Source of the DNA: Singulisphaera sp. GP187
GTDB lineage: Bacteria > Planctomycetota > Planctomycetia > Gemmatales > Gemmataceae
Direction: 5' to 3'
Length of the DNA stretch: 52,419 bases
Assembly (NCBI GenBank): GCA_945905925.1
Contig: CAMDQN010000032.1
Location: 1 to 52,419 of the forward strand
Under the pieces are notes generated by a model, which worked only from the letters and a program-made list of their open reading frames with translations, made no database searches and was not told the DNA's origin. Positions 1 to 52,419 of this stretch are shown piece by piece. Every line of letters begins with the position of its first letter. Position 1 is the first letter of the stretch. Both the position numbers and the translations under genes were made by a program.

Positions 1-1
1 C

Positions 2-1402
2 ATGATCGCGTTCCCGCGCCGGCTCGCCCGGCGGTTCCGCGCCGCGTGCGCGAAGTGCACCTCCGGGCGCCCGCGCGGCCCGGCCCCGTGCGTCGTGATC
101 CGGCAGGCGAACGGCCGCGTCACGCTTACCGCGACGTTCCCCGAAGTCACCCTCGAACTCGGGTACGGCACCTCCGCGCGGAGCCGGGCCGAAGTACTGG
201 TCGTACCGATGACCGCGCTGGAGGCCGTCGCCGCCAACGCCGACGAGCCGGTTGCGTTCGACGCCGGGGACCGGCTCGAAGGCGTCGCGCGGTGGGGCGC
301 GGACGGCGTTGCCCCCGGCTCGGTCCCGGTGGCGTTCGTCCTGCCCGGCAAACAGCACGACCCGCTCCCGCGACCGGAGATGACGCTGGTCGCGGAAAAA
401 CTGCTCGCCGCTCTGCACGAGGCGGGGCGCACCTCCAGCCGCGAGGACGGCCGGTACGCGCTCAGCCGGGTTCAGGTCCGCGGCGCGAAGGGGCAGGTCA
501 TCGCCACCGACGGCAAGGTCGCCGTCCTCTTCGGTGGGTTCACGTTCCCGTTTGCGGAGGACGTGCTCGTTCCCGCGATCCCGCTGTTCGGTTCGCCCGA
601 GGTGCGCGACGAGACCGAGGCGCGTGTCGGCCGCACGACATCGCACCTGGTCGTCTCCGTGGGCGACTGGACGGCGTGGCACGGCGTCGCGCCGCCCGGC
701 AAGTTCCCGGACGTGGCCGCCGTGATCCCACGACACGCGCCGACGACCGTGGCGCTCGACCGCGACGACGCGGCCGCGGTGTTCCCGCAGTTACCCGGAC
801 TGCCGGGCCAGGGGCACGATTTCCGACCGGTCACACTCGACGCGGACGGGCTTCTCATTGTCCGCGCCGGCGATGACACCGGCGCGGTGAAGGAAGTTCT
901 TCTGGCCCGCTCGCCGGTCACGGGACCGGCGGCGCGGATCGTGCTGGACCGGCGGGCGCTGACCCGCGTGCTCGCGCTCGGCTGCCACACGCTGAGAATC
1001 ACTCCCGGCAAAACCCTGGTCGGCGAGGGCGACGGCGTGACCGTGCTCGCCGCGCTCCTCGACCCGGAACTGGCAGTAACGTCCGGAACCCGCTTGCCCG
1101 GTTCTGACGCCAAAGTCCCACTCACCAATCCCAAACACAACCCCGACCCCGAAAGGGACACCGTCATGAAACCGCAGGAGCCAAACGGCCGCATCCCGGG
1201 CGCGCGACCAGACCCACCCACGAACGACGCGCCCGATCCGCTCGTTGCCGCCGAGGAGTTACGCGCGGCTCTGGCCGACGCCGCGACGAAGGCGGCCCGA
1301 TTGGTGGCCGCACTGAAGATGTCGCAGAAGGAGAAGAAGGTGCTGGCGACCCTGTACGCCGGCCTGCAGCAGCTCAACCTCGGCACCGGAGGCGTGCGAT
1401 GA
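2..1402 (+). CDS. Sliding-clamp (DnaN-like) fold protein, possibly 5'-partial
   Basis: This 466-residue protein has features of the DNA polymerase III beta clamp. Around residues 150-175 it has an R-x-x-L-S-x-V stretch followed by IATDGKVAVLF, like the clamp's ATDG-R-L-A segment. Two later blocks (about 245-300 and 315-360) look like further clamp subdomains. It is too divergent to call the replicative clamp. The ATG is the second base of the window, so the true start may lie upstream. An internal ATG at 1166 follows a GAAAGGGA ribosome-binding-like stretch. The roughly 30 residues before it are low-complexity, so the last 78 residues may be a separate protein. The next gene overlaps by ATGA. 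Function is inferred only from fold resemblance. Confidence 0.5.
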   Translation: MIAFPRRLARRFRAACAKCTSGRPRGPAPCVVIRQANGRVTLTATFPEVTLELGYGTSARSRAEVLVVPMTALEAVAANADEPVAFDAGDRLEGVARWGADGVAPGSVPVAFVLPGKQHDPLPRPEMTLVAEKLLAALHEAGRTSSREDGRYALSRVQVRGAKGQVIATDGKVAVLFGGFTFPFAEDVLVPAIPLFGSPEVRDETEARVGRTTSHLVVSVGDWTAWHGVAPPGKFPDVAAVIPRHAPTTVALDRDDAAAVFPQLPGLPGQGHDFRPVTLDADGLLIVRAGDDTGAVKEVLLARSPVTGPAARIVLDRRALTRVLALGCHTLRITPGKTLVGEGDGVTVLAALLDPELAVTSGTRLPGSDAKVPLTNPKHNPDPERDTVMKPQEPNGRIPGARPDPPTNDAPDPLVAAEELRAALADAATKAARLVAALKMSQKEKKVLATLYAGLQQLNLGTGGVR

Positions 1403-1959
1403 CCGCCCTCGTCACGCAACGGGTCCACCGGCTGGCCGACTCGCTCGCGGAACTGAAAGTCAAAGTCCGCGCGGCCCTGGCGACCGAACTGGCCGGCGCC
1501 GTCGGCGGCGCGGTCCGCGACGTGCTGGTCGCTGCCCTCATCGACCATGTCCTCGCCAACGCGACCCGACCCTCGACAAGCCACCCGGCACCGCGCCCGG
1601 GCGAGTGGCGCGACGACGAGTACGAGGAGCGCGACCGCTGGGGCGAAACCCGCGATCCGTGGTCCGCCCCCGACCCCTCCGACGCGCGCATGTCCGCGCG
1701 CTACGGGCGCGACACGCGCGACGAAGTGAAACTGACGCCTGCGGTGCCGACGGCAGCGGCAATCGCGGTCGGGGTGAACGTCGCGCGGTGGTGGCTGGCC
1801 CGCCGGGGTACGCTCCCCGCGGCCGTCGGCTTCGGCGTGCTGGCGACGGCGCTGGGGCTGGCCGGCGGCCCCGTCGCCGGCGCCGCGCTCGCCGTCCTCA
1901 CCGTCGCGACCGATCTCCTCACCGCCGAGTCCGTTCTCGCCCGCCTCGATCCGATCTGA
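1399..1959 (+). CDS. Hypothetical membrane protein
   Basis: A 186-residue protein whose ATG overlaps the stop of the preceding gene (ATGA), so the two are probably translationally coupled. The N-terminal 55 residues are amphipathic helix-like and rich in Ala, Leu and Val. The middle (about 60-110) is charged, Arg/Asp/Glu/Pro-rich and probably disordered. The last 70 residues contain one or two hydrophobic Ala/Gly/Val-rich segments that could span a membrane. I do not recognise a family. The architecture of a soluble N-terminus plus a C-terminal membrane hairpin is shared with the gene at 2129, which suggests related membrane-anchored accessory proteins. Confidence 0.6.
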   Translation: MTALVTQRVHRLADSLAELKVKVRAALATELAGAVGGAVRDVLVAALIDHVLANATRPSTSHPAPRPGEWRDDEYEERDRWGETRDPWSAPDPSDARMSARYGRDTRDEVKLTPAVPTAAAIAVGVNVARWWLARRGTLPAAVGFGVLATALGLAGGPVAGAALAVLTVATDLLTAESVLARLDPI

Positions 1960-2012
1960 CACAGGCAACTCCGTCACCCGGCGTCCCTCACGCACGCGCC
2001 TCCGCCCGTAAC

Positions 2013-2033
2013 CCCGACCCAGGAAGGGTCGGG
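2013..2033 (+). terminator. Stem-loop after the 1399-1959 gene
   Basis: CCCGACCC, a five-base AGGAA loop and GGGTCGGG form a perfect 8-bp GC stem 54 bases after the stop codon. There is no U-tract, so it would be a weak or factor-assisted terminator, an attenuator or an RNA-stabilising hairpin ahead of the gene at 2129. Confidence 0.4.
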
Positions 2034-2128
2034 CACAGCCGGACAGGTCGCGCGCCGGGGAGCCGCGGAGTGACGTTCCCGCAACACCGACTCACCACAA
2101 CCACCATCCAAACACCGGAGAATCAGAC

Positions 2129-2731
2129 ATGTCCGCAACCGACACGATGAACGGCAAGCCGCAGCGCAAGCAACTGGCGGACCAACTCGACCGCCTCGAC
2201 GGGATCATCGACGCCCTGGCCGCCGGTCTCAACCAGGCGGTGGCCGACGCCGCCCGCGAGGGCACCCGCTTGGCCGTCAAGGACGCGATCGTCGAGATCA
2301 TGACCAACCCCGAACTCCGGGCGATGCTCGCCCCCGCGCGCCCGGAGCCGACCCCCGCGCCCGTCGCGCCACCGCCCGTGGCCGCGCCGAAGCAGCCCGG
2401 CCCGTGGGCCCGGCTCAAGACCAAGGTCGCCGCGGCGCGTGACGCGCTGACCGGTGCGGCCACCAAGACGAAGGAGGCGGTGACGTCCCGGTGCCGGGCC
2501 GCGAGCGACGCCGTGGCCGCCGCGGGCACGGTCGCCGGCGAGGCGCTGCCGCTGCGCCGGATGCTGTGCGTGGGCCTCGGCGTCGGGCTGGCGGTCGGCA
2601 TCGTCTGCCTGGTCGTGCCGCACGCCGCCGCGGCGGCCGTCGGCGCGGTGAGCGTGGCGAGCACCACCGTCGCCGTCCAGACCGGGAGCTGGTTGAAGCG
2701 GGCCGCCCGCCGCTTCGGCCTGGTGAGTTGA
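2129..2731 (+). CDS. Hypothetical protein with C-terminal membrane segment
   Basis: A 200-residue protein. The ATG at 2129 is preceded by ACCGGAGAATCAGAC, a good ribosome-binding site. Residues 1-70 are predicted helical (QRKQLADQLDRLDGI and following). Residues 70-95 are a Pro/Ala linker, and 95-140 an Ala/Lys/Thr-rich helix. Residues about 145-185 are a long hydrophobic Gly/Ala/Val stretch that should span the membrane, followed by a short basic tail (KRAARRFG), so the C-terminus is probably cytoplasmic. No family is recognised. It sits in a co-directional group with the clamp-like gene, which hints at a common accessory function, but nothing shows what that is. Confidence 0.65.
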   Translation: MSATDTMNGKPQRKQLADQLDRLDGIIDALAAGLNQAVADAAREGTRLAVKDAIVEIMTNPELRAMLAPARPEPTPAPVAPPPVAAPKQPGPWARLKTKVAAARDALTGAATKTKEAVTSRCRAASDAVAAAGTVAGEALPLRRMLCVGLGVGLAVGIVCLVVPHAAAAAVGAVSVASTTVAVQTGSWLKRAARRFGLVS

Positions 2732-2931
2732 CCGGAATCGGCGGAAAGGGTTCAGTCGAATGAGCGCGTTCGGTGAAGGAAATCGGCCGGTCAAGTACGC
2801 GCCTTCGGGTGCGTGCGTCAGCCCGTGCGATACCCAGAATCGAACGCCACTCTCCGACCGAATCTCGTCCGCCAACTCCGACTTCGTGACGCTGTTCCCG
2901 TACCCCTCAACCCCACGTCCCGGAGACCGCC

Positions 2932-3000
2932 GTGCTGTACCTGATCGCCGCCATCTTCTTCGCGCTGATGGTGTTCGACGCTGCCCGCCAGCTGCCGTAG
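2932..3000 (+). CDS. 22-residue single-span membrane peptide
   Basis: A GTG at 2932 is preceded by CCCGGAGACCGCC, a clear ribosome-binding sequence at good spacing. It opens a 22-codon frame ending in TAG. The product is a hydrophobic helix (LYLIAAIFFALMVFDAA) with a short polar end, the size of one membrane span. The 200 bases before it (2732-2931) hold no other convincing gene. Such peptides are easily missed by gene finders. The good ribosome-binding site and in-line position between two plus-strand genes support it, but no homologue comparison was possible. Confidence 0.45.
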   Translation: MLYLIAAIFFALMVFDAARQLP

Positions 3001-3033
3001 GTTCGCCCAACAGACTTTAACACAGGAGCCGTT

Positions 3034-3228
3034 GTGGCCAAGACCGTGGTGATCGACGAGATCCACGTGACGATCCGCGTCCCGAGTGACCTGCCCGAGG
3101 TCCGGGCCGCCGAGATCCACCGGGTGCTCACCGGCAAGGACTTCATGAACCGCTTGCGCCGGGCCGTACGAGCCGCTCTCCGGGTCTTCCCGGAATTGCA
3201 AGCGGTGCATTTGTCGCTGACCCGCTGA
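3034..3228 (+). CDS. Small hypothetical protein
   Basis: A 64-residue protein with a GTG start at 3034, preceded at the right distance by CACAGGAGCC. The N-terminal half alternates hydrophobic and charged residues (VVIDEIHVTIRVPSD), as in beta strands. The C-terminal half is a basic helix (FMNRLRRAVRAALRVF). It lies 33 bases after the small membrane peptide and just before a strong hairpin, so it is the last gene of the plus-strand group. No family is recognised. Confidence 0.6.
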   Translation: MAKTVVIDEIHVTIRVPSDLPEVRAAEIHRVLTGKDFMNRLRRAVRAALRVFPELQAVHLSLTR

Positions 3229-3240
3229 CGTAGCCGAGTC

Positions 3241-3289
3241 GATGTCCGTCCCTCCACGCTCCCAACTGGGAACGGGTGGGACGGGCATC
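3241..3289 (+). terminator. Long imperfect hairpin ending the first gene group
   Basis: GATGTCCGTCCC (3241-3252) pairs with GGGACGGGCATC (3278-3289), with one G-U pair. A further inner stem (CTCCC/GGGAA region) closes on an AACT loop, so almost the whole 49 bases fold. It starts 12 bases after the stop of the gene at 3034. No U-run follows directly, though TTTTCTTTA appears about 40 bases on. It separates the plus-strand group from the minus-strand run that ends at 3648. Confidence 0.6.
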
Positions 3290-3381
3290 AGCTCCAGTGC
3301 GTTACCGGGGAGGTGAACCGCGGGCCTTTTCTTTAGCCCTTGGGTGGCGCGCCGGCTCGGGTGTCGGACGAGTGATTGATA

Positions 3382-3627
3382 TCAGCGCCAGAGGTGCCGC
3401 ATCGGCCGGAGCGCACCGCCGGTGAGGAGGTGTTCCGGAGCCGGTGCGAGGTGCGCGTATTCGAGTGCCCGCTGGGCATCGGTCAAGGCGGTGGGGCGGG
3501 TTCCGCTGGGACCGCGGAACTCACTACCCGATCGGCCGGCAGCCGGCCGGGCTGGAAGTCCGCGGCCGGTGCAAGGGATGCAGAAGCGCAAAGGCCCGCG
3601 AGACCGCAGAAGAGCACGAACGCGCAT
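3382..3627 (-). pseudogene. Degenerate small reading frame between convergent gene groups
   Basis: The 358 bases between the hairpin and the stop of the DUF1501 gene (3290-3647) hold one suspicious stretch. From ATG at 3627 the frame runs 81 codons. Its second half (LTDAQRALEYAHLAPAPEHL) looks protein-like with GC-rich third positions. Its first half does not, but the adjacent frame there encodes an excellent signal-peptide-like stretch (LFCGLAGLCASASLAPAAD) that stops where the second half becomes plausible. This looks like a small secreted protein with a frameshift. It could also be chance in GC-rich DNA. No function is assigned. Confidence 0.3.
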
Positions 3628-3647
3628 CGGTGTGCCTTCGGGGAGGG

Positions 3648-5096
3648 TCAGGTGAGCCCGGGGATCGGCTCGCCCTGCTCGACGCGGCGCAGCAGGTCGG
3701 CCCGGATGTTCGGGAACAGGCGCAACTTCGTCGGGTCGAGCAGGGTTCGCAACACGGTGGAAATCAGGTCCGCGGTCGTCACCGGCGTCGTGACCGGACG
3801 ACCGGCTTCGTGATCGGATTTGCCGATCACCTGACCCATCTTGAACCCGCCGCCGGCGAGGAACAGCGGGGCCAGGGTCGGCCAGTGGTCGCGCCCGCCC
3901 TTGGGGTTGATCTTCGGCGTGCGCCCCATCTCGCCGCACACGACCAGCAGGATCCGGTCCTCTAGCCCGCGCTCTTTCACGTCGTCGAGGAACGCGGACA
4001 CGGCCCGGTCGAGCTGCGGCCCGAAGCCTTCGAGCCCGGCCTTCACGCCCGGGTTCAGCCCTTCGTTGTGGAAGTCCCACCCGCAATTCTCGACCATCAC
4101 CAGCCCGGCCCCGGCCTCGCACAGCCGCCGGGCCAGGAGCATCTGCCGACCGAGCATCGACGGCCGCCGCGGGAAATCGGGCAGTTTCAGGAAGTTCGGG
4201 CACGTCAGGGTGATGTCGCTCGTGTCGTACCGCTCGACCGTCTTCGGCTCCTCGCGGTCGAGCCGGAACGCCTCCGCGACGCTCCCCTTGAGCACCTTGT
4301 ACGCCTGCTCGATGTACGCGTCGTGGGCGGCGAACGCCCGGTCCGATTCCAGCCCGCGGGTCGCGGTGTCGAGACCGCGGAGCAGTTCGCGGCGGTCCGC
4401 GGCGCGGTCGGCCGGGAGCCGCAGTTCCATGTTGTGGAGCAGAGGCGAGAAGGTGACGTCACCGTCCGGCTTCCGTTGCGGCCCGGTCGGCTTCGGCGGT
4501 TTCGTGATAACGCCCGCCGGGTTGAACGGGGCGTAGGCGTCGGGCAGGTCGCCGTGGGTGTTGCCGCGGAGGAAGTGCTCCTGCAGGAACTCCTTGTTGT
4601 TGCCGCTGTCGAGCACGATGTAACTGGGCATCCCCGTGTTCGGGTGGTTGGTGCCGCGCAGGTACGAGTACACCGAACCGGCGCTGGGCGGCGACAGCTT
4701 CGCATCGGTGCCGGTGAGCATCGCGCGGACCCAGTTGTCCTGGTGGTCCTTGCACGGGGTCTGGAACGAGCGGACGACCGCGAGCCGGTTCGCGCGCTCC
4801 GCCAGCTTCGGAAAGTGACTCCCGAAAGCGACCCCAGGGAGCACGGTCTTGGTCTCGCCGAACATGGTGCGGACCTTGTCCGACGCGCCCGGCTTCGGGT
4901 CCCACGTCTCGGCCTGCGGCGGGCCACCGCCGAGCCACAGCCACACCACCGACTTGTCCCGCACCCACGGTTTGTCGGCCGGTTCGCCCCCGCGGAGCAG
5001 GCGCGGCAGGCTCAGCGTGCCCAGCCCGGCCGCGCCGACGCGCAGGAACGCGCGCCGCGAACGGCCCCCGGAGTCGCCCGGTCGGATTGTGAACAT
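3648..5096 (-). CDS. Tat-exported DUF1501 protein
   Basis: 482 residues. The N-terminus has a twin-arginine signal (RSRRAFLRVG, arginines at 14-15, then a Gly/Leu-rich stretch), so it is exported folded. The body is a DUF1501 domain, distantly like the alkaline phosphatase/sulfatase fold. Visible family blocks are a GGGPPQAETWDPKPG segment near residue 58, a GWDFHNEG block, and the GEMGRTP...GGRDHWP block near residue 400 that resembles a metal-binding loop. It belongs to the subgroup ending in a short G-x-P-I tail. The start has GGAG upstream. It is the last gene of the 17.1-3.6 kb run, 19 bases after the DUF1080 gene. Enzymatic activity of this family is not established. Confidence 0.9.
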   Translation of the reverse strand: MFTIRPGDSGGRSRRAFLRVGAAGLGTLSLPRLLRGGEPADKPWVRDKSVVWLWLGGGPPQAETWDPKPGASDKVRTMFGETKTVLPGVAFGSHFPKLAERANRLAVVRSFQTPCKDHQDNWVRAMLTGTDAKLSPPSAGSVYSYLRGTNHPNTGMPSYIVLDSGNNKEFLQEHFLRGNTHGDLPDAYAPFNPAGVITKPPKPTGPQRKPDGDVTFSPLLHNMELRLPADRAADRRELLRGLDTATRGLESDRAFAAHDAYIEQAYKVLKGSVAEAFRLDREEPKTVERYDTSDITLTCPNFLKLPDFPRRPSMLGRQMLLARRLCEAGAGLVMVENCGWDFHNEGLNPGVKAGLEGFGPQLDRAVSAFLDDVKERGLEDRILLVVCGEMGRTPKINPKGGRDHWPTLAPLFLAGGGFKMGQVIGKSDHEAGRPVTTPVTTADLISTVLRTLLDPTKLRLFPNIRADLLRRVEQGEPIPGLT

Positions 5097-5115
5097 ACGC
5101 CATTGCTCCGGTGCG

Positions 5116-7059
5116 TCACTTCGGTTGTACGATCTGGATCAGTACGAGATTGCGGTACTCCGCCGCGACGGTCCCCGGCAGCGCGACCTTCCCGCCCGCG
5201 ACCGGGGGCGGCACGTCGGTTCGCTCCTCGCCGTTGACCTCGATGCGCGTCTTGCCGTCGCGCACGGTAGCCTCCATCAGGTTCCAGCCGTCAGCGCCCT
5301 TGAACGGCGCCTTGTCGCCCGGCTTCCAGGCGTCCGTCTTCACCTGACAGCGGAACACGAACGACGGCCCGTGTGCGGTCGTGAGTGTCAGCGGTTGCTT
5401 GCCGGTGCCGTCGCACACCAACTTGCCGAACGCCCGAAGCCGCCCGTTCGGGTCGCGCGCCGCGGGCTTCGCGGACCACGCCTTCTCGCCCTCAGGGGGT
5501 TTCCAGCCGTCGAGGTCGGTATCGTTGTACACCCGGACCGCGTCACCGAAGGCATCGGCGTACGTCTTCAGGTGGAGTTCGCGGAAGGACACGCGCATCT
5601 CCGTCCCCTTGCCACCGTGAATCTGAAGGGCGATGACGCCGTCGTCGTTCCGGCGCTTGCGGTCGGCGGTCGTCTCGTCCCGGTCGATGTACTCGACCAC
5701 CGGGTAGCCGTTGATGAAGTGTGTGAGGTGATTGCCGCGACAGACCACGTCGCACCGCGCCCACTCGTCCTTCGCGTAGTACTTCCTGGGATACAGCCAC
5801 TTCGTATCGGCGACCTGCCCCGCGACGACGCCCTTACCCTTCTCGTGGACCACCGATTCCCCGACGCCGACGCCGGGTCCGCTGTGCGACTGGTGGTACA
5901 GGCCGCCGGTGCCGAGGCCGTTGAGGAAGTCGGCCTGGTAGCCGCCCACGGAGAAGCCCTTCGGGTGCAGCCGCGTGCTCCGGTACTGCACGCCCGAGTT
6001 GAACTCCCCCATCTTGAACTCGCACCGGAAGTGGAAGTCCTTCACGATCGCGTCCTTGTCCCCGTCCCGCAGGATCAGCCAACTGCTGTTCGCGACCGGC
6101 CCGGCGTCCGGGTGCCCGCCCTCGATGACGCCGTCCTTGACCCGCCACAGGCCGGCCTCCGCGTCCCAACCGCGGAGGTCTTTCCCGTTGAACAGCGAGC
6201 GGAAGGCCGGCTCATTACCCGCGGCGAGCGGGGCCTTGTACGTGACCTTCCCCTCCACGCGGACCGGGTCGGGGCTCGGGACGAAGCCCTCGCGGGTCGC
6301 GGGTTCGCGGTCCGGCAGGTGGTCCGGGCCGCGGTACGGGCGGCCCGGCAACTTGTCGCCTTCGAGCTTCGTCTCCGGGGGGACGATCGTCCCGTCGGTC
6401 AGCGAGACGCGCACCACCCGCCCGGACTTGTCCTTCACGGCCCGCGGGGGGGTGACACGGAACTCCAGCACGGTATAGTCCGGGCTGACCCGGTAGAACG
6501 CGTACCCGTGCCGCGGGGTCTCCTTCCACCTCAACCCGGGGTACTCGACGATCCAGTGAATCCGGTTGAACACCACGAGGGTGTTGTCCCACTCGTCCGG
6601 CGTGAGGAAGTCGTTCACCCCGAGCGCCTTCACCACGGAACCGTCCTTCTTGTAGATCACGAGCCGGCGGCTGTAGTGAGTGTCGGCGCGGTCCTTCGCC
6701 TTCCCCGGCTCGCCCCACAACTTGTTCGCGCCGTGCATGTCGGACTTCCCATCCGTCCACAGCACGACGTGGGTCCACAGGGCGAACGTCTCCCCGTCCG
6801 GGGCGACGAACAGGTGTCCGAACACCTGCCCGCCCGGCACCTCCTTCGCGTCGAACCGCTGCGTTTTCTTTTCCTTCGTGTCGGTCCACACGAACTGCCA
6901 CTTGTTGGGGCCGTGGTTGGTCACCTTGCCGACCGGCTCGGCGGTGACGACGAACCGGCCGTCCGCGGAGCGGCAGCCGTCGATGTGGCACGGCGGCTCG
7001 TACCCGGCGCGGGCGAGCGCCGGCACGGCGAGGATGACGAGAAGGGTGAGCGTTCGCAT
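5116..7059 (-). CDS. Secreted DUF1080 (3-keto-disaccharide hydrolase-like) protein with N-terminal module
   Basis: 647 residues with a Sec signal (MRTLTLLVILAVPALARA). Residues about 20-275 form a module closely like the whole protein encoded at 20844: both have DGC-x-SADGR-x-VVTAE, F-V-x-P-x-GETFA, RVSPDY-x-VLEF and DPVRV-x-GKV. Residues about 280-480 are a DUF1080 jelly-roll domain (FRSLFNGKDLRGWD, then a W-x-V-KDG-V-IEG block and G-L-YHQS). Residues 485-645 look like a second, weaker domain of the same fold (YNDTDLDGWKPP). DUF1080 proteins bind or cleave glycans. It lies 24 bases after the PQQ gene and 19 before a DUF1501 gene. Confidence 0.85.
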   Translation of the reverse strand: MRTLTLLVILAVPALARAGYEPPCHIDGCRSADGRFVVTAEPVGKVTNHGPNKWQFVWTDTKEKKTQRFDAKEVPGGQVFGHLFVAPDGETFALWTHVVLWTDGKSDMHGANKLWGEPGKAKDRADTHYSRRLVIYKKDGSVVKALGVNDFLTPDEWDNTLVVFNRIHWIVEYPGLRWKETPRHGYAFYRVSPDYTVLEFRVTPPRAVKDKSGRVVRVSLTDGTIVPPETKLEGDKLPGRPYRGPDHLPDREPATREGFVPSPDPVRVEGKVTYKAPLAAGNEPAFRSLFNGKDLRGWDAEAGLWRVKDGVIEGGHPDAGPVANSSWLILRDGDKDAIVKDFHFRCEFKMGEFNSGVQYRSTRLHPKGFSVGGYQADFLNGLGTGGLYHQSHSGPGVGVGESVVHEKGKGVVAGQVADTKWLYPRKYYAKDEWARCDVVCRGNHLTHFINGYPVVEYIDRDETTADRKRRNDDGVIALQIHGGKGTEMRVSFRELHLKTYADAFGDAVRVYNDTDLDGWKPPEGEKAWSAKPAARDPNGRLRAFGKLVCDGTGKQPLTLTTAHGPSFVFRCQVKTDAWKPGDKAPFKGADGWNLMEATVRDGKTRIEVNGEERTDVPPPVAGGKVALPGTVAAEYRNLVLIQIVQPK

Positions 7060-7083
7060 GGTGTGCCTCGGCGTCAGTGTGGA

Positions 7084-8643
7084 TTACTTGCGGCGCAGAT
7101 CCCAGCAGTAGATGCCGTCGGCCCCGCGGAGGTACAGGTGACCCGCGACGACCGGGTGGCTGATCGGCATCTCGTAGCCGGTCGCGTCGTAGTGCGGGGT
7201 GTTCCACGGCTTGCCCATCGGCTTGAAGGTGTCGGCGGTCGTGCCGAGCATGAGCACGTCGTGGGTGCTCCCGTGCTGGCTGTCCGGCTCGTGGAAGAAC
7301 CTCCCTTCGGCACAGTACCCGTGGCTCTCCTGGTCGGTCTTCGCGCCGTCGAAGCGGGCCAGCACCTTCCCGCTGTTCACGTCGAGCATGGCGGTTCCGG
7401 CCTTGGTGCGAACAAAGGCGCGGTCCTTCCACACCGGCAGCCCGCTCATGCCGCCACTGACGAATCCGACCTTCTCGTCGCCGGTGTGCTCCCAGAGTTT
7501 CTTCGCGCCGGCCGGGGTGATCTTCCAGCCGCTCGCGCGGCCCAGCAACTTCTCGTCGCCGGGGCCGAGCGGTTCCTTGCCGGCGTTCAGCAGTAGTACG
7601 TCGCCCGCGACGGAGAGCGTCGATTCCTGCCGGCCCGTGTCGAGCGTCCACCGCTCCTTGCCGGTGAGCGGGTCGAGACAGCGCACCTTGCCGTCGACGT
7701 TCCCGCAAAGGACCGATTCGCCGCCCGCGTGAACCCAGCGCGTCGGGGTGGCGTGGTGGGCGAGGCACTTCGGCACCTGCCAGAGTTTCTTGCCGGTCGC
7801 GCCGTCGAACCCGATCAGCCCGCCCTGGAAGTCCGGGCACACCAGCACGCCGGCGGCGAACGTCGAGCCGTGGCAGTGCCCGCGGTTGATCCCGCCGAAC
7901 GACTTCTTCTCGGCCAGCCCCTTCTTCTTGACCTCTTCGAGTTTCAGGTGTTCGGCCCCGAGGTCGCCCTCCCACACGAGCTTGCCGGTCGCAGCGTCGA
8001 GGCAGTACACGCGGCACGTCGAACCGATCACATAGACCCGACCGCCGAACACGGCCCCGGTGTGGTTGGTGATGATGCTCTTGTGGTCGGTCCAGTTCAA
8101 CCCCTTGTCCTTGAACACCTGCTTCCAGAGAGTCTTGCCGGTGGCCGCGTCTACGGCGAGCACCACGTCGTCGGCCGAGACTCTCCAATAGTCCGGGGTC
8201 CAGGTGCCCGGTCCCAGGTCCCGCTTCTTCTGCTCACCCGCGTCCACGACCTCGCCGCTGGGAACGAAGTAGCTGGCGAACACTTTCCCATCCGCGACCA
8301 GCAGGCTGGTCGCCCCGCCGCCGGGCAGCGGGATGCCGCCGCCGGACGTCGCCTCGCCGCCAGCCGCGAGCGGAATCTTGATGGGCTTGAAGTCCTTGAG
8401 CGAGATGCCATGCCAGCCGTGCCCTCCGTACCGCGGACTCTGCGCGGCACCGGGCGGCGTCGGCTCCTGGCTCTTCCACACCAGTCGGGCGTCCTTCAGG
8501 TCGTCCACGAGCGTCAGCCCGCAGTCGGTGGCGCTGAAGTTCCCGTTCGGCCCCTGGTAGCACGGCCACGACGGATTCTCTGCAGCCGAGACGGTTCCCG
8601 TGAGCAATCCGAAAACAGCGAAGACAAGCGGAGCAGTCTTCAT
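7084..8643 (-). CDS. Secreted PQQ-like beta-propeller protein
   Basis: 519 residues with a Sec signal (MKTAPLVFAVFGLLTGTVSA) and a good ribosome-binding site (AGAGGGAAATCC before ATG). Residues about 26-35 carry the W-x-x-YQGPNGN opening seen in planctomycete PQQ-repeat proteins. Repeats then recur with the A-x-D-A-ATGK-x-LW signature (for example AVDAATGKTLWK, CLDAATGKLVWE, GFDGATGKKLW, CLDPLTGKERW), as in BamB and quinoprotein propellers. Whether it binds PQQ cannot be told; most of these are non-catalytic propellers. It is in the minus-strand run between the repeat protein (74 bases upstream) and the DUF1080 gene (24 bases downstream). Confidence 0.88.
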   Translation of the reverse strand: MKTAPLVFAVFGLLTGTVSAAENPSWPCYQGPNGNFSATDCGLTLVDDLKDARLVWKSQEPTPPGAAQSPRYGGHGWHGISLKDFKPIKIPLAAGGEATSGGGIPLPGGGATSLLVADGKVFASYFVPSGEVVDAGEQKKRDLGPGTWTPDYWRVSADDVVLAVDAATGKTLWKQVFKDKGLNWTDHKSIITNHTGAVFGGRVYVIGSTCRVYCLDAATGKLVWEGDLGAEHLKLEEVKKKGLAEKKSFGGINRGHCHGSTFAAGVLVCPDFQGGLIGFDGATGKKLWQVPKCLAHHATPTRWVHAGGESVLCGNVDGKVRCLDPLTGKERWTLDTGRQESTLSVAGDVLLLNAGKEPLGPGDEKLLGRASGWKITPAGAKKLWEHTGDEKVGFVSGGMSGLPVWKDRAFVRTKAGTAMLDVNSGKVLARFDGAKTDQESHGYCAEGRFFHEPDSQHGSTHDVLMLGTTADTFKPMGKPWNTPHYDATGYEMPISHPVVAGHLYLRGADGIYCWDLRRK

Positions 8644-8716
8644 GGATTTCCCTCTTTCTCCTTCGGGTTCGGCTGCGAAGTTCGTTGAGCCATGACGCTT
8701 GCCCTCGCCGAACCGG

Positions 8717-9874
8717 TTACTTCGTCTTCTTCCCGCCGCCGACGGTGATGGCGAGTGCCGTCTTCTTATCGACGGTCAGGCTCAGGGTTGCCGTCACGCC
8801 CGTCTTGACGTCGGTGAGTTTCTTGGCCTCGCCATCGACGCTGACCTTGGCGTCCTTGCCAACGGCAATGGTCTGGTCGGGTTCGCTGCCGGTCTTGATT
8901 TTCCTGCCTTCCAGCGTGATCGTGTTCGCCGTCGCGTCCACCGCCTTCACCGTGCCGGCAATCGTCCCGCCGTTGACGACGACCGCGGTCGCGCTCTTCT
9001 TGTCTTCGGTGAGCGTCAACAGGACCACAGCGCCGGCCTTGACATCACCCAGCTTCTTGGCCTGGCCATCAACACTGATCTTGGCGTCCTGGGCGACGGC
9101 GATGGTCTGGTCGGGTTCGCTGCCGGTCTTGCTTTTCTTGCCTTCCAGCGTGATCGTGCTCGCCGTCGCGTCCACCGCTTTCACCGTGCGGGCTTCGGGT
9201 TTCTTGTCGGCGGCGACATTCCGCTTGGTGCCGTCGTCCAGGATCTTGAGGCTGGCACGCAGATCCTGAACCTTCGCGCGCCGTTGTTCCAGGTCTTGCT
9301 TGTTGTCGCCCACCAAGGCGGGCACCAAGACCTCCTCGCCGAGGAGAATCTTGGCCACGGCGTCGCCGAGCTTCTCGGCGGTTCCGCAATAGCGGCTAAG
9401 CATATCTGGCTCACCGTAGCTCAGAACCCAACACTTGCTGTCGCCGACGTAGGAAATCATGTACCAGGAGCCGTCGATGTACAGATGACCTTGGGCACGG
9501 GTCGTCTTTCCCAGCTCAAGGCGCTCCGGGATCGGTCCGCCGGCGTTGTCAATCCGCGCGAACAGCAGAGCGGCCTTTCCCTCGGCCACCCCGGCGAGAA
9601 TGGTCTTCGTCCCTTTGACACCCGGGGCGCAGACGAACTTCGCGAAAGCACCTTCCGGCAGTGCTCCTTGGACCTTCAGTTCCTTGACGGACTTGAAGAT
9701 GATGACCCCTTTCTCCGCACTGAACTTCTCGACCTTCAGCGTGTGAATGTGAGTTGACTGGCGACACACGTCACCCAAGGTCGGCGGCGGACGCTTGATG
9801 AAGCCTTCGGCCGGCTGGGGATACACGGCCAGCAGGAAGGCGGCCGCCAAGGTGGGGCGGAACAACTTGAACAT
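8717..9874 (-). CDS. Secreted protein with two 78-residue C-terminal repeats
   Basis: 385 residues with a Sec signal (FRPTLAAAFLLAVYPQPAEG) and an AAGGAG ribosome-binding site. Residues about 30-215 are a unique region of unknown function (GDVCRQSTHIHTLKVEKF and following). The C-terminal 156 residues are two tandem copies of a 78-residue unit starting TVKAVDATA and containing ITLEG, TGSEPDQTIAV, DAKVSVDG and AKKL-x-DVK. Each unit looks like a small beta domain of the kind found repeated in planctomycete secreted proteins. The 143-base gap upstream contains GGAACTT on the minus strand (9962-9968), a possible ECF-type -35, so it may have its own promoter within the run. No catalytic motif is seen. 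Confidence 0.75.
   Translation of the reverse strand: MFKLFRPTLAAAFLLAVYPQPAEGFIKRPPPTLGDVCRQSTHIHTLKVEKFSAEKGVIIFKSVKELKVQGALPEGAFAKFVCAPGVKGTKTILAGVAEGKAALLFARIDNAGGPIPERLELGKTTRAQGHLYIDGSWYMISYVGDSKCWVLSYGEPDMLSRYCGTAEKLGDAVAKILLGEEVLVPALVGDNKQDLEQRRAKVQDLRASLKILDDGTKRNVAADKKPEARTVKAVDATASTITLEGKKSKTGSEPDQTIAVAQDAKISVDGQAKKLGDVKAGAVVLLTLTEDKKSATAVVVNGGTIAGTVKAVDATANTITLEGRKIKTGSEPDQTIAVGKDAKVSVDGEAKKLTDVKTGVTATLSLTVDKKTALAITVGGGKKTK
8720..9187 (-). repeat. Two tandem 234-bp in-frame repeats
   Basis: Units 8954-9187 and 8720-8953 are each exactly 234 bases (78 codons). They share long near-identical runs; for example, the stretch encoding TGSEPDQTIAV is spaced by 234 bases between copies. 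They fill the C-terminus of the gene up to its stop codon. The exact register and high identity point to a fairly recent in-frame duplication. Confidence 0.85.
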
Positions 9875-10017
9875 CTCGAAACTCCTTCAAGGAACTTGCG
9901 GGCGAAGCGAGACCCGGGAAGCACGATGCCGCCTGGTGCGGATTCGGAACGGCTCGAAAACAAGTTCCCGATATTCCCACCCCGGGCAGGCGGCGATGAG
10001 AAGTGTCCCGGCGCGCA

Positions 10018-11001
10018 TCACTTCTTCTCCCCGGATTTCGGCAGCGCGGCTTCGAGTTCGCGGTACGCCTGCACCGCCTGCCAGGCGGACTTCTGTAGTT
10101 TGGCCGCTTCCTCGGGGGTGAGTTCCACGTTGGCTTCCTTCTCGCTGTACCCGCGCAGCTTGTAGACCGGCAACCCCTCGGGGCTCTTGTCAAACATCGC
10201 GGCGTAGAACATACAGGCGTAGAGGTAGGTCGTGCGGGCGTCCGGGTGGCCGCCGCCCCACTTGACCGGCGTCGTCGCGGCGAGCTTGCCCGACCTGTGC
10301 AGTTGCTCGGCGAACGAGGTCGGCACGAGTTTCACCTTCAACTCGCGGGCGATTGGGGCGTACCGCTTCAGGTCTTCGGTGCCGCCCCACGGGAGCCAGA
10401 CGATCGGCACGACCTTGTGCTCCCGGGCCGCATCGGCGAACGTCTTCACCCGCTTCGTGATCTCCTCGTCGTCGGCCGCGTAGTCGTCGGTGAAGAACAG
10501 CAGAAATACGTAGTCCCACCGGGGATCCTTCGCCCGGGCCGACTCGATCTCCTTCTCGCGGAGTTGGTCCTTCAGCGTGATCTTGTAGGAACCGGGGTAG
10601 CCCTCGCCCTTGTCGGGATCCTTGGCGATCTGCTCGCGCACCTTGGCGACGCCGCGTTCCGCGCCGGCCACGAAATCCTTTGTGTCGCCGGTGAGCCACT
10701 TCATCGCCCGCCCGTCCTTCAGGTGCCAACTCAGTGGCGCGCCGGCCGAGGTGAACGGCATCACCTCGGCGTCCCGCTTCTGCCCCGCCGCGACGAACGC
10801 TTCGAGCAACCGCGGCAAGTGGTTCCAGTGCGAGTAGCTGTTGGCGACGAACAGGATGCGGACCTTCTCCGCCTTCGGAGGCTCGTCGGCTCGCACCGCG
10901 GTCGGCAAAAGGCACGCCACCGCGACCGCGATCACGGCGGCGACGAACGAATTGCACGACCCGTCTGGTCGGGGAGAGCGGGTGGGAGTTGTGGGTGCCA
11001 T
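10018..11001 (-). CDS. Secreted SGNH/GDSL-hydrolase-like protein
   Basis: 327 residues. The start at 11001 has GGAGG at the right spacing. A basic N-terminus and hydrophobic stretch (VAAVIAVAVACLLPTAVRA) form a signal peptide. The mature protein opens with ILFVANSYSHWNHLPRLLEA, which resembles the G-N-S-Y block I of SGNH hydrolases and DUF4886 proteins, with Ala in place of the usual Gly. A late VKWGGGHPDARTTYL segment could supply the Asp-x-x-His-like part of block V, though not in canonical form. It is 101 bases from the ThuA-like gene upstream. The hydrolase call is tentative because of the altered block I. Confidence 0.6.
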   Translation of the reverse strand: MAPTTPTRSPRPDGSCNSFVAAVIAVAVACLLPTAVRADEPPKAEKVRILFVANSYSHWNHLPRLLEAFVAAGQKRDAEVMPFTSAGAPLSWHLKDGRAMKWLTGDTKDFVAGAERGVAKVREQIAKDPDKGEGYPGSYKITLKDQLREKEIESARAKDPRWDYVFLLFFTDDYAADDEEITKRVKTFADAAREHKVVPIVWLPWGGTEDLKRYAPIARELKVKLVPTSFAEQLHRSGKLAATTPVKWGGGHPDARTTYLYACMFYAAMFDKSPEGLPVYKLRGYSEKEANVELTPEEAAKLQKSAWQAVQAYRELEAALPKSGEKK

Positions 11002-11102
11002 CGAGGTTCCTCCGGTTGGGGGCGGTGCTGGACGAACTCTGAATCCCTATCGGGCCCATCGGGCAACTTGAGGAATGAAGGCCACGATCCTGCCGACACG
11101 CG

Positions 11103-11936
11103 TCACTTCTTGTAGTCGGCCTCGGTCTTCTCGGCGGCCCAGAACAGCGCCCGAGCCAGCATCACGCGGACGCTCTCCTGCGCCTCGATGTCGCGCGGGT
11201 CGTGGACCGTGTAGAACGTCCGCTGTTTCGTGTCCTTGTTGATCCGGCACCACGTCTCCGGCTCCTTCGAGTCCTTCATTTCGATCAGCACGGTCACGTC
11301 GTCGGCGACCAGCTTGTGCTTGTAGCCGCGGTCGGTGAGGGTGAACTTCGTCAACTCCGTCAGCCCCTTCACGGTCGGGTGATCGGCGGCGCCTTCCTTG
11401 AGCTGCTGCGTGCCGCCGTGGTGCCCGGCGAACCCTCCCCCGAAGATCAGGTCGCCGTAACCGCCGCTGAAACCGCCGGGATTCTTGAGGGAGGCGAATT
11501 CGCTCCCCTTCGGCAGCTTCAGGCCCAGCCCGTGGTGGGATCGTCGGCCACCGACGACAGGCTTCGTCGTCAGGAGCTTGAGGAGCAGTTCGGACTGCTT
11601 CTCGTTGAGGTTGACGTGGGTCAGCGCGGTGAAGATTACGTCCGCCTTCGCGGCCTTGTCGAGGTCGGGGATCTCCGGCGGGTTGGCGTAGTAGGCCTTC
11701 CGCTCGGTCTCCGGAGTGTCCTTGGTCGGCTGGGGCGTGGCCGGCTCGATCCACGTCACCTCGACGCGGTAGTTCCCTTCGAGCCACTTGCGGAACGCCT
11801 CCAGACCGGCCTTCCGGTCCCACGGCTCGATGGGGATCAGCATCGCCACCTTCAGCGGTGGCTTCTTGTCGTCGGCACGGGCGACGGAACCGGCGAGCAG
11901 CGCCAGCAGTGTCATGATGAGAACGCGGAATCGCAT
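11103..11936 (-). CDS. Secreted ThuA-like protein
   Basis: 277 residues from ATG at 11936, chosen because CGAGAGGAGACGCTC before it is a strong ribosome-binding site and the product then begins with a signal peptide (MRFRVLIMTLLALLAGSVARA). The mature part fits the ThuA (trehalose-utilisation, class I glutamine-amidotransferase-like) family: KVAMLIPIEPWD at the start, a middle FGGGFAGHHGGTQ segment, and DHPTVKGL, the counterpart of the family's D-HP-I-x-x-G. ThuA proteins act on sugars or polyols; the substrate here is unknown. It follows the DUF1552 gene by 20 bases. Confidence 0.75.
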   Translation of the reverse strand: MRFRVLIMTLLALLAGSVARADDKKPPLKVAMLIPIEPWDRKAGLEAFRKWLEGNYRVEVTWIEPATPQPTKDTPETERKAYYANPPEIPDLDKAAKADVIFTALTHVNLNEKQSELLLKLLTTKPVVGGRRSHHGLGLKLPKGSEFASLKNPGGFSGGYGDLIFGGGFAGHHGGTQQLKEGAADHPTVKGLTELTKFTLTDRGYKHKLVADDVTVLIEMKDSKEPETWCRINKDTKQRTFYTVHDPRDIEAQESVRVMLARALFWAAEKTEADYKK

Positions 11937-11956
11937 GAGCGTCTCCTCTCGGGTGT

Positions 11957-13270
11957 TCAATCGAGGCTCTTGAGTGGCCCGGTGCTGTCGCCCAGCCGCG
12001 CGGCCGGCGCGCCGACGCGGTCGAGCATCGACAGCCACAGGTTCGTGAGCGGGGTGTTCGCAGGGTAGCGGACGTGGCGGCCCGGCTTGAGTGACCCGCC
12101 GCCCTTGCCCGCGAGCAGGATCGGCAGGTCCTTGTGGTCGTGCCGGTCGCCGTCGCCCAACCCACTTCCGTAGGCAATCATGCAGTTGTCGAGCAGCGTG
12201 CCGCTGCCCTCGCGGACCGTCTTCAGCCGGTTGAGGACGTGGGCGAACTGCGTGAGGTGGTGCCGCTCGATCTGGAGGATCTGTTTGACCATATCCTCCT
12301 TGCCGCCGTGGTGCGACAGGTTGTGGTGGGCGGCCTTGACCCCCAGTTCGGGGTACGATCGGACGCTCTGCTCGGAGTCGAAGATGAACGAACAGACGCG
12401 CGTCACGTCGGTCTGGAAGGCGAGCACCATCAGGTCGCCCAGTAACCGGACGTAGGGGGCGAAGTCGCTCGGGATCTTCTCATCCGGGCGAACCGCACCT
12501 TCGGGCAGTTTCGGCACCGGCAGCGACTCGGCACGCTGGATTCGCCCCTCCACGTCGCGCACTGATGTCAGGTACTCGTCGATCTTGTGCCGGTCGTCGG
12601 TGCTGACCTTCCGCCCGAGTGCGGCCGCCTCATCCCCGACCGTGTCGAGGATGCTCCGTCGGGTGTCGGCCTGCCTGGCGTCGGTCGGCTTGCCGGTCCC
12701 GAAGAGGCGGTCGAAGACGGCCCGCGGAGAGGGCTCCGAAGGCAGCGGCTGCGTGGGGGACGTCCACGACATGGTGCTGGACACCACGCACGGGAAGCCG
12801 TCGCACGACGACCCGCCGACGCGCTTGCAGCCCATCTCCAGTGACGGCAACCGGGTGAGGTGGCCGAGCCTTGCGGCCGCGACCTGGTCGGCGGAGACGC
12901 CACAGCGGGCGTCGCGGCGCGGCTGGACGCCGGTGAGGAACGTTCCCATCGCCGGAGCGTGGTTGCCGCCGTCGTGACCGCCCTGCAGCGCCGCCAACCC
13001 CGAGAGGACGGAGAAGTCCCCGCGCAGCTTCGCCAGCGGCTTCAGGAGATCGGGCAGTTCGTAGTCCGCGCCCTCCGTCGCGGGCGTCCACTGCTTCATC
13101 TGAATGCCGTTGGGCACGTACACGAACGCCATCCGCACCGGCGGCTTCGGTGCCCCGCCGGCCGCGAACCCGCGCGGGGTCATTGCTTCCAGCCACGGCA
13201 GCGCAATGGTCGCGCCGAGGCCGCGCAAGACCGTACGCCGGGAGAGCGGTTCGTTCGACAACACGTTCAC
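11957..13270 (-). CDS. Tat-exported DUF1552 protein
   Basis: 437 residues. The start is GTG at 13270, overlapping the TGA of the upstream cytochrome-type gene (GTGA). A twin-arginine signal (SRRTVLRGLGATIALPWLEA) lies at residues 9-28. Family blocks: an FVYVPNG-I segment near residue 48, GGNHAPAMGTFLTG near 103, a middle EYLTSVRDVEGRI coiled segment, and DNCMIAYGSGLGDGDRHDHKDLP near 365. DUF1552 is related to DUF1501 and its biochemical role is not established. The four-base overlap suggests it is made in step with the DUF1592-type protein upstream, a pairing repeated at 17.3-20.8 and 38.8-42.7 kb. Confidence 0.9.
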   Translation of the reverse strand: MNVLSNEPLSRRTVLRGLGATIALPWLEAMTPRGFAAGGAPKPPVRMAFVYVPNGIQMKQWTPATEGADYELPDLLKPLAKLRGDFSVLSGLAALQGGHDGGNHAPAMGTFLTGVQPRRDARCGVSADQVAAARLGHLTRLPSLEMGCKRVGGSSCDGFPCVVSSTMSWTSPTQPLPSEPSPRAVFDRLFGTGKPTDARQADTRRSILDTVGDEAAALGRKVSTDDRHKIDEYLTSVRDVEGRIQRAESLPVPKLPEGAVRPDEKIPSDFAPYVRLLGDLMVLAFQTDVTRVCSFIFDSEQSVRSYPELGVKAAHHNLSHHGGKEDMVKQILQIERHHLTQFAHVLNRLKTVREGSGTLLDNCMIAYGSGLGDGDRHDHKDLPILLAGKGGGSLKPGRHVRYPANTPLTNLWLSMLDRVGAPAARLGDSTGPLKSLD

Positions 13271-15636
13271 GGTTTATCCCCCTTGGTGCCGCGGCGCAGG
13301 CGGAACGGGTCGCTCTTGACCACTTCGAGAATCAGTGTCCGGAACAGGTAGTCGTCCTTCGCCACCGCGGCCGCGATGGCGTCCACGGTCGGGGCGTCGT
13401 AGTCCCCGAGGCCGCGGCCCAGCGCGTAGGTGAGCAACTTCTCGGTCAGGCACCGGGCGAACCGGTCCTTCCGCTCAAGAAGGATCTTGCGCAGACCGTC
13501 GGGACCGCGGAACTTCGTGCCGTCGGGTAGTTCCCCGGCGTCGTCGATCGGCTTCTTGCCGTCCGTCTCGCGGAACTGGCCCAGCACGTCGAACTTCTCC
13601 AGGGCGAAGCCGAGCGGGTCGATCTTGGCGTGACACGCGGCGCATGCGGCCTTGCCCCGGTGCAATTCCAGCCGTGCCCGCAGCGTCTCTACCCGCGCCT
13701 TCGGGTCGGCGGGTTGATCGAGTGGGGGCACGTCGGCCGGGGGCGGAGGCGGCGGGGAGCCGAGGACGTTCTCCAGCACCCAGATGCCGCGCTTGACCGG
13801 CGACGTGCGGTCCGGGGCGCTGGTCATCGTCAGCACGCTGGCGTGGGTCAACACCCCGGCGCGCGGGCCGTCCGCCGGCAGCGCGACCTTGATGAACGCG
13901 TGCTCCGGGATCACGGCGTCCGACTTCTTCCCGCGGGCGTGCTGACCCAACCCGTAGAGGCGGGCCAGCCGGTCGTTGACGAACGTGTACCGGCCGTCGA
14001 GGAAGTCGGTGATCGGCCGGTTCTCCCGCAGCACGTGATCGAAGAAGAGGAGCGACTCGCGGGTCATCGACTCGCGCAGTCGCACCTCGAACTGGGGGCC
14101 TCGGCTCACGCGGGCGATGTTGGCGATCTCCAGCCACTGCGGCGCAAAGTTCTCAACGAAGGCGTCCGATCTCGGGTCGGCGAGCATCCGCTTCACCTGC
14201 GCGTCGAGCGTCTTCGAGAGTTCGCCCTTCGACGCGAGAGCGAGCAGTTCCTCGTCGGGCATGCTGCTCCACAGGAAGTACGAGAGCCGACTGGCGAGGT
14301 GGCACTCCGAGACGGGGTGCGGTCCTTTCTCCCGCGGCCGGTCGTCCAGTTCGACGCGGAACAGGAAGTTCGGCGACACGAGGATCGCCTGCAGACACGT
14401 CGCGATGGCCGCCTCGAACGTCTGACCGGCGGCGCGGGAGCGGTCGTACAGTTTCAGGTACCGCTCGACTTCCTCGGCGGTCGCGGGTCGGCGGAAGGCC
14501 CGGCCGGCGAAGCGGGTCAGGATCTCGCTCGCCTGCTCGCGCGGCTCCGCCTTCGGGTCACACGCCAGGATGCGCCGGCGGCCCTCGGGCGGGTCGTCCG
14601 TCGGGCCGGCCAGGTCGATGGCGTGCAACTCGAGGCCGCGGAAGTTCTCCTTGTTCCCTCCCTCGACGCGGGGCGGGTACGCGGCCTTCTTCGCCTCCAG
14701 TTCGTCCGCGGGGTTGAGCAGCGCGAGGCTCACCCGGTGTTTGCCCTTCGTCAGGGTGACGGGGATTTCAAACTTCGTGTACGCACCCTTCTCCGGCCAC
14801 GCGAACGACACCCGCTTCAGTTCCTTCCCATCGATGCTCACCAGCACCTCCGCCGGCGGGTCGTCCTTCCGCAGCGGCTTGCCTTCGAGGCGCACGACGT
14901 AGTCGCCGTCCGCAGCCGGGCGGAAGGTCGCGGCGACCGGCTCGGAGGTGAACACCAGCAGCCGGTACGGCACCTGGGTGTTCTTCGTGATGAACTGCGT
15001 GAACCCGACGCGGACGGCCGGCTCCTTCTTGCCCGTCGCCAGGGTGCGGCCGACGACGGCTTCCGCCGCGTCGAGGTAGCGTTCGAGTAGGAGGGGCGAG
15101 AGAGAAAGGGCGTCGGCGTTGTTATCGAACCCGTGGCTGGCGTCGTCGGCCGGGAAGTTGTCGGCCGGCTCGAACTCGATCATGCACAGGTCGCGAATCG
15201 TGTTGTTGTACTCGGCCCGGTTCAGCCGCCGGACGGTGGTGCGGCCGGGGTCACGCGGCTTGCCGGCGTCGGCCCGGCGAAACACGCCGCGGACCGCTTC
15301 GGCGAAGGCGTCCCGCTCGTCGGCGGTCGGCTGAGGTGCCCCCTTCGGCGGCATCTCACCGTCACGGACGGCCTTCGCGGCGTTCGACCAGACCTTGCGC
15401 CCCGCGACCAGAGACGCCTCGTCCGGGTACACGCTCAGGTCGAGATCGCCCTTCTTCTTGGTTCCGTCGTGGCATGACAAGCAGTACTTCTTGACGAACG
15501 CCGCGCCGGGGTTCGGGGCGGGCTCGGCGCGTGGTGTTTCCAGCTGCGCCGCAACCGGCGCGGGGCGCACCGAAAACCCGCCGCTCAGGACGAGACCGGC
15601 GAACGTGAGCAGGAGCGAGTACCTCAACGATCTCAC
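13267..15636 (-). CDS. Secreted planctomycete-cytochrome protein, DUF1587/1592/1588/1585 type
   Basis: 789 residues from a GTG at 15636, chosen because GTGAAGGAGTTCGTCGC precedes it and a signal peptide (YSLLLTFAGLVLSGGF) follows; the open frame continues upstream without protein-like content. A haem motif CLSCH lies at residues 52-56. RRLNRAEYNNTIRDL marks DUF1587 near 135. The central part has DUF1595/1592 blocks (RAFRRPATAEEVERY; LSYFLWSSMPDEEL). A second CAACHAKIDPLGF motif marks DUF1588, and the LLTYALGRGL region is DUF1585. It is probably an envelope c-type cytochrome. The redox partner is unknown. Confidence 0.9.
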   Translation of the reverse strand: MRSLRYSLLLTFAGLVLSGGFSVRPAPVAAQLETPRAEPAPNPGAAFVKKYCLSCHDGTKKKGDLDLSVYPDEASLVAGRKVWSNAAKAVRDGEMPPKGAPQPTADERDAFAEAVRGVFRRADAGKPRDPGRTTVRRLNRAEYNNTIRDLCMIEFEPADNFPADDASHGFDNNADALSLSPLLLERYLDAAEAVVGRTLATGKKEPAVRVGFTQFITKNTQVPYRLLVFTSEPVAATFRPAADGDYVVRLEGKPLRKDDPPAEVLVSIDGKELKRVSFAWPEKGAYTKFEIPVTLTKGKHRVSLALLNPADELEAKKAAYPPRVEGGNKENFRGLELHAIDLAGPTDDPPEGRRRILACDPKAEPREQASEILTRFAGRAFRRPATAEEVERYLKLYDRSRAAGQTFEAAIATCLQAILVSPNFLFRVELDDRPREKGPHPVSECHLASRLSYFLWSSMPDEELLALASKGELSKTLDAQVKRMLADPRSDAFVENFAPQWLEIANIARVSRGPQFEVRLRESMTRESLLFFDHVLRENRPITDFLDGRYTFVNDRLARLYGLGQHARGKKSDAVIPEHAFIKVALPADGPRAGVLTHASVLTMTSAPDRTSPVKRGIWVLENVLGSPPPPPPADVPPLDQPADPKARVETLRARLELHRGKAACAACHAKIDPLGFALEKFDVLGQFRETDGKKPIDDAGELPDGTKFRGPDGLRKILLERKDRFARCLTEKLLTYALGRGLGDYDAPTVDAIAAAVAKDDYLFRTLILEVVKSDPFRLRRGTKGDKP

Positions 15637-15731
15637 GCGACGAACTCCTTCACCACTCGATCCGCCCCGCCAGTCAGGCGGAAGTCCCGCCCCTGGTGGC
15701 GAGAGGTCAACCGTTCTCGGTCGAGGGACCG

Positions 15732-17138
15732 TCAGAACAGTTCTTCGATGACACCGTTGTTCTCGACGGCGGTCTTGATGTCGCGGTTGAGGTCGGGACG
15801 GAGCCGGAGTTTGCCGAGGTCGAACAGGGAGTGCATGACGGTCGAGAACAGGTTCGCGGGCTTGTACACCTTCGTCGTGGGCTTCGACGCGGTCGCGTCC
15901 GACTTGCCGATCACCTGCCCGGTCTTGATCCCGCCGCCGGCGAGGATCAGCGGCGTGAGGTTGCCGTAATGGTCGCGGCCGCCGTTCTTGTTGAGTTTCG
16001 GGGTCCGGCCCATCTCGCCGGTCACCACCAGCAGGATGCGATCCGAGAGGCCGCGCTGCTTCACGTCCTCCAGGAACGCCGCGACCGCGTGGTCGACCTG
16101 CGGCGCGAGCCACTTCAGCCCCTCCATGTTCTTCGGGCTGTTGTTGTTCGCGTGCATGTCCCACCCGCAGTCCGAGACGGTGACGAACCCGCACCCGGCC
16201 TCGCACAGGCGCCGGGCGAGCAGCATCTGCTTGCCGAGCAGGTTGGTCGCCCGCTTCATGTCGTGCCAGCGGGTCGCGTCCTCGAGCTTGAACAGCTTGC
16301 TCGTGTCGTACCGAGCGAGCGTCTTCGGGTCTTCCTTGCTCAGGTCGAACGCCTCGGTGACGCCGCGGGTGATGACGTCCACCGCCTGTTGCTGGTACTT
16401 GCCGGCTTGGGCGAGCGTCTCGTCCTTGTCCAGCCCGCGACGCAGGCCGTCGAGTTCCGTGAGGAGCTTCCGGCGGTCGTCGAACTGCTCGCGCGGGATC
16501 GTGAGACTCATCGACTGCTTGAGTTTCGAGCCGCCCGAAGGGCTAAACGCCTCGTACTGCGAGCCGAGCGTGCCGGTCTGCGTGAGCGTCGGCAGCGCGC
16601 CGGTCTCGAAATTGTTCAGGAGTTGCAGCCCCTCCTGAACCGCTTCGGGCAGCACGAGGACGTTCCGCGGCAGGCCGGTGCGCGGGTGGGTCGGGCCGGC
16701 GAGGTTCGCGTAGACGGCGCTCATCGCGGCCTTCGCCGCGTTGCCGCCGGTGGTGACCGCCTGGTAGGTGTGCCCGCCGTTGCCCGAGGCGAACGACCGG
16801 ACGACGGCGAGTTCCTTCGCCATGTCGGCCATTTTCGGAAAGTGGTCGCTGAACGCGACGCCCGGCAGCGCGGTTGGGATCGTGCCCCCGAGGGTGCGGA
16901 ACTCTTGCGGCGCGTCGGGCTTCGGATCCCACGTTTCGAGTTGCGTCGGGCCGCCTTGGAGGAACAGCAGGATCACCGACTTGTGTTCGGTCGCGAGGCT
17001 CTCGCCGGCCGCGGCCCGCGCGGCGAGCAGGTCCGCGAGCGATAGCCCGGCCAGTCCCAGGCTTCCGACGCGGAGGAACTCGCGACGCGTGCGGCCTTCG
17101 CAATTCCGGGCGTAACCGCGGTCGAAAATGGTGAGCAT
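15732..17138 (-). CDS. Tat-exported DUF1501 protein, first gene of the minus run
   Basis: 468 residues from ATG at 17138; the frame extends 27 codons upstream, but the twin-arginine signal (TRREFLRVGSLGLAGL, arginines at 17-18) is properly placed only from this start. Blocks: FLQGGPTQLETWDPKP, SDCGWDMHANNN, GEMGRTPKLNKNGGRDHY and an AGGGIKTGQVIGKSD loop, ending in an IEELF tail shared with the proteins at 32411 and 36379. It is the first gene downstream of the shared promoter element at 17201-17266, with a predicted leader of about 95 bases. The next gene starts 95 bases on. Confidence 0.9.
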   Translation of the reverse strand: MLTIFDRGYARNCEGRTRREFLRVGSLGLAGLSLADLLAARAAAGESLATEHKSVILLFLQGGPTQLETWDPKPDAPQEFRTLGGTIPTALPGVAFSDHFPKMADMAKELAVVRSFASGNGGHTYQAVTTGGNAAKAAMSAVYANLAGPTHPRTGLPRNVLVLPEAVQEGLQLLNNFETGALPTLTQTGTLGSQYEAFSPSGGSKLKQSMSLTIPREQFDDRRKLLTELDGLRRGLDKDETLAQAGKYQQQAVDVITRGVTEAFDLSKEDPKTLARYDTSKLFKLEDATRWHDMKRATNLLGKQMLLARRLCEAGCGFVTVSDCGWDMHANNNSPKNMEGLKWLAPQVDHAVAAFLEDVKQRGLSDRILLVVTGEMGRTPKLNKNGGRDHYGNLTPLILAGGGIKTGQVIGKSDATASKPTTKVYKPANLFSTVMHSLFDLGKLRLRPDLNRDIKTAVENNGVIEELF

Positions 17139-17200
17139 GGGGCACCGGCGGTGAGGGTTGGCAGGAGCGAGCGAGCAGAAGCGGACGATAGCACCATTCA

Positions 17201-17266
17201 GAACCCCGCTTCTCGGCACATGCAGACACGAGCGATTCCGTCTGCCGGCTCCCGTCGCTGGGGTTC
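17201..17266. promoter_or_regulatory. Face-to-face promoter element A
   Basis: GAACCCC at 17201-17207, 16 bases, AGAC at 17224-17227, 12 bases, GTCT at 17240-17243, 16 bases, GGGGTTC at 17260-17266. On each strand this reads GAACCCC-N16-AGAC, like an ECF-type -35/-10 pair. It lies between the divergent DUF1501 gene (start 17138) and the cytochrome-type gene (start 17311). Predicted start sites for the two strands fall at about the same place in the 12-base centre. Confidence 0.7.
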
Positions 17267-17310
17267 AGAGAATAACGCCTCCCATTCCGCCGTCCGAGAT
17301 GCAACTCCCA

Positions 17311-19410
17311 ATGACCCGCTTCGCCTGGCTCCCGCTCCTGCTCGCCCCGGTTTTGTCGGCCGGTGAGGCGCCGAAGCCCGCGGCTCCCGCGGACCCGCAT
17401 CGGGACACGGTCAAACCGTTCCTCGCCGCGCACTGCGTGAAGTGCCACGGGCGGGACAAGCAGTCCGGTGGTGTGCGCCTCGACGATCTTTCGGCTGATC
17501 CCGCGAAGGATGCCGAGCGGTGGGCAGCCGTCGGCGAGCAGATCCGCGATGGCTTGATGCCCCCGGCGAAGGAGCCGCGCCCCGACGCCGCGAAGAGCCG
17601 CGCGGTGGTCGCGTGGGTGATCGAGAAGACCGGCGGCCGCGCCGCGAAGTTGCCCAACCAGGGGAACCTGATCCCGCACGAGTTGCTATTCGGCAAACCG
17701 GCGAGCGCGGCCAACGCACCGGGGCCGCGCGTCTGGCGGCTCAGCCCCGAGGGTTACATGGGGTTCGTTCAGGAGGTCGGGCGCGGGAAGATCGCCGGGT
17801 TGGTGCAGCCGTTCACGCTCGTCCCCGAACGCGGGATCAAAGACTTCGCCGGGCTGTACACCATCGACGAGCCGAGCGCCGAGATCCTGATCCGCAACGC
17901 CGAGGCTATTGTCGAGGTGCAGACCGCCCACGAGGTAAAAGACGGCAAGGTGCAAGGCAAGAACGGTTCGGTACGCGAGTTCCTCGCGCTCATGGATTCG
18001 AAGAGTGAGCCGACGCGGGCGCAGCTCGAAACCGCCGTGCAGACGCAATTCAAGATGGCTGTCGGCCGGGCCGCGACTGGGGACGAACTGAAGCGGTTCC
18101 TCGGCCTCTACGAGAAGTGCGCGAAGGCGGGCGACTGGCCGGGTGCCGCGCGAACGATGCTTCAAGCAGTGTTGCTGAAGACCGACGCCCTGTACCGCTC
18201 CGAACTCGGTCGCGGGAAAGCCGACGGCACCGGCCGGAAGATGCTCGCGCCGGAGGAACTCGCAGTCGCCATCAGCCTCGCGCTCGGCGACCGCCGCGAC
18301 CCCGACCTGATGACCGCGGTGGCCAAGAGTGAACTGACGACGAAGGAACAGATCGCGGCACACGTGCGCCGGTTGCTCGATTCGCAGCGCGAAAGCGACC
18401 GCGGTCGCGTCCTGCGGTTCTTCCGCGAGTACTTCGAGTACGGCAACGCAACCAACGTGTTCAAGGACAAGCCGAAGGAGTTCGTGCATCAGCCGGGGCA
18501 ACTGGTTTCCGACACCGACCGGCTTGTGCTTTACGTCCTCGCAGCCGACAAGGACGTGTTCCGCGAACTGCTTACCACCCCTAAATCGTTCGTCAACTAC
18601 ACCACCGCCAAGAACAAGCAGAAGGGCGGGATCGAGGAGCCGAAGCCGGGCGTCGTGCTCAACCCGATCAACAACAAGGGGCAGAAGGGCGTCGAGTCGG
18701 TTTACGGGATCGAGTCGTGGGTGCCGGAACAACCCGTCGGGATGCCCGAAGGCACGCGACTCGGCATCCTGATGCAGCCGAGCTGGCTCGTCGCGTGGAG
18801 CACGAACTTCGACAACGATCCGGTGCGACGCGGGCGCTGGGTCCGCGAGCGCCTGCTCGGCGGCACCGTCCCGGACTTGCCCATCGGGGTGGTCGCGCAG
18901 GTGCCCGACGACCCGCACCGCACCTTCCGCGACCGACTCACGGTCACCCGCGACGCGAAGTGCTGGAAGTGCCACCAGCGGATGGACGAACTCGGGCTGC
19001 CGTTCGAGCAGTTCGACCACTTCGGCCGCTTCCGCACCGCAGAGCCGGTCCTCGACGTGGAAGCCACCGCCAAGAACGTGGACCCCAAGTCGAAGAAGCC
19101 GCTCGGCCCCGTGTATCGTGACGCGCAACTGGTCGCGACGGGAACGATCGCCGACAGCGGCGACCCGAAGCTCGACGGCGCGGTGAAGGACCCGCGCGAG
19201 TTGGTCAAGAAGATCGCGAACTCGGACGTTGCCCGTCAGGTGTTCGTGCGCCACGCGTTCCGCTACTTCCTCGGCCGCAACGAAACCCTTTCCGACGCCA
19301 AGACCCTGCAGGACGCCGACCACGCATACCTCGAGAGTGGCGGCAGTTTCAAGACCCTCGTCGTGTCGCTGCTGACGAGCGATTCGTTCCTCTACCGCAG
19401 CGCGAAGTGA
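17311..19410 (+). CDS. Secreted planctomycete-cytochrome protein, DUF1592/1588/1585 type
   Basis: 699 residues. I chose ATG 17311 because the product then begins with a clean signal peptide (MTRFAWLPLLLAPVLSAGEA); ATG 17299, in the same frame, is also possible. CVKCHGRDKQSGGVRLDDL near residue 42 is the N-terminal haem motif of the family. The middle is a divergent DUF1592 region. RRGRWVRERLLGG followed by CWKCHQRMDELGLPFEQFD near residue 552 is DUF1588. FRYFLGRNE and the SLLTSDSF tail are DUF1585. A DUF1552 gene follows after 52 bases. Confidence 0.88.
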   Translation: MTRFAWLPLLLAPVLSAGEAPKPAAPADPHRDTVKPFLAAHCVKCHGRDKQSGGVRLDDLSADPAKDAERWAAVGEQIRDGLMPPAKEPRPDAAKSRAVVAWVIEKTGGRAAKLPNQGNLIPHELLFGKPASAANAPGPRVWRLSPEGYMGFVQEVGRGKIAGLVQPFTLVPERGIKDFAGLYTIDEPSAEILIRNAEAIVEVQTAHEVKDGKVQGKNGSVREFLALMDSKSEPTRAQLETAVQTQFKMAVGRAATGDELKRFLGLYEKCAKAGDWPGAARTMLQAVLLKTDALYRSELGRGKADGTGRKMLAPEELAVAISLALGDRRDPDLMTAVAKSELTTKEQIAAHVRRLLDSQRESDRGRVLRFFREYFEYGNATNVFKDKPKEFVHQPGQLVSDTDRLVLYVLAADKDVFRELLTTPKSFVNYTTAKNKQKGGIEEPKPGVVLNPINNKGQKGVESVYGIESWVPEQPVGMPEGTRLGILMQPSWLVAWSTNFDNDPVRRGRWVRERLLGGTVPDLPIGVVAQVPDDPHRTFRDRLTVTRDAKCWKCHQRMDELGLPFEQFDHFGRFRTAEPVLDVEATAKNVDPKSKKPLGPVYRDAQLVATGTIADSGDPKLDGAVKDPRELVKKIANSDVARQVFVRHAFRYFLGRNETLSDAKTLQDADHAYLESGGSFKTLVVSLLTSDSFLYRSAK

Positions 19411-19462
19411 AATTTCTGCCCCGCACCGTCGCCGAATGCGACGAACCTCAACGAGACCGCAA

Positions 19463-20842
19463 ATGAACACCGAAACCACTCGTCGCGAGATGCTGAAACT
19501 CGCCGGTGCCGGCACCAGTGCGGCGCTGCTTTCGCCCATTCTGAGCCAACTGGCCGCGCACGCCGCCGGCGATGTGAAGGCAGCGAACCGCAAGAAGGTC
19601 GTGTTCGTGATGCAGTGCAACGGGATCAGTCCCGCGCACCTGATGCCCAGCGGCCTCGAACGGCCCAAGAACGGGAAGTGGGCCAACGAGAAACTGGAAG
19701 AGGTGACGCTCAAGGATCGCACGCTGCACACGGCGCTCGATCCGCTCACGCCGTTCAAGGATCGGCTGTCGCTCGTGCAGGGGCTGTCGGGGCGCATCGC
19801 CCTCTCGGACCACTCCGCCAACCACGGCGCGCTCGGCTGCTTCCCTGCGAACAAAGGGCCGATGGCGCAGACCATCGACTGCGCCGTCGGCGAGGCGAAC
19901 CCGGGCATCATCCCGTCGGTCGCACTGGGTATGGCCGAGAAACTCGACCAGACGCTAAATTATCAACTCTCCGCGGCGGGTCCGGGGAAGGCTAACCCGG
20001 TGCAGTGCAGCCCGGAACTCGCGTTCAAGGCGCTCTTCGGCAGCGTCGCGGGCGGGAACAGCCGCGCCGCGTTCGACCGCCGCACCAACCTGCTCGACTT
20101 CATGGCCGACGACGTGAAGCGCACGCGCGACCAACTCGCGGGCGACGAGAAGGCCAAGTTCGACCAGTATCTCGAAGCGTTCGAGAACCTCCGCGACCGG
20201 CAGGGGAAGATCGACACGATCAAGGACGACCTCAAGACACACGCCCCGAAACTCGACGCCAAGTTCGCCAAGCCGACGGAAACCAACCGGCTGGAGTCGC
20301 AGTTCGAGATCGCGGCCGCCGCGCTGATCACCGGGCTGACGAACACGGTGTTGCTCACGTCAGGCGGCGGCGGGCAGCACTTCCCGGCGTTCCCCGAACT
20401 CGGGATTCCCGTCGGCGGGCACCACTACGGCCACGGCGGCGGCGTGCCGGGGAAAACTTACGAGGACTGCTTCGTCGCGGTGCGCCAGTACCACTGCAAG
20501 CTGATCGCGGGGTTGGCGAAGAAGCTGGAGAGCGTGAAGGAAAGCGACGGCACGATGCTGGACAACACGGTGATCGTGTACCTGAGCGACTCGGGCGACG
20601 GGCACCACCCGAACCTCCGCGAGTGGCCGGTGGTGATGCTCGGCGACCTCGGCCACAAACTGAAGACCCGCGGGCGCTACTTGCAGTTCCCCGCGTACGG
20701 CACGAAGGCGCACCGCACGATGGCGAACCTATACTGCACGCTCATGCACGCGGTCGGCAAGCCGACCGACAAGTTCGGCGTGCCCGACCCCGGCCTCAAG
20801 GACGTGAACCAGACCGGCGTGGTCGCGGAGTTGTTGGGCTGA
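19463..20842 (+). CDS. Exported DUF1552 protein
   Basis: 459 residues from ATG at 19463. The N-terminus carries a twin-arginine-like signal (TTRREMLKLAGAGTSAALL). Family blocks: VVFVMQCNGISPAHL near residue 45, SDHSANHGALGCF near 115, a charged helical middle (LEAFENLRDRQGKI), HYGHGGG near 320 and IVYLSDSGDGHHPNLREWP near 370. It is the partner of the DUF1592-type protein immediately upstream. Its stop is one base from that of the convergent gene at 20844, with no room for a separate terminator. Confidence 0.88.
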   Translation: MNTETTRREMLKLAGAGTSAALLSPILSQLAAHAAGDVKAANRKKVVFVMQCNGISPAHLMPSGLERPKNGKWANEKLEEVTLKDRTLHTALDPLTPFKDRLSLVQGLSGRIALSDHSANHGALGCFPANKGPMAQTIDCAVGEANPGIIPSVALGMAEKLDQTLNYQLSAAGPGKANPVQCSPELAFKALFGSVAGGNSRAAFDRRTNLLDFMADDVKRTRDQLAGDEKAKFDQYLEAFENLRDRQGKIDTIKDDLKTHAPKLDAKFAKPTETNRLESQFEIAAAALITGLTNTVLLTSGGGGQHFPAFPELGIPVGGHHYGHGGGVPGKTYEDCFVAVRQYHCKLIAGLAKKLESVKESDGTMLDNTVIVYLSDSGDGHHPNLREWPVVMLGDLGHKLKTRGRYLQFPAYGTKAHRTMANLYCTLMHAVGKPTDKFGVPDPGLKDVNQTGVVAELLG

Positions 20843-20843
20843 C

Positions 20844-21716
20844 TCACTTCGACGTCGCGGGGAGAACCTTCCCCGCGACGCGGACGGGGTCGAGGCTCGG
20901 CCTGTAGTTCTTCATGTCGTCGCCCTTCTTCGCGAGGTCACCAACGAATGGCCGCACCGGGATCTTGTCCTTCTCGGTCGGCTTCTTGTCGAGGAACGCG
21001 CCGTCCGTGAGCGAGACGTACACCGGGCGGCGATAGTTCACCACATCGGCGCCCAAGTCCTTCACCTTGTGGACCGCGTCGCTGTTCGGGCCGACGGTGA
21101 ACTCCAGCACGCTGTAATCGGGCGACACGCGGAAGTAGCGGTACCCGCAGCGCGGCGGTTCGCCGCCCTTCATCACGTCGGGATACTCGCTCAGCCAGTA
21201 CAGGTTCCCCTGCACCCAGTTCACGTACACCCACTCGTTCGGTTGGAGAATGTCGTTCATCGCGATGCGCTTCACGACCTCGCCGGTCTTCTTGTAGATG
21301 ACGATACGGTCCGCGAACCCCGCGTACTTCTTGAACTCGTCCGGCGGGTTCTGGTTGACTTCCTTTTCCTTCCCGCCCGGCGGCTTGCTGCCGGCCCCGG
21401 TCCAGTTCGCGGTCTGGAACACCGCGAACGTCTCGCCGCCGGGCGGCACGAAGATGTGCGCGTACGCGACCTTGAAGTGCTCGAGGCCATAGGGCAGCCC
21501 GACGAGCCAGCCCTTGTGCGTGGTGCCGGTCTTGCTGTCCTTCCAGGTGAACTCCCAGCCGTCCTTGCCGTCGGGTTGCTTCTTTGACTCTGCGGTGACG
21601 ACGTACCGCCCGTCGGCGGACTGGCAGCCGTCCACGTAGCCGGGGCGGGTGTGGCCCGCGAGTGCGGCACCGGAACAACTGAGTACCGCGAGCAAGGCGA
21701 ACAGTTGACGCTTCAT
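20844..21716 (-). CDS. Secreted protein, stand-alone version of the DUF1080 N-terminal module
   Basis: 290 residues from ATG at 21716, where a signal peptide begins (MKRQLFALLAVLSCSGAALA). The mature protein matches the first 255 residues of the DUF1080 protein at 5116: DGCQSADGRYVVTAE, FVPPGGETFAVF, MNDILQPNEWVYVNW, FRVSPDYSVLEF and LDPVRVAGKV occur in the same order. No catalytic motif is recognised. The high content of Trp, Tyr and beta-like segments suggests a propeller or beta-sandwich. It is the last gene of the 25.9-20.8 kb operon, 32 bases after the ThuA-like gene. Confidence 0.75.
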   Translation of the reverse strand: MKRQLFALLAVLSCSGAALAGHTRPGYVDGCQSADGRYVVTAESKKQPDGKDGWEFTWKDSKTGTTHKGWLVGLPYGLEHFKVAYAHIFVPPGGETFAVFQTANWTGAGSKPPGGKEKEVNQNPPDEFKKYAGFADRIVIYKKTGEVVKRIAMNDILQPNEWVYVNWVQGNLYWLSEYPDVMKGGEPPRCGYRYFRVSPDYSVLEFTVGPNSDAVHKVKDLGADVVNYRRPVYVSLTDGAFLDKKPTEKDKIPVRPFVGDLAKKGDDMKNYRPSLDPVRVAGKVLPATSK

Positions 21717-21748
21717 GGCTGACCCGTGGTGAAGTTGTCCGTGGCGAA

Positions 21749-22639
21749 TCACTTCTTCTCGGCAGGGAGTTGACTGGGCTTGTCGGTTGACGGGAAGTTC
21801 TCCGGGATCGCGACCGTGACTTTGCCCGTCGCGGCCCACTCGGTGCTCCGCTGCATCGTGGTCACGAACCCGACGCAACTCATCGCGAACACGTCGTGGC
21901 CCATCGGCGTGTGGACGATCCGCCCCTTGCCGTACTCAACCGTCCACACAATCGGTTCGTTCGCCTTTGTCGCGGGGCAGTACGCGGTCGCCAACACTTT
22001 CACGCCCTCGGCCGGACCGCGCAGGTTGTGCATCAGTTGGTCCTTCGCGTGCATCCACTCCTTCGGCATGCCCTTCGTGATCGGGTGGTTCGCGTCGCGC
22101 ACGACGACGGCGTACGGGTGGTTCGTCTCGCCCGTGCTCTTACCCTCACCCTTCGGCACGCGAACCTCTTTGCCGTCGTCGTCGAGGTAGAGGCGCTCGC
22201 CGAACTTGCTGTCGCGCCAGCCCAGGCCAATCATCTTGTTGAACTCCGGCCACCCCGCGAAGCAGTTGTTCGCGGCGTGAAACAAGACGAAGCCCAACTT
22301 GCCCTCACGAACACGCGCCTCGAAGTCCTTCTGGAACTCCGCGGGCCACGCGGCCCCGTTGTAGTTACTCACCGCCACGTCGTACTTGCCCAGGTCCGGC
22401 GGGAACGGCACCGTGCCGTCTGCGGGCTTCTCGGCGGCCTTCACGTTCGACGACACGTCCACGGCGAATCGCCCACTCTGCTCCAGTGTCTTCTTGAGGT
22501 ACGGTGTCGTTTGCTTCCAGTTGTGGTTGTTCTGCCCGTCGATGATGACGACGCGGATCTTGGCATCGTCGGCCGCGACCGGCGACACGAAGCACGCGGC
22601 CAGTGCCGCGGTGACGAACAGTGAGTTGAGCCGACGCAT
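21749..22639 (-). CDS. Secreted ThuA-domain protein
   Basis: 296 residues with a signal peptide (MRRLNSLFVTAALAACFVSPVAA) and AGGTGG before the ATG. Classic ThuA blocks are visible: IRVVIIDGQNNHNWKQT near residue 27, YDVAVSNYNG near 87, GKLGFVLFHAANNCF near 115, WPEFNKMIGLGW, a NHPITKGMPKEWMHAKDQL block (the D/N-HP-I-x-x-G signature) and GRIVHTPMGHD near 245. The family is related to class I amidotransferases and is linked to sugar and polyol metabolism. It is a clearer ThuA member than the paralogue at 11103. Confidence 0.88.
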   Translation of the reverse strand: MRRLNSLFVTAALAACFVSPVAADDAKIRVVIIDGQNNHNWKQTTPYLKKTLEQSGRFAVDVSSNVKAAEKPADGTVPFPPDLGKYDVAVSNYNGAAWPAEFQKDFEARVREGKLGFVLFHAANNCFAGWPEFNKMIGLGWRDSKFGERLYLDDDGKEVRVPKGEGKSTGETNHPYAVVVRDANHPITKGMPKEWMHAKDQLMHNLRGPAEGVKVLATAYCPATKANEPIVWTVEYGKGRIVHTPMGHDVFAMSCVGFVTTMQRSTEWAATGKVTVAIPENFPSTDKPSQLPAEKK

Positions 22640-22678
22640 CGTCCACCTGTGGTGTTCACACGAGAAACCGGTCCGAGG

Positions 22679-23974
22679 TCAGAACGCTTCCTTGACCGGC
22701 TCGGCTTTCGGGCCGAGGAAGGTCATCGGGCGGCCTTCCTTCGACAGGTACTCCTTGTGGCAGTCGATACCGAGCGCGTGGCACATCGTCGCGAGGAAAT
22801 CTTGCGCGTTCACGGGTCGGTCGGTCACCTCGCCGCCCTTCGCGTCCACCTTGCCGATCACCGTGCCACCCCTCACCCCGCCCCCGGCGAGCCAGGTGGT
22901 CCAGGCCTTCGCGTAGTGACCGGCGCCGAGCGTCTGGTTGTAGCCGCTGTCCGCGAGCTGCGGGGTGCGCCCGAACTCACTCATAAACACGACGAGCGTC
23001 GTTTCGAGCAGCCCGCGCTGCTTCAGGTCTTCGAGCAGGAAGGAGATGGTCGGGTCGAGGTACTCGGCCCGGCGCTTGATGTTCTTGTCCGCGCCGCCGT
23101 GGTCGTCCCAGCCGTCGAGCGTGATTTCGACGAACGGTACGCCCGCTTCTACCAACCGCCGCGCGAGCAGCAGCGACTTCCCGAACTGCACTTTGCCGTA
23201 CCGTTCGCGCGTCGCGACGGGCTCCTTCTCCAGGTCGAACGCCTTCATCTTGTCGGAGTGGAGGAGTTGCAGCGCCTTCTTGTAGTTCGCCTGGTGAGCC
23301 GCGGCGGCACCGGACGGCCGCGCGGCCTGCCCCTTCGCCTCGAACTCGACGAGCAGTTTCGCGGCCTCGTCGAACTCGTCCGGCGCGAGCGCGGTCTTGA
23401 GGTTCTCGATCCCCTTCGCGGGGTCGTTCACCGGCACCGGGGCGTGCTTCGGTCCGAGGTACGCGGGCGTGCTGCGGTGCAGCGGGCCGCTGCCCAGACC
23501 GTCGGACCCGGCGTAGACGCTTACGAAGTTCGGCAACTCCGCGTCCGCCACGCCCAACTCGCACGACGCCACGTTCCCCACCGACGGGTACTGCACGGTG
23601 CCGTTGGGGTTGTATCCGGTGTGCATCAGGATGCGGGCGCGCTCGTGGACGCTGTTGCCCGTGCTCATCCCGCGAATGAGGCAAATGTCCTTCATCTTCG
23701 CGCCGAGCTTCGGGAAGTGCTCGCAGAACTTCACGCCCGGCACGGCGGTGTCGATCTGCTGGTTCTGCGCCTTGTGCTCGGGCACGGTGAAGGTGTGGTG
23801 CTGGCTCACGCCGCCCTGCATGTGCAGCATGATGCACGCCTTCCGGCGCGGGGCGCTCCCCTCGGCGGCGTGCGCGAGGCGCGGGAGCTGCCAGCCGGAA
23901 CACGACGCGCCGACCACGCCCGCGGCGCTCAGTTTCAGGAACTCGCGCCGAAGTACGGCGTCACGAAGAGACAT
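22679..23974 (-). CDS. Tat-type exported DUF1501 protein
   Basis: 431 residues from ATG at 23974, preceded by CAGGGAGC. The signal is RREFLKLSAAGVVGAS (arginines at 9-10). Blocks: LHMQGGVSQHHTFT near residue 50, EITLDGWDDHGG, SEFGRTPQLADSGYNQ and GAGHYAKAW, ending in EGRPMTFLG. The C-terminus and the GHY block place it with the protein at 26133, in a subgroup distinct from the four other DUF1501 proteins of the window. It lies 29 bases after the DUF1549-type gene, its probable partner. Confidence 0.9.
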   Translation of the reverse strand: MSLRDAVLRREFLKLSAAGVVGASCSGWQLPRLAHAAEGSAPRRKACIMLHMQGGVSQHHTFTVPEHKAQNQQIDTAVPGVKFCEHFPKLGAKMKDICLIRGMSTGNSVHERARILMHTGYNPNGTVQYPSVGNVASCELGVADAELPNFVSVYAGSDGLGSGPLHRSTPAYLGPKHAPVPVNDPAKGIENLKTALAPDEFDEAAKLLVEFEAKGQAARPSGAAAAHQANYKKALQLLHSDKMKAFDLEKEPVATRERYGKVQFGKSLLLARRLVEAGVPFVEITLDGWDDHGGADKNIKRRAEYLDPTISFLLEDLKQRGLLETTLVVFMSEFGRTPQLADSGYNQTLGAGHYAKAWTTWLAGGGVRGGTVIGKVDAKGGEVTDRPVNAQDFLATMCHALGIDCHKEYLSKEGRPMTFLGPKAEPVKEAF

Positions 23975-24003
23975 TGCGGAAGCTCCCTGAGTCGCAAGTG
24001 GGG

Positions 24004-25944
24004 TCAGTGGTTCAGCATGAATTCGCTGCTGTTGAGCAGCACCCACACGACGCGACAGTACGCGTCACGCGGGGATTTCTGTTTCTCAACGAACGTCACG
24101 AACTTCTGTCGCTCGTCGGCCGTGGGTTTACGTGACAGCACCGCGAGGAAGAGTTGCTCGACCGCGTCGGTCGGCGCCTTCGCGGACGCGAGTACGCGGT
24201 CCACGACCTTCCCGCTCGTGTTGTAGTAGCTCTCGTTCATCAGCTTCAGCGCGTGGGGCACGCCGAGCTTTAACTCGGTGGGCTCGTCGGCCTCGCCCGG
24301 CCCGCGGAACGCCGCGACGAACACCGCGCGCGGGGTGGGCGGCGGTGGCGCCTTCGGGTTCGGCTTCTTCTTCGGGTCGGGTGGCGGCGCGATCTCCGAC
24401 AGTTCCAGCGCGACGCACAGCGCGTCGTAGACCTGCTCCGGCGTCAGCACCTTCGGCGCCATGCGGGCGAAGAGGGTTTCCGCTTCCGCCTTCTCGTTGC
24501 CCGGCGCGACGCGGCTCGTCCGCTGATACGCTTCGGACAGGCAGACGCAACGGATCAGGTGCTTCACATCAAAGTTCGACGCGACGAACTCGTCCGCGAG
24601 CGCGTCGAGCAGCGCCGGGTGCGACGGCGTGTTGTGGTCGCCGAAGTCGTTCAGCGGGTTGACGAACCCGCGGCCGAAGAAGTGTGCCCAGAACCGGTTC
24701 GCGGTCGCGCGGGCGAACATCCGGTTGTCCTTGGCGGTCAGCCACTCCGCGAACGGCGGGCGGTGGCTTTTGGTCGGGTCCGCGACCAGCTTCGCCCCGT
24801 CGAGCAACCCCGCGGGCACCTTCTTGCCGCCGTTGCGGGCCTCGCCGTCGTTGGGGATGTTGATCGCGATTTCCTTCAGCGGCGCGGGCGGCTTCTTGCC
24901 CGGCTTCGGCTCCTCGATGTGCCGCTCCTTCACACCGGGCGTGTTCTTGTTTTCGACCGTCTCCATCCGCGCCGACTGACCGAAGAACGCGGCGACGCTC
25001 CAGAAGTCGGTTTGCTTCCACGCGCTGAACGGGTGGTCGTGGCACTCCGCACACTGGAGTTGCACGCCGAGGTACACCTGCCCGATGTTGCCCGCGAGGA
25101 TCTTCGGGGCGAACTGCGAGTTCATGTCGCCGTTGTAATAGAAGAACAGCCCCTGCGGCGCGTCGCTGAGCGGGCCGGTGGCGGTGAGGATGTCGCGGGT
25201 GATCGCGTCCCACCCGCGGCCCTCGTTGAGCGCCTTCGCGAACCACTCCTTGAACGGCTCCGGCGGCTTCGGTGTCTGGTTGACGGTGGTGAGGTAGAAC
25301 ACGTTCACCCACCGCTCGCCGAAGTGCCGCCCGTAGTCTTCCGAGGCGAGCAGTTCGTCGATGAGCTTCTCACGCTTGTTGGTACTCGTGTCGGCGAGGA
25401 ACGCGGCGGCCTTGTCCGTGGTCGGCGGCTTGCCCGCGATGTCGAGGGACGCACGGCGCAGGAACTCCGCGTCGTCCGCCTTCGGCGAGGCAGGCACTTT
25501 CGCGGCGGAAAGTTTGGCGTCAATCTCGCGGTCGATGAACTTCGCAACCTCGGAGGGCTTCTTCGCGGGCCGCGTGGCGACCGTTTCCGCCTTCTTCTCG
25601 GTGCCCTTCGCCCCGGCGGCGATCCAGTCGCGAATCAGCTTCTTGTTCGCGTCCGAAACCTTGTTGTCGGTCTTCGGCATCTCGTCCTTCGCGAGCTTCT
25701 TCCACAGCAGGCTCTCGTCCGGCTTACCGGGTACGACGACGGCTCCCGACTGCCCGCCCTTGAGGGCGGCCGGCAGGGTGCGGAGGTCGAGGCCGTTCTT
25801 CTGGTGAACGCCGCCGTGGCACTGGAGGCAATGCGCGTTCAAGACCGGCAGCACATCGCCCTCGAAGGTCGGCGTCTTCGGTTCGGCCGACGCGACCGCC
25901 GGCACGAGGGTCAGAATCAGGACGGCGAAGAGGCGACCGGGCAT
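24004..25944 (-). CDS. Secreted DUF1549/DUF1553 planctomycete-cytochrome protein
   Basis: 646 residues from ATG at 25944, where a signal peptide begins (MPGRLFAVLILTLVPAVASA); the open frame runs further upstream without protein character. CLQCHGGVHQKNGLDLR near residue 34 is the N-terminal haem motif (PSCyt1), and DEMPKTDNKVSDANKKLI follows. DUF1549 covers about 155-370 with FLRRASLDIAGKPPT and LQCAECHDHPFSAWKQ. DUF1553 covers about 430-625 with NRFWAHFFGRG and NDFGDHNTPSHPALLD. It is the first gene downstream of promoter element B on the minus strand. Confidence 0.9.
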   Translation of the reverse strand: MPGRLFAVLILTLVPAVASAEPKTPTFEGDVLPVLNAHCLQCHGGVHQKNGLDLRTLPAALKGGQSGAVVVPGKPDESLLWKKLAKDEMPKTDNKVSDANKKLIRDWIAAGAKGTEKKAETVATRPAKKPSEVAKFIDREIDAKLSAAKVPASPKADDAEFLRRASLDIAGKPPTTDKAAAFLADTSTNKREKLIDELLASEDYGRHFGERWVNVFYLTTVNQTPKPPEPFKEWFAKALNEGRGWDAITRDILTATGPLSDAPQGLFFYYNGDMNSQFAPKILAGNIGQVYLGVQLQCAECHDHPFSAWKQTDFWSVAAFFGQSARMETVENKNTPGVKERHIEEPKPGKKPPAPLKEIAINIPNDGEARNGGKKVPAGLLDGAKLVADPTKSHRPPFAEWLTAKDNRMFARATANRFWAHFFGRGFVNPLNDFGDHNTPSHPALLDALADEFVASNFDVKHLIRCVCLSEAYQRTSRVAPGNEKAEAETLFARMAPKVLTPEQVYDALCVALELSEIAPPPDPKKKPNPKAPPPPTPRAVFVAAFRGPGEADEPTELKLGVPHALKLMNESYYNTSGKVVDRVLASAKAPTDAVEQLFLAVLSRKPTADERQKFVTFVEKQKSPRDAYCRVVWVLLNSSEFMLNH

Positions 25945-25976
25945 GGAGGGTGCTCCGCAGGCTGGGGTCACATGCT

Positions 25977-26056
25977 GAACCCCGCAAGCCTTCTCACGCA
26001 GACGCGCAAGTCGGCACATCCGCGGAACTGTCTGCGCCCTCTTCCGGGCGGGGTTC
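25977..26056. promoter_or_regulatory. Face-to-face promoter element B
   Basis: GAACCCC at 25977-25983, 16 bases, AGAC at 26000-26003, 26 bases, GTCT at 26030-26033, 16 bases, GGGGTTC at 26050-26056. All four boxes are perfect matches to the element at 17.2 kb; the centre is longer. It lies between the DUF1549 gene (start 25944) and the DUF1501 gene (start 26133). Confidence 0.7.
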
Positions 26057-26132
26057 CGATTTGAGTGATGTTGCTTGCCCAAAATCCGGCTGGTACGCTC
26101 GTCGCCCCACCAGTTCCCGCCTCAAGAGCCTC

Positions 26133-27449
26133 ATGATGCCCCGGACAGATTCAAACTCCGGTGTTTGCCGCCGGGAGGAACATGAGTTGTCTCGCCGGCT
26201 GTTCCTTCAAGGAGCGGTTGCGGGCGGTGCCGCGCTCGGCGGCTTCGGCCGGCTGTTCGCCGCCGACAACGCCGACAAGGTCGCGCGCCAGGCGAAGCAC
26301 GTCATTCTCGTGTTCATGTCCGGCGGGCCGAGTCAGTTCGAGACGTGGGACCCGAAAACCGGTCGCCCGACCGGCGGGCCGCACATGAACGCGCAGACCA
26401 CCGTTCCTGGCGTGCGGTTCGATGAGTACATGCCGAACCTCGCGCGGCTCGCGAACACGATGGCGGTGGTCCGCTCGATGACGAGCGACCTCGGCGATCA
26501 CATGGAGGCCCACTACCTCGCGCAGACCGGCCACAAGCCGACGAATGTGGTCGCCACCGCGCCGCACTGGTTGAGCGTGTGCGCCCGGCAGAAGCCCACC
26601 GGTAGCGACCTCCCGTCGTACGTCGTTCTCGGTGCGGAAGGCGGCGGCAACATGGCCGTGCCGGGACCGGGATTCCTCGGCGCCGGTTACCAGGGGCTGT
26701 ACTGCCCCGGTAAGGGGAAAGGGCCGGAAGACCTGCCCGCCAGCGAGAAAGACCTCGACGCGTTCCGCCGGCGCGACGCGCTCCGCAAGGCGATGAGCGG
26801 TCGGTTCGGAGACGGGCGAACCACGACCGGCACCGACAGCCACGACGCCGCGTTCGGCGCGGTGGACCGGCTCCTCCGGAACCGCGCACTCTTCGACATC
26901 TCGAAAGAACCGCCGAAGCGCGTCGAGCAGTACGGCCCGTCCGCGCTGGGGAAGGACTGCCTGCTCGCGGCGCGGCTGGTGGAACAGGGTGTGCCGTTCG
27001 TGCGCGTGCAGCACCAGAACGGACTGGCTTGGGACAAGCACCGCCGCGCGTTCGACAGCCAGCGACACATCACCCGCGAGTTCGACATCGCAACTGGCGC
27101 TCTCATCGACGACTTGAGGGATCGGGGCCTGTGGGACAAGACGCTCGTGGTGCTGATGGGCGAGTTCGGCCGCACGCCGGAAATCCTGGGTCAAGGGCCG
27201 CCGGGACGCAACCACTGGACCAAGAGCTGGTCGCTCTCCTTCGGCGGCTGCGGCGTGAAGCCGGGCGTCGTCGGCAGCACCAACGAAGACGGCACCGCGG
27301 TGAAGGAGCGCCCGGTGACCATCCCGGACCTGTTCGCGACGTTCTACACACTGCTCGGCATCGACCCGCGCACGGAACTCGAACACGAGGGCCGCCCCGT
27401 GCCGCTGACCGAAAACAGCAAGGGCACCCCGGTCAAGGAGGTGCTGTAA
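26133..27449 (+). CDS. Tat-type exported DUF1501 protein
   Basis: 438 residues from the first ATG of an ATGATG pair at 26133. The signal is unusual: about 20 polar residues precede LSRRLFLQGAVAGGAALGGF, so the twin arginine lies near residues 22-23. Blocks: FMSGGPSQFETWDPK near residue 58, RVQHQNGLAWDKHRR, GEFGRTPEILGQ and GRNHWTKSW, ending in EGRPVPL as in the protein at 22679. A strong ribosome-binding site for the WD40 gene lies in its last codons and the next gene starts two bases after its stop. Confidence 0.9.
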   Translation: MMPRTDSNSGVCRREEHELSRRLFLQGAVAGGAALGGFGRLFAADNADKVARQAKHVILVFMSGGPSQFETWDPKTGRPTGGPHMNAQTTVPGVRFDEYMPNLARLANTMAVVRSMTSDLGDHMEAHYLAQTGHKPTNVVATAPHWLSVCARQKPTGSDLPSYVVLGAEGGGNMAVPGPGFLGAGYQGLYCPGKGKGPEDLPASEKDLDAFRRRDALRKAMSGRFGDGRTTTGTDSHDAAFGAVDRLLRNRALFDISKEPPKRVEQYGPSALGKDCLLAARLVEQGVPFVRVQHQNGLAWDKHRRAFDSQRHITREFDIATGALIDDLRDRGLWDKTLVVLMGEFGRTPEILGQGPPGRNHWTKSWSLSFGGCGVKPGVVGSTNEDGTAVKERPVTIPDLFATFYTLLGIDPRTELEHEGRPVPLTENSKGTPVKEVL

Positions 27450-27450
27450 C

Positions 27451-28476
27451 ATGCCGCCGACCAAACTCACCAAACTGAAGACGTTCCACGTCGATGACGG
27501 CGCGAAGCGCGGGCCGCTGACGATGTCGCAGGTCCGCTTCCACCCGACCGAGCGGTTCCTCTTCGCCGCGTGCGCGGACCGCCGCATCGCCGTCTGGACC
27601 CTCGACGACAAGGAAACGACGGTCAAGAACCTCACGGGCGTGCCGGGCCAACTCGCGTGCCCGCACGAAGCCGGTTGGGCGCGGTGCCTCGACGTGTCTT
27701 CCGATGGCAAGTGGATCGCGACCGGCGGCTCGGACCGCAAACTGAAACTCTGGGCGTGGGCCGACGGGAAGCCCGCGCTGAAGCCGACGCACGAGGTCGA
27801 GGCGCACGCGGGGTGGATCGAGGCGGTCGCGTTCTCGCCGGACGGCACCCGACTCGTGACCGGCGGCGCGGACTTCGCGGTAAAGGTGTGGAACGCCGAC
27901 CTATCGCCGCTGAAGACGCTCGCCGGTCATACGAACTTCGTCCGCGACGCCGCGTGGACGCCGGACGGCTCCGCGTTCGTCACCGGAGCCGAAGACGGCA
28001 AGTTGCTGGTGTGGGACGCGAAGACGTTCGCCCTCCTCCGCACCATCGAGTACGGCGGCGCGAACGACCAGTACGGCCAGACCCCGGCTCTCAGCGGGGT
28101 TCACCGACTGCACGTCAGCCGCGACGGGAAGTGGCTCGCCGCGGCCGGCTCGAAGAGCCTGACCGTGTTTGAGTTGAGCAGCGGGAACGCGGTCGCTTCG
28201 ACGAACCTCGACGCACAGGTCTGCTTCGGCCCGAAGGACGATCTCCTCGCCGCCGGGTCGAACAACGCGAAAGTCATCGCCTACGACGCCACCAAGTTCC
28301 AACCCGGGAAGCCGGACAAGAACGGCAAAGCCGGCCCGACGCCCGCTCTCGCGGGGAATGAACTGGTGCAGATCAAGATCGGTGACTTCTCCCTCGGAAT
28401 GCGATTCTCCGCTGACGGCAAACTCCTCGGCCTCGGTCGCGCCGACGGCAAAGTCGAAATCTGGGAGGTGGCGTGA
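27451..28476 (+). CDS. WD40 beta-propeller protein, no signal peptide
   Basis: 341 residues with GGAGGTG seven bases before the ATG, inside the end of the preceding gene. WD40 units are clear: FHPTERFLFAACADRRIAVW, SSDGKWIATGGSDRKLKLW, FSPDGTRLVTGGADFAVKVW, WTPDGSAFVTGAEDGKLLVW, then two weaker ones and a last one ending GRADGKVEIW. There is no export signal, so it should be cytoplasmic even though its neighbours are exported. This differs from the lipoprotein-like WD40 protein at 37875. Its stop overlaps the start of the DUF1549 gene. Role inferred as a protein-binding scaffold. Confidence 0.88.
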   Translation: MPPTKLTKLKTFHVDDGAKRGPLTMSQVRFHPTERFLFAACADRRIAVWTLDDKETTVKNLTGVPGQLACPHEAGWARCLDVSSDGKWIATGGSDRKLKLWAWADGKPALKPTHEVEAHAGWIEAVAFSPDGTRLVTGGADFAVKVWNADLSPLKTLAGHTNFVRDAAWTPDGSAFVTGAEDGKLLVWDAKTFALLRTIEYGGANDQYGQTPALSGVHRLHVSRDGKWLAAAGSKSLTVFELSSGNAVASTNLDAQVCFGPKDDLLAAGSNNAKVIAYDATKFQPGKPDKNGKAGPTPALAGNELVQIKIGDFSLGMRFSADGKLLGLGRADGKVEIWEVA

Positions 28477-30065
28477 TGCGGTACGCGATTCTCACACTGG
28501 GCGCGATCGCGTTGACACACGCTCCCGTTCTTGCCGGCGACGAACGCGACCTCAGCCGCAAGATCGATTCGCACATTGCAGCGGCGCACAAGAAGAACGG
28601 CCTCGCCCCCGCCCCCCGCGCAGAGCAACACGAACTGTTGCGCCGCACCTACCTCGATGTACTCGGCCGCATCCCGACGCCGGAGGAAGCCGCCGCGTAC
28701 CTGAAGGACACCGACCCCGACAAGCACCGCAAGCTCATCGACGCGTTGCTCACCCACCCCGAAATGCCGGTCTACTGGCGCGGGGTCTTCAACCACTGGC
28801 TCAACGGCGCGCTGGAAGAGAAGCGCGCTGGGGCCGACGAGTTCCTCGCGTTCCTGGAGAAGCGGCTCGCGGACAACGCCGGCTGGGACAAGATCGCGCG
28901 CGAGTTGCTCGACCCCAACGAGAAGGACGCCACCGGCGCGGGCGCCGCGTACTTCCTCGCGAGCCGGCTCGCGGGCGGCGACCGCATGGAGCAACTCGAC
29001 TCCATGACGGTGGCCGTGTCGAGCGTGTTCTTTGGGGTGCAGATGCAGTGCGCGAAGTGTCACAACCACCCGTCCGTGGACGCCTGGAAGCAGGAGAACT
29101 ACTACGGCCTTGCTTCCTTCCTCGGGCGCACCTACTCCGCGAAGGGGACCGGCAGCGTCCCCGCGCTCGTCGAGAAGGGCGACGGCGTGGTGAAGTTCAC
29201 CGGGCGCGGCAAGCCCGAGCAGACCGCACGGCTGTTGTTCCTCGACGGCAAGGTCAGCGACGCGAAGGGCGACCGCCGCAAGGCGCTGATCGAAACCGGG
29301 GTGAACGCGACTTCGCCCTATTTCAAGCGGGCGATGGCGAACCGGATGTGGAAGCAGTTGGTGGGCGTCGGGCTGGTCGAGCCGGTCGATCAGATTCACG
29401 ACGGGAACCCCGCGTCGCACCCGGAACTTCTGAACGACCTCGCCGACGATTTCGCCCGGAACAGCTTCGACCTGCGCCGGCTGATGGCGGGGATTCTGCA
29501 CAGCGACGCGTACCTGCGGTCGAGCAAGTGGACCGGGCCGGGCGCCCGACCGGAGCCGAAGCGGTACGCGGTCGCGGCGCTCAAGCCGCTGTCGCCGCCG
29601 CAACTCGCGATCGCGCTCGCCCAGGCCACCGGCTACACGGAAACGCTGCGCGCGAAGTACGAGCGCGAGAAGGCCCGGCTGAAGCTGGACGCGATCACGT
29701 TCGGGGCCGTGCGGAAGCAGTTCGAGCGCGAGCGCGAATACGGCACGCTCGTCGCCCGCTTCAAGCAAGAGGGCGAGCCGTTTCAGGCGAACGCGTCGCA
29801 CGCGCTGTTCCTCAGTTACAACCCGATCGTGCAAACGATGCTCAAACCCGGCCCCGGCGAGCTCGTCGGACAACTCGCGAAGGCGAAAGACGGTGCCGAA
29901 GTTGCTCGCCTCGCGTACCTCGCGGTGCTGTCTCGGCCGCCGAGCACCGACGAGGTCGCGGACGTCGTGAAGTACCTCGCCACGCCCGGCGTCGCGCGCG
30001 AGGAACTGTGCCGGGACGTGATCTGGGCGTTGCTCGCGAGTACCGAGTTCCGGTTCAACCACTAA
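28473..30065 (+). CDS. Secreted DUF1549/DUF1553 protein lacking the N-terminal haem domain
   Basis: 530 residues. GTG at 28473 overlaps the WD40 stop (GTGA); ATG 28476 is the alternative. The signal peptide is MRYAILTLGAIALTHAPVLA. Unlike its relatives it enters DUF1549 directly (LLRRTYLDVLGRIPTPEEAA near residue 50) with no CxxCH before it. The only such motif is CAKCHNHPSVDAWK inside DUF1549 near residue 190. DUF1553 follows, with NRMWKQLVGVGL near 290 and HDGNPASHPELLNDL. It ends in TEFRFNH, typical for the family. It may borrow its electron-transfer domain from another protein. Convergent with the gene at 30078 after 12 bases. Confidence 0.9.
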   Translation: MMRYAILTLGAIALTHAPVLAGDERDLSRKIDSHIAAAHKKNGLAPAPRAEQHELLRRTYLDVLGRIPTPEEAAAYLKDTDPDKHRKLIDALLTHPEMPVYWRGVFNHWLNGALEEKRAGADEFLAFLEKRLADNAGWDKIARELLDPNEKDATGAGAAYFLASRLAGGDRMEQLDSMTVAVSSVFFGVQMQCAKCHNHPSVDAWKQENYYGLASFLGRTYSAKGTGSVPALVEKGDGVVKFTGRGKPEQTARLLFLDGKVSDAKGDRRKALIETGVNATSPYFKRAMANRMWKQLVGVGLVEPVDQIHDGNPASHPELLNDLADDFARNSFDLRRLMAGILHSDAYLRSSKWTGPGARPEPKRYAVAALKPLSPPQLAIALAQATGYTETLRAKYEREKARLKLDAITFGAVRKQFEREREYGTLVARFKQEGEPFQANASHALFLSYNPIVQTMLKPGPGELVGQLAKAKDGAEVARLAYLAVLSRPPSTDEVADVVKYLATPGVAREELCRDVIWALLASTEFRFNH

Positions 30066-30077
30066 CACGCGCCGCGG

Positions 30078-31277
30078 TCACTCGGCAACGACAATCGTGT
30101 GCGGGCGCGAGGTCCTGCGCGAGTCCGCGGCGCTCGTCGTCACGATCAGCGAGTGGATGCCGGGCTTGAGCGTCACCTCGAACGCCCACGGCGCTTCGGT
30201 CTTTTCGGCCAGCCGCTCGTGGGCGTCCCACAACTCGACCTTCTGCGGCTTCAACTGGTCGCCGAGTTTGACCTTCACCGTCACCGGCTTCCCGGCCGAG
30301 TGGAGGACGAACGGCTGGCCGTCGCCCAGCCCCGGCGGCTCGGTGATGGTCACGTCCTTGCCCGTCCCCGCGCCGACGAACGCCTGCCACACGGCCGCGA
30401 CCCGCTGCGATGGGAACCAGCACGCCGCGTCGCGGTCGCCCTTGTAGTCCTTCCACGCGGCGACGGTGGGGATCTTCCCGTCCTTGTCCCAAGTGGACGT
30501 GTCGCCGAGCCAGCCGTCTTCGAGCGCGATCTCCGCCAGCGGCGTGGGTTTGTCCGCGGGCGGTTGTTTGGGCAGCCGGCGGGTGATCGCGTCGTCGAAG
30601 AACACGAACGACAGGTTGTTGGCGAGGGCGAACTCGTGCTTGCGGTTCCACTGGACCGCGATTCCGAAACGAGCGCCGAGTTTTCGTTCCGCCGGGAGCT
30701 TGTCGAGCAGCAGTTTCATCTGGGAGCCGTCCTTCTCGCCGAAGACCGTCATCACCGGGATGCGGCGGGTAGGTTCGGAGGCCGGCCCGACCTCCAGGCA
30801 CACTGGGGCGCTGGCGATGGTGCGTTCGGGCATGAGTTCGGCGAGTTGCATGCTCATCCCGCCGCCGCGCGACATTCCCGTGAAGCACAGCGGCAGGTGC
30901 TCCAGTTCGGGGTGTTTGGTCTGCTTCGCGAGGTCGGTTAAGCCGGTCTTGAGGAGCGCGAACTCCTCCTTTTTCACCGCGTCGAAGTCCACTTGCACGT
31001 AGGCGAACTGCCAGTGCCGGCACGCGGCCTGCCAGTGCTTGCTCACGTCGTCGCCCTTCGAGAACGGGTTGCAGATCCCACCGCGAACGGTCTTCACGCC
31101 GTCGGGAATCCAGACACTGACGAACACCTTGTCTCGCGCTCCGCCGAGGACGGGGTCGCGAGTGCGGGCGGTCTTCAGCGTGTACTCGACGCGCGCGGTA
31201 ACGCCCTTCGGCGGTTCGGCCCCCGCGACCGCACCGCCGAAGCCGAGGAGAAGCAACGCAAAGAGGACGCGACTCAT
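30078..31277 (-). CDS. Secreted alpha/beta-hydrolase-fold protein
   Basis: 399 residues with a signal peptide (MSRVLFALLLLGFGGAVAGA). A nucleophile elbow is visible as LCFTGMSRGGGMSMQL (G-x-S-R-G-G) near residue 155. VMTVFGEKDGSQ near 195 offers the acidic residue and NRKHEFALANN near 235 a possible catalytic His. The C-terminal 100 residues look like an added beta domain (VEVTLKPGIHSLIV-type strands). The fold suggests an esterase or peptidase acting on exported substrates; the substrate is unknown. It is a single gene behind the minus-strand half of promoter element E. Confidence 0.75.
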   Translation of the reverse strand: MSRVLFALLLLGFGGAVAGAEPPKGVTARVEYTLKTARTRDPVLGGARDKVFVSVWIPDGVKTVRGGICNPFSKGDDVSKHWQAACRHWQFAYVQVDFDAVKKEEFALLKTGLTDLAKQTKHPELEHLPLCFTGMSRGGGMSMQLAELMPERTIASAPVCLEVGPASEPTRRIPVMTVFGEKDGSQMKLLLDKLPAERKLGARFGIAVQWNRKHEFALANNLSFVFFDDAITRRLPKQPPADKPTPLAEIALEDGWLGDTSTWDKDGKIPTVAAWKDYKGDRDAACWFPSQRVAAVWQAFVGAGTGKDVTITEPPGLGDGQPFVLHSAGKPVTVKVKLGDQLKPQKVELWDAHERLAEKTEAPWAFEVTLKPGIHSLIVTTSAADSRRTSRPHTIVVAE

Positions 31278-31318
31278 AACTCGATTCCCAGGTGTTCAGC
31301 GAGCGGGGCCACGTTCAG

Positions 31319-31388
31319 AATCCCGCGCACGGCGAGAACCAGACGCGCGGTATCGAAGGTGTCTGCGGCAGGCGACCTGTGGGGTTTA
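31319..31388. promoter_or_regulatory. Face-to-face promoter element E
   Basis: GAATCCC at 31319-31325 (one mismatch), 16 bases, AGAC at 31342-31345, 16 bases, GTCT at 31362-31365, 16 bases, GGGGTTT at 31382-31388 (one mismatch). The spacers are exact although both outer boxes have drifted by one base. It lies between the hydrolase gene (start 31277) and the SMP-30-like gene (start 31423). Confidence 0.6.
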
Positions 31389-31422
31389 GGAAGCGGGCAC
31401 TCCTCTCACTCTTCACACCGCC

Positions 31423-32379
31423 ATGCACACACGCCTTCTCGCGACGGTTTGTCTCCTCCCCGCCCTCGTCGTACCCGCGATTGGGGCCGACCCTGACACC
31501 GCGCCCGGCGGCGTGTACACCGCCGAGGAAGTCCCCGGCAGCCCGAAGCTGTCGGCCGCCGGGATGGTGTGGTGGAAGGACAAACTCGTCATCGCCGACC
31601 GCGGCGGGAAGCGGCTCGTTACCTTCACGGCGCCGGACAAGTTCGAGACGCTTCACGAGGTTCCGGTGCCAGTCGGCTTGGCCGTCGATCCGGATGGTAA
31701 CCTAATCCTGACCGAGAAGGATCCGGCGCGAATCGTCCGGATCAAGCCCGACGGAACCAGTACCGTTCTGGCCGACAAGGACGTGGGCACGCCGCACTTC
31801 GTCGCGGTCCACAAGTCCGGTCGCGTGTTCTGGTCCGGCTTCCCCGACGGCGGCACCCGCAGCGTCGTTCCCGGCGGCACGGTCTCCGTTTACACGCCGA
31901 AGATCGGCCACACCTACGGCGTCGGCCTCAGTCCGAAGCAGGACTGGTTGTACGTTGCGTCCAAACTGCCGGACGCGAAGAGCCGGGCGGTGTGGCGGTT
32001 CCCGCTGGACGCGGACGGCAAGCCGGGCGAGGGCGCGGTGTTCTTCAAGGTTCAAGATCTGAAGCCGGATCTGCCCAAGCTCCCCGTCGCGAAAGACGGC
32101 GTTGAGAATCTGCTCGGGTGGGTCGGCCGGCTTCAGGGGCTGACGGTGGACAAGCTCGGTTACATCTACATCGCGGGCGCCGAGTCGCACACGTCGGGCG
32201 AGGCGGTCGCGGTGATCTCGCCCGACGGGAAGAAGGTGGTGGCGATGATTCTGGGCGTCCCGCGAAACATCTCCGGACTGGCGTTCGGCGGGAAAGACGG
32301 GCGGACGTTGTTCATCACCGGAGCGGGCGAATACCGACTTCACCAAGTTCGGCTGCCGGTCGCGGGCGCCGGGCGGTGA
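31423..32379 (+). CDS. Secreted SMP-30/gluconolactonase-like propeller protein
   Basis: 318 residues with a signal peptide (MHTRLLATVCLLPALVVPAIG). Propeller strands recur as in SMP-30/gluconolactonase and NHL proteins: KLVIADRGGKRLVTF, GLAVDPDGNLILTEKD, HFVAVHKSGRVFWSG, YGVGLSPKQDWLYVAS, GLTVDKLGYIYIAG and LAFGGKDGRTLFITG. The metal ligands of true gluconolactonases cannot be assigned with certainty, so it may be a binding protein. It is a single gene behind the plus-strand half of promoter element E, convergent with the DUF1501 gene at 32411. Confidence 0.8.
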   Translation: MHTRLLATVCLLPALVVPAIGADPDTAPGGVYTAEEVPGSPKLSAAGMVWWKDKLVIADRGGKRLVTFTAPDKFETLHEVPVPVGLAVDPDGNLILTEKDPARIVRIKPDGTSTVLADKDVGTPHFVAVHKSGRVFWSGFPDGGTRSVVPGGTVSVYTPKIGHTYGVGLSPKQDWLYVASKLPDAKSRAVWRFPLDADGKPGEGAVFFKVQDLKPDLPKLPVAKDGVENLLGWVGRLQGLTVDKLGYIYIAGAESHTSGEAVAVISPDGKKVVAMILGVPRNISGLAFGGKDGRTLFITGAGEYRLHQVRLPVAGAGR

Positions 32380-32410
32380 GTGCAACCGCCCGGTCTGCGT
32401 GCTTGGGCGC

Positions 32411-33856
32411 TCAGAACAATTCGCTGATCGGCTGACCGGCGTTGACGAGGTTGGCGACTTCGGCCGGCAGCAGCGCCGAGTTGGTGCGCACGGCGGACGC
32501 GTCGAACATCGTGTGCAGCACGGTCGCGAGCAGGTGCTCCGGTTTGTATGCTTTGGTCACCGGCTTCGCGCCGGTCTTGTCGCTCTTGCCGATCACCTGA
32601 CCCATCTTCAACCCGCCGCCCGCGAGTACCAGTGGCGTGATGTCCGCGTGGTGCCCGGTGCCGCCGTTCTTGCCCTTCGCCGGGCTACGGCCCATCTCGC
32701 CGGTGATGATCAGCAGCACCTTGTCTTCGAGGCCGCGGTCCTTGAGATCGTCGAGGAACGCGGCTACCGCGTGATCGAGCTGCGGCCCGAGGAACGACAT
32801 CCCGACCGGGCACGACGGGTTGTTGCCGTCGGCGTGGAAGTCCCAGCAGCCGTCGAGCACCGTCACGAACCCGGCACCGCGCTCGACCAACCGCCGCGCG
32901 AGGAGCATCTGCTTGCCGAGCAGGTTCGTCGCCCGCGACTGGTTCACGAGGTTGTTGTAATTCTTCCCGCCCTTGTGGTAGTCGTCCATGTTGAACAGGT
33001 GCCCGGTGTCGTACTTCGCTACCGTCTTCGGGTCTTCCTTCGACAGGTCGAACGCGTCCGCGATCCCCTTTGCCAGCACCTCCGCGGCCTGGCGCTGGAA
33101 CGCGTCGATGCCCGCGACCTCGCCGGTCTTGTCGAGCGTCCGCTTGAGGCCGTCGAGCTTGCCGAGCAAACTCTGGCGGTCGTCGAAGTCGGCCTGCGCC
33201 ATCTGAAGCTGAAGGTTCTTCATCAGCGTGTCGGAGCCGCTGGGCATGAACCCGTCGTAGGCGCGGCCGACACCGCCCGCCGGGAGGTAATTCTTCACGG
33301 CGTAGTCGAGTTGGAACGGCCCGGTCGGGTTGTTGAGCTTGAGGTCCGGCTTGATCGCCTCCGGTACGATCACGGTGTTGGTCGGCACGCCGGTCTTGGG
33401 GTTCATCGCGCCGAGAGCGCGCGCCACGATCGCCGCCATCGGCGACTTCATCGGGCTGCGGCCGGTGATGACCGGCAACTGGTTGTGCCCGCCGTCGGTG
33501 CTGCCGAATGACCGCACCACCGCGAGCCGGTCGGCGCGCGCGCCCATCTTCGGGAACGTGCCGCCGAACTTCACGCCCGCGAGCGCCGTTTGAACTTCAC
33601 CGGTGCAACTCTTGATGTTGTCCGGCACGTTCTCCTTCGGGTCGAACGTCTCGATCTGCGGCGGCCCGCCGACGAGGAACAGCATCACGACGGCCTTGTC
33701 GCGAAACGCGGTGGTGGGGTTCGCGGCCTGCGCCTTCGTGGCGAGCAACCCCGGGAGCGACAGCCCGCCGAGCGAGAGGCTCCCGACGCGGAGCAATTCG
33801 CGGCGCGAAAGGCCGGCGCAGGTGCGCGTGCGACCGGAACCGAATACCGAGAACAT
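32411..33856 (-). CDS. Tat-exported DUF1501 protein
   Basis: 481 residues from ATG at 33856, preceded by AAGGGAGA. The twin-arginine signal is SRRELLRVGSLSLGGL (arginines at 18-19). Blocks: FLVGGPPQIETFDPKE near residue 60, VLDGCWDFHADGNN, GEMGRSPAKGKNGG and GHHADITP, and an AGGGLKMGQVIGKSD loop, ending in PISELF. The usual GGRDH is replaced by GGTGHH, so its putative metal loop differs from the proteins at 3648 and 15732. It follows the DUF1549-type gene at 33933 by 76 bases and should share its transcript. Confidence 0.9.
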   Translation of the reverse strand: MFSVFGSGRTRTCAGLSRRELLRVGSLSLGGLSLPGLLATKAQAANPTTAFRDKAVVMLFLVGGPPQIETFDPKENVPDNIKSCTGEVQTALAGVKFGGTFPKMGARADRLAVVRSFGSTDGGHNQLPVITGRSPMKSPMAAIVARALGAMNPKTGVPTNTVIVPEAIKPDLKLNNPTGPFQLDYAVKNYLPAGGVGRAYDGFMPSGSDTLMKNLQLQMAQADFDDRQSLLGKLDGLKRTLDKTGEVAGIDAFQRQAAEVLAKGIADAFDLSKEDPKTVAKYDTGHLFNMDDYHKGGKNYNNLVNQSRATNLLGKQMLLARRLVERGAGFVTVLDGCWDFHADGNNPSCPVGMSFLGPQLDHAVAAFLDDLKDRGLEDKVLLIITGEMGRSPAKGKNGGTGHHADITPLVLAGGGLKMGQVIGKSDKTGAKPVTKAYKPEHLLATVLHTMFDASAVRTNSALLPAEVANLVNAGQPISELF

Positions 33857-33932
33857 GTGGGTCTCCCTTCGCGCCGAGGAGGTTGTGCGTGGCCCGCGGG
33901 ACCGACGCTAAACCTCTTCTGCCGGACGTTGA

Positions 33933-36209
33933 TTAGTGGTTGAACAGGAACTCTTTGGTGTTCAGCAGTGCCCAGAGGATGTCGGCGTAGGCGGCGCGGT
34001 CGTCGCCCTTCTTCTCGATGTGGCCGACGAGGATCGCGAGTTCGTCCTTCATTGGCTCGCGCGACAGCGCCACGAGGTACAGGTCGCGGAGTTTCTCCGC
34101 GTGCGGGCGCTTGTCCGCGAGGAGCTTCGTCAGCCGCTCGCCCGGCGCCGCCTTCGGCCCGGCGTTCGGGTTCGGCTTCGCCTTCGGGTCGGTCTTCGGC
34201 GCCGGAGGCGGGGCGCCGATCTTCGCGAGCAGTTCCTCCGAGTTCATCAGGAGGAGCGCTTGCGCGAGGTTGGCGTCGGAGTTGCGTTCGCACTCGCACG
34301 CGCTCGCCCCGTCCGGGCGGCCGAACACGCTGAGGAAGTACGAATCGGACTGGTTGTCCGGCAGTTGCACGGCCCGCGTGCCGGCCGGGACGCCGCGGAA
34401 CGGCGTCTTCGCGAGCGCGACCGCGTCGATGGCATCGAGCAGTACCTCGGCGTTCAGGCGTCGCGGGTAGAACCGGGCGAAGTGCTGCTTGTCGTTCGCG
34501 TTGTGGTCGTTCGGTGTGCTGCTGAGGCGATACACGTTCGACGTGCAGATCAAGCGAATGAGTTTCTTCGTGTCGTACTTGTCCGCGACGAACCGCTTCG
34601 CGAGCGCGTCGAGGAGTTCGGGGTTGCTCGCGGGGTTCGTTGCGCTCATGTCGTCTTCGGGATCGACAAGCCCGCGACTGAAGAAGTGTTTCCAGTAGCG
34701 GTTCACGAGCGTGCGCGCGAAGTACGGGTTGTCGGTCGCGGTGACCCACTCCGCGAGCTTCTCGCGTGGGTCGGCATCGTCCGAAAGCGCGAACGGCTTG
34801 CCGTCGAGACCGGCGGGGAAGAGTTTCGCGTTGGTGCGCGGGTGCGGCATCGTCGCGGTGCCGCTCTTGAGCGCGACCGTGAGCGGCTGACCCGGCGTGT
34901 CGGGGATGTTCTTCTTCGGATCGCCCTTCTTGAGCGCTGTCGCGAGTTGAACGTCGGTGCGCGCGAACGCCGCGGCGAGGCTCCAGTAATCGCCCTGCGT
35001 CCAGCGGTCATGCGGGTGGTGGTGACACTTCGCGCACGCGACCCGCTGGCCGAGGAACAGTTGGGCCACGTCTTCAGCGAGGTTCGCGGAATCCTTAAGT
35101 TCGCGATACCACACCGCCCGCGGGTTGTCGTCCACGGGACCGGTCGCGGTGAGCAACTCTCGCACGAACGCGTCGAACGGCTTGTTGTCCTTGAGGCCGT
35201 CGCGAATCCACGCGTGGAACGCGACGTTCGGCTTCGCGTCCTCGTTCGGCGCGTTGCGCCGGTTGCGGAGCAGCGCCGACCACTTGTTCGCGAAGTAGTC
35301 CGCGTAGTCGGGCGAAGCGAGCAACCGGTCGATGAGCTTCTCGTACTTGTCGGCCCCGTTCTCTTTCGCGAACGCTTCCGCTTCTTCCTTCGTGGGGAGC
35401 CGGCCGCAAATGTCGATGGTCGCGCGGCGGAGGAACGTCGCGTCGTCGCACAACTCCGACGGCGGCAACCCGAGTTCCTTCAGTTGCTTGAAGACGAGTT
35501 CGTCGGCGACGGTCTTGGCGGGCGGCAGTTTGGTGACCGGGGTTCCGAACGGAATCGTAATTCGCGCGACGGCGACGGCGTCCATGTAGCGCGCGGTGAG
35601 GGTGGCCGAACCGGATTGCTGCTTCGCGCTGACGGCGCCGTTGGCGTCCACGGCGAGCAGATCCGCGGGGCCGGCTTCCAGCACCGCGAGCCGGGTCACG
35701 TCGCGCTTCGAGCCGTCGCGAAAGTGCGCGACGACCGACGCCTGCAATTTTTCGCCGCGTTGAAGAAGTTTGCTTCCGGGCTGAACCTCGATGCGTTCAA
35801 GGCTCGGCGCGTTCGCGGGCGACGACCGCGCGCCTTCGACGACCCACCGCTTCAGCAGTTCGTACGCGTCGGATTGGGTGTCGAGCCGCTTCCCGCCGCC
35901 GTGGGGAACGGAACCGGTCGCCTTGAGCAACAGGAGGCTCTGCGCCGGGGCCGCGGCGAACACCCGCCGGCCGCGGGCTTCCTTCGCGATGTACTCGTAG
36001 TCGTCTTGCGGCTCGAAGCCGAACAGCGACAGTTTGAACCCGTTCTGCCCTTCGGCCTTGCCGTGACACCCGCCGGTGTTGCACCCGAGTTTCGTGAGTG
36101 TGGGCACAACTTCGGTCGTGAAACTGACGCCCGCCGGTTCCGCGGCGACGGAATCCGGCGCGAACAGCGCAAGCGCGAAGAGAGTGGAAAGGACCGAGCG
36201 CGAGGACAT
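33933..36209 (-). CDS. Secreted DUF1549/DUF1553 protein with Ig-like (BIG2) insert
   Basis: 758 residues with a signal peptide (VLSTLFALALFAPDSVAA). The N-terminal cysteine motif is GCNTGGCHG near residue 45, with four rather than two residues between cysteines (C-x4-CH), as in the subgroup that carries a bacterial Ig-like domain. That domain follows at about 135-235 (IEVQPGSKLLQRGEKLQ; SGSATLTARYMD). DUF1549 is at about 250-450 (FLRRATIDICGRLPTKEEA; CAKCHHHPHDRW) and DUF1553 at about 510-740 (NRYWKHFFSRGLVDPEDD). It is the first gene behind the minus half of promoter element C. Confidence 0.9.
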   Translation of the reverse strand: MSSRSVLSTLFALALFAPDSVAAEPAGVSFTTEVVPTLTKLGCNTGGCHGKAEGQNGFKLSLFGFEPQDDYEYIAKEARGRRVFAAAPAQSLLLLKATGSVPHGGGKRLDTQSDAYELLKRWVVEGARSSPANAPSLERIEVQPGSKLLQRGEKLQASVVAHFRDGSKRDVTRLAVLEAGPADLLAVDANGAVSAKQQSGSATLTARYMDAVAVARITIPFGTPVTKLPPAKTVADELVFKQLKELGLPPSELCDDATFLRRATIDICGRLPTKEEAEAFAKENGADKYEKLIDRLLASPDYADYFANKWSALLRNRRNAPNEDAKPNVAFHAWIRDGLKDNKPFDAFVRELLTATGPVDDNPRAVWYRELKDSANLAEDVAQLFLGQRVACAKCHHHPHDRWTQGDYWSLAAAFARTDVQLATALKKGDPKKNIPDTPGQPLTVALKSGTATMPHPRTNAKLFPAGLDGKPFALSDDADPREKLAEWVTATDNPYFARTLVNRYWKHFFSRGLVDPEDDMSATNPASNPELLDALAKRFVADKYDTKKLIRLICTSNVYRLSSTPNDHNANDKQHFARFYPRRLNAEVLLDAIDAVALAKTPFRGVPAGTRAVQLPDNQSDSYFLSVFGRPDGASACECERNSDANLAQALLLMNSEELLAKIGAPPPAPKTDPKAKPNPNAGPKAAPGERLTKLLADKRPHAEKLRDLYLVALSREPMKDELAILVGHIEKKGDDRAAYADILWALLNTKEFLFNH

Positions 36210-36276
36210 TGGCAGACTCGCGAGGAGTGTCGGAAACCGGCGGGAGTTCGGCGGGGGCGGAGTTCACCCAACATCG

Positions 36277-36352
36277 GAACCCCACCTGCGCGGGGGCCAG
36301 ACACACCTTACCGCGGGGGCTGTGTGTCTGCACGAATCATTCGGCGGGGTTC
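36277..36352. promoter_or_regulatory. Face-to-face promoter element C
   Basis: GAACCCC at 36277-36283, 15 bases, AGAC at 36299-36302, 23 bases, GTCT at 36326-36329, 16 bases, GGGGTTC at 36346-36352. Around the inner boxes the symmetry extends to AGACACAC and GTGTGTCT. It lies between the DUF1549 gene (start 36209) and the DUF1501 gene (start 36379). It has the only 15-base spacer among the ten half-sites. Confidence 0.7.
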
Positions 36353-36378
36353 GGGAAAGTAACTTAACGGACCACTCC

Positions 36379-37878
36379 ATGTTTGACCTCGTCACCGGCT
36401 CTCGCTCCCGGCTCTGCGACGGAACTTCGCGGCGCGATTTCCTCCGCGCCGGGCTGTTCGGCCTCGGCGGGCTTGCCGTCGGCAGCAACCTGCGCGCCGC
36501 CGATCCAACTGCGGCGCCCGGCTCGTTCGTCCGCGACAAGTCGGTCGTCTTCCTGTTCCTCGCGGGCGGACCGAGCCAGTACGAGACGTTTGACCCCAAG
36601 CCGGACGGCCCGGAAGGTTCGACCAGCATCAACGGCCACGTCCCGACCGCGATCCCCGGCGTGCGGTTCTCCGCGTACCTGCCCAAACTCGCGAAGATGG
36701 CCGACCGTCTCACCGTGGTGCGGTCGTTCAAGACGAAGCACCCGGAACACAACGGCGCCCACAAGCAACTGATGACCGCCGACCTGACGGTGCAGGACGG
36801 CAAGCCGATCACCGAGCCGGGCCTCGGCGCGGTGTACGCCCGCGCCGCCGGGGCGATCAACCCAACCACCGGTCTGCCGCGTCACGCGCTGATCCCACCG
36901 ACCACGCGGAACAAGACCGGCCGCGCCGGGTTCAACGGGTCGTTCGAGTCGGTGGTGGAGGGCTGCCAGCCGGCGGGGTTGGGAAACGCGTACTCGCCCT
37001 TCGAGCTGCTCGCGCCGCTCTCCGACGGACCGATTGAAGAAGGCAAGAAGCGGAAGGGCGAAGAGCCAAACCCGTTCCTCGATTTGCTGAACCCGCGGCT
37101 CGAATCCGCCGACGTGAACGACCGACTCGGTCTTCTGAAGCAGCTCGACCGGCTCGACCGCCGCGCCGATGCCGCCGGCGCAATGGGCCGACTCGATGAG
37201 TTCACCCTCCAGGCGGCGGAGGTGCTGCGGAGCGGGAAGGTGCGCGAGGCGCTCGACCTGTCGCGCGAGAAGCCCGCGACGATCAAAGCCTACGACACCG
37301 AACACTTCCCGAACTGGAACTGCGACGACAACTCGAAGTTCGTCCGCACCGGTCCGTCGGTCGGGTTTTCGCTCGGGCGCCAGTTGCTCCTCGCGCGGCG
37401 GCTGTGCGAAGCGGGCGCGGGGTTCGTCACTGTGGTGAACGCGAACTGGGACTTCCACGCGCGCAAGGGCATTCCGAACATGCCGGAAGGCATGGGCGTG
37501 TTCGCGCCGCCCCTCGACCACGCGGTCTGTGCGTTCCTCGAAGACATCAAGCAGCGCGGCCTCGAAGACAAGATTCTGCTCGTCATCACGGGCGAGTTCG
37601 GCCGCTCGGGGCTGGACAAGAACCTCGGCCGCCATCACCACGCGAAGATCTGCCCGCTGGTGTTCGCGGGCGGCGGGTTGAAGCACGGTCAGGTGGTCGG
37701 TCAGTCCGACCGGCGCGGCGCCGAACCCGCGACGGAAGCACTCACCATCGCCGACCTGCACGCCACGACCCTTCACACGCTGTGCGACGTCGGTCGGATG
37801 CGCGCCGACGTGAGTGTGCCGGCCCGGGTCATCGACCGTGCCACGAAGGGCACGCCGATCAAGGAGCTGTTCTCGTGA
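36379..37878 (+). CDS. Tat-exported DUF1501 protein heading a four-gene operon
   Basis: 499 residues from ATG at 36379; the frame is open further upstream but the signal (SRRDFLRAGLFGLGGLAVGS, arginines at 18-19) fits only this start. Blocks: FLAGGPSQYETFDPKPDGPE near residue 60, VNANWDFHARKG, GEFGRSGLDKNLGRHHH and an AGGGLKHGQVVGQSD loop, ending PIKELFS. The metal-like loop has GRHHH where others have GGRDH. Its stop overlaps the GTG of the WD40 gene (GTGA), the first of three such overlaps in this operon. Confidence 0.9.
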   Translation: MFDLVTGSRSRLCDGTSRRDFLRAGLFGLGGLAVGSNLRAADPTAAPGSFVRDKSVVFLFLAGGPSQYETFDPKPDGPEGSTSINGHVPTAIPGVRFSAYLPKLAKMADRLTVVRSFKTKHPEHNGAHKQLMTADLTVQDGKPITEPGLGAVYARAAGAINPTTGLPRHALIPPTTRNKTGRAGFNGSFESVVEGCQPAGLGNAYSPFELLAPLSDGPIEEGKKRKGEEPNPFLDLLNPRLESADVNDRLGLLKQLDRLDRRADAAGAMGRLDEFTLQAAEVLRSGKVREALDLSREKPATIKAYDTEHFPNWNCDDNSKFVRTGPSVGFSLGRQLLLARRLCEAGAGFVTVVNANWDFHARKGIPNMPEGMGVFAPPLDHAVCAFLEDIKQRGLEDKILLVITGEFGRSGLDKNLGRHHHAKICPLVFAGGGLKHGQVVGQSDRRGAEPATEALTIADLHATTLHTLCDVGRMRADVSVPARVIDRATKGTPIKELFS

Positions 37879-38816
37879 CCGGCGCGCTGACGCTGTTATT
37901 GGCCGCTTGCGGCTTCGCGAGTGATTCGCCCGCGAAGCCGCGAGCCGCGCTCGCGCTGCGCGGGCACGACAAGTGGGTTTCGTCGGTCTGCTTCTCTCCC
38001 GACGGCAAGACCATCGCCTCCGGGGCCGGTGACGACACGCTGCGCATCTGGGACGCGACCACCGGCAAGGAACTGCACCGCATTCGCGCCGACGGGAAAG
38101 GCGTCACCGCGGTCTGCGTCAGCCCGGACGGGAAGCGGATCGTCGCGGGAACGTGGGACAAGGTCGCGAAAGTCTTCGACGCGAACTCCGGCAAGGAACT
38201 GCTGACGCTCAAGGGACACAAGGAGAACCTGACGGCGGTGTGCTTCGCACCGGACGGAACGAAGATCGCGACCGGCAGCGGCGACGACACGCTGAAGGTG
38301 TGGGACGCCGCGACCGGCAAGTTGCTCAAGACCATCGACGCGGACAACGAGTACGACGTCACCTGCGTGTGCTTCAGCCCGGACGGATTGAAGATCGTTT
38401 CCGGCGACGGCGACAAGGTCGTGACCGTGTGGGACGCGGAGACCGGCGACGAACTGCTCACCTGCACCGGCCACGACGCAACCGTTACGTCGGTGAGCTT
38501 CAGCCCGGATGGGAAGCGCATCCTCTCGGGCAGCCAGGACCATACCGCCCGCGTGTGGGACGCGAAGACCGGGCAGGAACTGCTGACGCTCAAAGGGCAC
38601 ACCGAAGACGTGACCTCGGTCGCCTTCAGCGCCGACGGCAAGCGCATCGTCTCCGGCAGCGACGACAAGACGGCGCGCGTCTGGGACGCCGCGACCGGCG
38701 ACGAGTTGGTGGCGCTCAAGGCAACGGACGGCGTGTCATCAGTCGGCTTCGACCGCGCCGGCAAGCGCGTCGTCGCGGCGTGCGGAAACACGGTGAAAGT
38801 GTGGGACATCAAGTGA
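37875..38816 (+). CDS. WD40 protein, probable lipoprotein
   Basis: 313 residues from a GTG at 37875 that overlaps the upstream stop. The N-terminus GALTLLLAACGFAS contains a lipobox (LAAC, Cys near residue 12), although it lacks early positive charges, so it is probably an anchored lipoprotein. Seven WD40 units follow, enough for one closed propeller; each ends in V/I-W-D or V-F-D (for example FSPDGKTIASGAGDDTLRIW and FSPDGKRILSGSQDHTARVW). It is a likely scaffold for the exported proteins of its operon. Its stop overlaps the next GTG. Confidence 0.9.
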   Translation: MTGALTLLLAACGFASDSPAKPRAALALRGHDKWVSSVCFSPDGKTIASGAGDDTLRIWDATTGKELHRIRADGKGVTAVCVSPDGKRIVAGTWDKVAKVFDANSGKELLTLKGHKENLTAVCFAPDGTKIATGSGDDTLKVWDAATGKLLKTIDADNEYDVTCVCFSPDGLKIVSGDGDKVVTVWDAETGDELLTCTGHDATVTSVSFSPDGKRILSGSQDHTARVWDAKTGQELLTLKGHTEDVTSVAFSADGKRIVSGSDDKTARVWDAATGDELVALKATDGVSSVGFDRAGKRVVAACGNTVKVWDIK

Positions 38817-41326
38817 AAGCGATTCTCGCCAGTGCGGTCCTTCTGTTGCTCGCCGCCGGTGCGCGCGGCGCCGACGACTTTCCGACGGCCGCGGCCCCGT
38901 TCCTCAAGAAGCACTGTGTCGCGTGCCACGGCGAGAAGAAACAGGAAGGCGGGGTGCGCCTCGACCAGGTGGACGGCGTCAACGCGGGCAACCGCAACCT
39001 GTGGACGATGGTTCACCAGAAGGTCGCGAGCGGCGAGATGCCGCCGAAAGAACGCGCGCAACCGGCGGACGCCGACAAAAAGGCCGTGCTGACGTGGATC
39101 GCGGAGAAACAGCGCGCGCTCGGCGCCGGCGGCACGCGCCGCCTCAACCGGCGCGAACTGTCGTCCGCGCTCCGCGACGTGACCGGCTTGCAGGTCGATT
39201 TCGCGATGGGTTTACCCGGCGACGGCACCGTCGCCGGGTTCGATACCGGCGCCGACGGCCTGCCGGAAGCGTCTGACGCGGTCGCGCAGTGGCTCATCGT
39301 CACCCGCCGCGCGGTCGACGGGCTGTCCTTCCTCGACGCCCCGAAGGGGAAGAACTTCGCGATGAACTTCGCCGAAGTGAAGGACGTGAAGAAGGCGTTC
39401 GACGCGTGGAAGGCCGAGGGCGCGACCGGCAAGGAACTGCGCGGCGTCGCGCGGCCCGGGTTGGGTCTGCTCATCGATCCGCGCGCCGTCGGCGAGCGCG
39501 AGGAGTGGAGCGTCAGCGTTCCCGCGCCCGCGGGCAAGGAAGGCGTGTTGCGGCTCACGCTGGTCGTCTCCGCGCTGAAGCCGGTGGACGGCGTCCCGAA
39601 CCCGCGGCTGTGGGTGCGGATCGGCGGGCAAGACCTCGACTTCCGCGAGATCACCGGCACCGCGGACGAGCCGCAGAAGCTCGTCTACGAGGTGCAACTC
39701 GGCGACCTCGTCGTGCAGTCGAAGGGCGTGACGGTCGCGCTGGCGAACAAGGTGGAGATTCCTTACGCGGTCGCCGGGTTCGAGAACGAGGATAAGACCA
39801 GCCCGAACGACAAGAACCCGCCGCCCGGCGGCACCGGGCCGTTCCGCCCGACCTTCGACCGCAGGGCGCTGCCGCCGGAGAAGCAGCCGGCGCCTTACCT
39901 CGTGATGCACAGCATCGACATCGAGCCGTTCGCGGCGACGCCGTGGCCGCCGAAGGAGTGGAAGGCGGACGTGGGCGCGATCAAGGACGACGCGGCCTCC
40001 GCGAAGCGCCTGCTGGCACTCTGGATGGACCGCGCGTGGCGCCGGCCCGTCGGCGACGCGGAGCAGGCGCCGTTCTTCAAGCTGTACGAGAAGGTCCGCG
40101 CCGGCGGCGGCTCGTTCGACGCCGCGCTGCGGGTCGCGTTCCAGTCGGTGCTGATGAGCGCTCCGTTCCGCTACCACAGTTCGCCCGCGCACCCGGACCC
40201 GGTGGTCGCGCAGCACGCCGTCGCCGGGCGGCTGAGCTTCATGTTCTGGGGCGAACCGCCGGACGCCGAACTCCGCGACCTCGCGAAGGCGGGCAAGCTC
40301 CGCGACCCGAAGGTGCTCGACGCGCAGGTGGACCGTCTGCTCGCGGACCCGCGGAGCCGGGCGTTCGTGCGGCCGTTCGTGACGCAGTGGCTCGAACTGG
40401 AACAGCCGATCACCATCGCACAGACCCACATCAACAAGCAGGACTTCCGGTTCGCGCGCTACCTGAAGGTGTCGATGCGCGACGAGACCCTCGCGTACTT
40501 CGCGCAACTCGTCGCCGACAACCGCCCGGCCGCGGAGCTGGTCGCCAGCGACTGGACGATGATGAACGACGCGCTCGCGCTGCACTACGGCTACCCGGCG
40601 CTCGTCGGCGGCGAGTTGCGCAAGGTGAAGCTCCGCGCCGACGACCCGCGCGGCGGCGGGGTTCTCGGTCACGCCGGGATTCAGTCGATGCTGACGTGGA
40701 TGGGCGAGAACTGGGTGATCTACCGCGGCGCGTGGGCGCTTCGGCACGTCCTCGACATCCCGCCGCCCCCGCCCCCGCTGGAGGTGCCGGAACTGAACCC
40801 GTCGGACGGCAAGAACAAGGGCAAGCCGTTCCGCGAACTGCTCAAGCAGCACCAGAGCGACGCGCGGTGTTCGGTGTGCCACAAGAACATCGACCCGGTC
40901 GGGTTCGCGTTCCAGAACTTCGACCTCAGCGGGCGCTGGCGCGACGTGGAACACGAGAGCTACAAGCGGAGCGAACTGGACGGCCGCATCGCGTGGGTCG
41001 GCGAGGGCAAGACGCGCCCGGTGGACACCCTCGGACGCTTGCCGCGCGGCGAGGAGTTCAAGACGTTCGGCGAGTTCAAGCAACTCGTTGCGAAGCACTA
41101 CAAAGACGACTTGGTGCGCGGCTTGATGAAGAACTTCTTCGTGTACGGCACCGGCCGCGTGCCGGGCATCGACGACCGGACGGAAATTGCAGCGATCATG
41201 GATCAGTCCCGCGAGAAGGGCTACCCGCTGCGCGACCTGTTGAAGGCCGTCGCGCGGTCGCGCGCGTTCCTCGAATCACACCAACTTCCTCAAGACCCGA
41301 AACCTCCGACTGGGAACCCGAAATGA
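38813..41326 (+). CDS. Secreted planctomycete-cytochrome protein, DUF1587/1592/1588/1585 type
   Basis: 837 residues from a GTG at 38813 inside the WD40 stop region, followed at once by a signal peptide (ILASAVLLLLAAGARGA). CVACHGEKKQEGGVRLDQ near residue 36 is the N-terminal haem motif. RRLNRRELSSALRDVTGL near 110 is DUF1587. The centre holds a beta-rich insert and DUF1595/1592 (RAWRRPVGDAEQAPFFKLY; LSFMFWGEPPDAELRDLA). CSVCHKNIDPVGFAFQNFD near 685 is DUF1588. The end (VYGTGRVPGIDDRTEI) is DUF1585. It overlaps the DUF1552 gene by ATGA. Confidence 0.9.
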   Translation: MKAILASAVLLLLAAGARGADDFPTAAAPFLKKHCVACHGEKKQEGGVRLDQVDGVNAGNRNLWTMVHQKVASGEMPPKERAQPADADKKAVLTWIAEKQRALGAGGTRRLNRRELSSALRDVTGLQVDFAMGLPGDGTVAGFDTGADGLPEASDAVAQWLIVTRRAVDGLSFLDAPKGKNFAMNFAEVKDVKKAFDAWKAEGATGKELRGVARPGLGLLIDPRAVGEREEWSVSVPAPAGKEGVLRLTLVVSALKPVDGVPNPRLWVRIGGQDLDFREITGTADEPQKLVYEVQLGDLVVQSKGVTVALANKVEIPYAVAGFENEDKTSPNDKNPPPGGTGPFRPTFDRRALPPEKQPAPYLVMHSIDIEPFAATPWPPKEWKADVGAIKDDAASAKRLLALWMDRAWRRPVGDAEQAPFFKLYEKVRAGGGSFDAALRVAFQSVLMSAPFRYHSSPAHPDPVVAQHAVAGRLSFMFWGEPPDAELRDLAKAGKLRDPKVLDAQVDRLLADPRSRAFVRPFVTQWLELEQPITIAQTHINKQDFRFARYLKVSMRDETLAYFAQLVADNRPAAELVASDWTMMNDALALHYGYPALVGGELRKVKLRADDPRGGGVLGHAGIQSMLTWMGENWVIYRGAWALRHVLDIPPPPPPLEVPELNPSDGKNKGKPFRELLKQHQSDARCSVCHKNIDPVGFAFQNFDLSGRWRDVEHESYKRSELDGRIAWVGEGKTRPVDTLGRLPRGEEFKTFGEFKQLVAKHYKDDLVRGLMKNFFVYGTGRVPGIDDRTEIAAIMDQSREKGYPLRDLLKAVARSRAFLESHQLPQDPKPPTGNPK

Positions 41327-42651
41327 ACCGGAAGACGTACTGGATCACCCGCCGCGCGCTGCTCCGCGGGTTCGGCGCGACGATGGCGCTGCCGTACCTC
41401 GAAATCATGGGCGGGCAGACGCTCGCCGCGGAAGCCAGCGCGAAGGAGCCGCGGCGCCTCGCGTGCTTCTACATCCCCGGCGCCATCGGGCGCTCGACGT
41501 GGTTCCCGACCGACACCGGGAAGGGCTACACCATCTCCCCGGCTCACAAGCCGCTCGAGAAGATGCGCGACGAGTTCACGGTGCTGACGAACCTGTCGCA
41601 CATCACCGGGCGCATCAGCGGTCACGTCCACCCGTACAACTGGCTGACCGGCCACAACATCAACATCAACCCGGGCACGATCACCAACACCGTGTCGATG
41701 GATCAGGTGGCCGCGAAGCACCTCGGACCGACGTGGGTGCCGTCGCTGGCACTGTCGTTCGCCGACGGCGTCGGAACCGCGACGCTCTCCCGCAACGCGC
41801 TGGGCGTGGACGTGGCGGCGACCGCGAACTACCGCACCGTGTTCGAGCGGCTGTTCCCGCCCGCGGACAAGGATCAACTGAAGGACGCGCACGCCCGCCT
41901 CGCGCTCAACAAGAGCGTGCTCGACACCGCCGGCGCGGGCGTGAAGGATGTCCAGAAGCACCTCGGCGCCGACGACAAGAAGCGGCTCGACCAGTACCTC
42001 GATTCGATCCGCGAGGTGGAGAAGCGCCTGGACGACAGCGAACTCATCCTCGACCGCGGGCGGCCGAAGTTCGACGAGGAGGCCGTGAAGACCGTGCCAC
42101 AGGGCAAGAACGGAATGCGCGAGCACATCGAGATGATGATGGACCTGATCGCGCTCGCGTTCCAGACCGACATGACCCGCGTGGTGACGCACAGTTTGGG
42201 CGGCGAGGGCGGGCCGAACTACGACGAGTACAAGGACTGGGCACAGAAGGCCGGCGCCCCGGTGCGCGGCGCGCACGACGTCCACCACAAGGCGCAGGGC
42301 GCCGCGGACTCGCCGGAGGCGCAGGTGATCTTCGCCCGCGACCTGATGCTGGTCGAGTGCCTCGCGCGCCTGATGACCAAGCTGAAGGGGGTCCGCGCCG
42401 CGGACGGCAACCTGCTCGACCACACCGTCGTCCTGTTCGGCGGGGCGCAGATCTCGAGCCACTCGGGCAAGAGCTTCCCGACGCTCCTCGCGGGCGGGCG
42501 CAAGCTCGGGTTCAAGCACGGCCGGCACGTCAAGTACGAGGGCGACAAGGTGCCGATGTCGAACCTGTACCTGACCATCCTCCAGCAACTCGGCTGCCCG
42601 GTGAAGGCGTTCAAGGAGAGCAGCGGCCCGATCTCGGAGGTGTTGGCCTGA
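41323..42651 (+). CDS. Tat-exported DUF1552 protein
   Basis: 442 residues from ATG at 41323, overlapping the upstream stop. The signal is TRRALLRGFGATMALPYLE (arginines at 10-11). Family blocks: ACFYIPGAIGRSTWFP near residue 45, GHVHPYNWLTGHN near 102, LDQYLDSIREVEKRL near 220, FQTDMTRVVTHSLGGEG near 280 and VVLFGGAQISSHSGKSFP near 365. It ends the DUF1501-WD40-cytochrome-DUF1552 operon. The 85 bases to the convergent gene at 42737 are GC-rich, with TGACCCGC and GCGGGTCA inverted copies at the two stop codons, which may serve as a shared two-way terminator. Confidence 0.9.
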   Translation: MNRKTYWITRRALLRGFGATMALPYLEIMGGQTLAAEASAKEPRRLACFYIPGAIGRSTWFPTDTGKGYTISPAHKPLEKMRDEFTVLTNLSHITGRISGHVHPYNWLTGHNININPGTITNTVSMDQVAAKHLGPTWVPSLALSFADGVGTATLSRNALGVDVAATANYRTVFERLFPPADKDQLKDAHARLALNKSVLDTAGAGVKDVQKHLGADDKKRLDQYLDSIREVEKRLDDSELILDRGRPKFDEEAVKTVPQGKNGMREHIEMMMDLIALAFQTDMTRVVTHSLGGEGGPNYDEYKDWAQKAGAPVRGAHDVHHKAQGAADSPEAQVIFARDLMLVECLARLMTKLKGVRAADGNLLDHTVVLFGGAQISSHSGKSFPTLLAGGRKLGFKHGRHVKYEGDKVPMSNLYLTILQQLGCPVKAFKESSGPISEVLA

Positions 42652-42736
42652 CCCGCGGACGGGATCGCCGGGAGAGCCCTACTGGCGGGCCACGTCCCGA
42701 AGCCCGGCCGCGGCGGGCGCAGACCGGGACGGCGGG

Positions 42737-44485
42737 TCACTTCGCGAACACGATCTTCTTGCCGTCGAAGGTGACCGTCTGCCCGCCGACGGTGAGCTTG
42801 TCGCCGTCGGCCTTCACCTCGGGGTGCTTGTCCTTCGACAGCGTCATTACCGTGAAGGTCTGCCCGCCGGCGGTGACCTTCGTGAACTGGGCGGCCGCGT
42901 CGGACTTGCCCTCGCCGATGCCGACGCCCACGAGCAGCAGCGGCGCGCCGGAGGCGGCGGAGAAGTCCACCGCCAGGTGCCTCTCGCCCGTCGCGATCAC
43001 GCCGGAGCCGTCCTTCCCGGGCGCGAACTCGGCCGGTTTCGGCGAGGTGAAGTTGCCGAACTCGTACCGCTTGCCGAGGCCCCACACCACCACCGGCCCG
43101 AACTTCGGCTTGTACCCGTTCTTCGGCCCGTACCCGAGCAGGGCGGTGACGACGATGTCGTCCGCGTCCTTCCACCGGTTGCGGAAGCAGTAGTACCCGT
43201 GGACGCGGTCCTCGATCGCCTGCGGCAGAACGCCCGCGGGGTTCTTGGCTTCGACCCCGATCGGCCAGTTCGTGAAAGCCACGACCGCCTTCCACGGTGA
43301 GGTGAGCGCGTCGTAACTCTTCTCGCCCTTCGCAAGCCACCCCTTCTCGTTGATCCAGGCTTCCTTCGTGATGAGCTTGTGCTCGGCGGGCTCGACGAAG
43401 TTCTGATACACCCACAGGAACGCGGGCTTGTAGCGGTCCTCGATGACCCCGAACCCCTGCGCGAACTGCCCGCCGTGCGACCAGTCGCCGCCGCGGTAGA
43501 ACTCGTGCGTGCCGTAGCTCGGCCCGCCGTTGGTTATCCGGTTCGGGAACTGGGGGCGGCCGTCCTGCGGGACGATCTCCATCGCCCACCGGAGTGCGAT
43601 GAACTGGGCGTTGGGCCGGGGGGTGACGAAGTCCTTCCCGCACGCGACCCGAGCCGCCTGGAGCCAGAGCTGGAACCCGGTGTCGGACGAGACGTGGCTC
43701 GGCCCCTGGCTCTCGGCGTACCAGCCGTGGTCACCGAACCCCCTGGTGAGCATGGCGTGGGCGTTCGTGTAGGCGTCGGGCAGCCACTCTTCCCAGATCT
43801 TCACCCCCTCGGTGCCAGGGTCGCCGGCCAGGGCGGCGGCCGCCACCGCCCCGCAGATGATCCCGCCGGTGTGGTTCTTCTCCGGCCCGTACTTGGGCTT
43901 GCGGACCACCTTCTCCAGGTTGAACCCCTGGGAGTCCTTGACGTCGAGGAACGCCTTCGCGACCCGCTTCCGGTCGGCCTCGGCCCAGCCGTCGTAGCAC
44001 AGGTCGTACCCCAGACCCGCGACCGCCCACGACGACCCCGCCCGCAGTTCGCCGTTCGGGTCGGTGAACGAGTAGCGGCCGTCGCGGTCGGCCTCGCCCT
44101 TGATCATGCGGTCGAAGCACTGGAGCCCGAGGTCGGCGTACTTCTTCTCGCCGGTGAGCTGGTACAGAAGGCCGTACCCGGCGGCGTGGCCGATCGTGAA
44201 GGCACCGACGGTGTGCTCCGGCTGGCCCGGCGGCAGGAGCGTGTCGCCGTTCTTGCCGTCGAGCAGGAACCGCAGGCGTTTGACGACGGCCTTCCCCTCG
44301 GGCGTCTCGGCCCGCTTCTTGACGTCGGGCACGTCGCCCTTGCGGAAGAGGAGCCGCGGGTGCTCGCCCGGCTCGGGCTTCTTCCACTCCTTCAGGTCGG
44401 CGGGCCACGGCCCGTCAGCGGCGGGAGCAACGGCCGGGCAGGTTAGGCAAATGGCCGCGAGGCCGAGTCGGAAGAGGTGCGTCAT
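42737..44485 (-). CDS. Secreted polysaccharide-lyase-like (alginate/heparinase fold) protein
   Basis: 582 residues from ATG at 44485, followed by a signal peptide (MTHLFRLGLAAICLTCPAVA). HPRLLFRKGDVPDVKKRAETPEGK near residue 38 is the N-terminal signature of heparinase II/III and alginate-lyase-like proteins with an alpha/alpha toroid. Further helical-toroid blocks follow (HAAGYGLLYQLTGEKKYAD; SSWAVAGLGYDLCYDGW; NHTGGIICGAVAAAAL), and the C-terminal part (about 400-580) looks like the beta-sheet domain. Catalytic residues cannot be assigned safely. It is a single gene behind the minus half of promoter element D, back to back with the ECF sigma gene. Confidence 0.75.
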   Translation of the reverse strand: MTHLFRLGLAAICLTCPAVAPAADGPWPADLKEWKKPEPGEHPRLLFRKGDVPDVKKRAETPEGKAVVKRLRFLLDGKNGDTLLPPGQPEHTVGAFTIGHAAGYGLLYQLTGEKKYADLGLQCFDRMIKGEADRDGRYSFTDPNGELRAGSSWAVAGLGYDLCYDGWAEADRKRVAKAFLDVKDSQGFNLEKVVRKPKYGPEKNHTGGIICGAVAAAALAGDPGTEGVKIWEEWLPDAYTNAHAMLTRGFGDHGWYAESQGPSHVSSDTGFQLWLQAARVACGKDFVTPRPNAQFIALRWAMEIVPQDGRPQFPNRITNGGPSYGTHEFYRGGDWSHGGQFAQGFGVIEDRYKPAFLWVYQNFVEPAEHKLITKEAWINEKGWLAKGEKSYDALTSPWKAVVAFTNWPIGVEAKNPAGVLPQAIEDRVHGYYCFRNRWKDADDIVVTALLGYGPKNGYKPKFGPVVVWGLGKRYEFGNFTSPKPAEFAPGKDGSGVIATGERHLAVDFSAASGAPLLLVGVGIGEGKSDAAAQFTKVTAGGQTFTVMTLSKDKHPEVKADGDKLTVGGQTVTFDGKKIVFAK

Positions 44486-44533
44486 GTGGTGCAGGGAGGG
44501 TGAGTTTGGTGAGTTTGGAGGAGGTCTACAACC

Positions 44534-44599
44534 GAACCCCGCTCTCGGGCTGCGGCAGACAGCGGCATACCCGTCTGCGCGAGTCGGTTGGTGGAGTTC
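44534..44599. promoter_or_regulatory. Face-to-face promoter element D, ahead of the ECF sigma gene
   Basis: GAACCCC at 44534-44540, 16 bases, AGAC at 44557-44560, 12 bases, GTCT at 44573-44576, 16 bases, GGAGTTC at 44593-44599 (one mismatch). It has the same geometry as element A. On the plus strand it would give a leader of about 180 bases before the sigma gene at 44750; on the minus strand about 80 bases before the lyase-like gene. Confidence 0.7.
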
Positions 44600-44749
44600 A
44601 GTTGGGGGCTTCCTCATTCATGCCGGTTCGATCTAATACTCCGTCCGTTGACCGCCACGCTTCTGTCGATCGCATTCGCCTCGCCCGCCTTCGGTGCCGC
44701 GCCGTCGGGTGGTTCTGTCTGCCGTGTGGCTTTGCAGGTATTCAGTCCT

Positions 44750-45331
44750 ATGGATCGAACGCCGAAACCCGAAGGGCCGACGCCCGAGGCCGACGGGCTG
44801 GTGGGGCAGGTGCTGGCCGGCGAACTGGACGCCTTCGCCGGGCTCATCCGGCTCTACGAGGCCGACGTCTGGCGGATCGCCTCCAGCCTCTTGCGCGACT
44901 GGGGCGCGACCGAGAGCCTGGTCCAGCAGGCGTTCATCGACGCCTACACCCACCTGGGCCAGTACCAGCCCGGGACCGATTTCGGGGCGTGGATCCGGAC
45001 CCTGACCCGGAACCGGCTCCGCAAGGAGTACCGCGGCGACACGAGGGCCGAGCAGCGGCTGGCGGTGTACCGCGAGCAACTGGCCGAGCGGCTCCGGGCA
45101 GAGGACCCCGGCCGCGACGACTCGGAGGTCTACCTGGCCGCCCTGCGGAGTTGCCGCGCGGAGTTGCCGGCCGACGAGGCCGCGATCCTGAAGTTGCGGT
45201 ACGAGAAGGGGCTGTCGTTCGAGGCCATCGCCGCGCGCCGGGACACGACCCCGGCCGCGGTCCAGCGGGCGATCTCCCGCATCCGGTTCCGGCTCCGGGC
45301 CTGCATCGAGGGGCAGTTGGGCACGACATGA
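44750..45331 (+). CDS. ECF-type RNA polymerase sigma factor
   Basis: 193 residues from ATG at 44750; a longer frame upstream lacks sigma character. Region sigma-2 spans about 20-95 (LAGELDAFAGLIRLYEADVW; ATESLVQQAFIDAYTHLGQY; FGAWIRTLTRNRLRKEYR). Region sigma-4 spans about 130-190 with a helix-turn-helix (LPADEAAILKLRYEKGLSFE; AAVQRAISRIRFRL). A Glu/Arg-rich linker joins them. It directs RNA polymerase to -35/-10 promoters of the GAAC type. Its stop overlaps the ATG of the FecR/WD40 partner (ATGA), typical of sigma/anti-sigma pairs. Promoter element D upstream suggests autoregulation. Confidence 0.92.
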   Translation: MDRTPKPEGPTPEADGLVGQVLAGELDAFAGLIRLYEADVWRIASSLLRDWGATESLVQQAFIDAYTHLGQYQPGTDFGAWIRTLTRNRLRKEYRGDTRAEQRLAVYREQLAERLRAEDPGRDDSEVYLAALRSCRAELPADEAAILKLRYEKGLSFEAIAARRDTTPAAVQRAISRIRFRLRACIEGQLGTT

Positions 45332-47229
45332 ACCGCACCGACGAACTCACCGACCGGCTACTCGACGGCACCATCACGGACGCCGGGGCGGTCGAACTGA
45401 ACGCGCTCCTGGAGGCGGACCCGAACGCGCAGGCGCGCCACCTCGCGCTCGTCCGGCTGGAGTTGGTGCTGCGCGGCCTTCGCACCGAGTTCGACCTGGC
45501 CGGACCGACGGTGGCGAAGATCGCCACCGAGCGACTCGAGCGGACGACCACGGCGGTGATGACCGAACTCGCCGACCGGCGGGCGGGCGCCGGGCGCGCG
45601 GCTCGGCACCCGCGCATTTTGGCCGCGTTCGCCGCCCTGGCCGTCGCGCTTCTTCTGGCGGTCTGGCTCGGCACCCGCGCCCCGAACCCCGCGCCGCACA
45701 CCCCGCACGAAGGGGCCGCGGTCGAAACCCCGCCGCGGCAGGGGGATCCCGGCAATGGTGTCCCGGTCAAGCCCGAGTTGGCGCGACTCACCATGATGTC
45801 CGGGACCGTCGAGGTGGTCGGCCCCGGCGGCGCCGCCCCCGCCCGAGCGGGCCAAGTTCTGGAGCGCGAGCAGACCGTCCGGACTGCAGGCGAGGAAAGC
45901 ACCGTGGTCGTGGAGTTCCCCGACCGCGGACGGGTCGAGATCCACCCGGAGACGGCGGTGCGGCTCATGCCGGTCGCCGGCGGGGGTGACGCGTGGAAGG
46001 TGTTTCTCGTACAGGGGCGGGTCACCGCGGTCGCGACCGGTCGGCGGCTCGTGGTCGGCGTGGGTGCGGCCGATGTGGACGTCGGCCGCGGCTCGTTCTC
46101 GGTGTACTCGTCGGGACCGGGTTCGGCGCGGGTCGAGTCGCTGGGCGGGGACGTGCGGGTCGTCCGCGGCGGGCCGACCGAACCGGTCCTGCTCGGCCCC
46201 GGTCGGGCGGCGTTCGTCCGCGACGAACAGGCGTCCGTCCGGGTCGAGTCGCCGCGGAAGCCCCAGAACACCCCCCTCGACCAACTCGCCTTCCCCGGCG
46301 CACTCGACGTCATCTTCGCCGAGCGGGGTGAGGTGTGGGCCGCCTCCGCCAAGCAACTTGTGCGGTGGCACCCCGCGAGCGGGGGCAAGCCCGCCACGAC
46401 CGAACGCCAGTTGTTTGCTTCGCCGGCGTCCAACGACGGGGCCGCGGCCGTCCTCTCCGCCGACCGGCGGACGCTAGTCGCCTTCCGGGGGGACGACAAG
46501 GACGACCGGGTAACGCTCCGCGACCTGCCCGGCGGCGACGTGCGGAAGGTTCTCCCCGTGCGGGTGACCGAACCCCGCTTTTTGTGTGCGCCGCCGGACG
46601 CGAGTTGGGTGGCGACGGTAGACCCGAAGCCGGCCGACCCGAAGGCGGCCAACCGGGTCCGGGTGTGGGACGCCGCGACCGGCGCAGAGCGGTTCGCCCG
46701 CGATTGGGAGAGCCGCCCGTCGTGCCTGGCATCCACCCCCGACGGGAAGTGGCTGGCCGCCGAAGTCCCGGGCTCGGCCCGCGGGGCGGACAACCCGGTT
46801 GTGTTCCTGAACGCGGCCACGGGCGAGGAAGCCTTCGCCCTGCCGACGCGCCGCCGGCCGGTAACCGCGCTGGGCTTTGGCCCCGACGGCCGGGTCATGG
46901 CCGCCGGTTTCAACGGCGCGGTCCAGATCTGGGACGTCCCCGGGCGCAAACTGCTCCGCACGCTCGAGGGGTTCGAGCGGGTCGTCTCCCGCGTGGCGTT
47001 CAGCCCGAAGGGCGACTTGGTCGCGGTCGGCACGCACGACGGGCAGGTGTGGGTGTGGTCCGTCGCGACCGGGCGCCGGGCGCAGGTGATCGAGACCGGC
47101 ACCCGCGTGGTGCAGTCGCTCGCGTTCAGCCCGGACGGGAAGCTTCTTGTCACCGCCACGAACAAGGCCGGCGTCGCCGTGTGGGAGGTCGCCCCCGAAC
47201 CGGCGAAAGACCCGGACCCCGACGCGTGA
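45328..47229 (+). CDS. Membrane FecR/WD40 protein, probable anti-sigma partner
   Basis: 633 residues. Residues 1-90 are a helical cytoplasmic part (TDELTDRLLDGTITDAGAVE) of the kind that precedes FecR domains in planctomycetes and would hold the sigma factor. A single membrane span lies at about 96-116. A FecR-like domain follows at about 145-290 (SGTVEVVGPGG; VVVEFPDRGRVEIHPETAV; GSFSVYSSGPGSARVESLGG). The rest (about 300-625) is a WD40-like propeller with FSPKGDLVAVGTHDGQVWVW and FSPDGKLLVTATNKAGVAVW. The propeller sits outside the cytoplasmic membrane and is the natural sensor. The anti-sigma role is inferred from gene order and topology. Confidence 0.82.
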   Translation: MNRTDELTDRLLDGTITDAGAVELNALLEADPNAQARHLALVRLELVLRGLRTEFDLAGPTVAKIATERLERTTTAVMTELADRRAGAGRAARHPRILAAFAALAVALLLAVWLGTRAPNPAPHTPHEGAAVETPPRQGDPGNGVPVKPELARLTMMSGTVEVVGPGGAAPARAGQVLEREQTVRTAGEESTVVVEFPDRGRVEIHPETAVRLMPVAGGGDAWKVFLVQGRVTAVATGRRLVVGVGAADVDVGRGSFSVYSSGPGSARVESLGGDVRVVRGGPTEPVLLGPGRAAFVRDEQASVRVESPRKPQNTPLDQLAFPGALDVIFAERGEVWAASAKQLVRWHPASGGKPATTERQLFASPASNDGAAAVLSADRRTLVAFRGDDKDDRVTLRDLPGGDVRKVLPVRVTEPRFLCAPPDASWVATVDPKPADPKAANRVRVWDAATGAERFARDWESRPSCLASTPDGKWLAAEVPGSARGADNPVVFLNAATGEEAFALPTRRRPVTALGFGPDGRVMAAGFNGAVQIWDVPGRKLLRTLEGFERVVSRVAFSPKGDLVAVGTHDGQVWVWSVATGRRAQVIETGTRVVQSLAFSPDGKLLVTATNKAGVAVWEVAPEPAKDPDPDA

Positions 47230-47252
47230 GGCCGGGGCGTCAGACGGTCCGG

Positions 47253-47290
47253 TCTGGCACCGTGCCGCCCGCGGGCGGCACGGTGCCAGA
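47253..47290. terminator. Perfect 38-base palindrome after the FecR/WD40 gene
   Basis: The 19 bases TCTGGCACCGTGCCGCCCG are followed directly by their exact reverse complement, ending at 47290. It lies 23 bases after the stop of the FecR/WD40 gene and 61 bases before the truncated PQQ gene. As RNA it would form a very stable GC hairpin, so terminator is the simplest reading. With no U-tract and no loop beyond the central bases, a protein-binding or recombination site is also possible. Confidence 0.5.
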
Positions 47291-47351
47291 GCAGGACCCG
47301 ACGTACCACGCGAGGAGAGCGACGAGCGTGGTCGGCATACCGAGGGACATC

Positions 47352-47525
47352 ATGCGACTGAATGCGATCCGAGTCACAGCCACCCTTGCCATCGGTTTGC
47401 TGACCATCAAGACGGCCGCCGCGGCCGACCCGGCGAAGGGTCCGTCGCCGTGGCCGCAGTTCCGCGGGCCGGGCGGGCAAGGGCACGCCGACGCCGACAT
47501 CCCCACCGCATGGGGCGAGGGTGTT
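47352..47525 (+). pseudogene. 5' remnant of a PQQ-like propeller gene cut by the IS3-like element
   Basis: ATG at 47352 follows GAGGGAC and opens a signal peptide (VTATLAIGLLTIKTAAAA), then PWPQFRGPGGQGHAD and PTAWGEG, the standard opening of planctomycete PQQ-repeat proteins. After about 58 residues the family match ends and the frame runs into insertion-sequence DNA, stopping at 47570. No continuation of the propeller is found on the far side of the element, so the remainder has been lost from this locus. Confidence 0.75.
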
Positions 47526-47603
47526 ATGGTTCAGTCGGAACTGGAAGAACGCGGTAGGGGCGTGCATTAATCCCAACGGGAGGTCCGTACGTCCAAGTCA
47601 CGT

Positions 47604-47930
47604 GTGTTCACGGCAGTGGAGAAGGTTGTCATCCTCAAGAAGCACCTGGTCGAGAAGGTGCCTATCTCCGATCTGTGCGAACTGCACAAGATCCACGTCA
47701 ACACCTTCTACTACTGGCTCGAGGTCTTCTTCGAGAACGGGGCCGCCGCGTTCCAGGCCAACACCAAACCCAAAGCCGCCACCGACGCCAAGGACAAGAA
47801 GATCGAACAGCTCGAAGCCAAACTCGTCCGCAAGAACGAGGTCGTGGCCGACCTCCTCGAAGCTCACACCACGCTTAAAAAAGTCTTGGGGAAAGTTAAC
47901 CGCGCAGTGGGTGCCACACGACACGCGTGA
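47604..47930 (+). CDS. IS3-like transposase OrfA
   Basis: 108 residues. Residues 1-60 form the helix-turn-helix DNA-binding part (EKVVILKKHLVEKVPISDLC then LHKIHVNTFYYWLEVFFENG). Residues 65-100 are a charged coiled coil with Leu/Val spacing (KKIEQLEAKLVRKNEVVADL), as in IS3 OrfA. The stop overlaps the probable GTG start of orfB by 20 bases; orfB lies in the +1 frame relative to orfA. The run A6G at 47877 is out of phase for the usual -1 slip, so coupling by re-initiation is more likely than frameshifting. Confidence 0.8.
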   Translation: MFTAVEKVVILKKHLVEKVPISDLCELHKIHVNTFYYWLEVFFENGAAAFQANTKPKAATDAKDKKIEQLEAKLVRKNEVVADLLEAHTTLKKVLGKVNRAVGATRHA

Positions 47931-49262
47931 CGGCATCGTCGATTACGTCCGGGACTGGAACTGCAAGAGTGACATCCCGGTGTCACTCTTGCTTCGTTGG
48001 GTCGGCATCACGGCCAGCAAGTACCACGACTGGAAGACGCGTTTCGGCAAGGTCAACGAACATAACGCGCACTTACCACGCGACCACTGGCTCACTGACG
48101 ACGAGAAAGCCAGCATCCACACCTTCGCTCGCGCACATCCTCTGGAAGGCTACCGACGACTTACATTCATGAATCATGATTCATGAATCATGAATCATGA
48201 ATCATGATTCATGAATCATGATTCATGATGCTCGATGCCGATGTCGTCGCGTGCAGTCCGACCAGCGTCTATCGCGTCCTCAAAGCCGCCAACTTACTCG
48301 CGGGTTCCTCGCCACGGCCCTCGAAGAAGGGCACGGGCTTCGTGCAACCACGGAAGCCGCACGAGCACTGGCACACCGATGTCAGTTACCTCAACATCGC
48401 CGGCACCTTCTACTTCCTCTGCTCTGTTCTCGATGGCATCAGCCGCACCGTCATCCACTACGAGATCCGCGAGAAAATGGAGGAGTCCGACATCGAGGTG
48501 ACTCTGCAACGCGCGCGTGAGTGCCATCCGGGTGTCACTCCGCGCATCATCTCCGACAACGGTCCGCAGTTCCTGGCGAAGGACTTCAAGGAGTTCATTC
48601 GGATCGCGGGCATGACCCACGTGAAGCCCTCGCCGTACTCCCCACAGTCCAACGGCAAGATCGAACGCTGGCACAAGACGCTCAAGAGCGAGAGCATTCG
48701 CGTGAGCGTGCCGCTGTCGCTCGAAGACGCCCGCCGCATTGTGCGTGACTACGTGGACTACTACAACACGGTGCGACTGCACCCGGCCATCGGCTACATC
48801 ACGCCCAAGGACAAACTCGAAGGACGCGACCTGGCAATCCTCGCGGCCCGCGATCAAAAGCTGGTGGCGACCCGTGAGCGTCGAGCACAGCTGCGACAAC
48901 GCGTTGTCGCTGACGTCTCGACTGAGTGTCAACGCGTTGTCACTGCTCGACCCGCGATCGACTTCGCGGCAGTGAAATCGATCATCGGCATCGGGCCGGT
49001 GTTGAAGTTACTCGGCGTCGAGGTCGCGAAGTCACAGCATCGCGGATCGTGTCTGTTGCACGGCAGCACGCGTGGGACGAGTCGTTGCTTCAGTGCGAAT
49101 CAGGAGAAGAACGTGTTCCACTGTTTCAAGTGCGGTCGGTCGGGCAACGCGTTGGAGTTGTGGGCGAAGGCAACGAAACAAACGCCCTGCGACGCGGCGA
49201 TCGATCTGTGCGCGCGACTGGGCATCGAACTGCCGACACTCACCCCGGCGTTGCGGAACAGG
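47911..49262 (+). pseudogene. IS3-like transposase OrfB, frameshifted, with C-terminal CHC2 zinc finger
   Basis: The first part from GTG 47911 (VPHDTRDGIVDYV) runs to GYRRLTFM, then enters a heptamer array and stops at 48186. The integrase core resumes in another frame at 48225 (MMLDADVVACSPTSVYRVLK). Removing eight heptamers restores one frame exactly. The DDE residues are visible: HWHTDVSYL, ISDNGPQF and SNGKIERWHK. After the usual OrfB end the frame continues into about 120 residues containing SCLLHG...FHCFKCGRSGNALEL (about 49036-49164), a DnaG-type CHC2 zinc finger. Beyond about 49262 the frame reads into unrelated DNA. Confidence 0.8.
48165..48227. repeat. Nine heptanucleotide repeats (ATTCATG / AATCATG)
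   Basis: Nine units of 7 bases in the order T A T A A A T A T, where T is ATTCATG and A is AATCATG. The two unit types are, in shifted register, reverse complements of each other, so the array mixes orientations and can fold on itself. A single ATTCATG would be the ancestral coding state of orfB (TTC ATG ATG CTC). The eight extra units add 56 bases and shift the frame. This AT-rich patch stands out sharply from the GC-rich surroundings. Confidence 0.95.
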
Positions 49263-49442
49263 GAAGCCGCTCAGGTCGAGTTCCCCGCGCTTCTTCTCGG
49301 CACCGTGGCACGACAGACAGTACTTCTGCACGAACGCGGCACCGGGAACCGGCGCGGGTTTCTCGCCGGGCGGATCCGCAGCCCGGATCGACATTGGGGC
49401 CATCGCAACAATGGCGACGAAAAACAGCTTCGGGGGTTTCAT
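49262..49442 (-). pseudogene. 5' remnant of a planctomycete-cytochrome gene cut by the IS3-like element
   Basis: ATG at 49442 overlaps the stop of the gene at 49439 (ATGA). It encodes a signal peptide (PPKLFFVAIVAMAPMSIRA) and PGAAFVQKYCLSCHGAEKKR, then GELDLSGFP, very close to the start of the protein at 13267 (AAFVKKYCLSCHDG and GDLDLS). After about 60 residues the frame runs into insertion-sequence DNA. In life it was probably a DUF1587/1592-type or DUF1549-type cytochrome; only the haem motif remains. Confidence 0.75.
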
Positions 49443-50374
49443 TTCTTCGCCTCGGTCATTCGTCGCAGTATCCACATGTTGCGGTTGCCGTCGGAGCCGA
49501 AGTGTGGCGGGGGTTGGCGAAGGTCCTGCTTCTCCACCGCATCCTTCGGCCAGCCCCCTTCCCAGTAAACGACCATCAGCAGGTCGTCGCCGTAAAACGT
49601 GTACAGGCTCGGGGAGCGGCCCTGGTTACCCTCGATGCCGCTGCGGAACCCGAGGTCGATCCGACCTCGCTCCGCCGTCGGCTCGACCAGCTTCCAGGTG
49701 CCGTCCATGCCCGGCTTGGCGTCCGACTTGAGCGTGCCACGTTTGAAGAAGTCGGTTGCCGTGAACTCGACGTTCCCTTGCGGACGGGTGCGGGCGCAGT
49801 TCGCGTCGTCGAGTTCGCCCAGCACGGCCCACTTGCCGACGAACCGCTTCGCGTCGGCTGTCGAGTCGGGTTTGAGCGCCGCGGGCACCGGTTTGCGCTG
49901 GCAGATCAGCAGCACATCGGCCGGTGCCGCCCCGCTGTAGGTGCCGTTGCGATTGCCCTTGTACTCCGCGACCTCGACGAGCAAGAGCAGCACGTCGGTG
50001 TCAGTGATGCGCCACCGGGCCGCGAGCTTCGCGTCTGGCCTCAGGCACAGGCTGCCGGTCACGGTGCTGGTCAACTCGTTGGGGTCGGTCGGCTTCTTGG
50101 CCGGGTCGGCTGCGGCGCGGGCACACCTCGCGCTCACCAGCGGCGAGTCGGCCTTCTCCGGGTCGTGCCAAACCACGCCGTCTGCCGCGACCGCGACCCG
50201 CGAGCCGACGCGCTTTCCGTCGGCGATGTTCTTGTTGTTCTGGTGCGCGGCGAGCACGTACCAGTCGCCTTGCGCCTCCTTCGTGAAGGCGGGCGCGGGA
50301 TCGACGGCGGGTGCGGCCGAGGAGCCCATCAGGCACGCCGACAGAACGAGCCAGGCGGTTCCGAGCGGTTTCAT
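49439..50374 (-). CDS. Secreted hypothetical protein
   Basis: 311 residues from ATG at 50374, which has AACAGGAGACCGCGAA before it and overlaps the stop of the upstream fragment (ATGA). A signal peptide (LGTAWLVLSACLMGSSAAPA) is followed by FTKEAQGDWYVLAAHQNNKN. The second half (KWAVLGELDDANCARTRPQG; DGTWKLVEPTAERGRIDLGF; MWILRRM at the end) resembles planctomycete lipocalin-like TIGR03067 proteins, with two possible copies of a roughly 130-residue unit. That assignment is tentative. It was the middle gene of a minus-strand operon now truncated at both ends by insertion sequences. Confidence 0.7.
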   Translation of the reverse strand: MKPLGTAWLVLSACLMGSSAAPAVDPAPAFTKEAQGDWYVLAAHQNNKNIADGKRVGSRVAVAADGVVWHDPEKADSPLVSARCARAAADPAKKPTDPNELTSTVTGSLCLRPDAKLAARWRITDTDVLLLLVEVAEYKGNRNGTYSGAAPADVLLICQRKPVPAALKPDSTADAKRFVGKWAVLGELDDANCARTRPQGNVEFTATDFFKRGTLKSDAKPGMDGTWKLVEPTAERGRIDLGFRSGIEGNQGRSPSLYTFYGDDLLMVVYWEGGWPKDAVEKQDLRQPPPHFGSDGNRNMWILRRMTEAKK

Positions 50375-50760
50375 TTCGCGGTCTCCTGTTCGAGCCAACG
50401 CACCTCACGCAGCACCGTGCCGGGCTTGGCGGTGATCTTCACCGGCGAAGGGGCCGAACCGACTTTGGTCGTCATCACCGTTTGCCCGGTCACCCACACC
50501 CGCAACTCGCCGCCCTTGCGGCGCAGATCGACACTGAACCAGAACGGTTCGGCTCCCTTGCGCTCCGGTCCTTCGCCGACTTTGGCGCGGTACGGCACGT
50601 CGTTCCCGTGGGCGGTTTGATCGCCGAGCGTTGCGGTCGGGTAGCGAAACAGGTCGGCCCGCGTCTGCGTCGCACCCTTCACCTTGTCCGGTGTGACCGC
50701 TCCGAGTTCGAGCACCTTGCCTCCGCCGAGATCGACGCTGACCGCACCCGGTTCAAGGGC
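50371..50760 (-). pseudogene. 3' part of a gene cut by the IS4-family element
   Basis: About 130 C-terminal codons survive, ending in a TGA that overlaps the next ATG. The surviving part includes VSVDLGGGKVLELGAVTPDK, FWFSVDLRRKGGELRVWVTG and VLREVRWLEQETAK, an all-beta pattern typical of exported proteins. The 5' end lies beyond the left inverted repeat of the insertion sequence at 50761. The ATG at 50769 belongs to the insertion sequence, not to the gene. No family is recognised. Confidence 0.7.
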
Positions 50761-50780
50761 GAATGGCACTTCCGCGCTGT
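50761..50780 (+). repeat. Left terminal inverted repeat of the IS4-family element
   Basis: GAATGGCACTTCCGCGCTGT, the exact reverse complement of the last 20 bases of the window. The following bases (GATC against TTTT) no longer match, so the repeat is 20 bp. Confidence 0.95.
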
Positions 50781-50811
50781 GATCCCTGTAGACAGCCGGG
50801 GTTGCGTTAAC

Positions 50812-52224
50812 TCACAGGTTGTCTGCCGTGGTCATCAGTTCGGCGCGTCGAGTCGCTCGCGGTCGAGTCATCCGTGGGTAGGATTTGGGACGGCGTTTGA
50901 CTTCCCGCGGCTCACATCGGTCTGGACGCTCACCAACACGGTGCCCACCGATCGCCCACAACAGCGCCTCCACCTTCTTCACCCACGACTCACCGCCCCC
51001 GATCTGGAGCGTGACACGGAACGCCTCCAACGTCTGCTGGGCACCCGCGAAACTGATCCGACGCGGTGACACGTCACGTTCACGGGCCGCCTGAGCGATC
51101 ACCTGACGCACCAGGTTGTACGCCAGCAGATGCGCCCAGATCTCACGACGCAACATCTCCGGCGTCTTACCCCGCAGCACATCCATGCCCAACGTCTGCT
51201 TGATGTCGCGGATCGAGAGCTCCACACGCCAGCGATGGTGATACAGTTCCGCGAGGTCGTCGCGCGTGTACGTGGTGGCGTTCGACAGCGTGGTCGCCAC
51301 CACGATCTCACGGGTTCGATAACCGGGTCGGTCCACCCGGAACCGGACCTCGCGAACCGTCAGGGTTTTCGGGGTCGCGTGATACATCGGCTTGTCCATC
51401 CAATCGGGGCGATCGGGCCGAGCCCACTCGACGACGTGATCGTCCGGACCCAGACGCCGACCGGTGCCGAAGTCGTAGCGTCGGGACTGGTGCAAGCGGA
51501 TCGCCACATCGACCCCACGGGCTTGCAATGCGGCCAACAGCCAGTACGAGCAGTACGCCCGGTCGGCGACGAACACGTCGCCCGGTCGGAACCGCTCGAG
51601 CAACTCACGCAACAGAGCCATCTCACCCACCTCCTTGCCGCTCCACGGTCCGATGGCCCCTCCGACGAGAGCTCCGGTGGCGAAGCCCAGGAGCACCACC
51701 AGACGGATCAGCGGGAACCCGAGCCCCCGCTTCTGGGTGTTGGGTTGGGGGTACGCGGCCTGGTTTTCGGGTGTATCCGGTCCCGACATCGTGGTGCCGT
51801 CGCCGAGCAGCACCCGTCGCCCTTTCCATTGCCAATCCGTGTCGGCCTGTCGTTCCAGTTCGTCGCCCAGATGGGTGGCCAGTCGGGACAGCAAGGCGAC
51901 CGGCAGTTTGGCCCGGGCCTTGCAGTAGGCGCCGGTGTTCTCCGAGCAGGGATCCAGACCGAGGGTGACTCGCAGGACCAGAGCCCGTGCGACGGCGGCG
52001 ACGCAGGACTTGGACGCGCTGACGGTCTGGGCGAGGAGTGTCCAGAGCGTGAAGGCCGGTGTCCAGAAGTGGTGGGGTTCGGTGGCGAAGTCGATGTCCA
52101 GTTCGTCGCACACCGTCTGGATGTGGGCTTCGGTGAGTAGGTCCGCGAACGGGAGATCGGGAGATTGGGCGAAGGTGCGGAGGGTCGTTTGGAACGTGGG
52201 CCGTGGTGCGTATGAAGTAGACAT
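50812..52224 (-). CDS. IS4-family DDE transposase
   Basis: 470 residues. The catalytic triad is readable: LLGDGTTMSGPDTPEN near residue 140 (first Asp), FVADRAYCSYWLL near 220 (second Asp) and YHHRWRVELSIRDIKQTLG near 330, which is the Y-x2-R-x3-E-x6-K signature with the catalytic Glu. Length and motif spacing match IS4 transposases, and the frame is intact, so the enzyme may be active. The start at 52224 lacks an obvious ribosome-binding site. The C-terminal 40 residues are Arg/Pro-rich and basic. Confidence 0.93.
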   Translation of the reverse strand: MSTSYAPRPTFQTTLRTFAQSPDLPFADLLTEAHIQTVCDELDIDFATEPHHFWTPAFTLWTLLAQTVSASKSCVAAVARALVLRVTLGLDPCSENTGAYCKARAKLPVALLSRLATHLGDELERQADTDWQWKGRRVLLGDGTTMSGPDTPENQAAYPQPNTQKRGLGFPLIRLVVLLGFATGALVGGAIGPWSGKEVGEMALLRELLERFRPGDVFVADRAYCSYWLLAALQARGVDVAIRLHQSRRYDFGTGRRLGPDDHVVEWARPDRPDWMDKPMYHATPKTLTVREVRFRVDRPGYRTREIVVATTLSNATTYTRDDLAELYHHRWRVELSIRDIKQTLGMDVLRGKTPEMLRREIWAHLLAYNLVRQVIAQAARERDVSPRRISFAGAQQTLEAFRVTLQIGGGESWVKKVEALLWAIGGHRVGERPDRCEPREVKRRPKSYPRMTRPRATRRAELMTTADNL

Positions 52225-52399
52225 CGAGATCGACCTCGCCCGAACGACAGCGCGACCCGTCGGAGCGTGGAAGACCTCGATGATAGAATTACGTTAGCCT
52301 TGGAAGGCTCGATGACCAAGGCAACAAAACGGCCACGGACCAATTCTTCCAGATACCCACCGGTGTCCCTGGACAGGCTGCGCGCGCGGCTGGACTAAA

Positions 52400-52419
52400 A
52401 CAGCGCGGAAGTGCCATTC
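52400..52419 (-). repeat. Right terminal inverted repeat of the IS4-family element
   Basis: ACAGCGCGGAAGTGCCATTC, the exact reverse complement of 50761-50780. It is the last sequence in the window. Confidence 0.95.

Follow-up and report, generated by a model that had tools for sequence, protein, structure and literature searches.

Five divergent gaps with one symmetric element

The window (the whole stretch of DNA that was analysed, 52,419 nucleotides) has exactly five divergent gaps by our own gene calls, and the same element lies in all five, as an earlier note on this DNA had claimed. The flanking genes mostly belong to the DUF1501, DUF1552, PSCyt1-3 and PSD1-5 families, with beta-propeller and unassigned genes beside them, and the fifth element sits between a flanking gene and the operon of an ECF sigma factor. 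The features are given below as read from the sequence, each half being written outward from the centre of its element; promoters and targets are predictions throughout, and distances run to the called gene start.

17201..17228, minus strand: element 1, left half, TGTCTG-N15-GGGGTTC; target the DUF1501 gene 15732-17138 (minus), start 62 nt away
17239..17266, plus strand: element 1, right half, CGTCTG-N15-GGGGTTC; target the PSCyt1/PSD/PSCyt3 gene 17299-19410 (plus), start 32 nt away
25977..26004, minus strand: element 2, left half, CGTCTG-N15-GGGGTTC; target the PSCyt1/PSCyt2/PSD1 gene 24004-25944 (minus), start 32 nt away
26029..26056, plus strand: element 2, right half, TGTCTG-N15-GGGGTTC; target the DUF1501 gene 26187-27449 (plus), called TTG start 130 nt away, which may be too late
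31318..31345, minus strand: element 3, left half, CGTCTG-N15-GGGATTC; target 30078-31277 (minus), without a Pfam family, start 40 nt away
31360..31387, plus strand: element 3, right half, TGTCTG-N15-GGGGTTT; target the SGL beta-propeller gene 31423-32379 (plus), start 35 nt away
36277..36303, minus strand: element 4, left half, TGTCTG-N14-GGGGTTC, the sole half with the shorter spacer; target the PSCyt2/PSD1 gene 33933-36209 (minus), start 67 nt away
36325..36352, plus strand: element 4, right half, TGTCTG-N15-GGGGTTC; target the DUF1501 gene 36379-37878 (plus), start 26 nt away
44534..44561, minus strand: element 5, left half, TGTCTG-N15-GGGGTTC; target 42737-44485 (minus), without a Pfam family, start 48 nt away
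44572..44599, plus strand: element 5, right half, CGTCTG-N15-GGAGTTC; predicted distal promoter of the ECF gene, ECF start 150 nt away
44716..44743, plus strand: predicted proximal promoter of the ECF gene, TGTCTG-N15-GGTATTC; ATG 6 nt away
44750..45331, plus strand: ECF sigma factor, 193 aa (Pfam and TIGR02989 matches), proposed reader of the promoters
45328..47229, plus strand: putative anti-sigma factor with a short N-terminal region, a likely membrane helix (by eye), a FecR domain and WD40 repeats

The elements lie where they had been placed before, save that the third spans 31318-31387, one base before the position first given. On the opposite strand the halves read GAACCCC-N16-AGAC (equivalently GAACCCC-N15-CAGAC) in nine of ten cases, with N15 in one half (36277), exactly as the earlier spacer rule of 16 in nine of ten halves and 15 in one had it; the outer box is one mismatch off in three halves, reading GAATCCC (31318), AAACCCC (31361-31387) and GAACTCC (44573-44599). 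A relaxed outward pattern, [TC]GTC[TC]G-N14/15-GG[AGT][AG]TT[CT], matched the window 11 times, each time outside called genes, as against a mean of 0.2 and a maximum of 2 matches in 60 Markov shuffles of the window; the eleventh match, 44716-44743, was absent from the earlier note. The stricter unit GTCTG-N14/15-GGGRTTC occurs 15 times in the whole genome (6.47 Mb in 251 contigs) and its reversed control not once; the element is far more frequent than chance would give. Eight of these 15 matches fall inside the window; among the seven beyond it, four point outward at the called start of a gene (C110 twice, C76 and C16), two lie in called coding DNA (C79 and C84) and one lies close to a contig end (C243).

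The spacer sequences are unlike from element to element and the boxes are more conserved than the spacers; the earlier reading of a promoter-like regulatory element is supported. The accompanying claim that the spacers are not conserved holds between elements and gives way in part between genomes: elements 1 and 3 have counterparts in the relative G014 whose boxes are kept, whose spacers are kept in part and whose flanks have partly drifted. Around element 5 the alignment with the G014 counterpart on C460, where the left neighbour is another one, is poor except near the proximal site.

An ECF sigma factor gene behind copies of the motif

The earlier note had suspected an ECF sigma factor from the boxes, and this suspicion is strengthened by an ECF gene it did not mention, located downstream of element 5. 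The product of this gene matched Sigma70_r2 (43.8 bits), Sigma70_r4_2 (35.9 bits) and Sigma70_ECF (23.5 bits), each above its Pfam cut-off, and the NCBIfam model TIGR02989 (Sig-70_gvs1) with 133.6 bits against a cut-off of 124.55. Relatives of the protein, whose loci were anchored by tblastn, were identified in 21 of 95 family genomes at an E-value of 1e-25 or better; these comprised 17 of the 19 genomes of the genus (all but G013 and G020), G087, G088 and G092, and the more distant G029.

These searches gave 26 ECF loci, one of which (L152) is cut by a contig end and was left out, leaving 25 readable upstream regions. The outward unit was present upstream of the ECF gene in 24 of the 25, the locus without a match being that of a 37%-identical relative, and an inward match was found in two; in 300 Markov shuffles of the same regions the outward unit turned up in 0.04 of 25 on average. 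In 19 of the 24 units the box ends 6–14 nt ahead of a plausible start codon, and in the other five it ends 22–132 nt ahead; most of these ECF-upstream sites have no mirror partner listed. The proximal site stands 6 nt before the ATG in the window and in the relatives closest to it by identity, so a leaderless or nearly leaderless mRNA is predicted. The -10 box of this site reads GGTATTC in G000, at two G014 loci and at one G017 locus, and GGGGTTC in G021. The motif of the other predicted target operons stands before the ECF gene as well and is conserved there in its orthologues, as autoregulation would have it. An additional contig scan returned five ECF loci, of which four were apparently already counted and one (L195) was a weak 25% match, and it constitutes no independent test.

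The gene that follows, 45328-47229, overlaps the ECF gene by 4 bases. Its protein carries WD40 repeats and, when residues 1-371 were searched alone, a match to PF04773 FecR (25.7 bits against a cut-off of 24), and a putative membrane helix was read by eye between the N-terminus and the FecR domain; the first 71 residues had no Pfam match at an E-value of 1. A FecR domain and an apparent membrane helix encoded next to an ECF gene are the features of a FecR-type anti-sigma factor, and this gene order is the layout of an ECF factor with its anti-sigma factor; we therefore regard the protein as a putative anti-sigma factor.

Direction of reading

A mirror pair between divergent genes is silent on the direction in which its halves are read, and for this reason orientation was judged from sites in tandem gaps. 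The half-site was searched in the 95 family genomes and the stretches around matches, mostly in the genus, were fetched; wider-pattern matches from nine genomes were added, genes were called and duplicates by sequence were dropped, which left 94 unique sites (43 in divergent gaps, 33 in co-directional gaps, 13 in called coding DNA and 5 at contig ends). The loci were taken because they carry the exact site, whichever way it points, so that the sampling does not favour one orientation; the set is, however, enriched for regulon clusters and partly orthologous. In 32 of the 33 tandem-gap sites the unit is outward, with GTCTG first and GGGRTTC nearer the downstream start (binomial p 8e-9, though orthologous sites are not independent), and 31 distinct protein starts lie downstream of these 32; the motif thus points to the operons it precedes, as in a regulon. 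The sole inward site (L105) is in G020, a genome without an ECF match. For the 71 sites that have a co-directional gene no more than 200 nt away, the called start lies at a median distance of 40 nt.

When these 71 sites (35 with N14 and 36 with N15) were aligned on their boxes, a further signature appeared outside GGGRTTC. The second base after this box is G in 74% and 83% of the aligned sites, and T-rich bases come next; at base 9 after the box N14 sites have A or G in 89%, and N15 sites have a purine in 81% at base 8 and in 72% at base 9. Inward of the boxes, conservation is limited to the base preceding GTCTG (T or C), all other positions being at 0.33 bits or less. This conservation outside GGGRTTC is what an outward-reading promoter would predict. 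In addition, with N15 the distance from TGTC to GTT is 24 nt, equal to that from TGTC to GTC in the published ECF41 promoter TGTCACA-n16-CGTC (PMC3426412).

The orientation of the tandem sites and the outward unit before 24 of 25 ECF loci together place the promoters back to back, and with the conserved bases past GGGRTTC and the ECF41-like distance they argue for two ECF promoters in each element. With a start 8–9 nt outside each GGGRTTC box, the predicted starts of the five pairs would be ~80–100 bp apart.

Occurrence of half-sites and ECF relatives

Strict half-sites numbered 66 in the 21 ECF-bearing genomes as against 23 in the 74 that lack an ECF match (Mann-Whitney p 1e-10), and at least one was present in 20 of the 21 and in 20 of the 74, respectively; the reversed-pattern control gave 11 matches over all 95 genomes. 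Part of this background is coding: three of the 13 coding-DNA sites (L116, L123 and L126) encode a VTGGAGF-like nucleotide-binding motif. Another of the 13, in L118, is a predicted ECF promoter hidden by a start called too early. In G009 and G010 the only strict matches are VTGGAGF-like coding sequence and the ECF promoters have the GGGATTC form, while in G016 the ECF gene is present with zero strict GAACCCC matches, its ECF promoter reading GGGATTG. Four genomes (G011, G012, G018 and G026) have only one or two strict half-sites, and in each of them one lies directly before the ECF gene. There were also exceptions, G034 having a whole pair without a detected ECF, and G015 having one pair (L089), a single case, in which the halves face each other under the outward reading.

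Interpretation and alternatives

From the boxes, their orientation and conservation and their co-occurrence with ECF genes, all observed directly, we infer promoter activity, and our reading, to which we give a probability of roughly 0.88, is that each element consists of two ECF promoters of the ordinary kind, set back to back and most likely read by the ECF factor of 44750-45331. Other ECF paralogues could also read these sites. On each strand the outward unit would have TGTCTG as its -35 box, a spacer of 14–15 nt and GGGRTTC (core GTT) as its -10 box, with transcription beginning ~8–9 nt past the -10 box and the transcript leaving the centre into the flanking operon. Element 5 and the proximal site 44716-44743 would serve the ECF factor for its own operon, and the surrounding DUF1501/PSCyt/PSD operons would be driven by it as well. 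The FecR/WD40 protein, probably membrane-anchored, would hold the ECF factor inactive until a signal arrives; once released by that signal, the factor would bind TGTCTG/GGGRTTC, raise its own expression and transcribe the neighbouring operons.

The earlier note had read the elements the other way round, with GAACCCC as the -35 box and AGAC as the -10 box of two ECF promoters that face each other, start at nearly the same point and oblige each polymerase to cross the partner's site. It is true that GAAC resembles the classical ECF -35 element AAC (PMC8103513), and that a symmetric pair has a gene to serve in each direction. However, only one of the 33 tandem-gap sites is inward to its gene and the other 32 point the opposite way, the ECF upstream regions have the unit outward in 24 of 25 against inward in 2 of 25, and the extra conserved signature stands on the outer side of the boxes; outward starts at the distance given above would require no crossing at all. 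We rejected facing promoters on the orientation of the tandem-gap and ECF-proximal sites and hold them to be very improbable. Hardly more probable is a symmetric operator, bound by a transcription factor that acts as a dimer or tetramer, depends on the two halves together and either represses or activates the genes on both sides: the four boxes are indeed mirror-symmetric in all five window gaps, but the centre varies from 8 to 35 bp without a fixed phase, 16 divergent gaps have sites on one strand only, and lone units stand before single genes. The lone units and the varying centre length are what disfavour such an operator.

A non-sigma regulator might instead bind TGTCTG-N14/15-GGGRTTC as a half-site operator beside an unrelated promoter, and what our evidence covers, the orientation and conservation of sites, would suit this too. 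The ECF promoter spacing, the conserved purine at the expected start and the ECF co-occurrence nevertheless speak for a promoter, as does a box just 6–14 nt ahead of 19 ECF starts, and we rate the half-site operator as improbable as the symmetric one. Least probable of all, and barely to be entertained, is a mobile or repeated DNA element with terminal inverted repeats; in its favour are the inverted repeats and the presence of integrase and transposase genes at the window's right end, but the spacers vary from copy to copy, the 11 sites of the window all lie outside called genes, and G014 retains orthologues of elements 1 and 3.

Pairing of the predicted promoters

If the elements are back-to-back promoters, their -35 hexamers (TGTCTG) are separated by 10–24 bp in the window pairs and by 8–35 bp in the clear pairs overall. 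In this set, divergent gaps with sites on both strands (14) and on one strand only (16) are of similar frequency; the pattern used to list pairs misses weaker halves, leaving L088 and L102 off its list, and it joins element 5 to the proximal site and not to its own right half. With 10–24 bp between the hexamers there may be too little room for two holoenzymes at once. The coupling or mutual exclusion of paired operons proposed in the earlier note may occur, though it would arise from crowding at the -35 boxes and not from collision. A bolder picture, in which one ECF factor and its membrane FecR/WD40 partner switch a ~44 kb block (3648-47229) and each pair fires its operons alternately, we think rather unlikely; if true, competition would be built into each of the regulon's divergent gaps.

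Relation to known systems

The ECF41 factors have a fused regulatory domain (PMC3426412). The promoters predicted here share with that of ECF41 a -35 box that starts with TGTC, a -10 box with GTC or GTT, an equal distance between them and a site upstream of the targets; they differ in reading TGTCTG in place of TGTCACA at -35 and GGGRTTC at -10, and the regulatory domain fused in ECF41 has here a separate FecR/WD40 partner in its place. With 193 aa and matches to sigma2 and sigma4 only, the factor of the window is set apart from ECF41 by its domains as well as by the -35 box.

Autoregulation and pairing with an anti-sigma factor are standard among ECF factors, whose classical boxes are AAC and CGT according to the review PMC8103513. 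The locus resembles such autoregulated operons in its small sigma2-sigma4 protein, overlapping partner gene and predicted promoter of the regulon's own motif, and departs from them in having TGTC and GTT in place of AAC and CGT and a partner with WD40 repeats. Another precedent comes from Rhodopirellula baltica, for which ECF control of a PSD1/PSCyt2 gene was suggested (RB10049 and RB10051; Studholme et al., cited in PMC2754498); there too an ECF gene was proposed to regulate a gene for a DUF1553 and DUF1549 protein. The citing passage concerns one gene and contains no motif, whereas here there is a predicted promoter motif, with many operons in several genomes. TIGR02989 (Sig-70_gvs1), a Rhodopirellula/Verrucomicrobium family whose cut-off the ECF factor passes, is a protein model only and is mute on promoters. 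Our literature search, which was incomplete and proves no absence, found neither a description of this motif or regulon nor a target promoter for TIGR02989 sigma factors. What is new is apparently the regulon, an ECF factor that seems to be autoregulated and to drive DUF1501/PSCyt operons, the type of switch itself being ordinary.

Predicted target operons and implications

After three proteins under 80 aa were dropped from the 71 downstream of the sites, with identical proteins excluded, 68 remained, and these included matches to PSCyt1 (19), PSCyt2 (18), PSD1 (16), DUF1501 (12) and Sigma70_r2 (6). With 15 sites in a genome that counts at least 58 DUF1501 matches, the regulon looks small. With this motif, one branch of the TIGR02989 sigma factors gains a candidate target promoter. 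These genomes contain large families of DUF1501, PSCyt and PSD proteins, which Pfam labels as of unknown function; a predicted promoter, together with candidates for the sigma factor and the membrane sensor, would define a small co-regulated subset of them and may offer a direct route to the signal that induces it.

The ECF sigma factor gene and its neighbours in the window were annotated with these additional features:
44716-44743: putative second ECF promoter, with the -10 form GGTATTC, ending 6 nt before the ATG
47604-52224: integrase-core ORF and DDE transposase, at the right end of the window

For the gene opposite the ECF (42737-44485) no Pfam family was found, and its match to the heparin lyase HepB, at 22 bits against a cut-off of 600, was far below the threshold. 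At the right end, the integrase ORF (48225-49568) had an additional match, in the same frame, to the CHC2 (DnaG) zinc finger, which represents either an odd fusion or read-through.

Under the outward reading, the sole pair that we found whose promoters would face each other was at L089:6333-6429, on contig C11 of family genome G015. Pattern matches such as GTCTGGTGACCGGCGGGGCGGGGTTC in loci L116, L123 and L126 were codons of an LVTGGAGF-like nucleotide-binding motif; such codons in coding DNA are a recurrent false positive for the promoter pattern. A full promoter pair was identified on a single contig (C307, L083) of G034, a member of another genus whose genome is 7% contaminated, and the spacer of one site on this contig is identical to one in G019 (L082, contig C240). 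The ECF search of the family genomes detected no match in G034, and the pair-bearing contig may derive from either transfer or contamination.

Because the second ECF promoter lies only 6 nt before the ATG, its position suggests a leaderless ECF mRNA. Its GGTATTC form is also present in G014 and G017. Among same-family ECF paralogues within one genome (L128, L148 and L151 in G014; L133 and L149 in G017) the -10 variants differ (GGTATTC, GGGCTTC and GGGCTTT), and diverging specificity of these paralogues may lie behind the differences.
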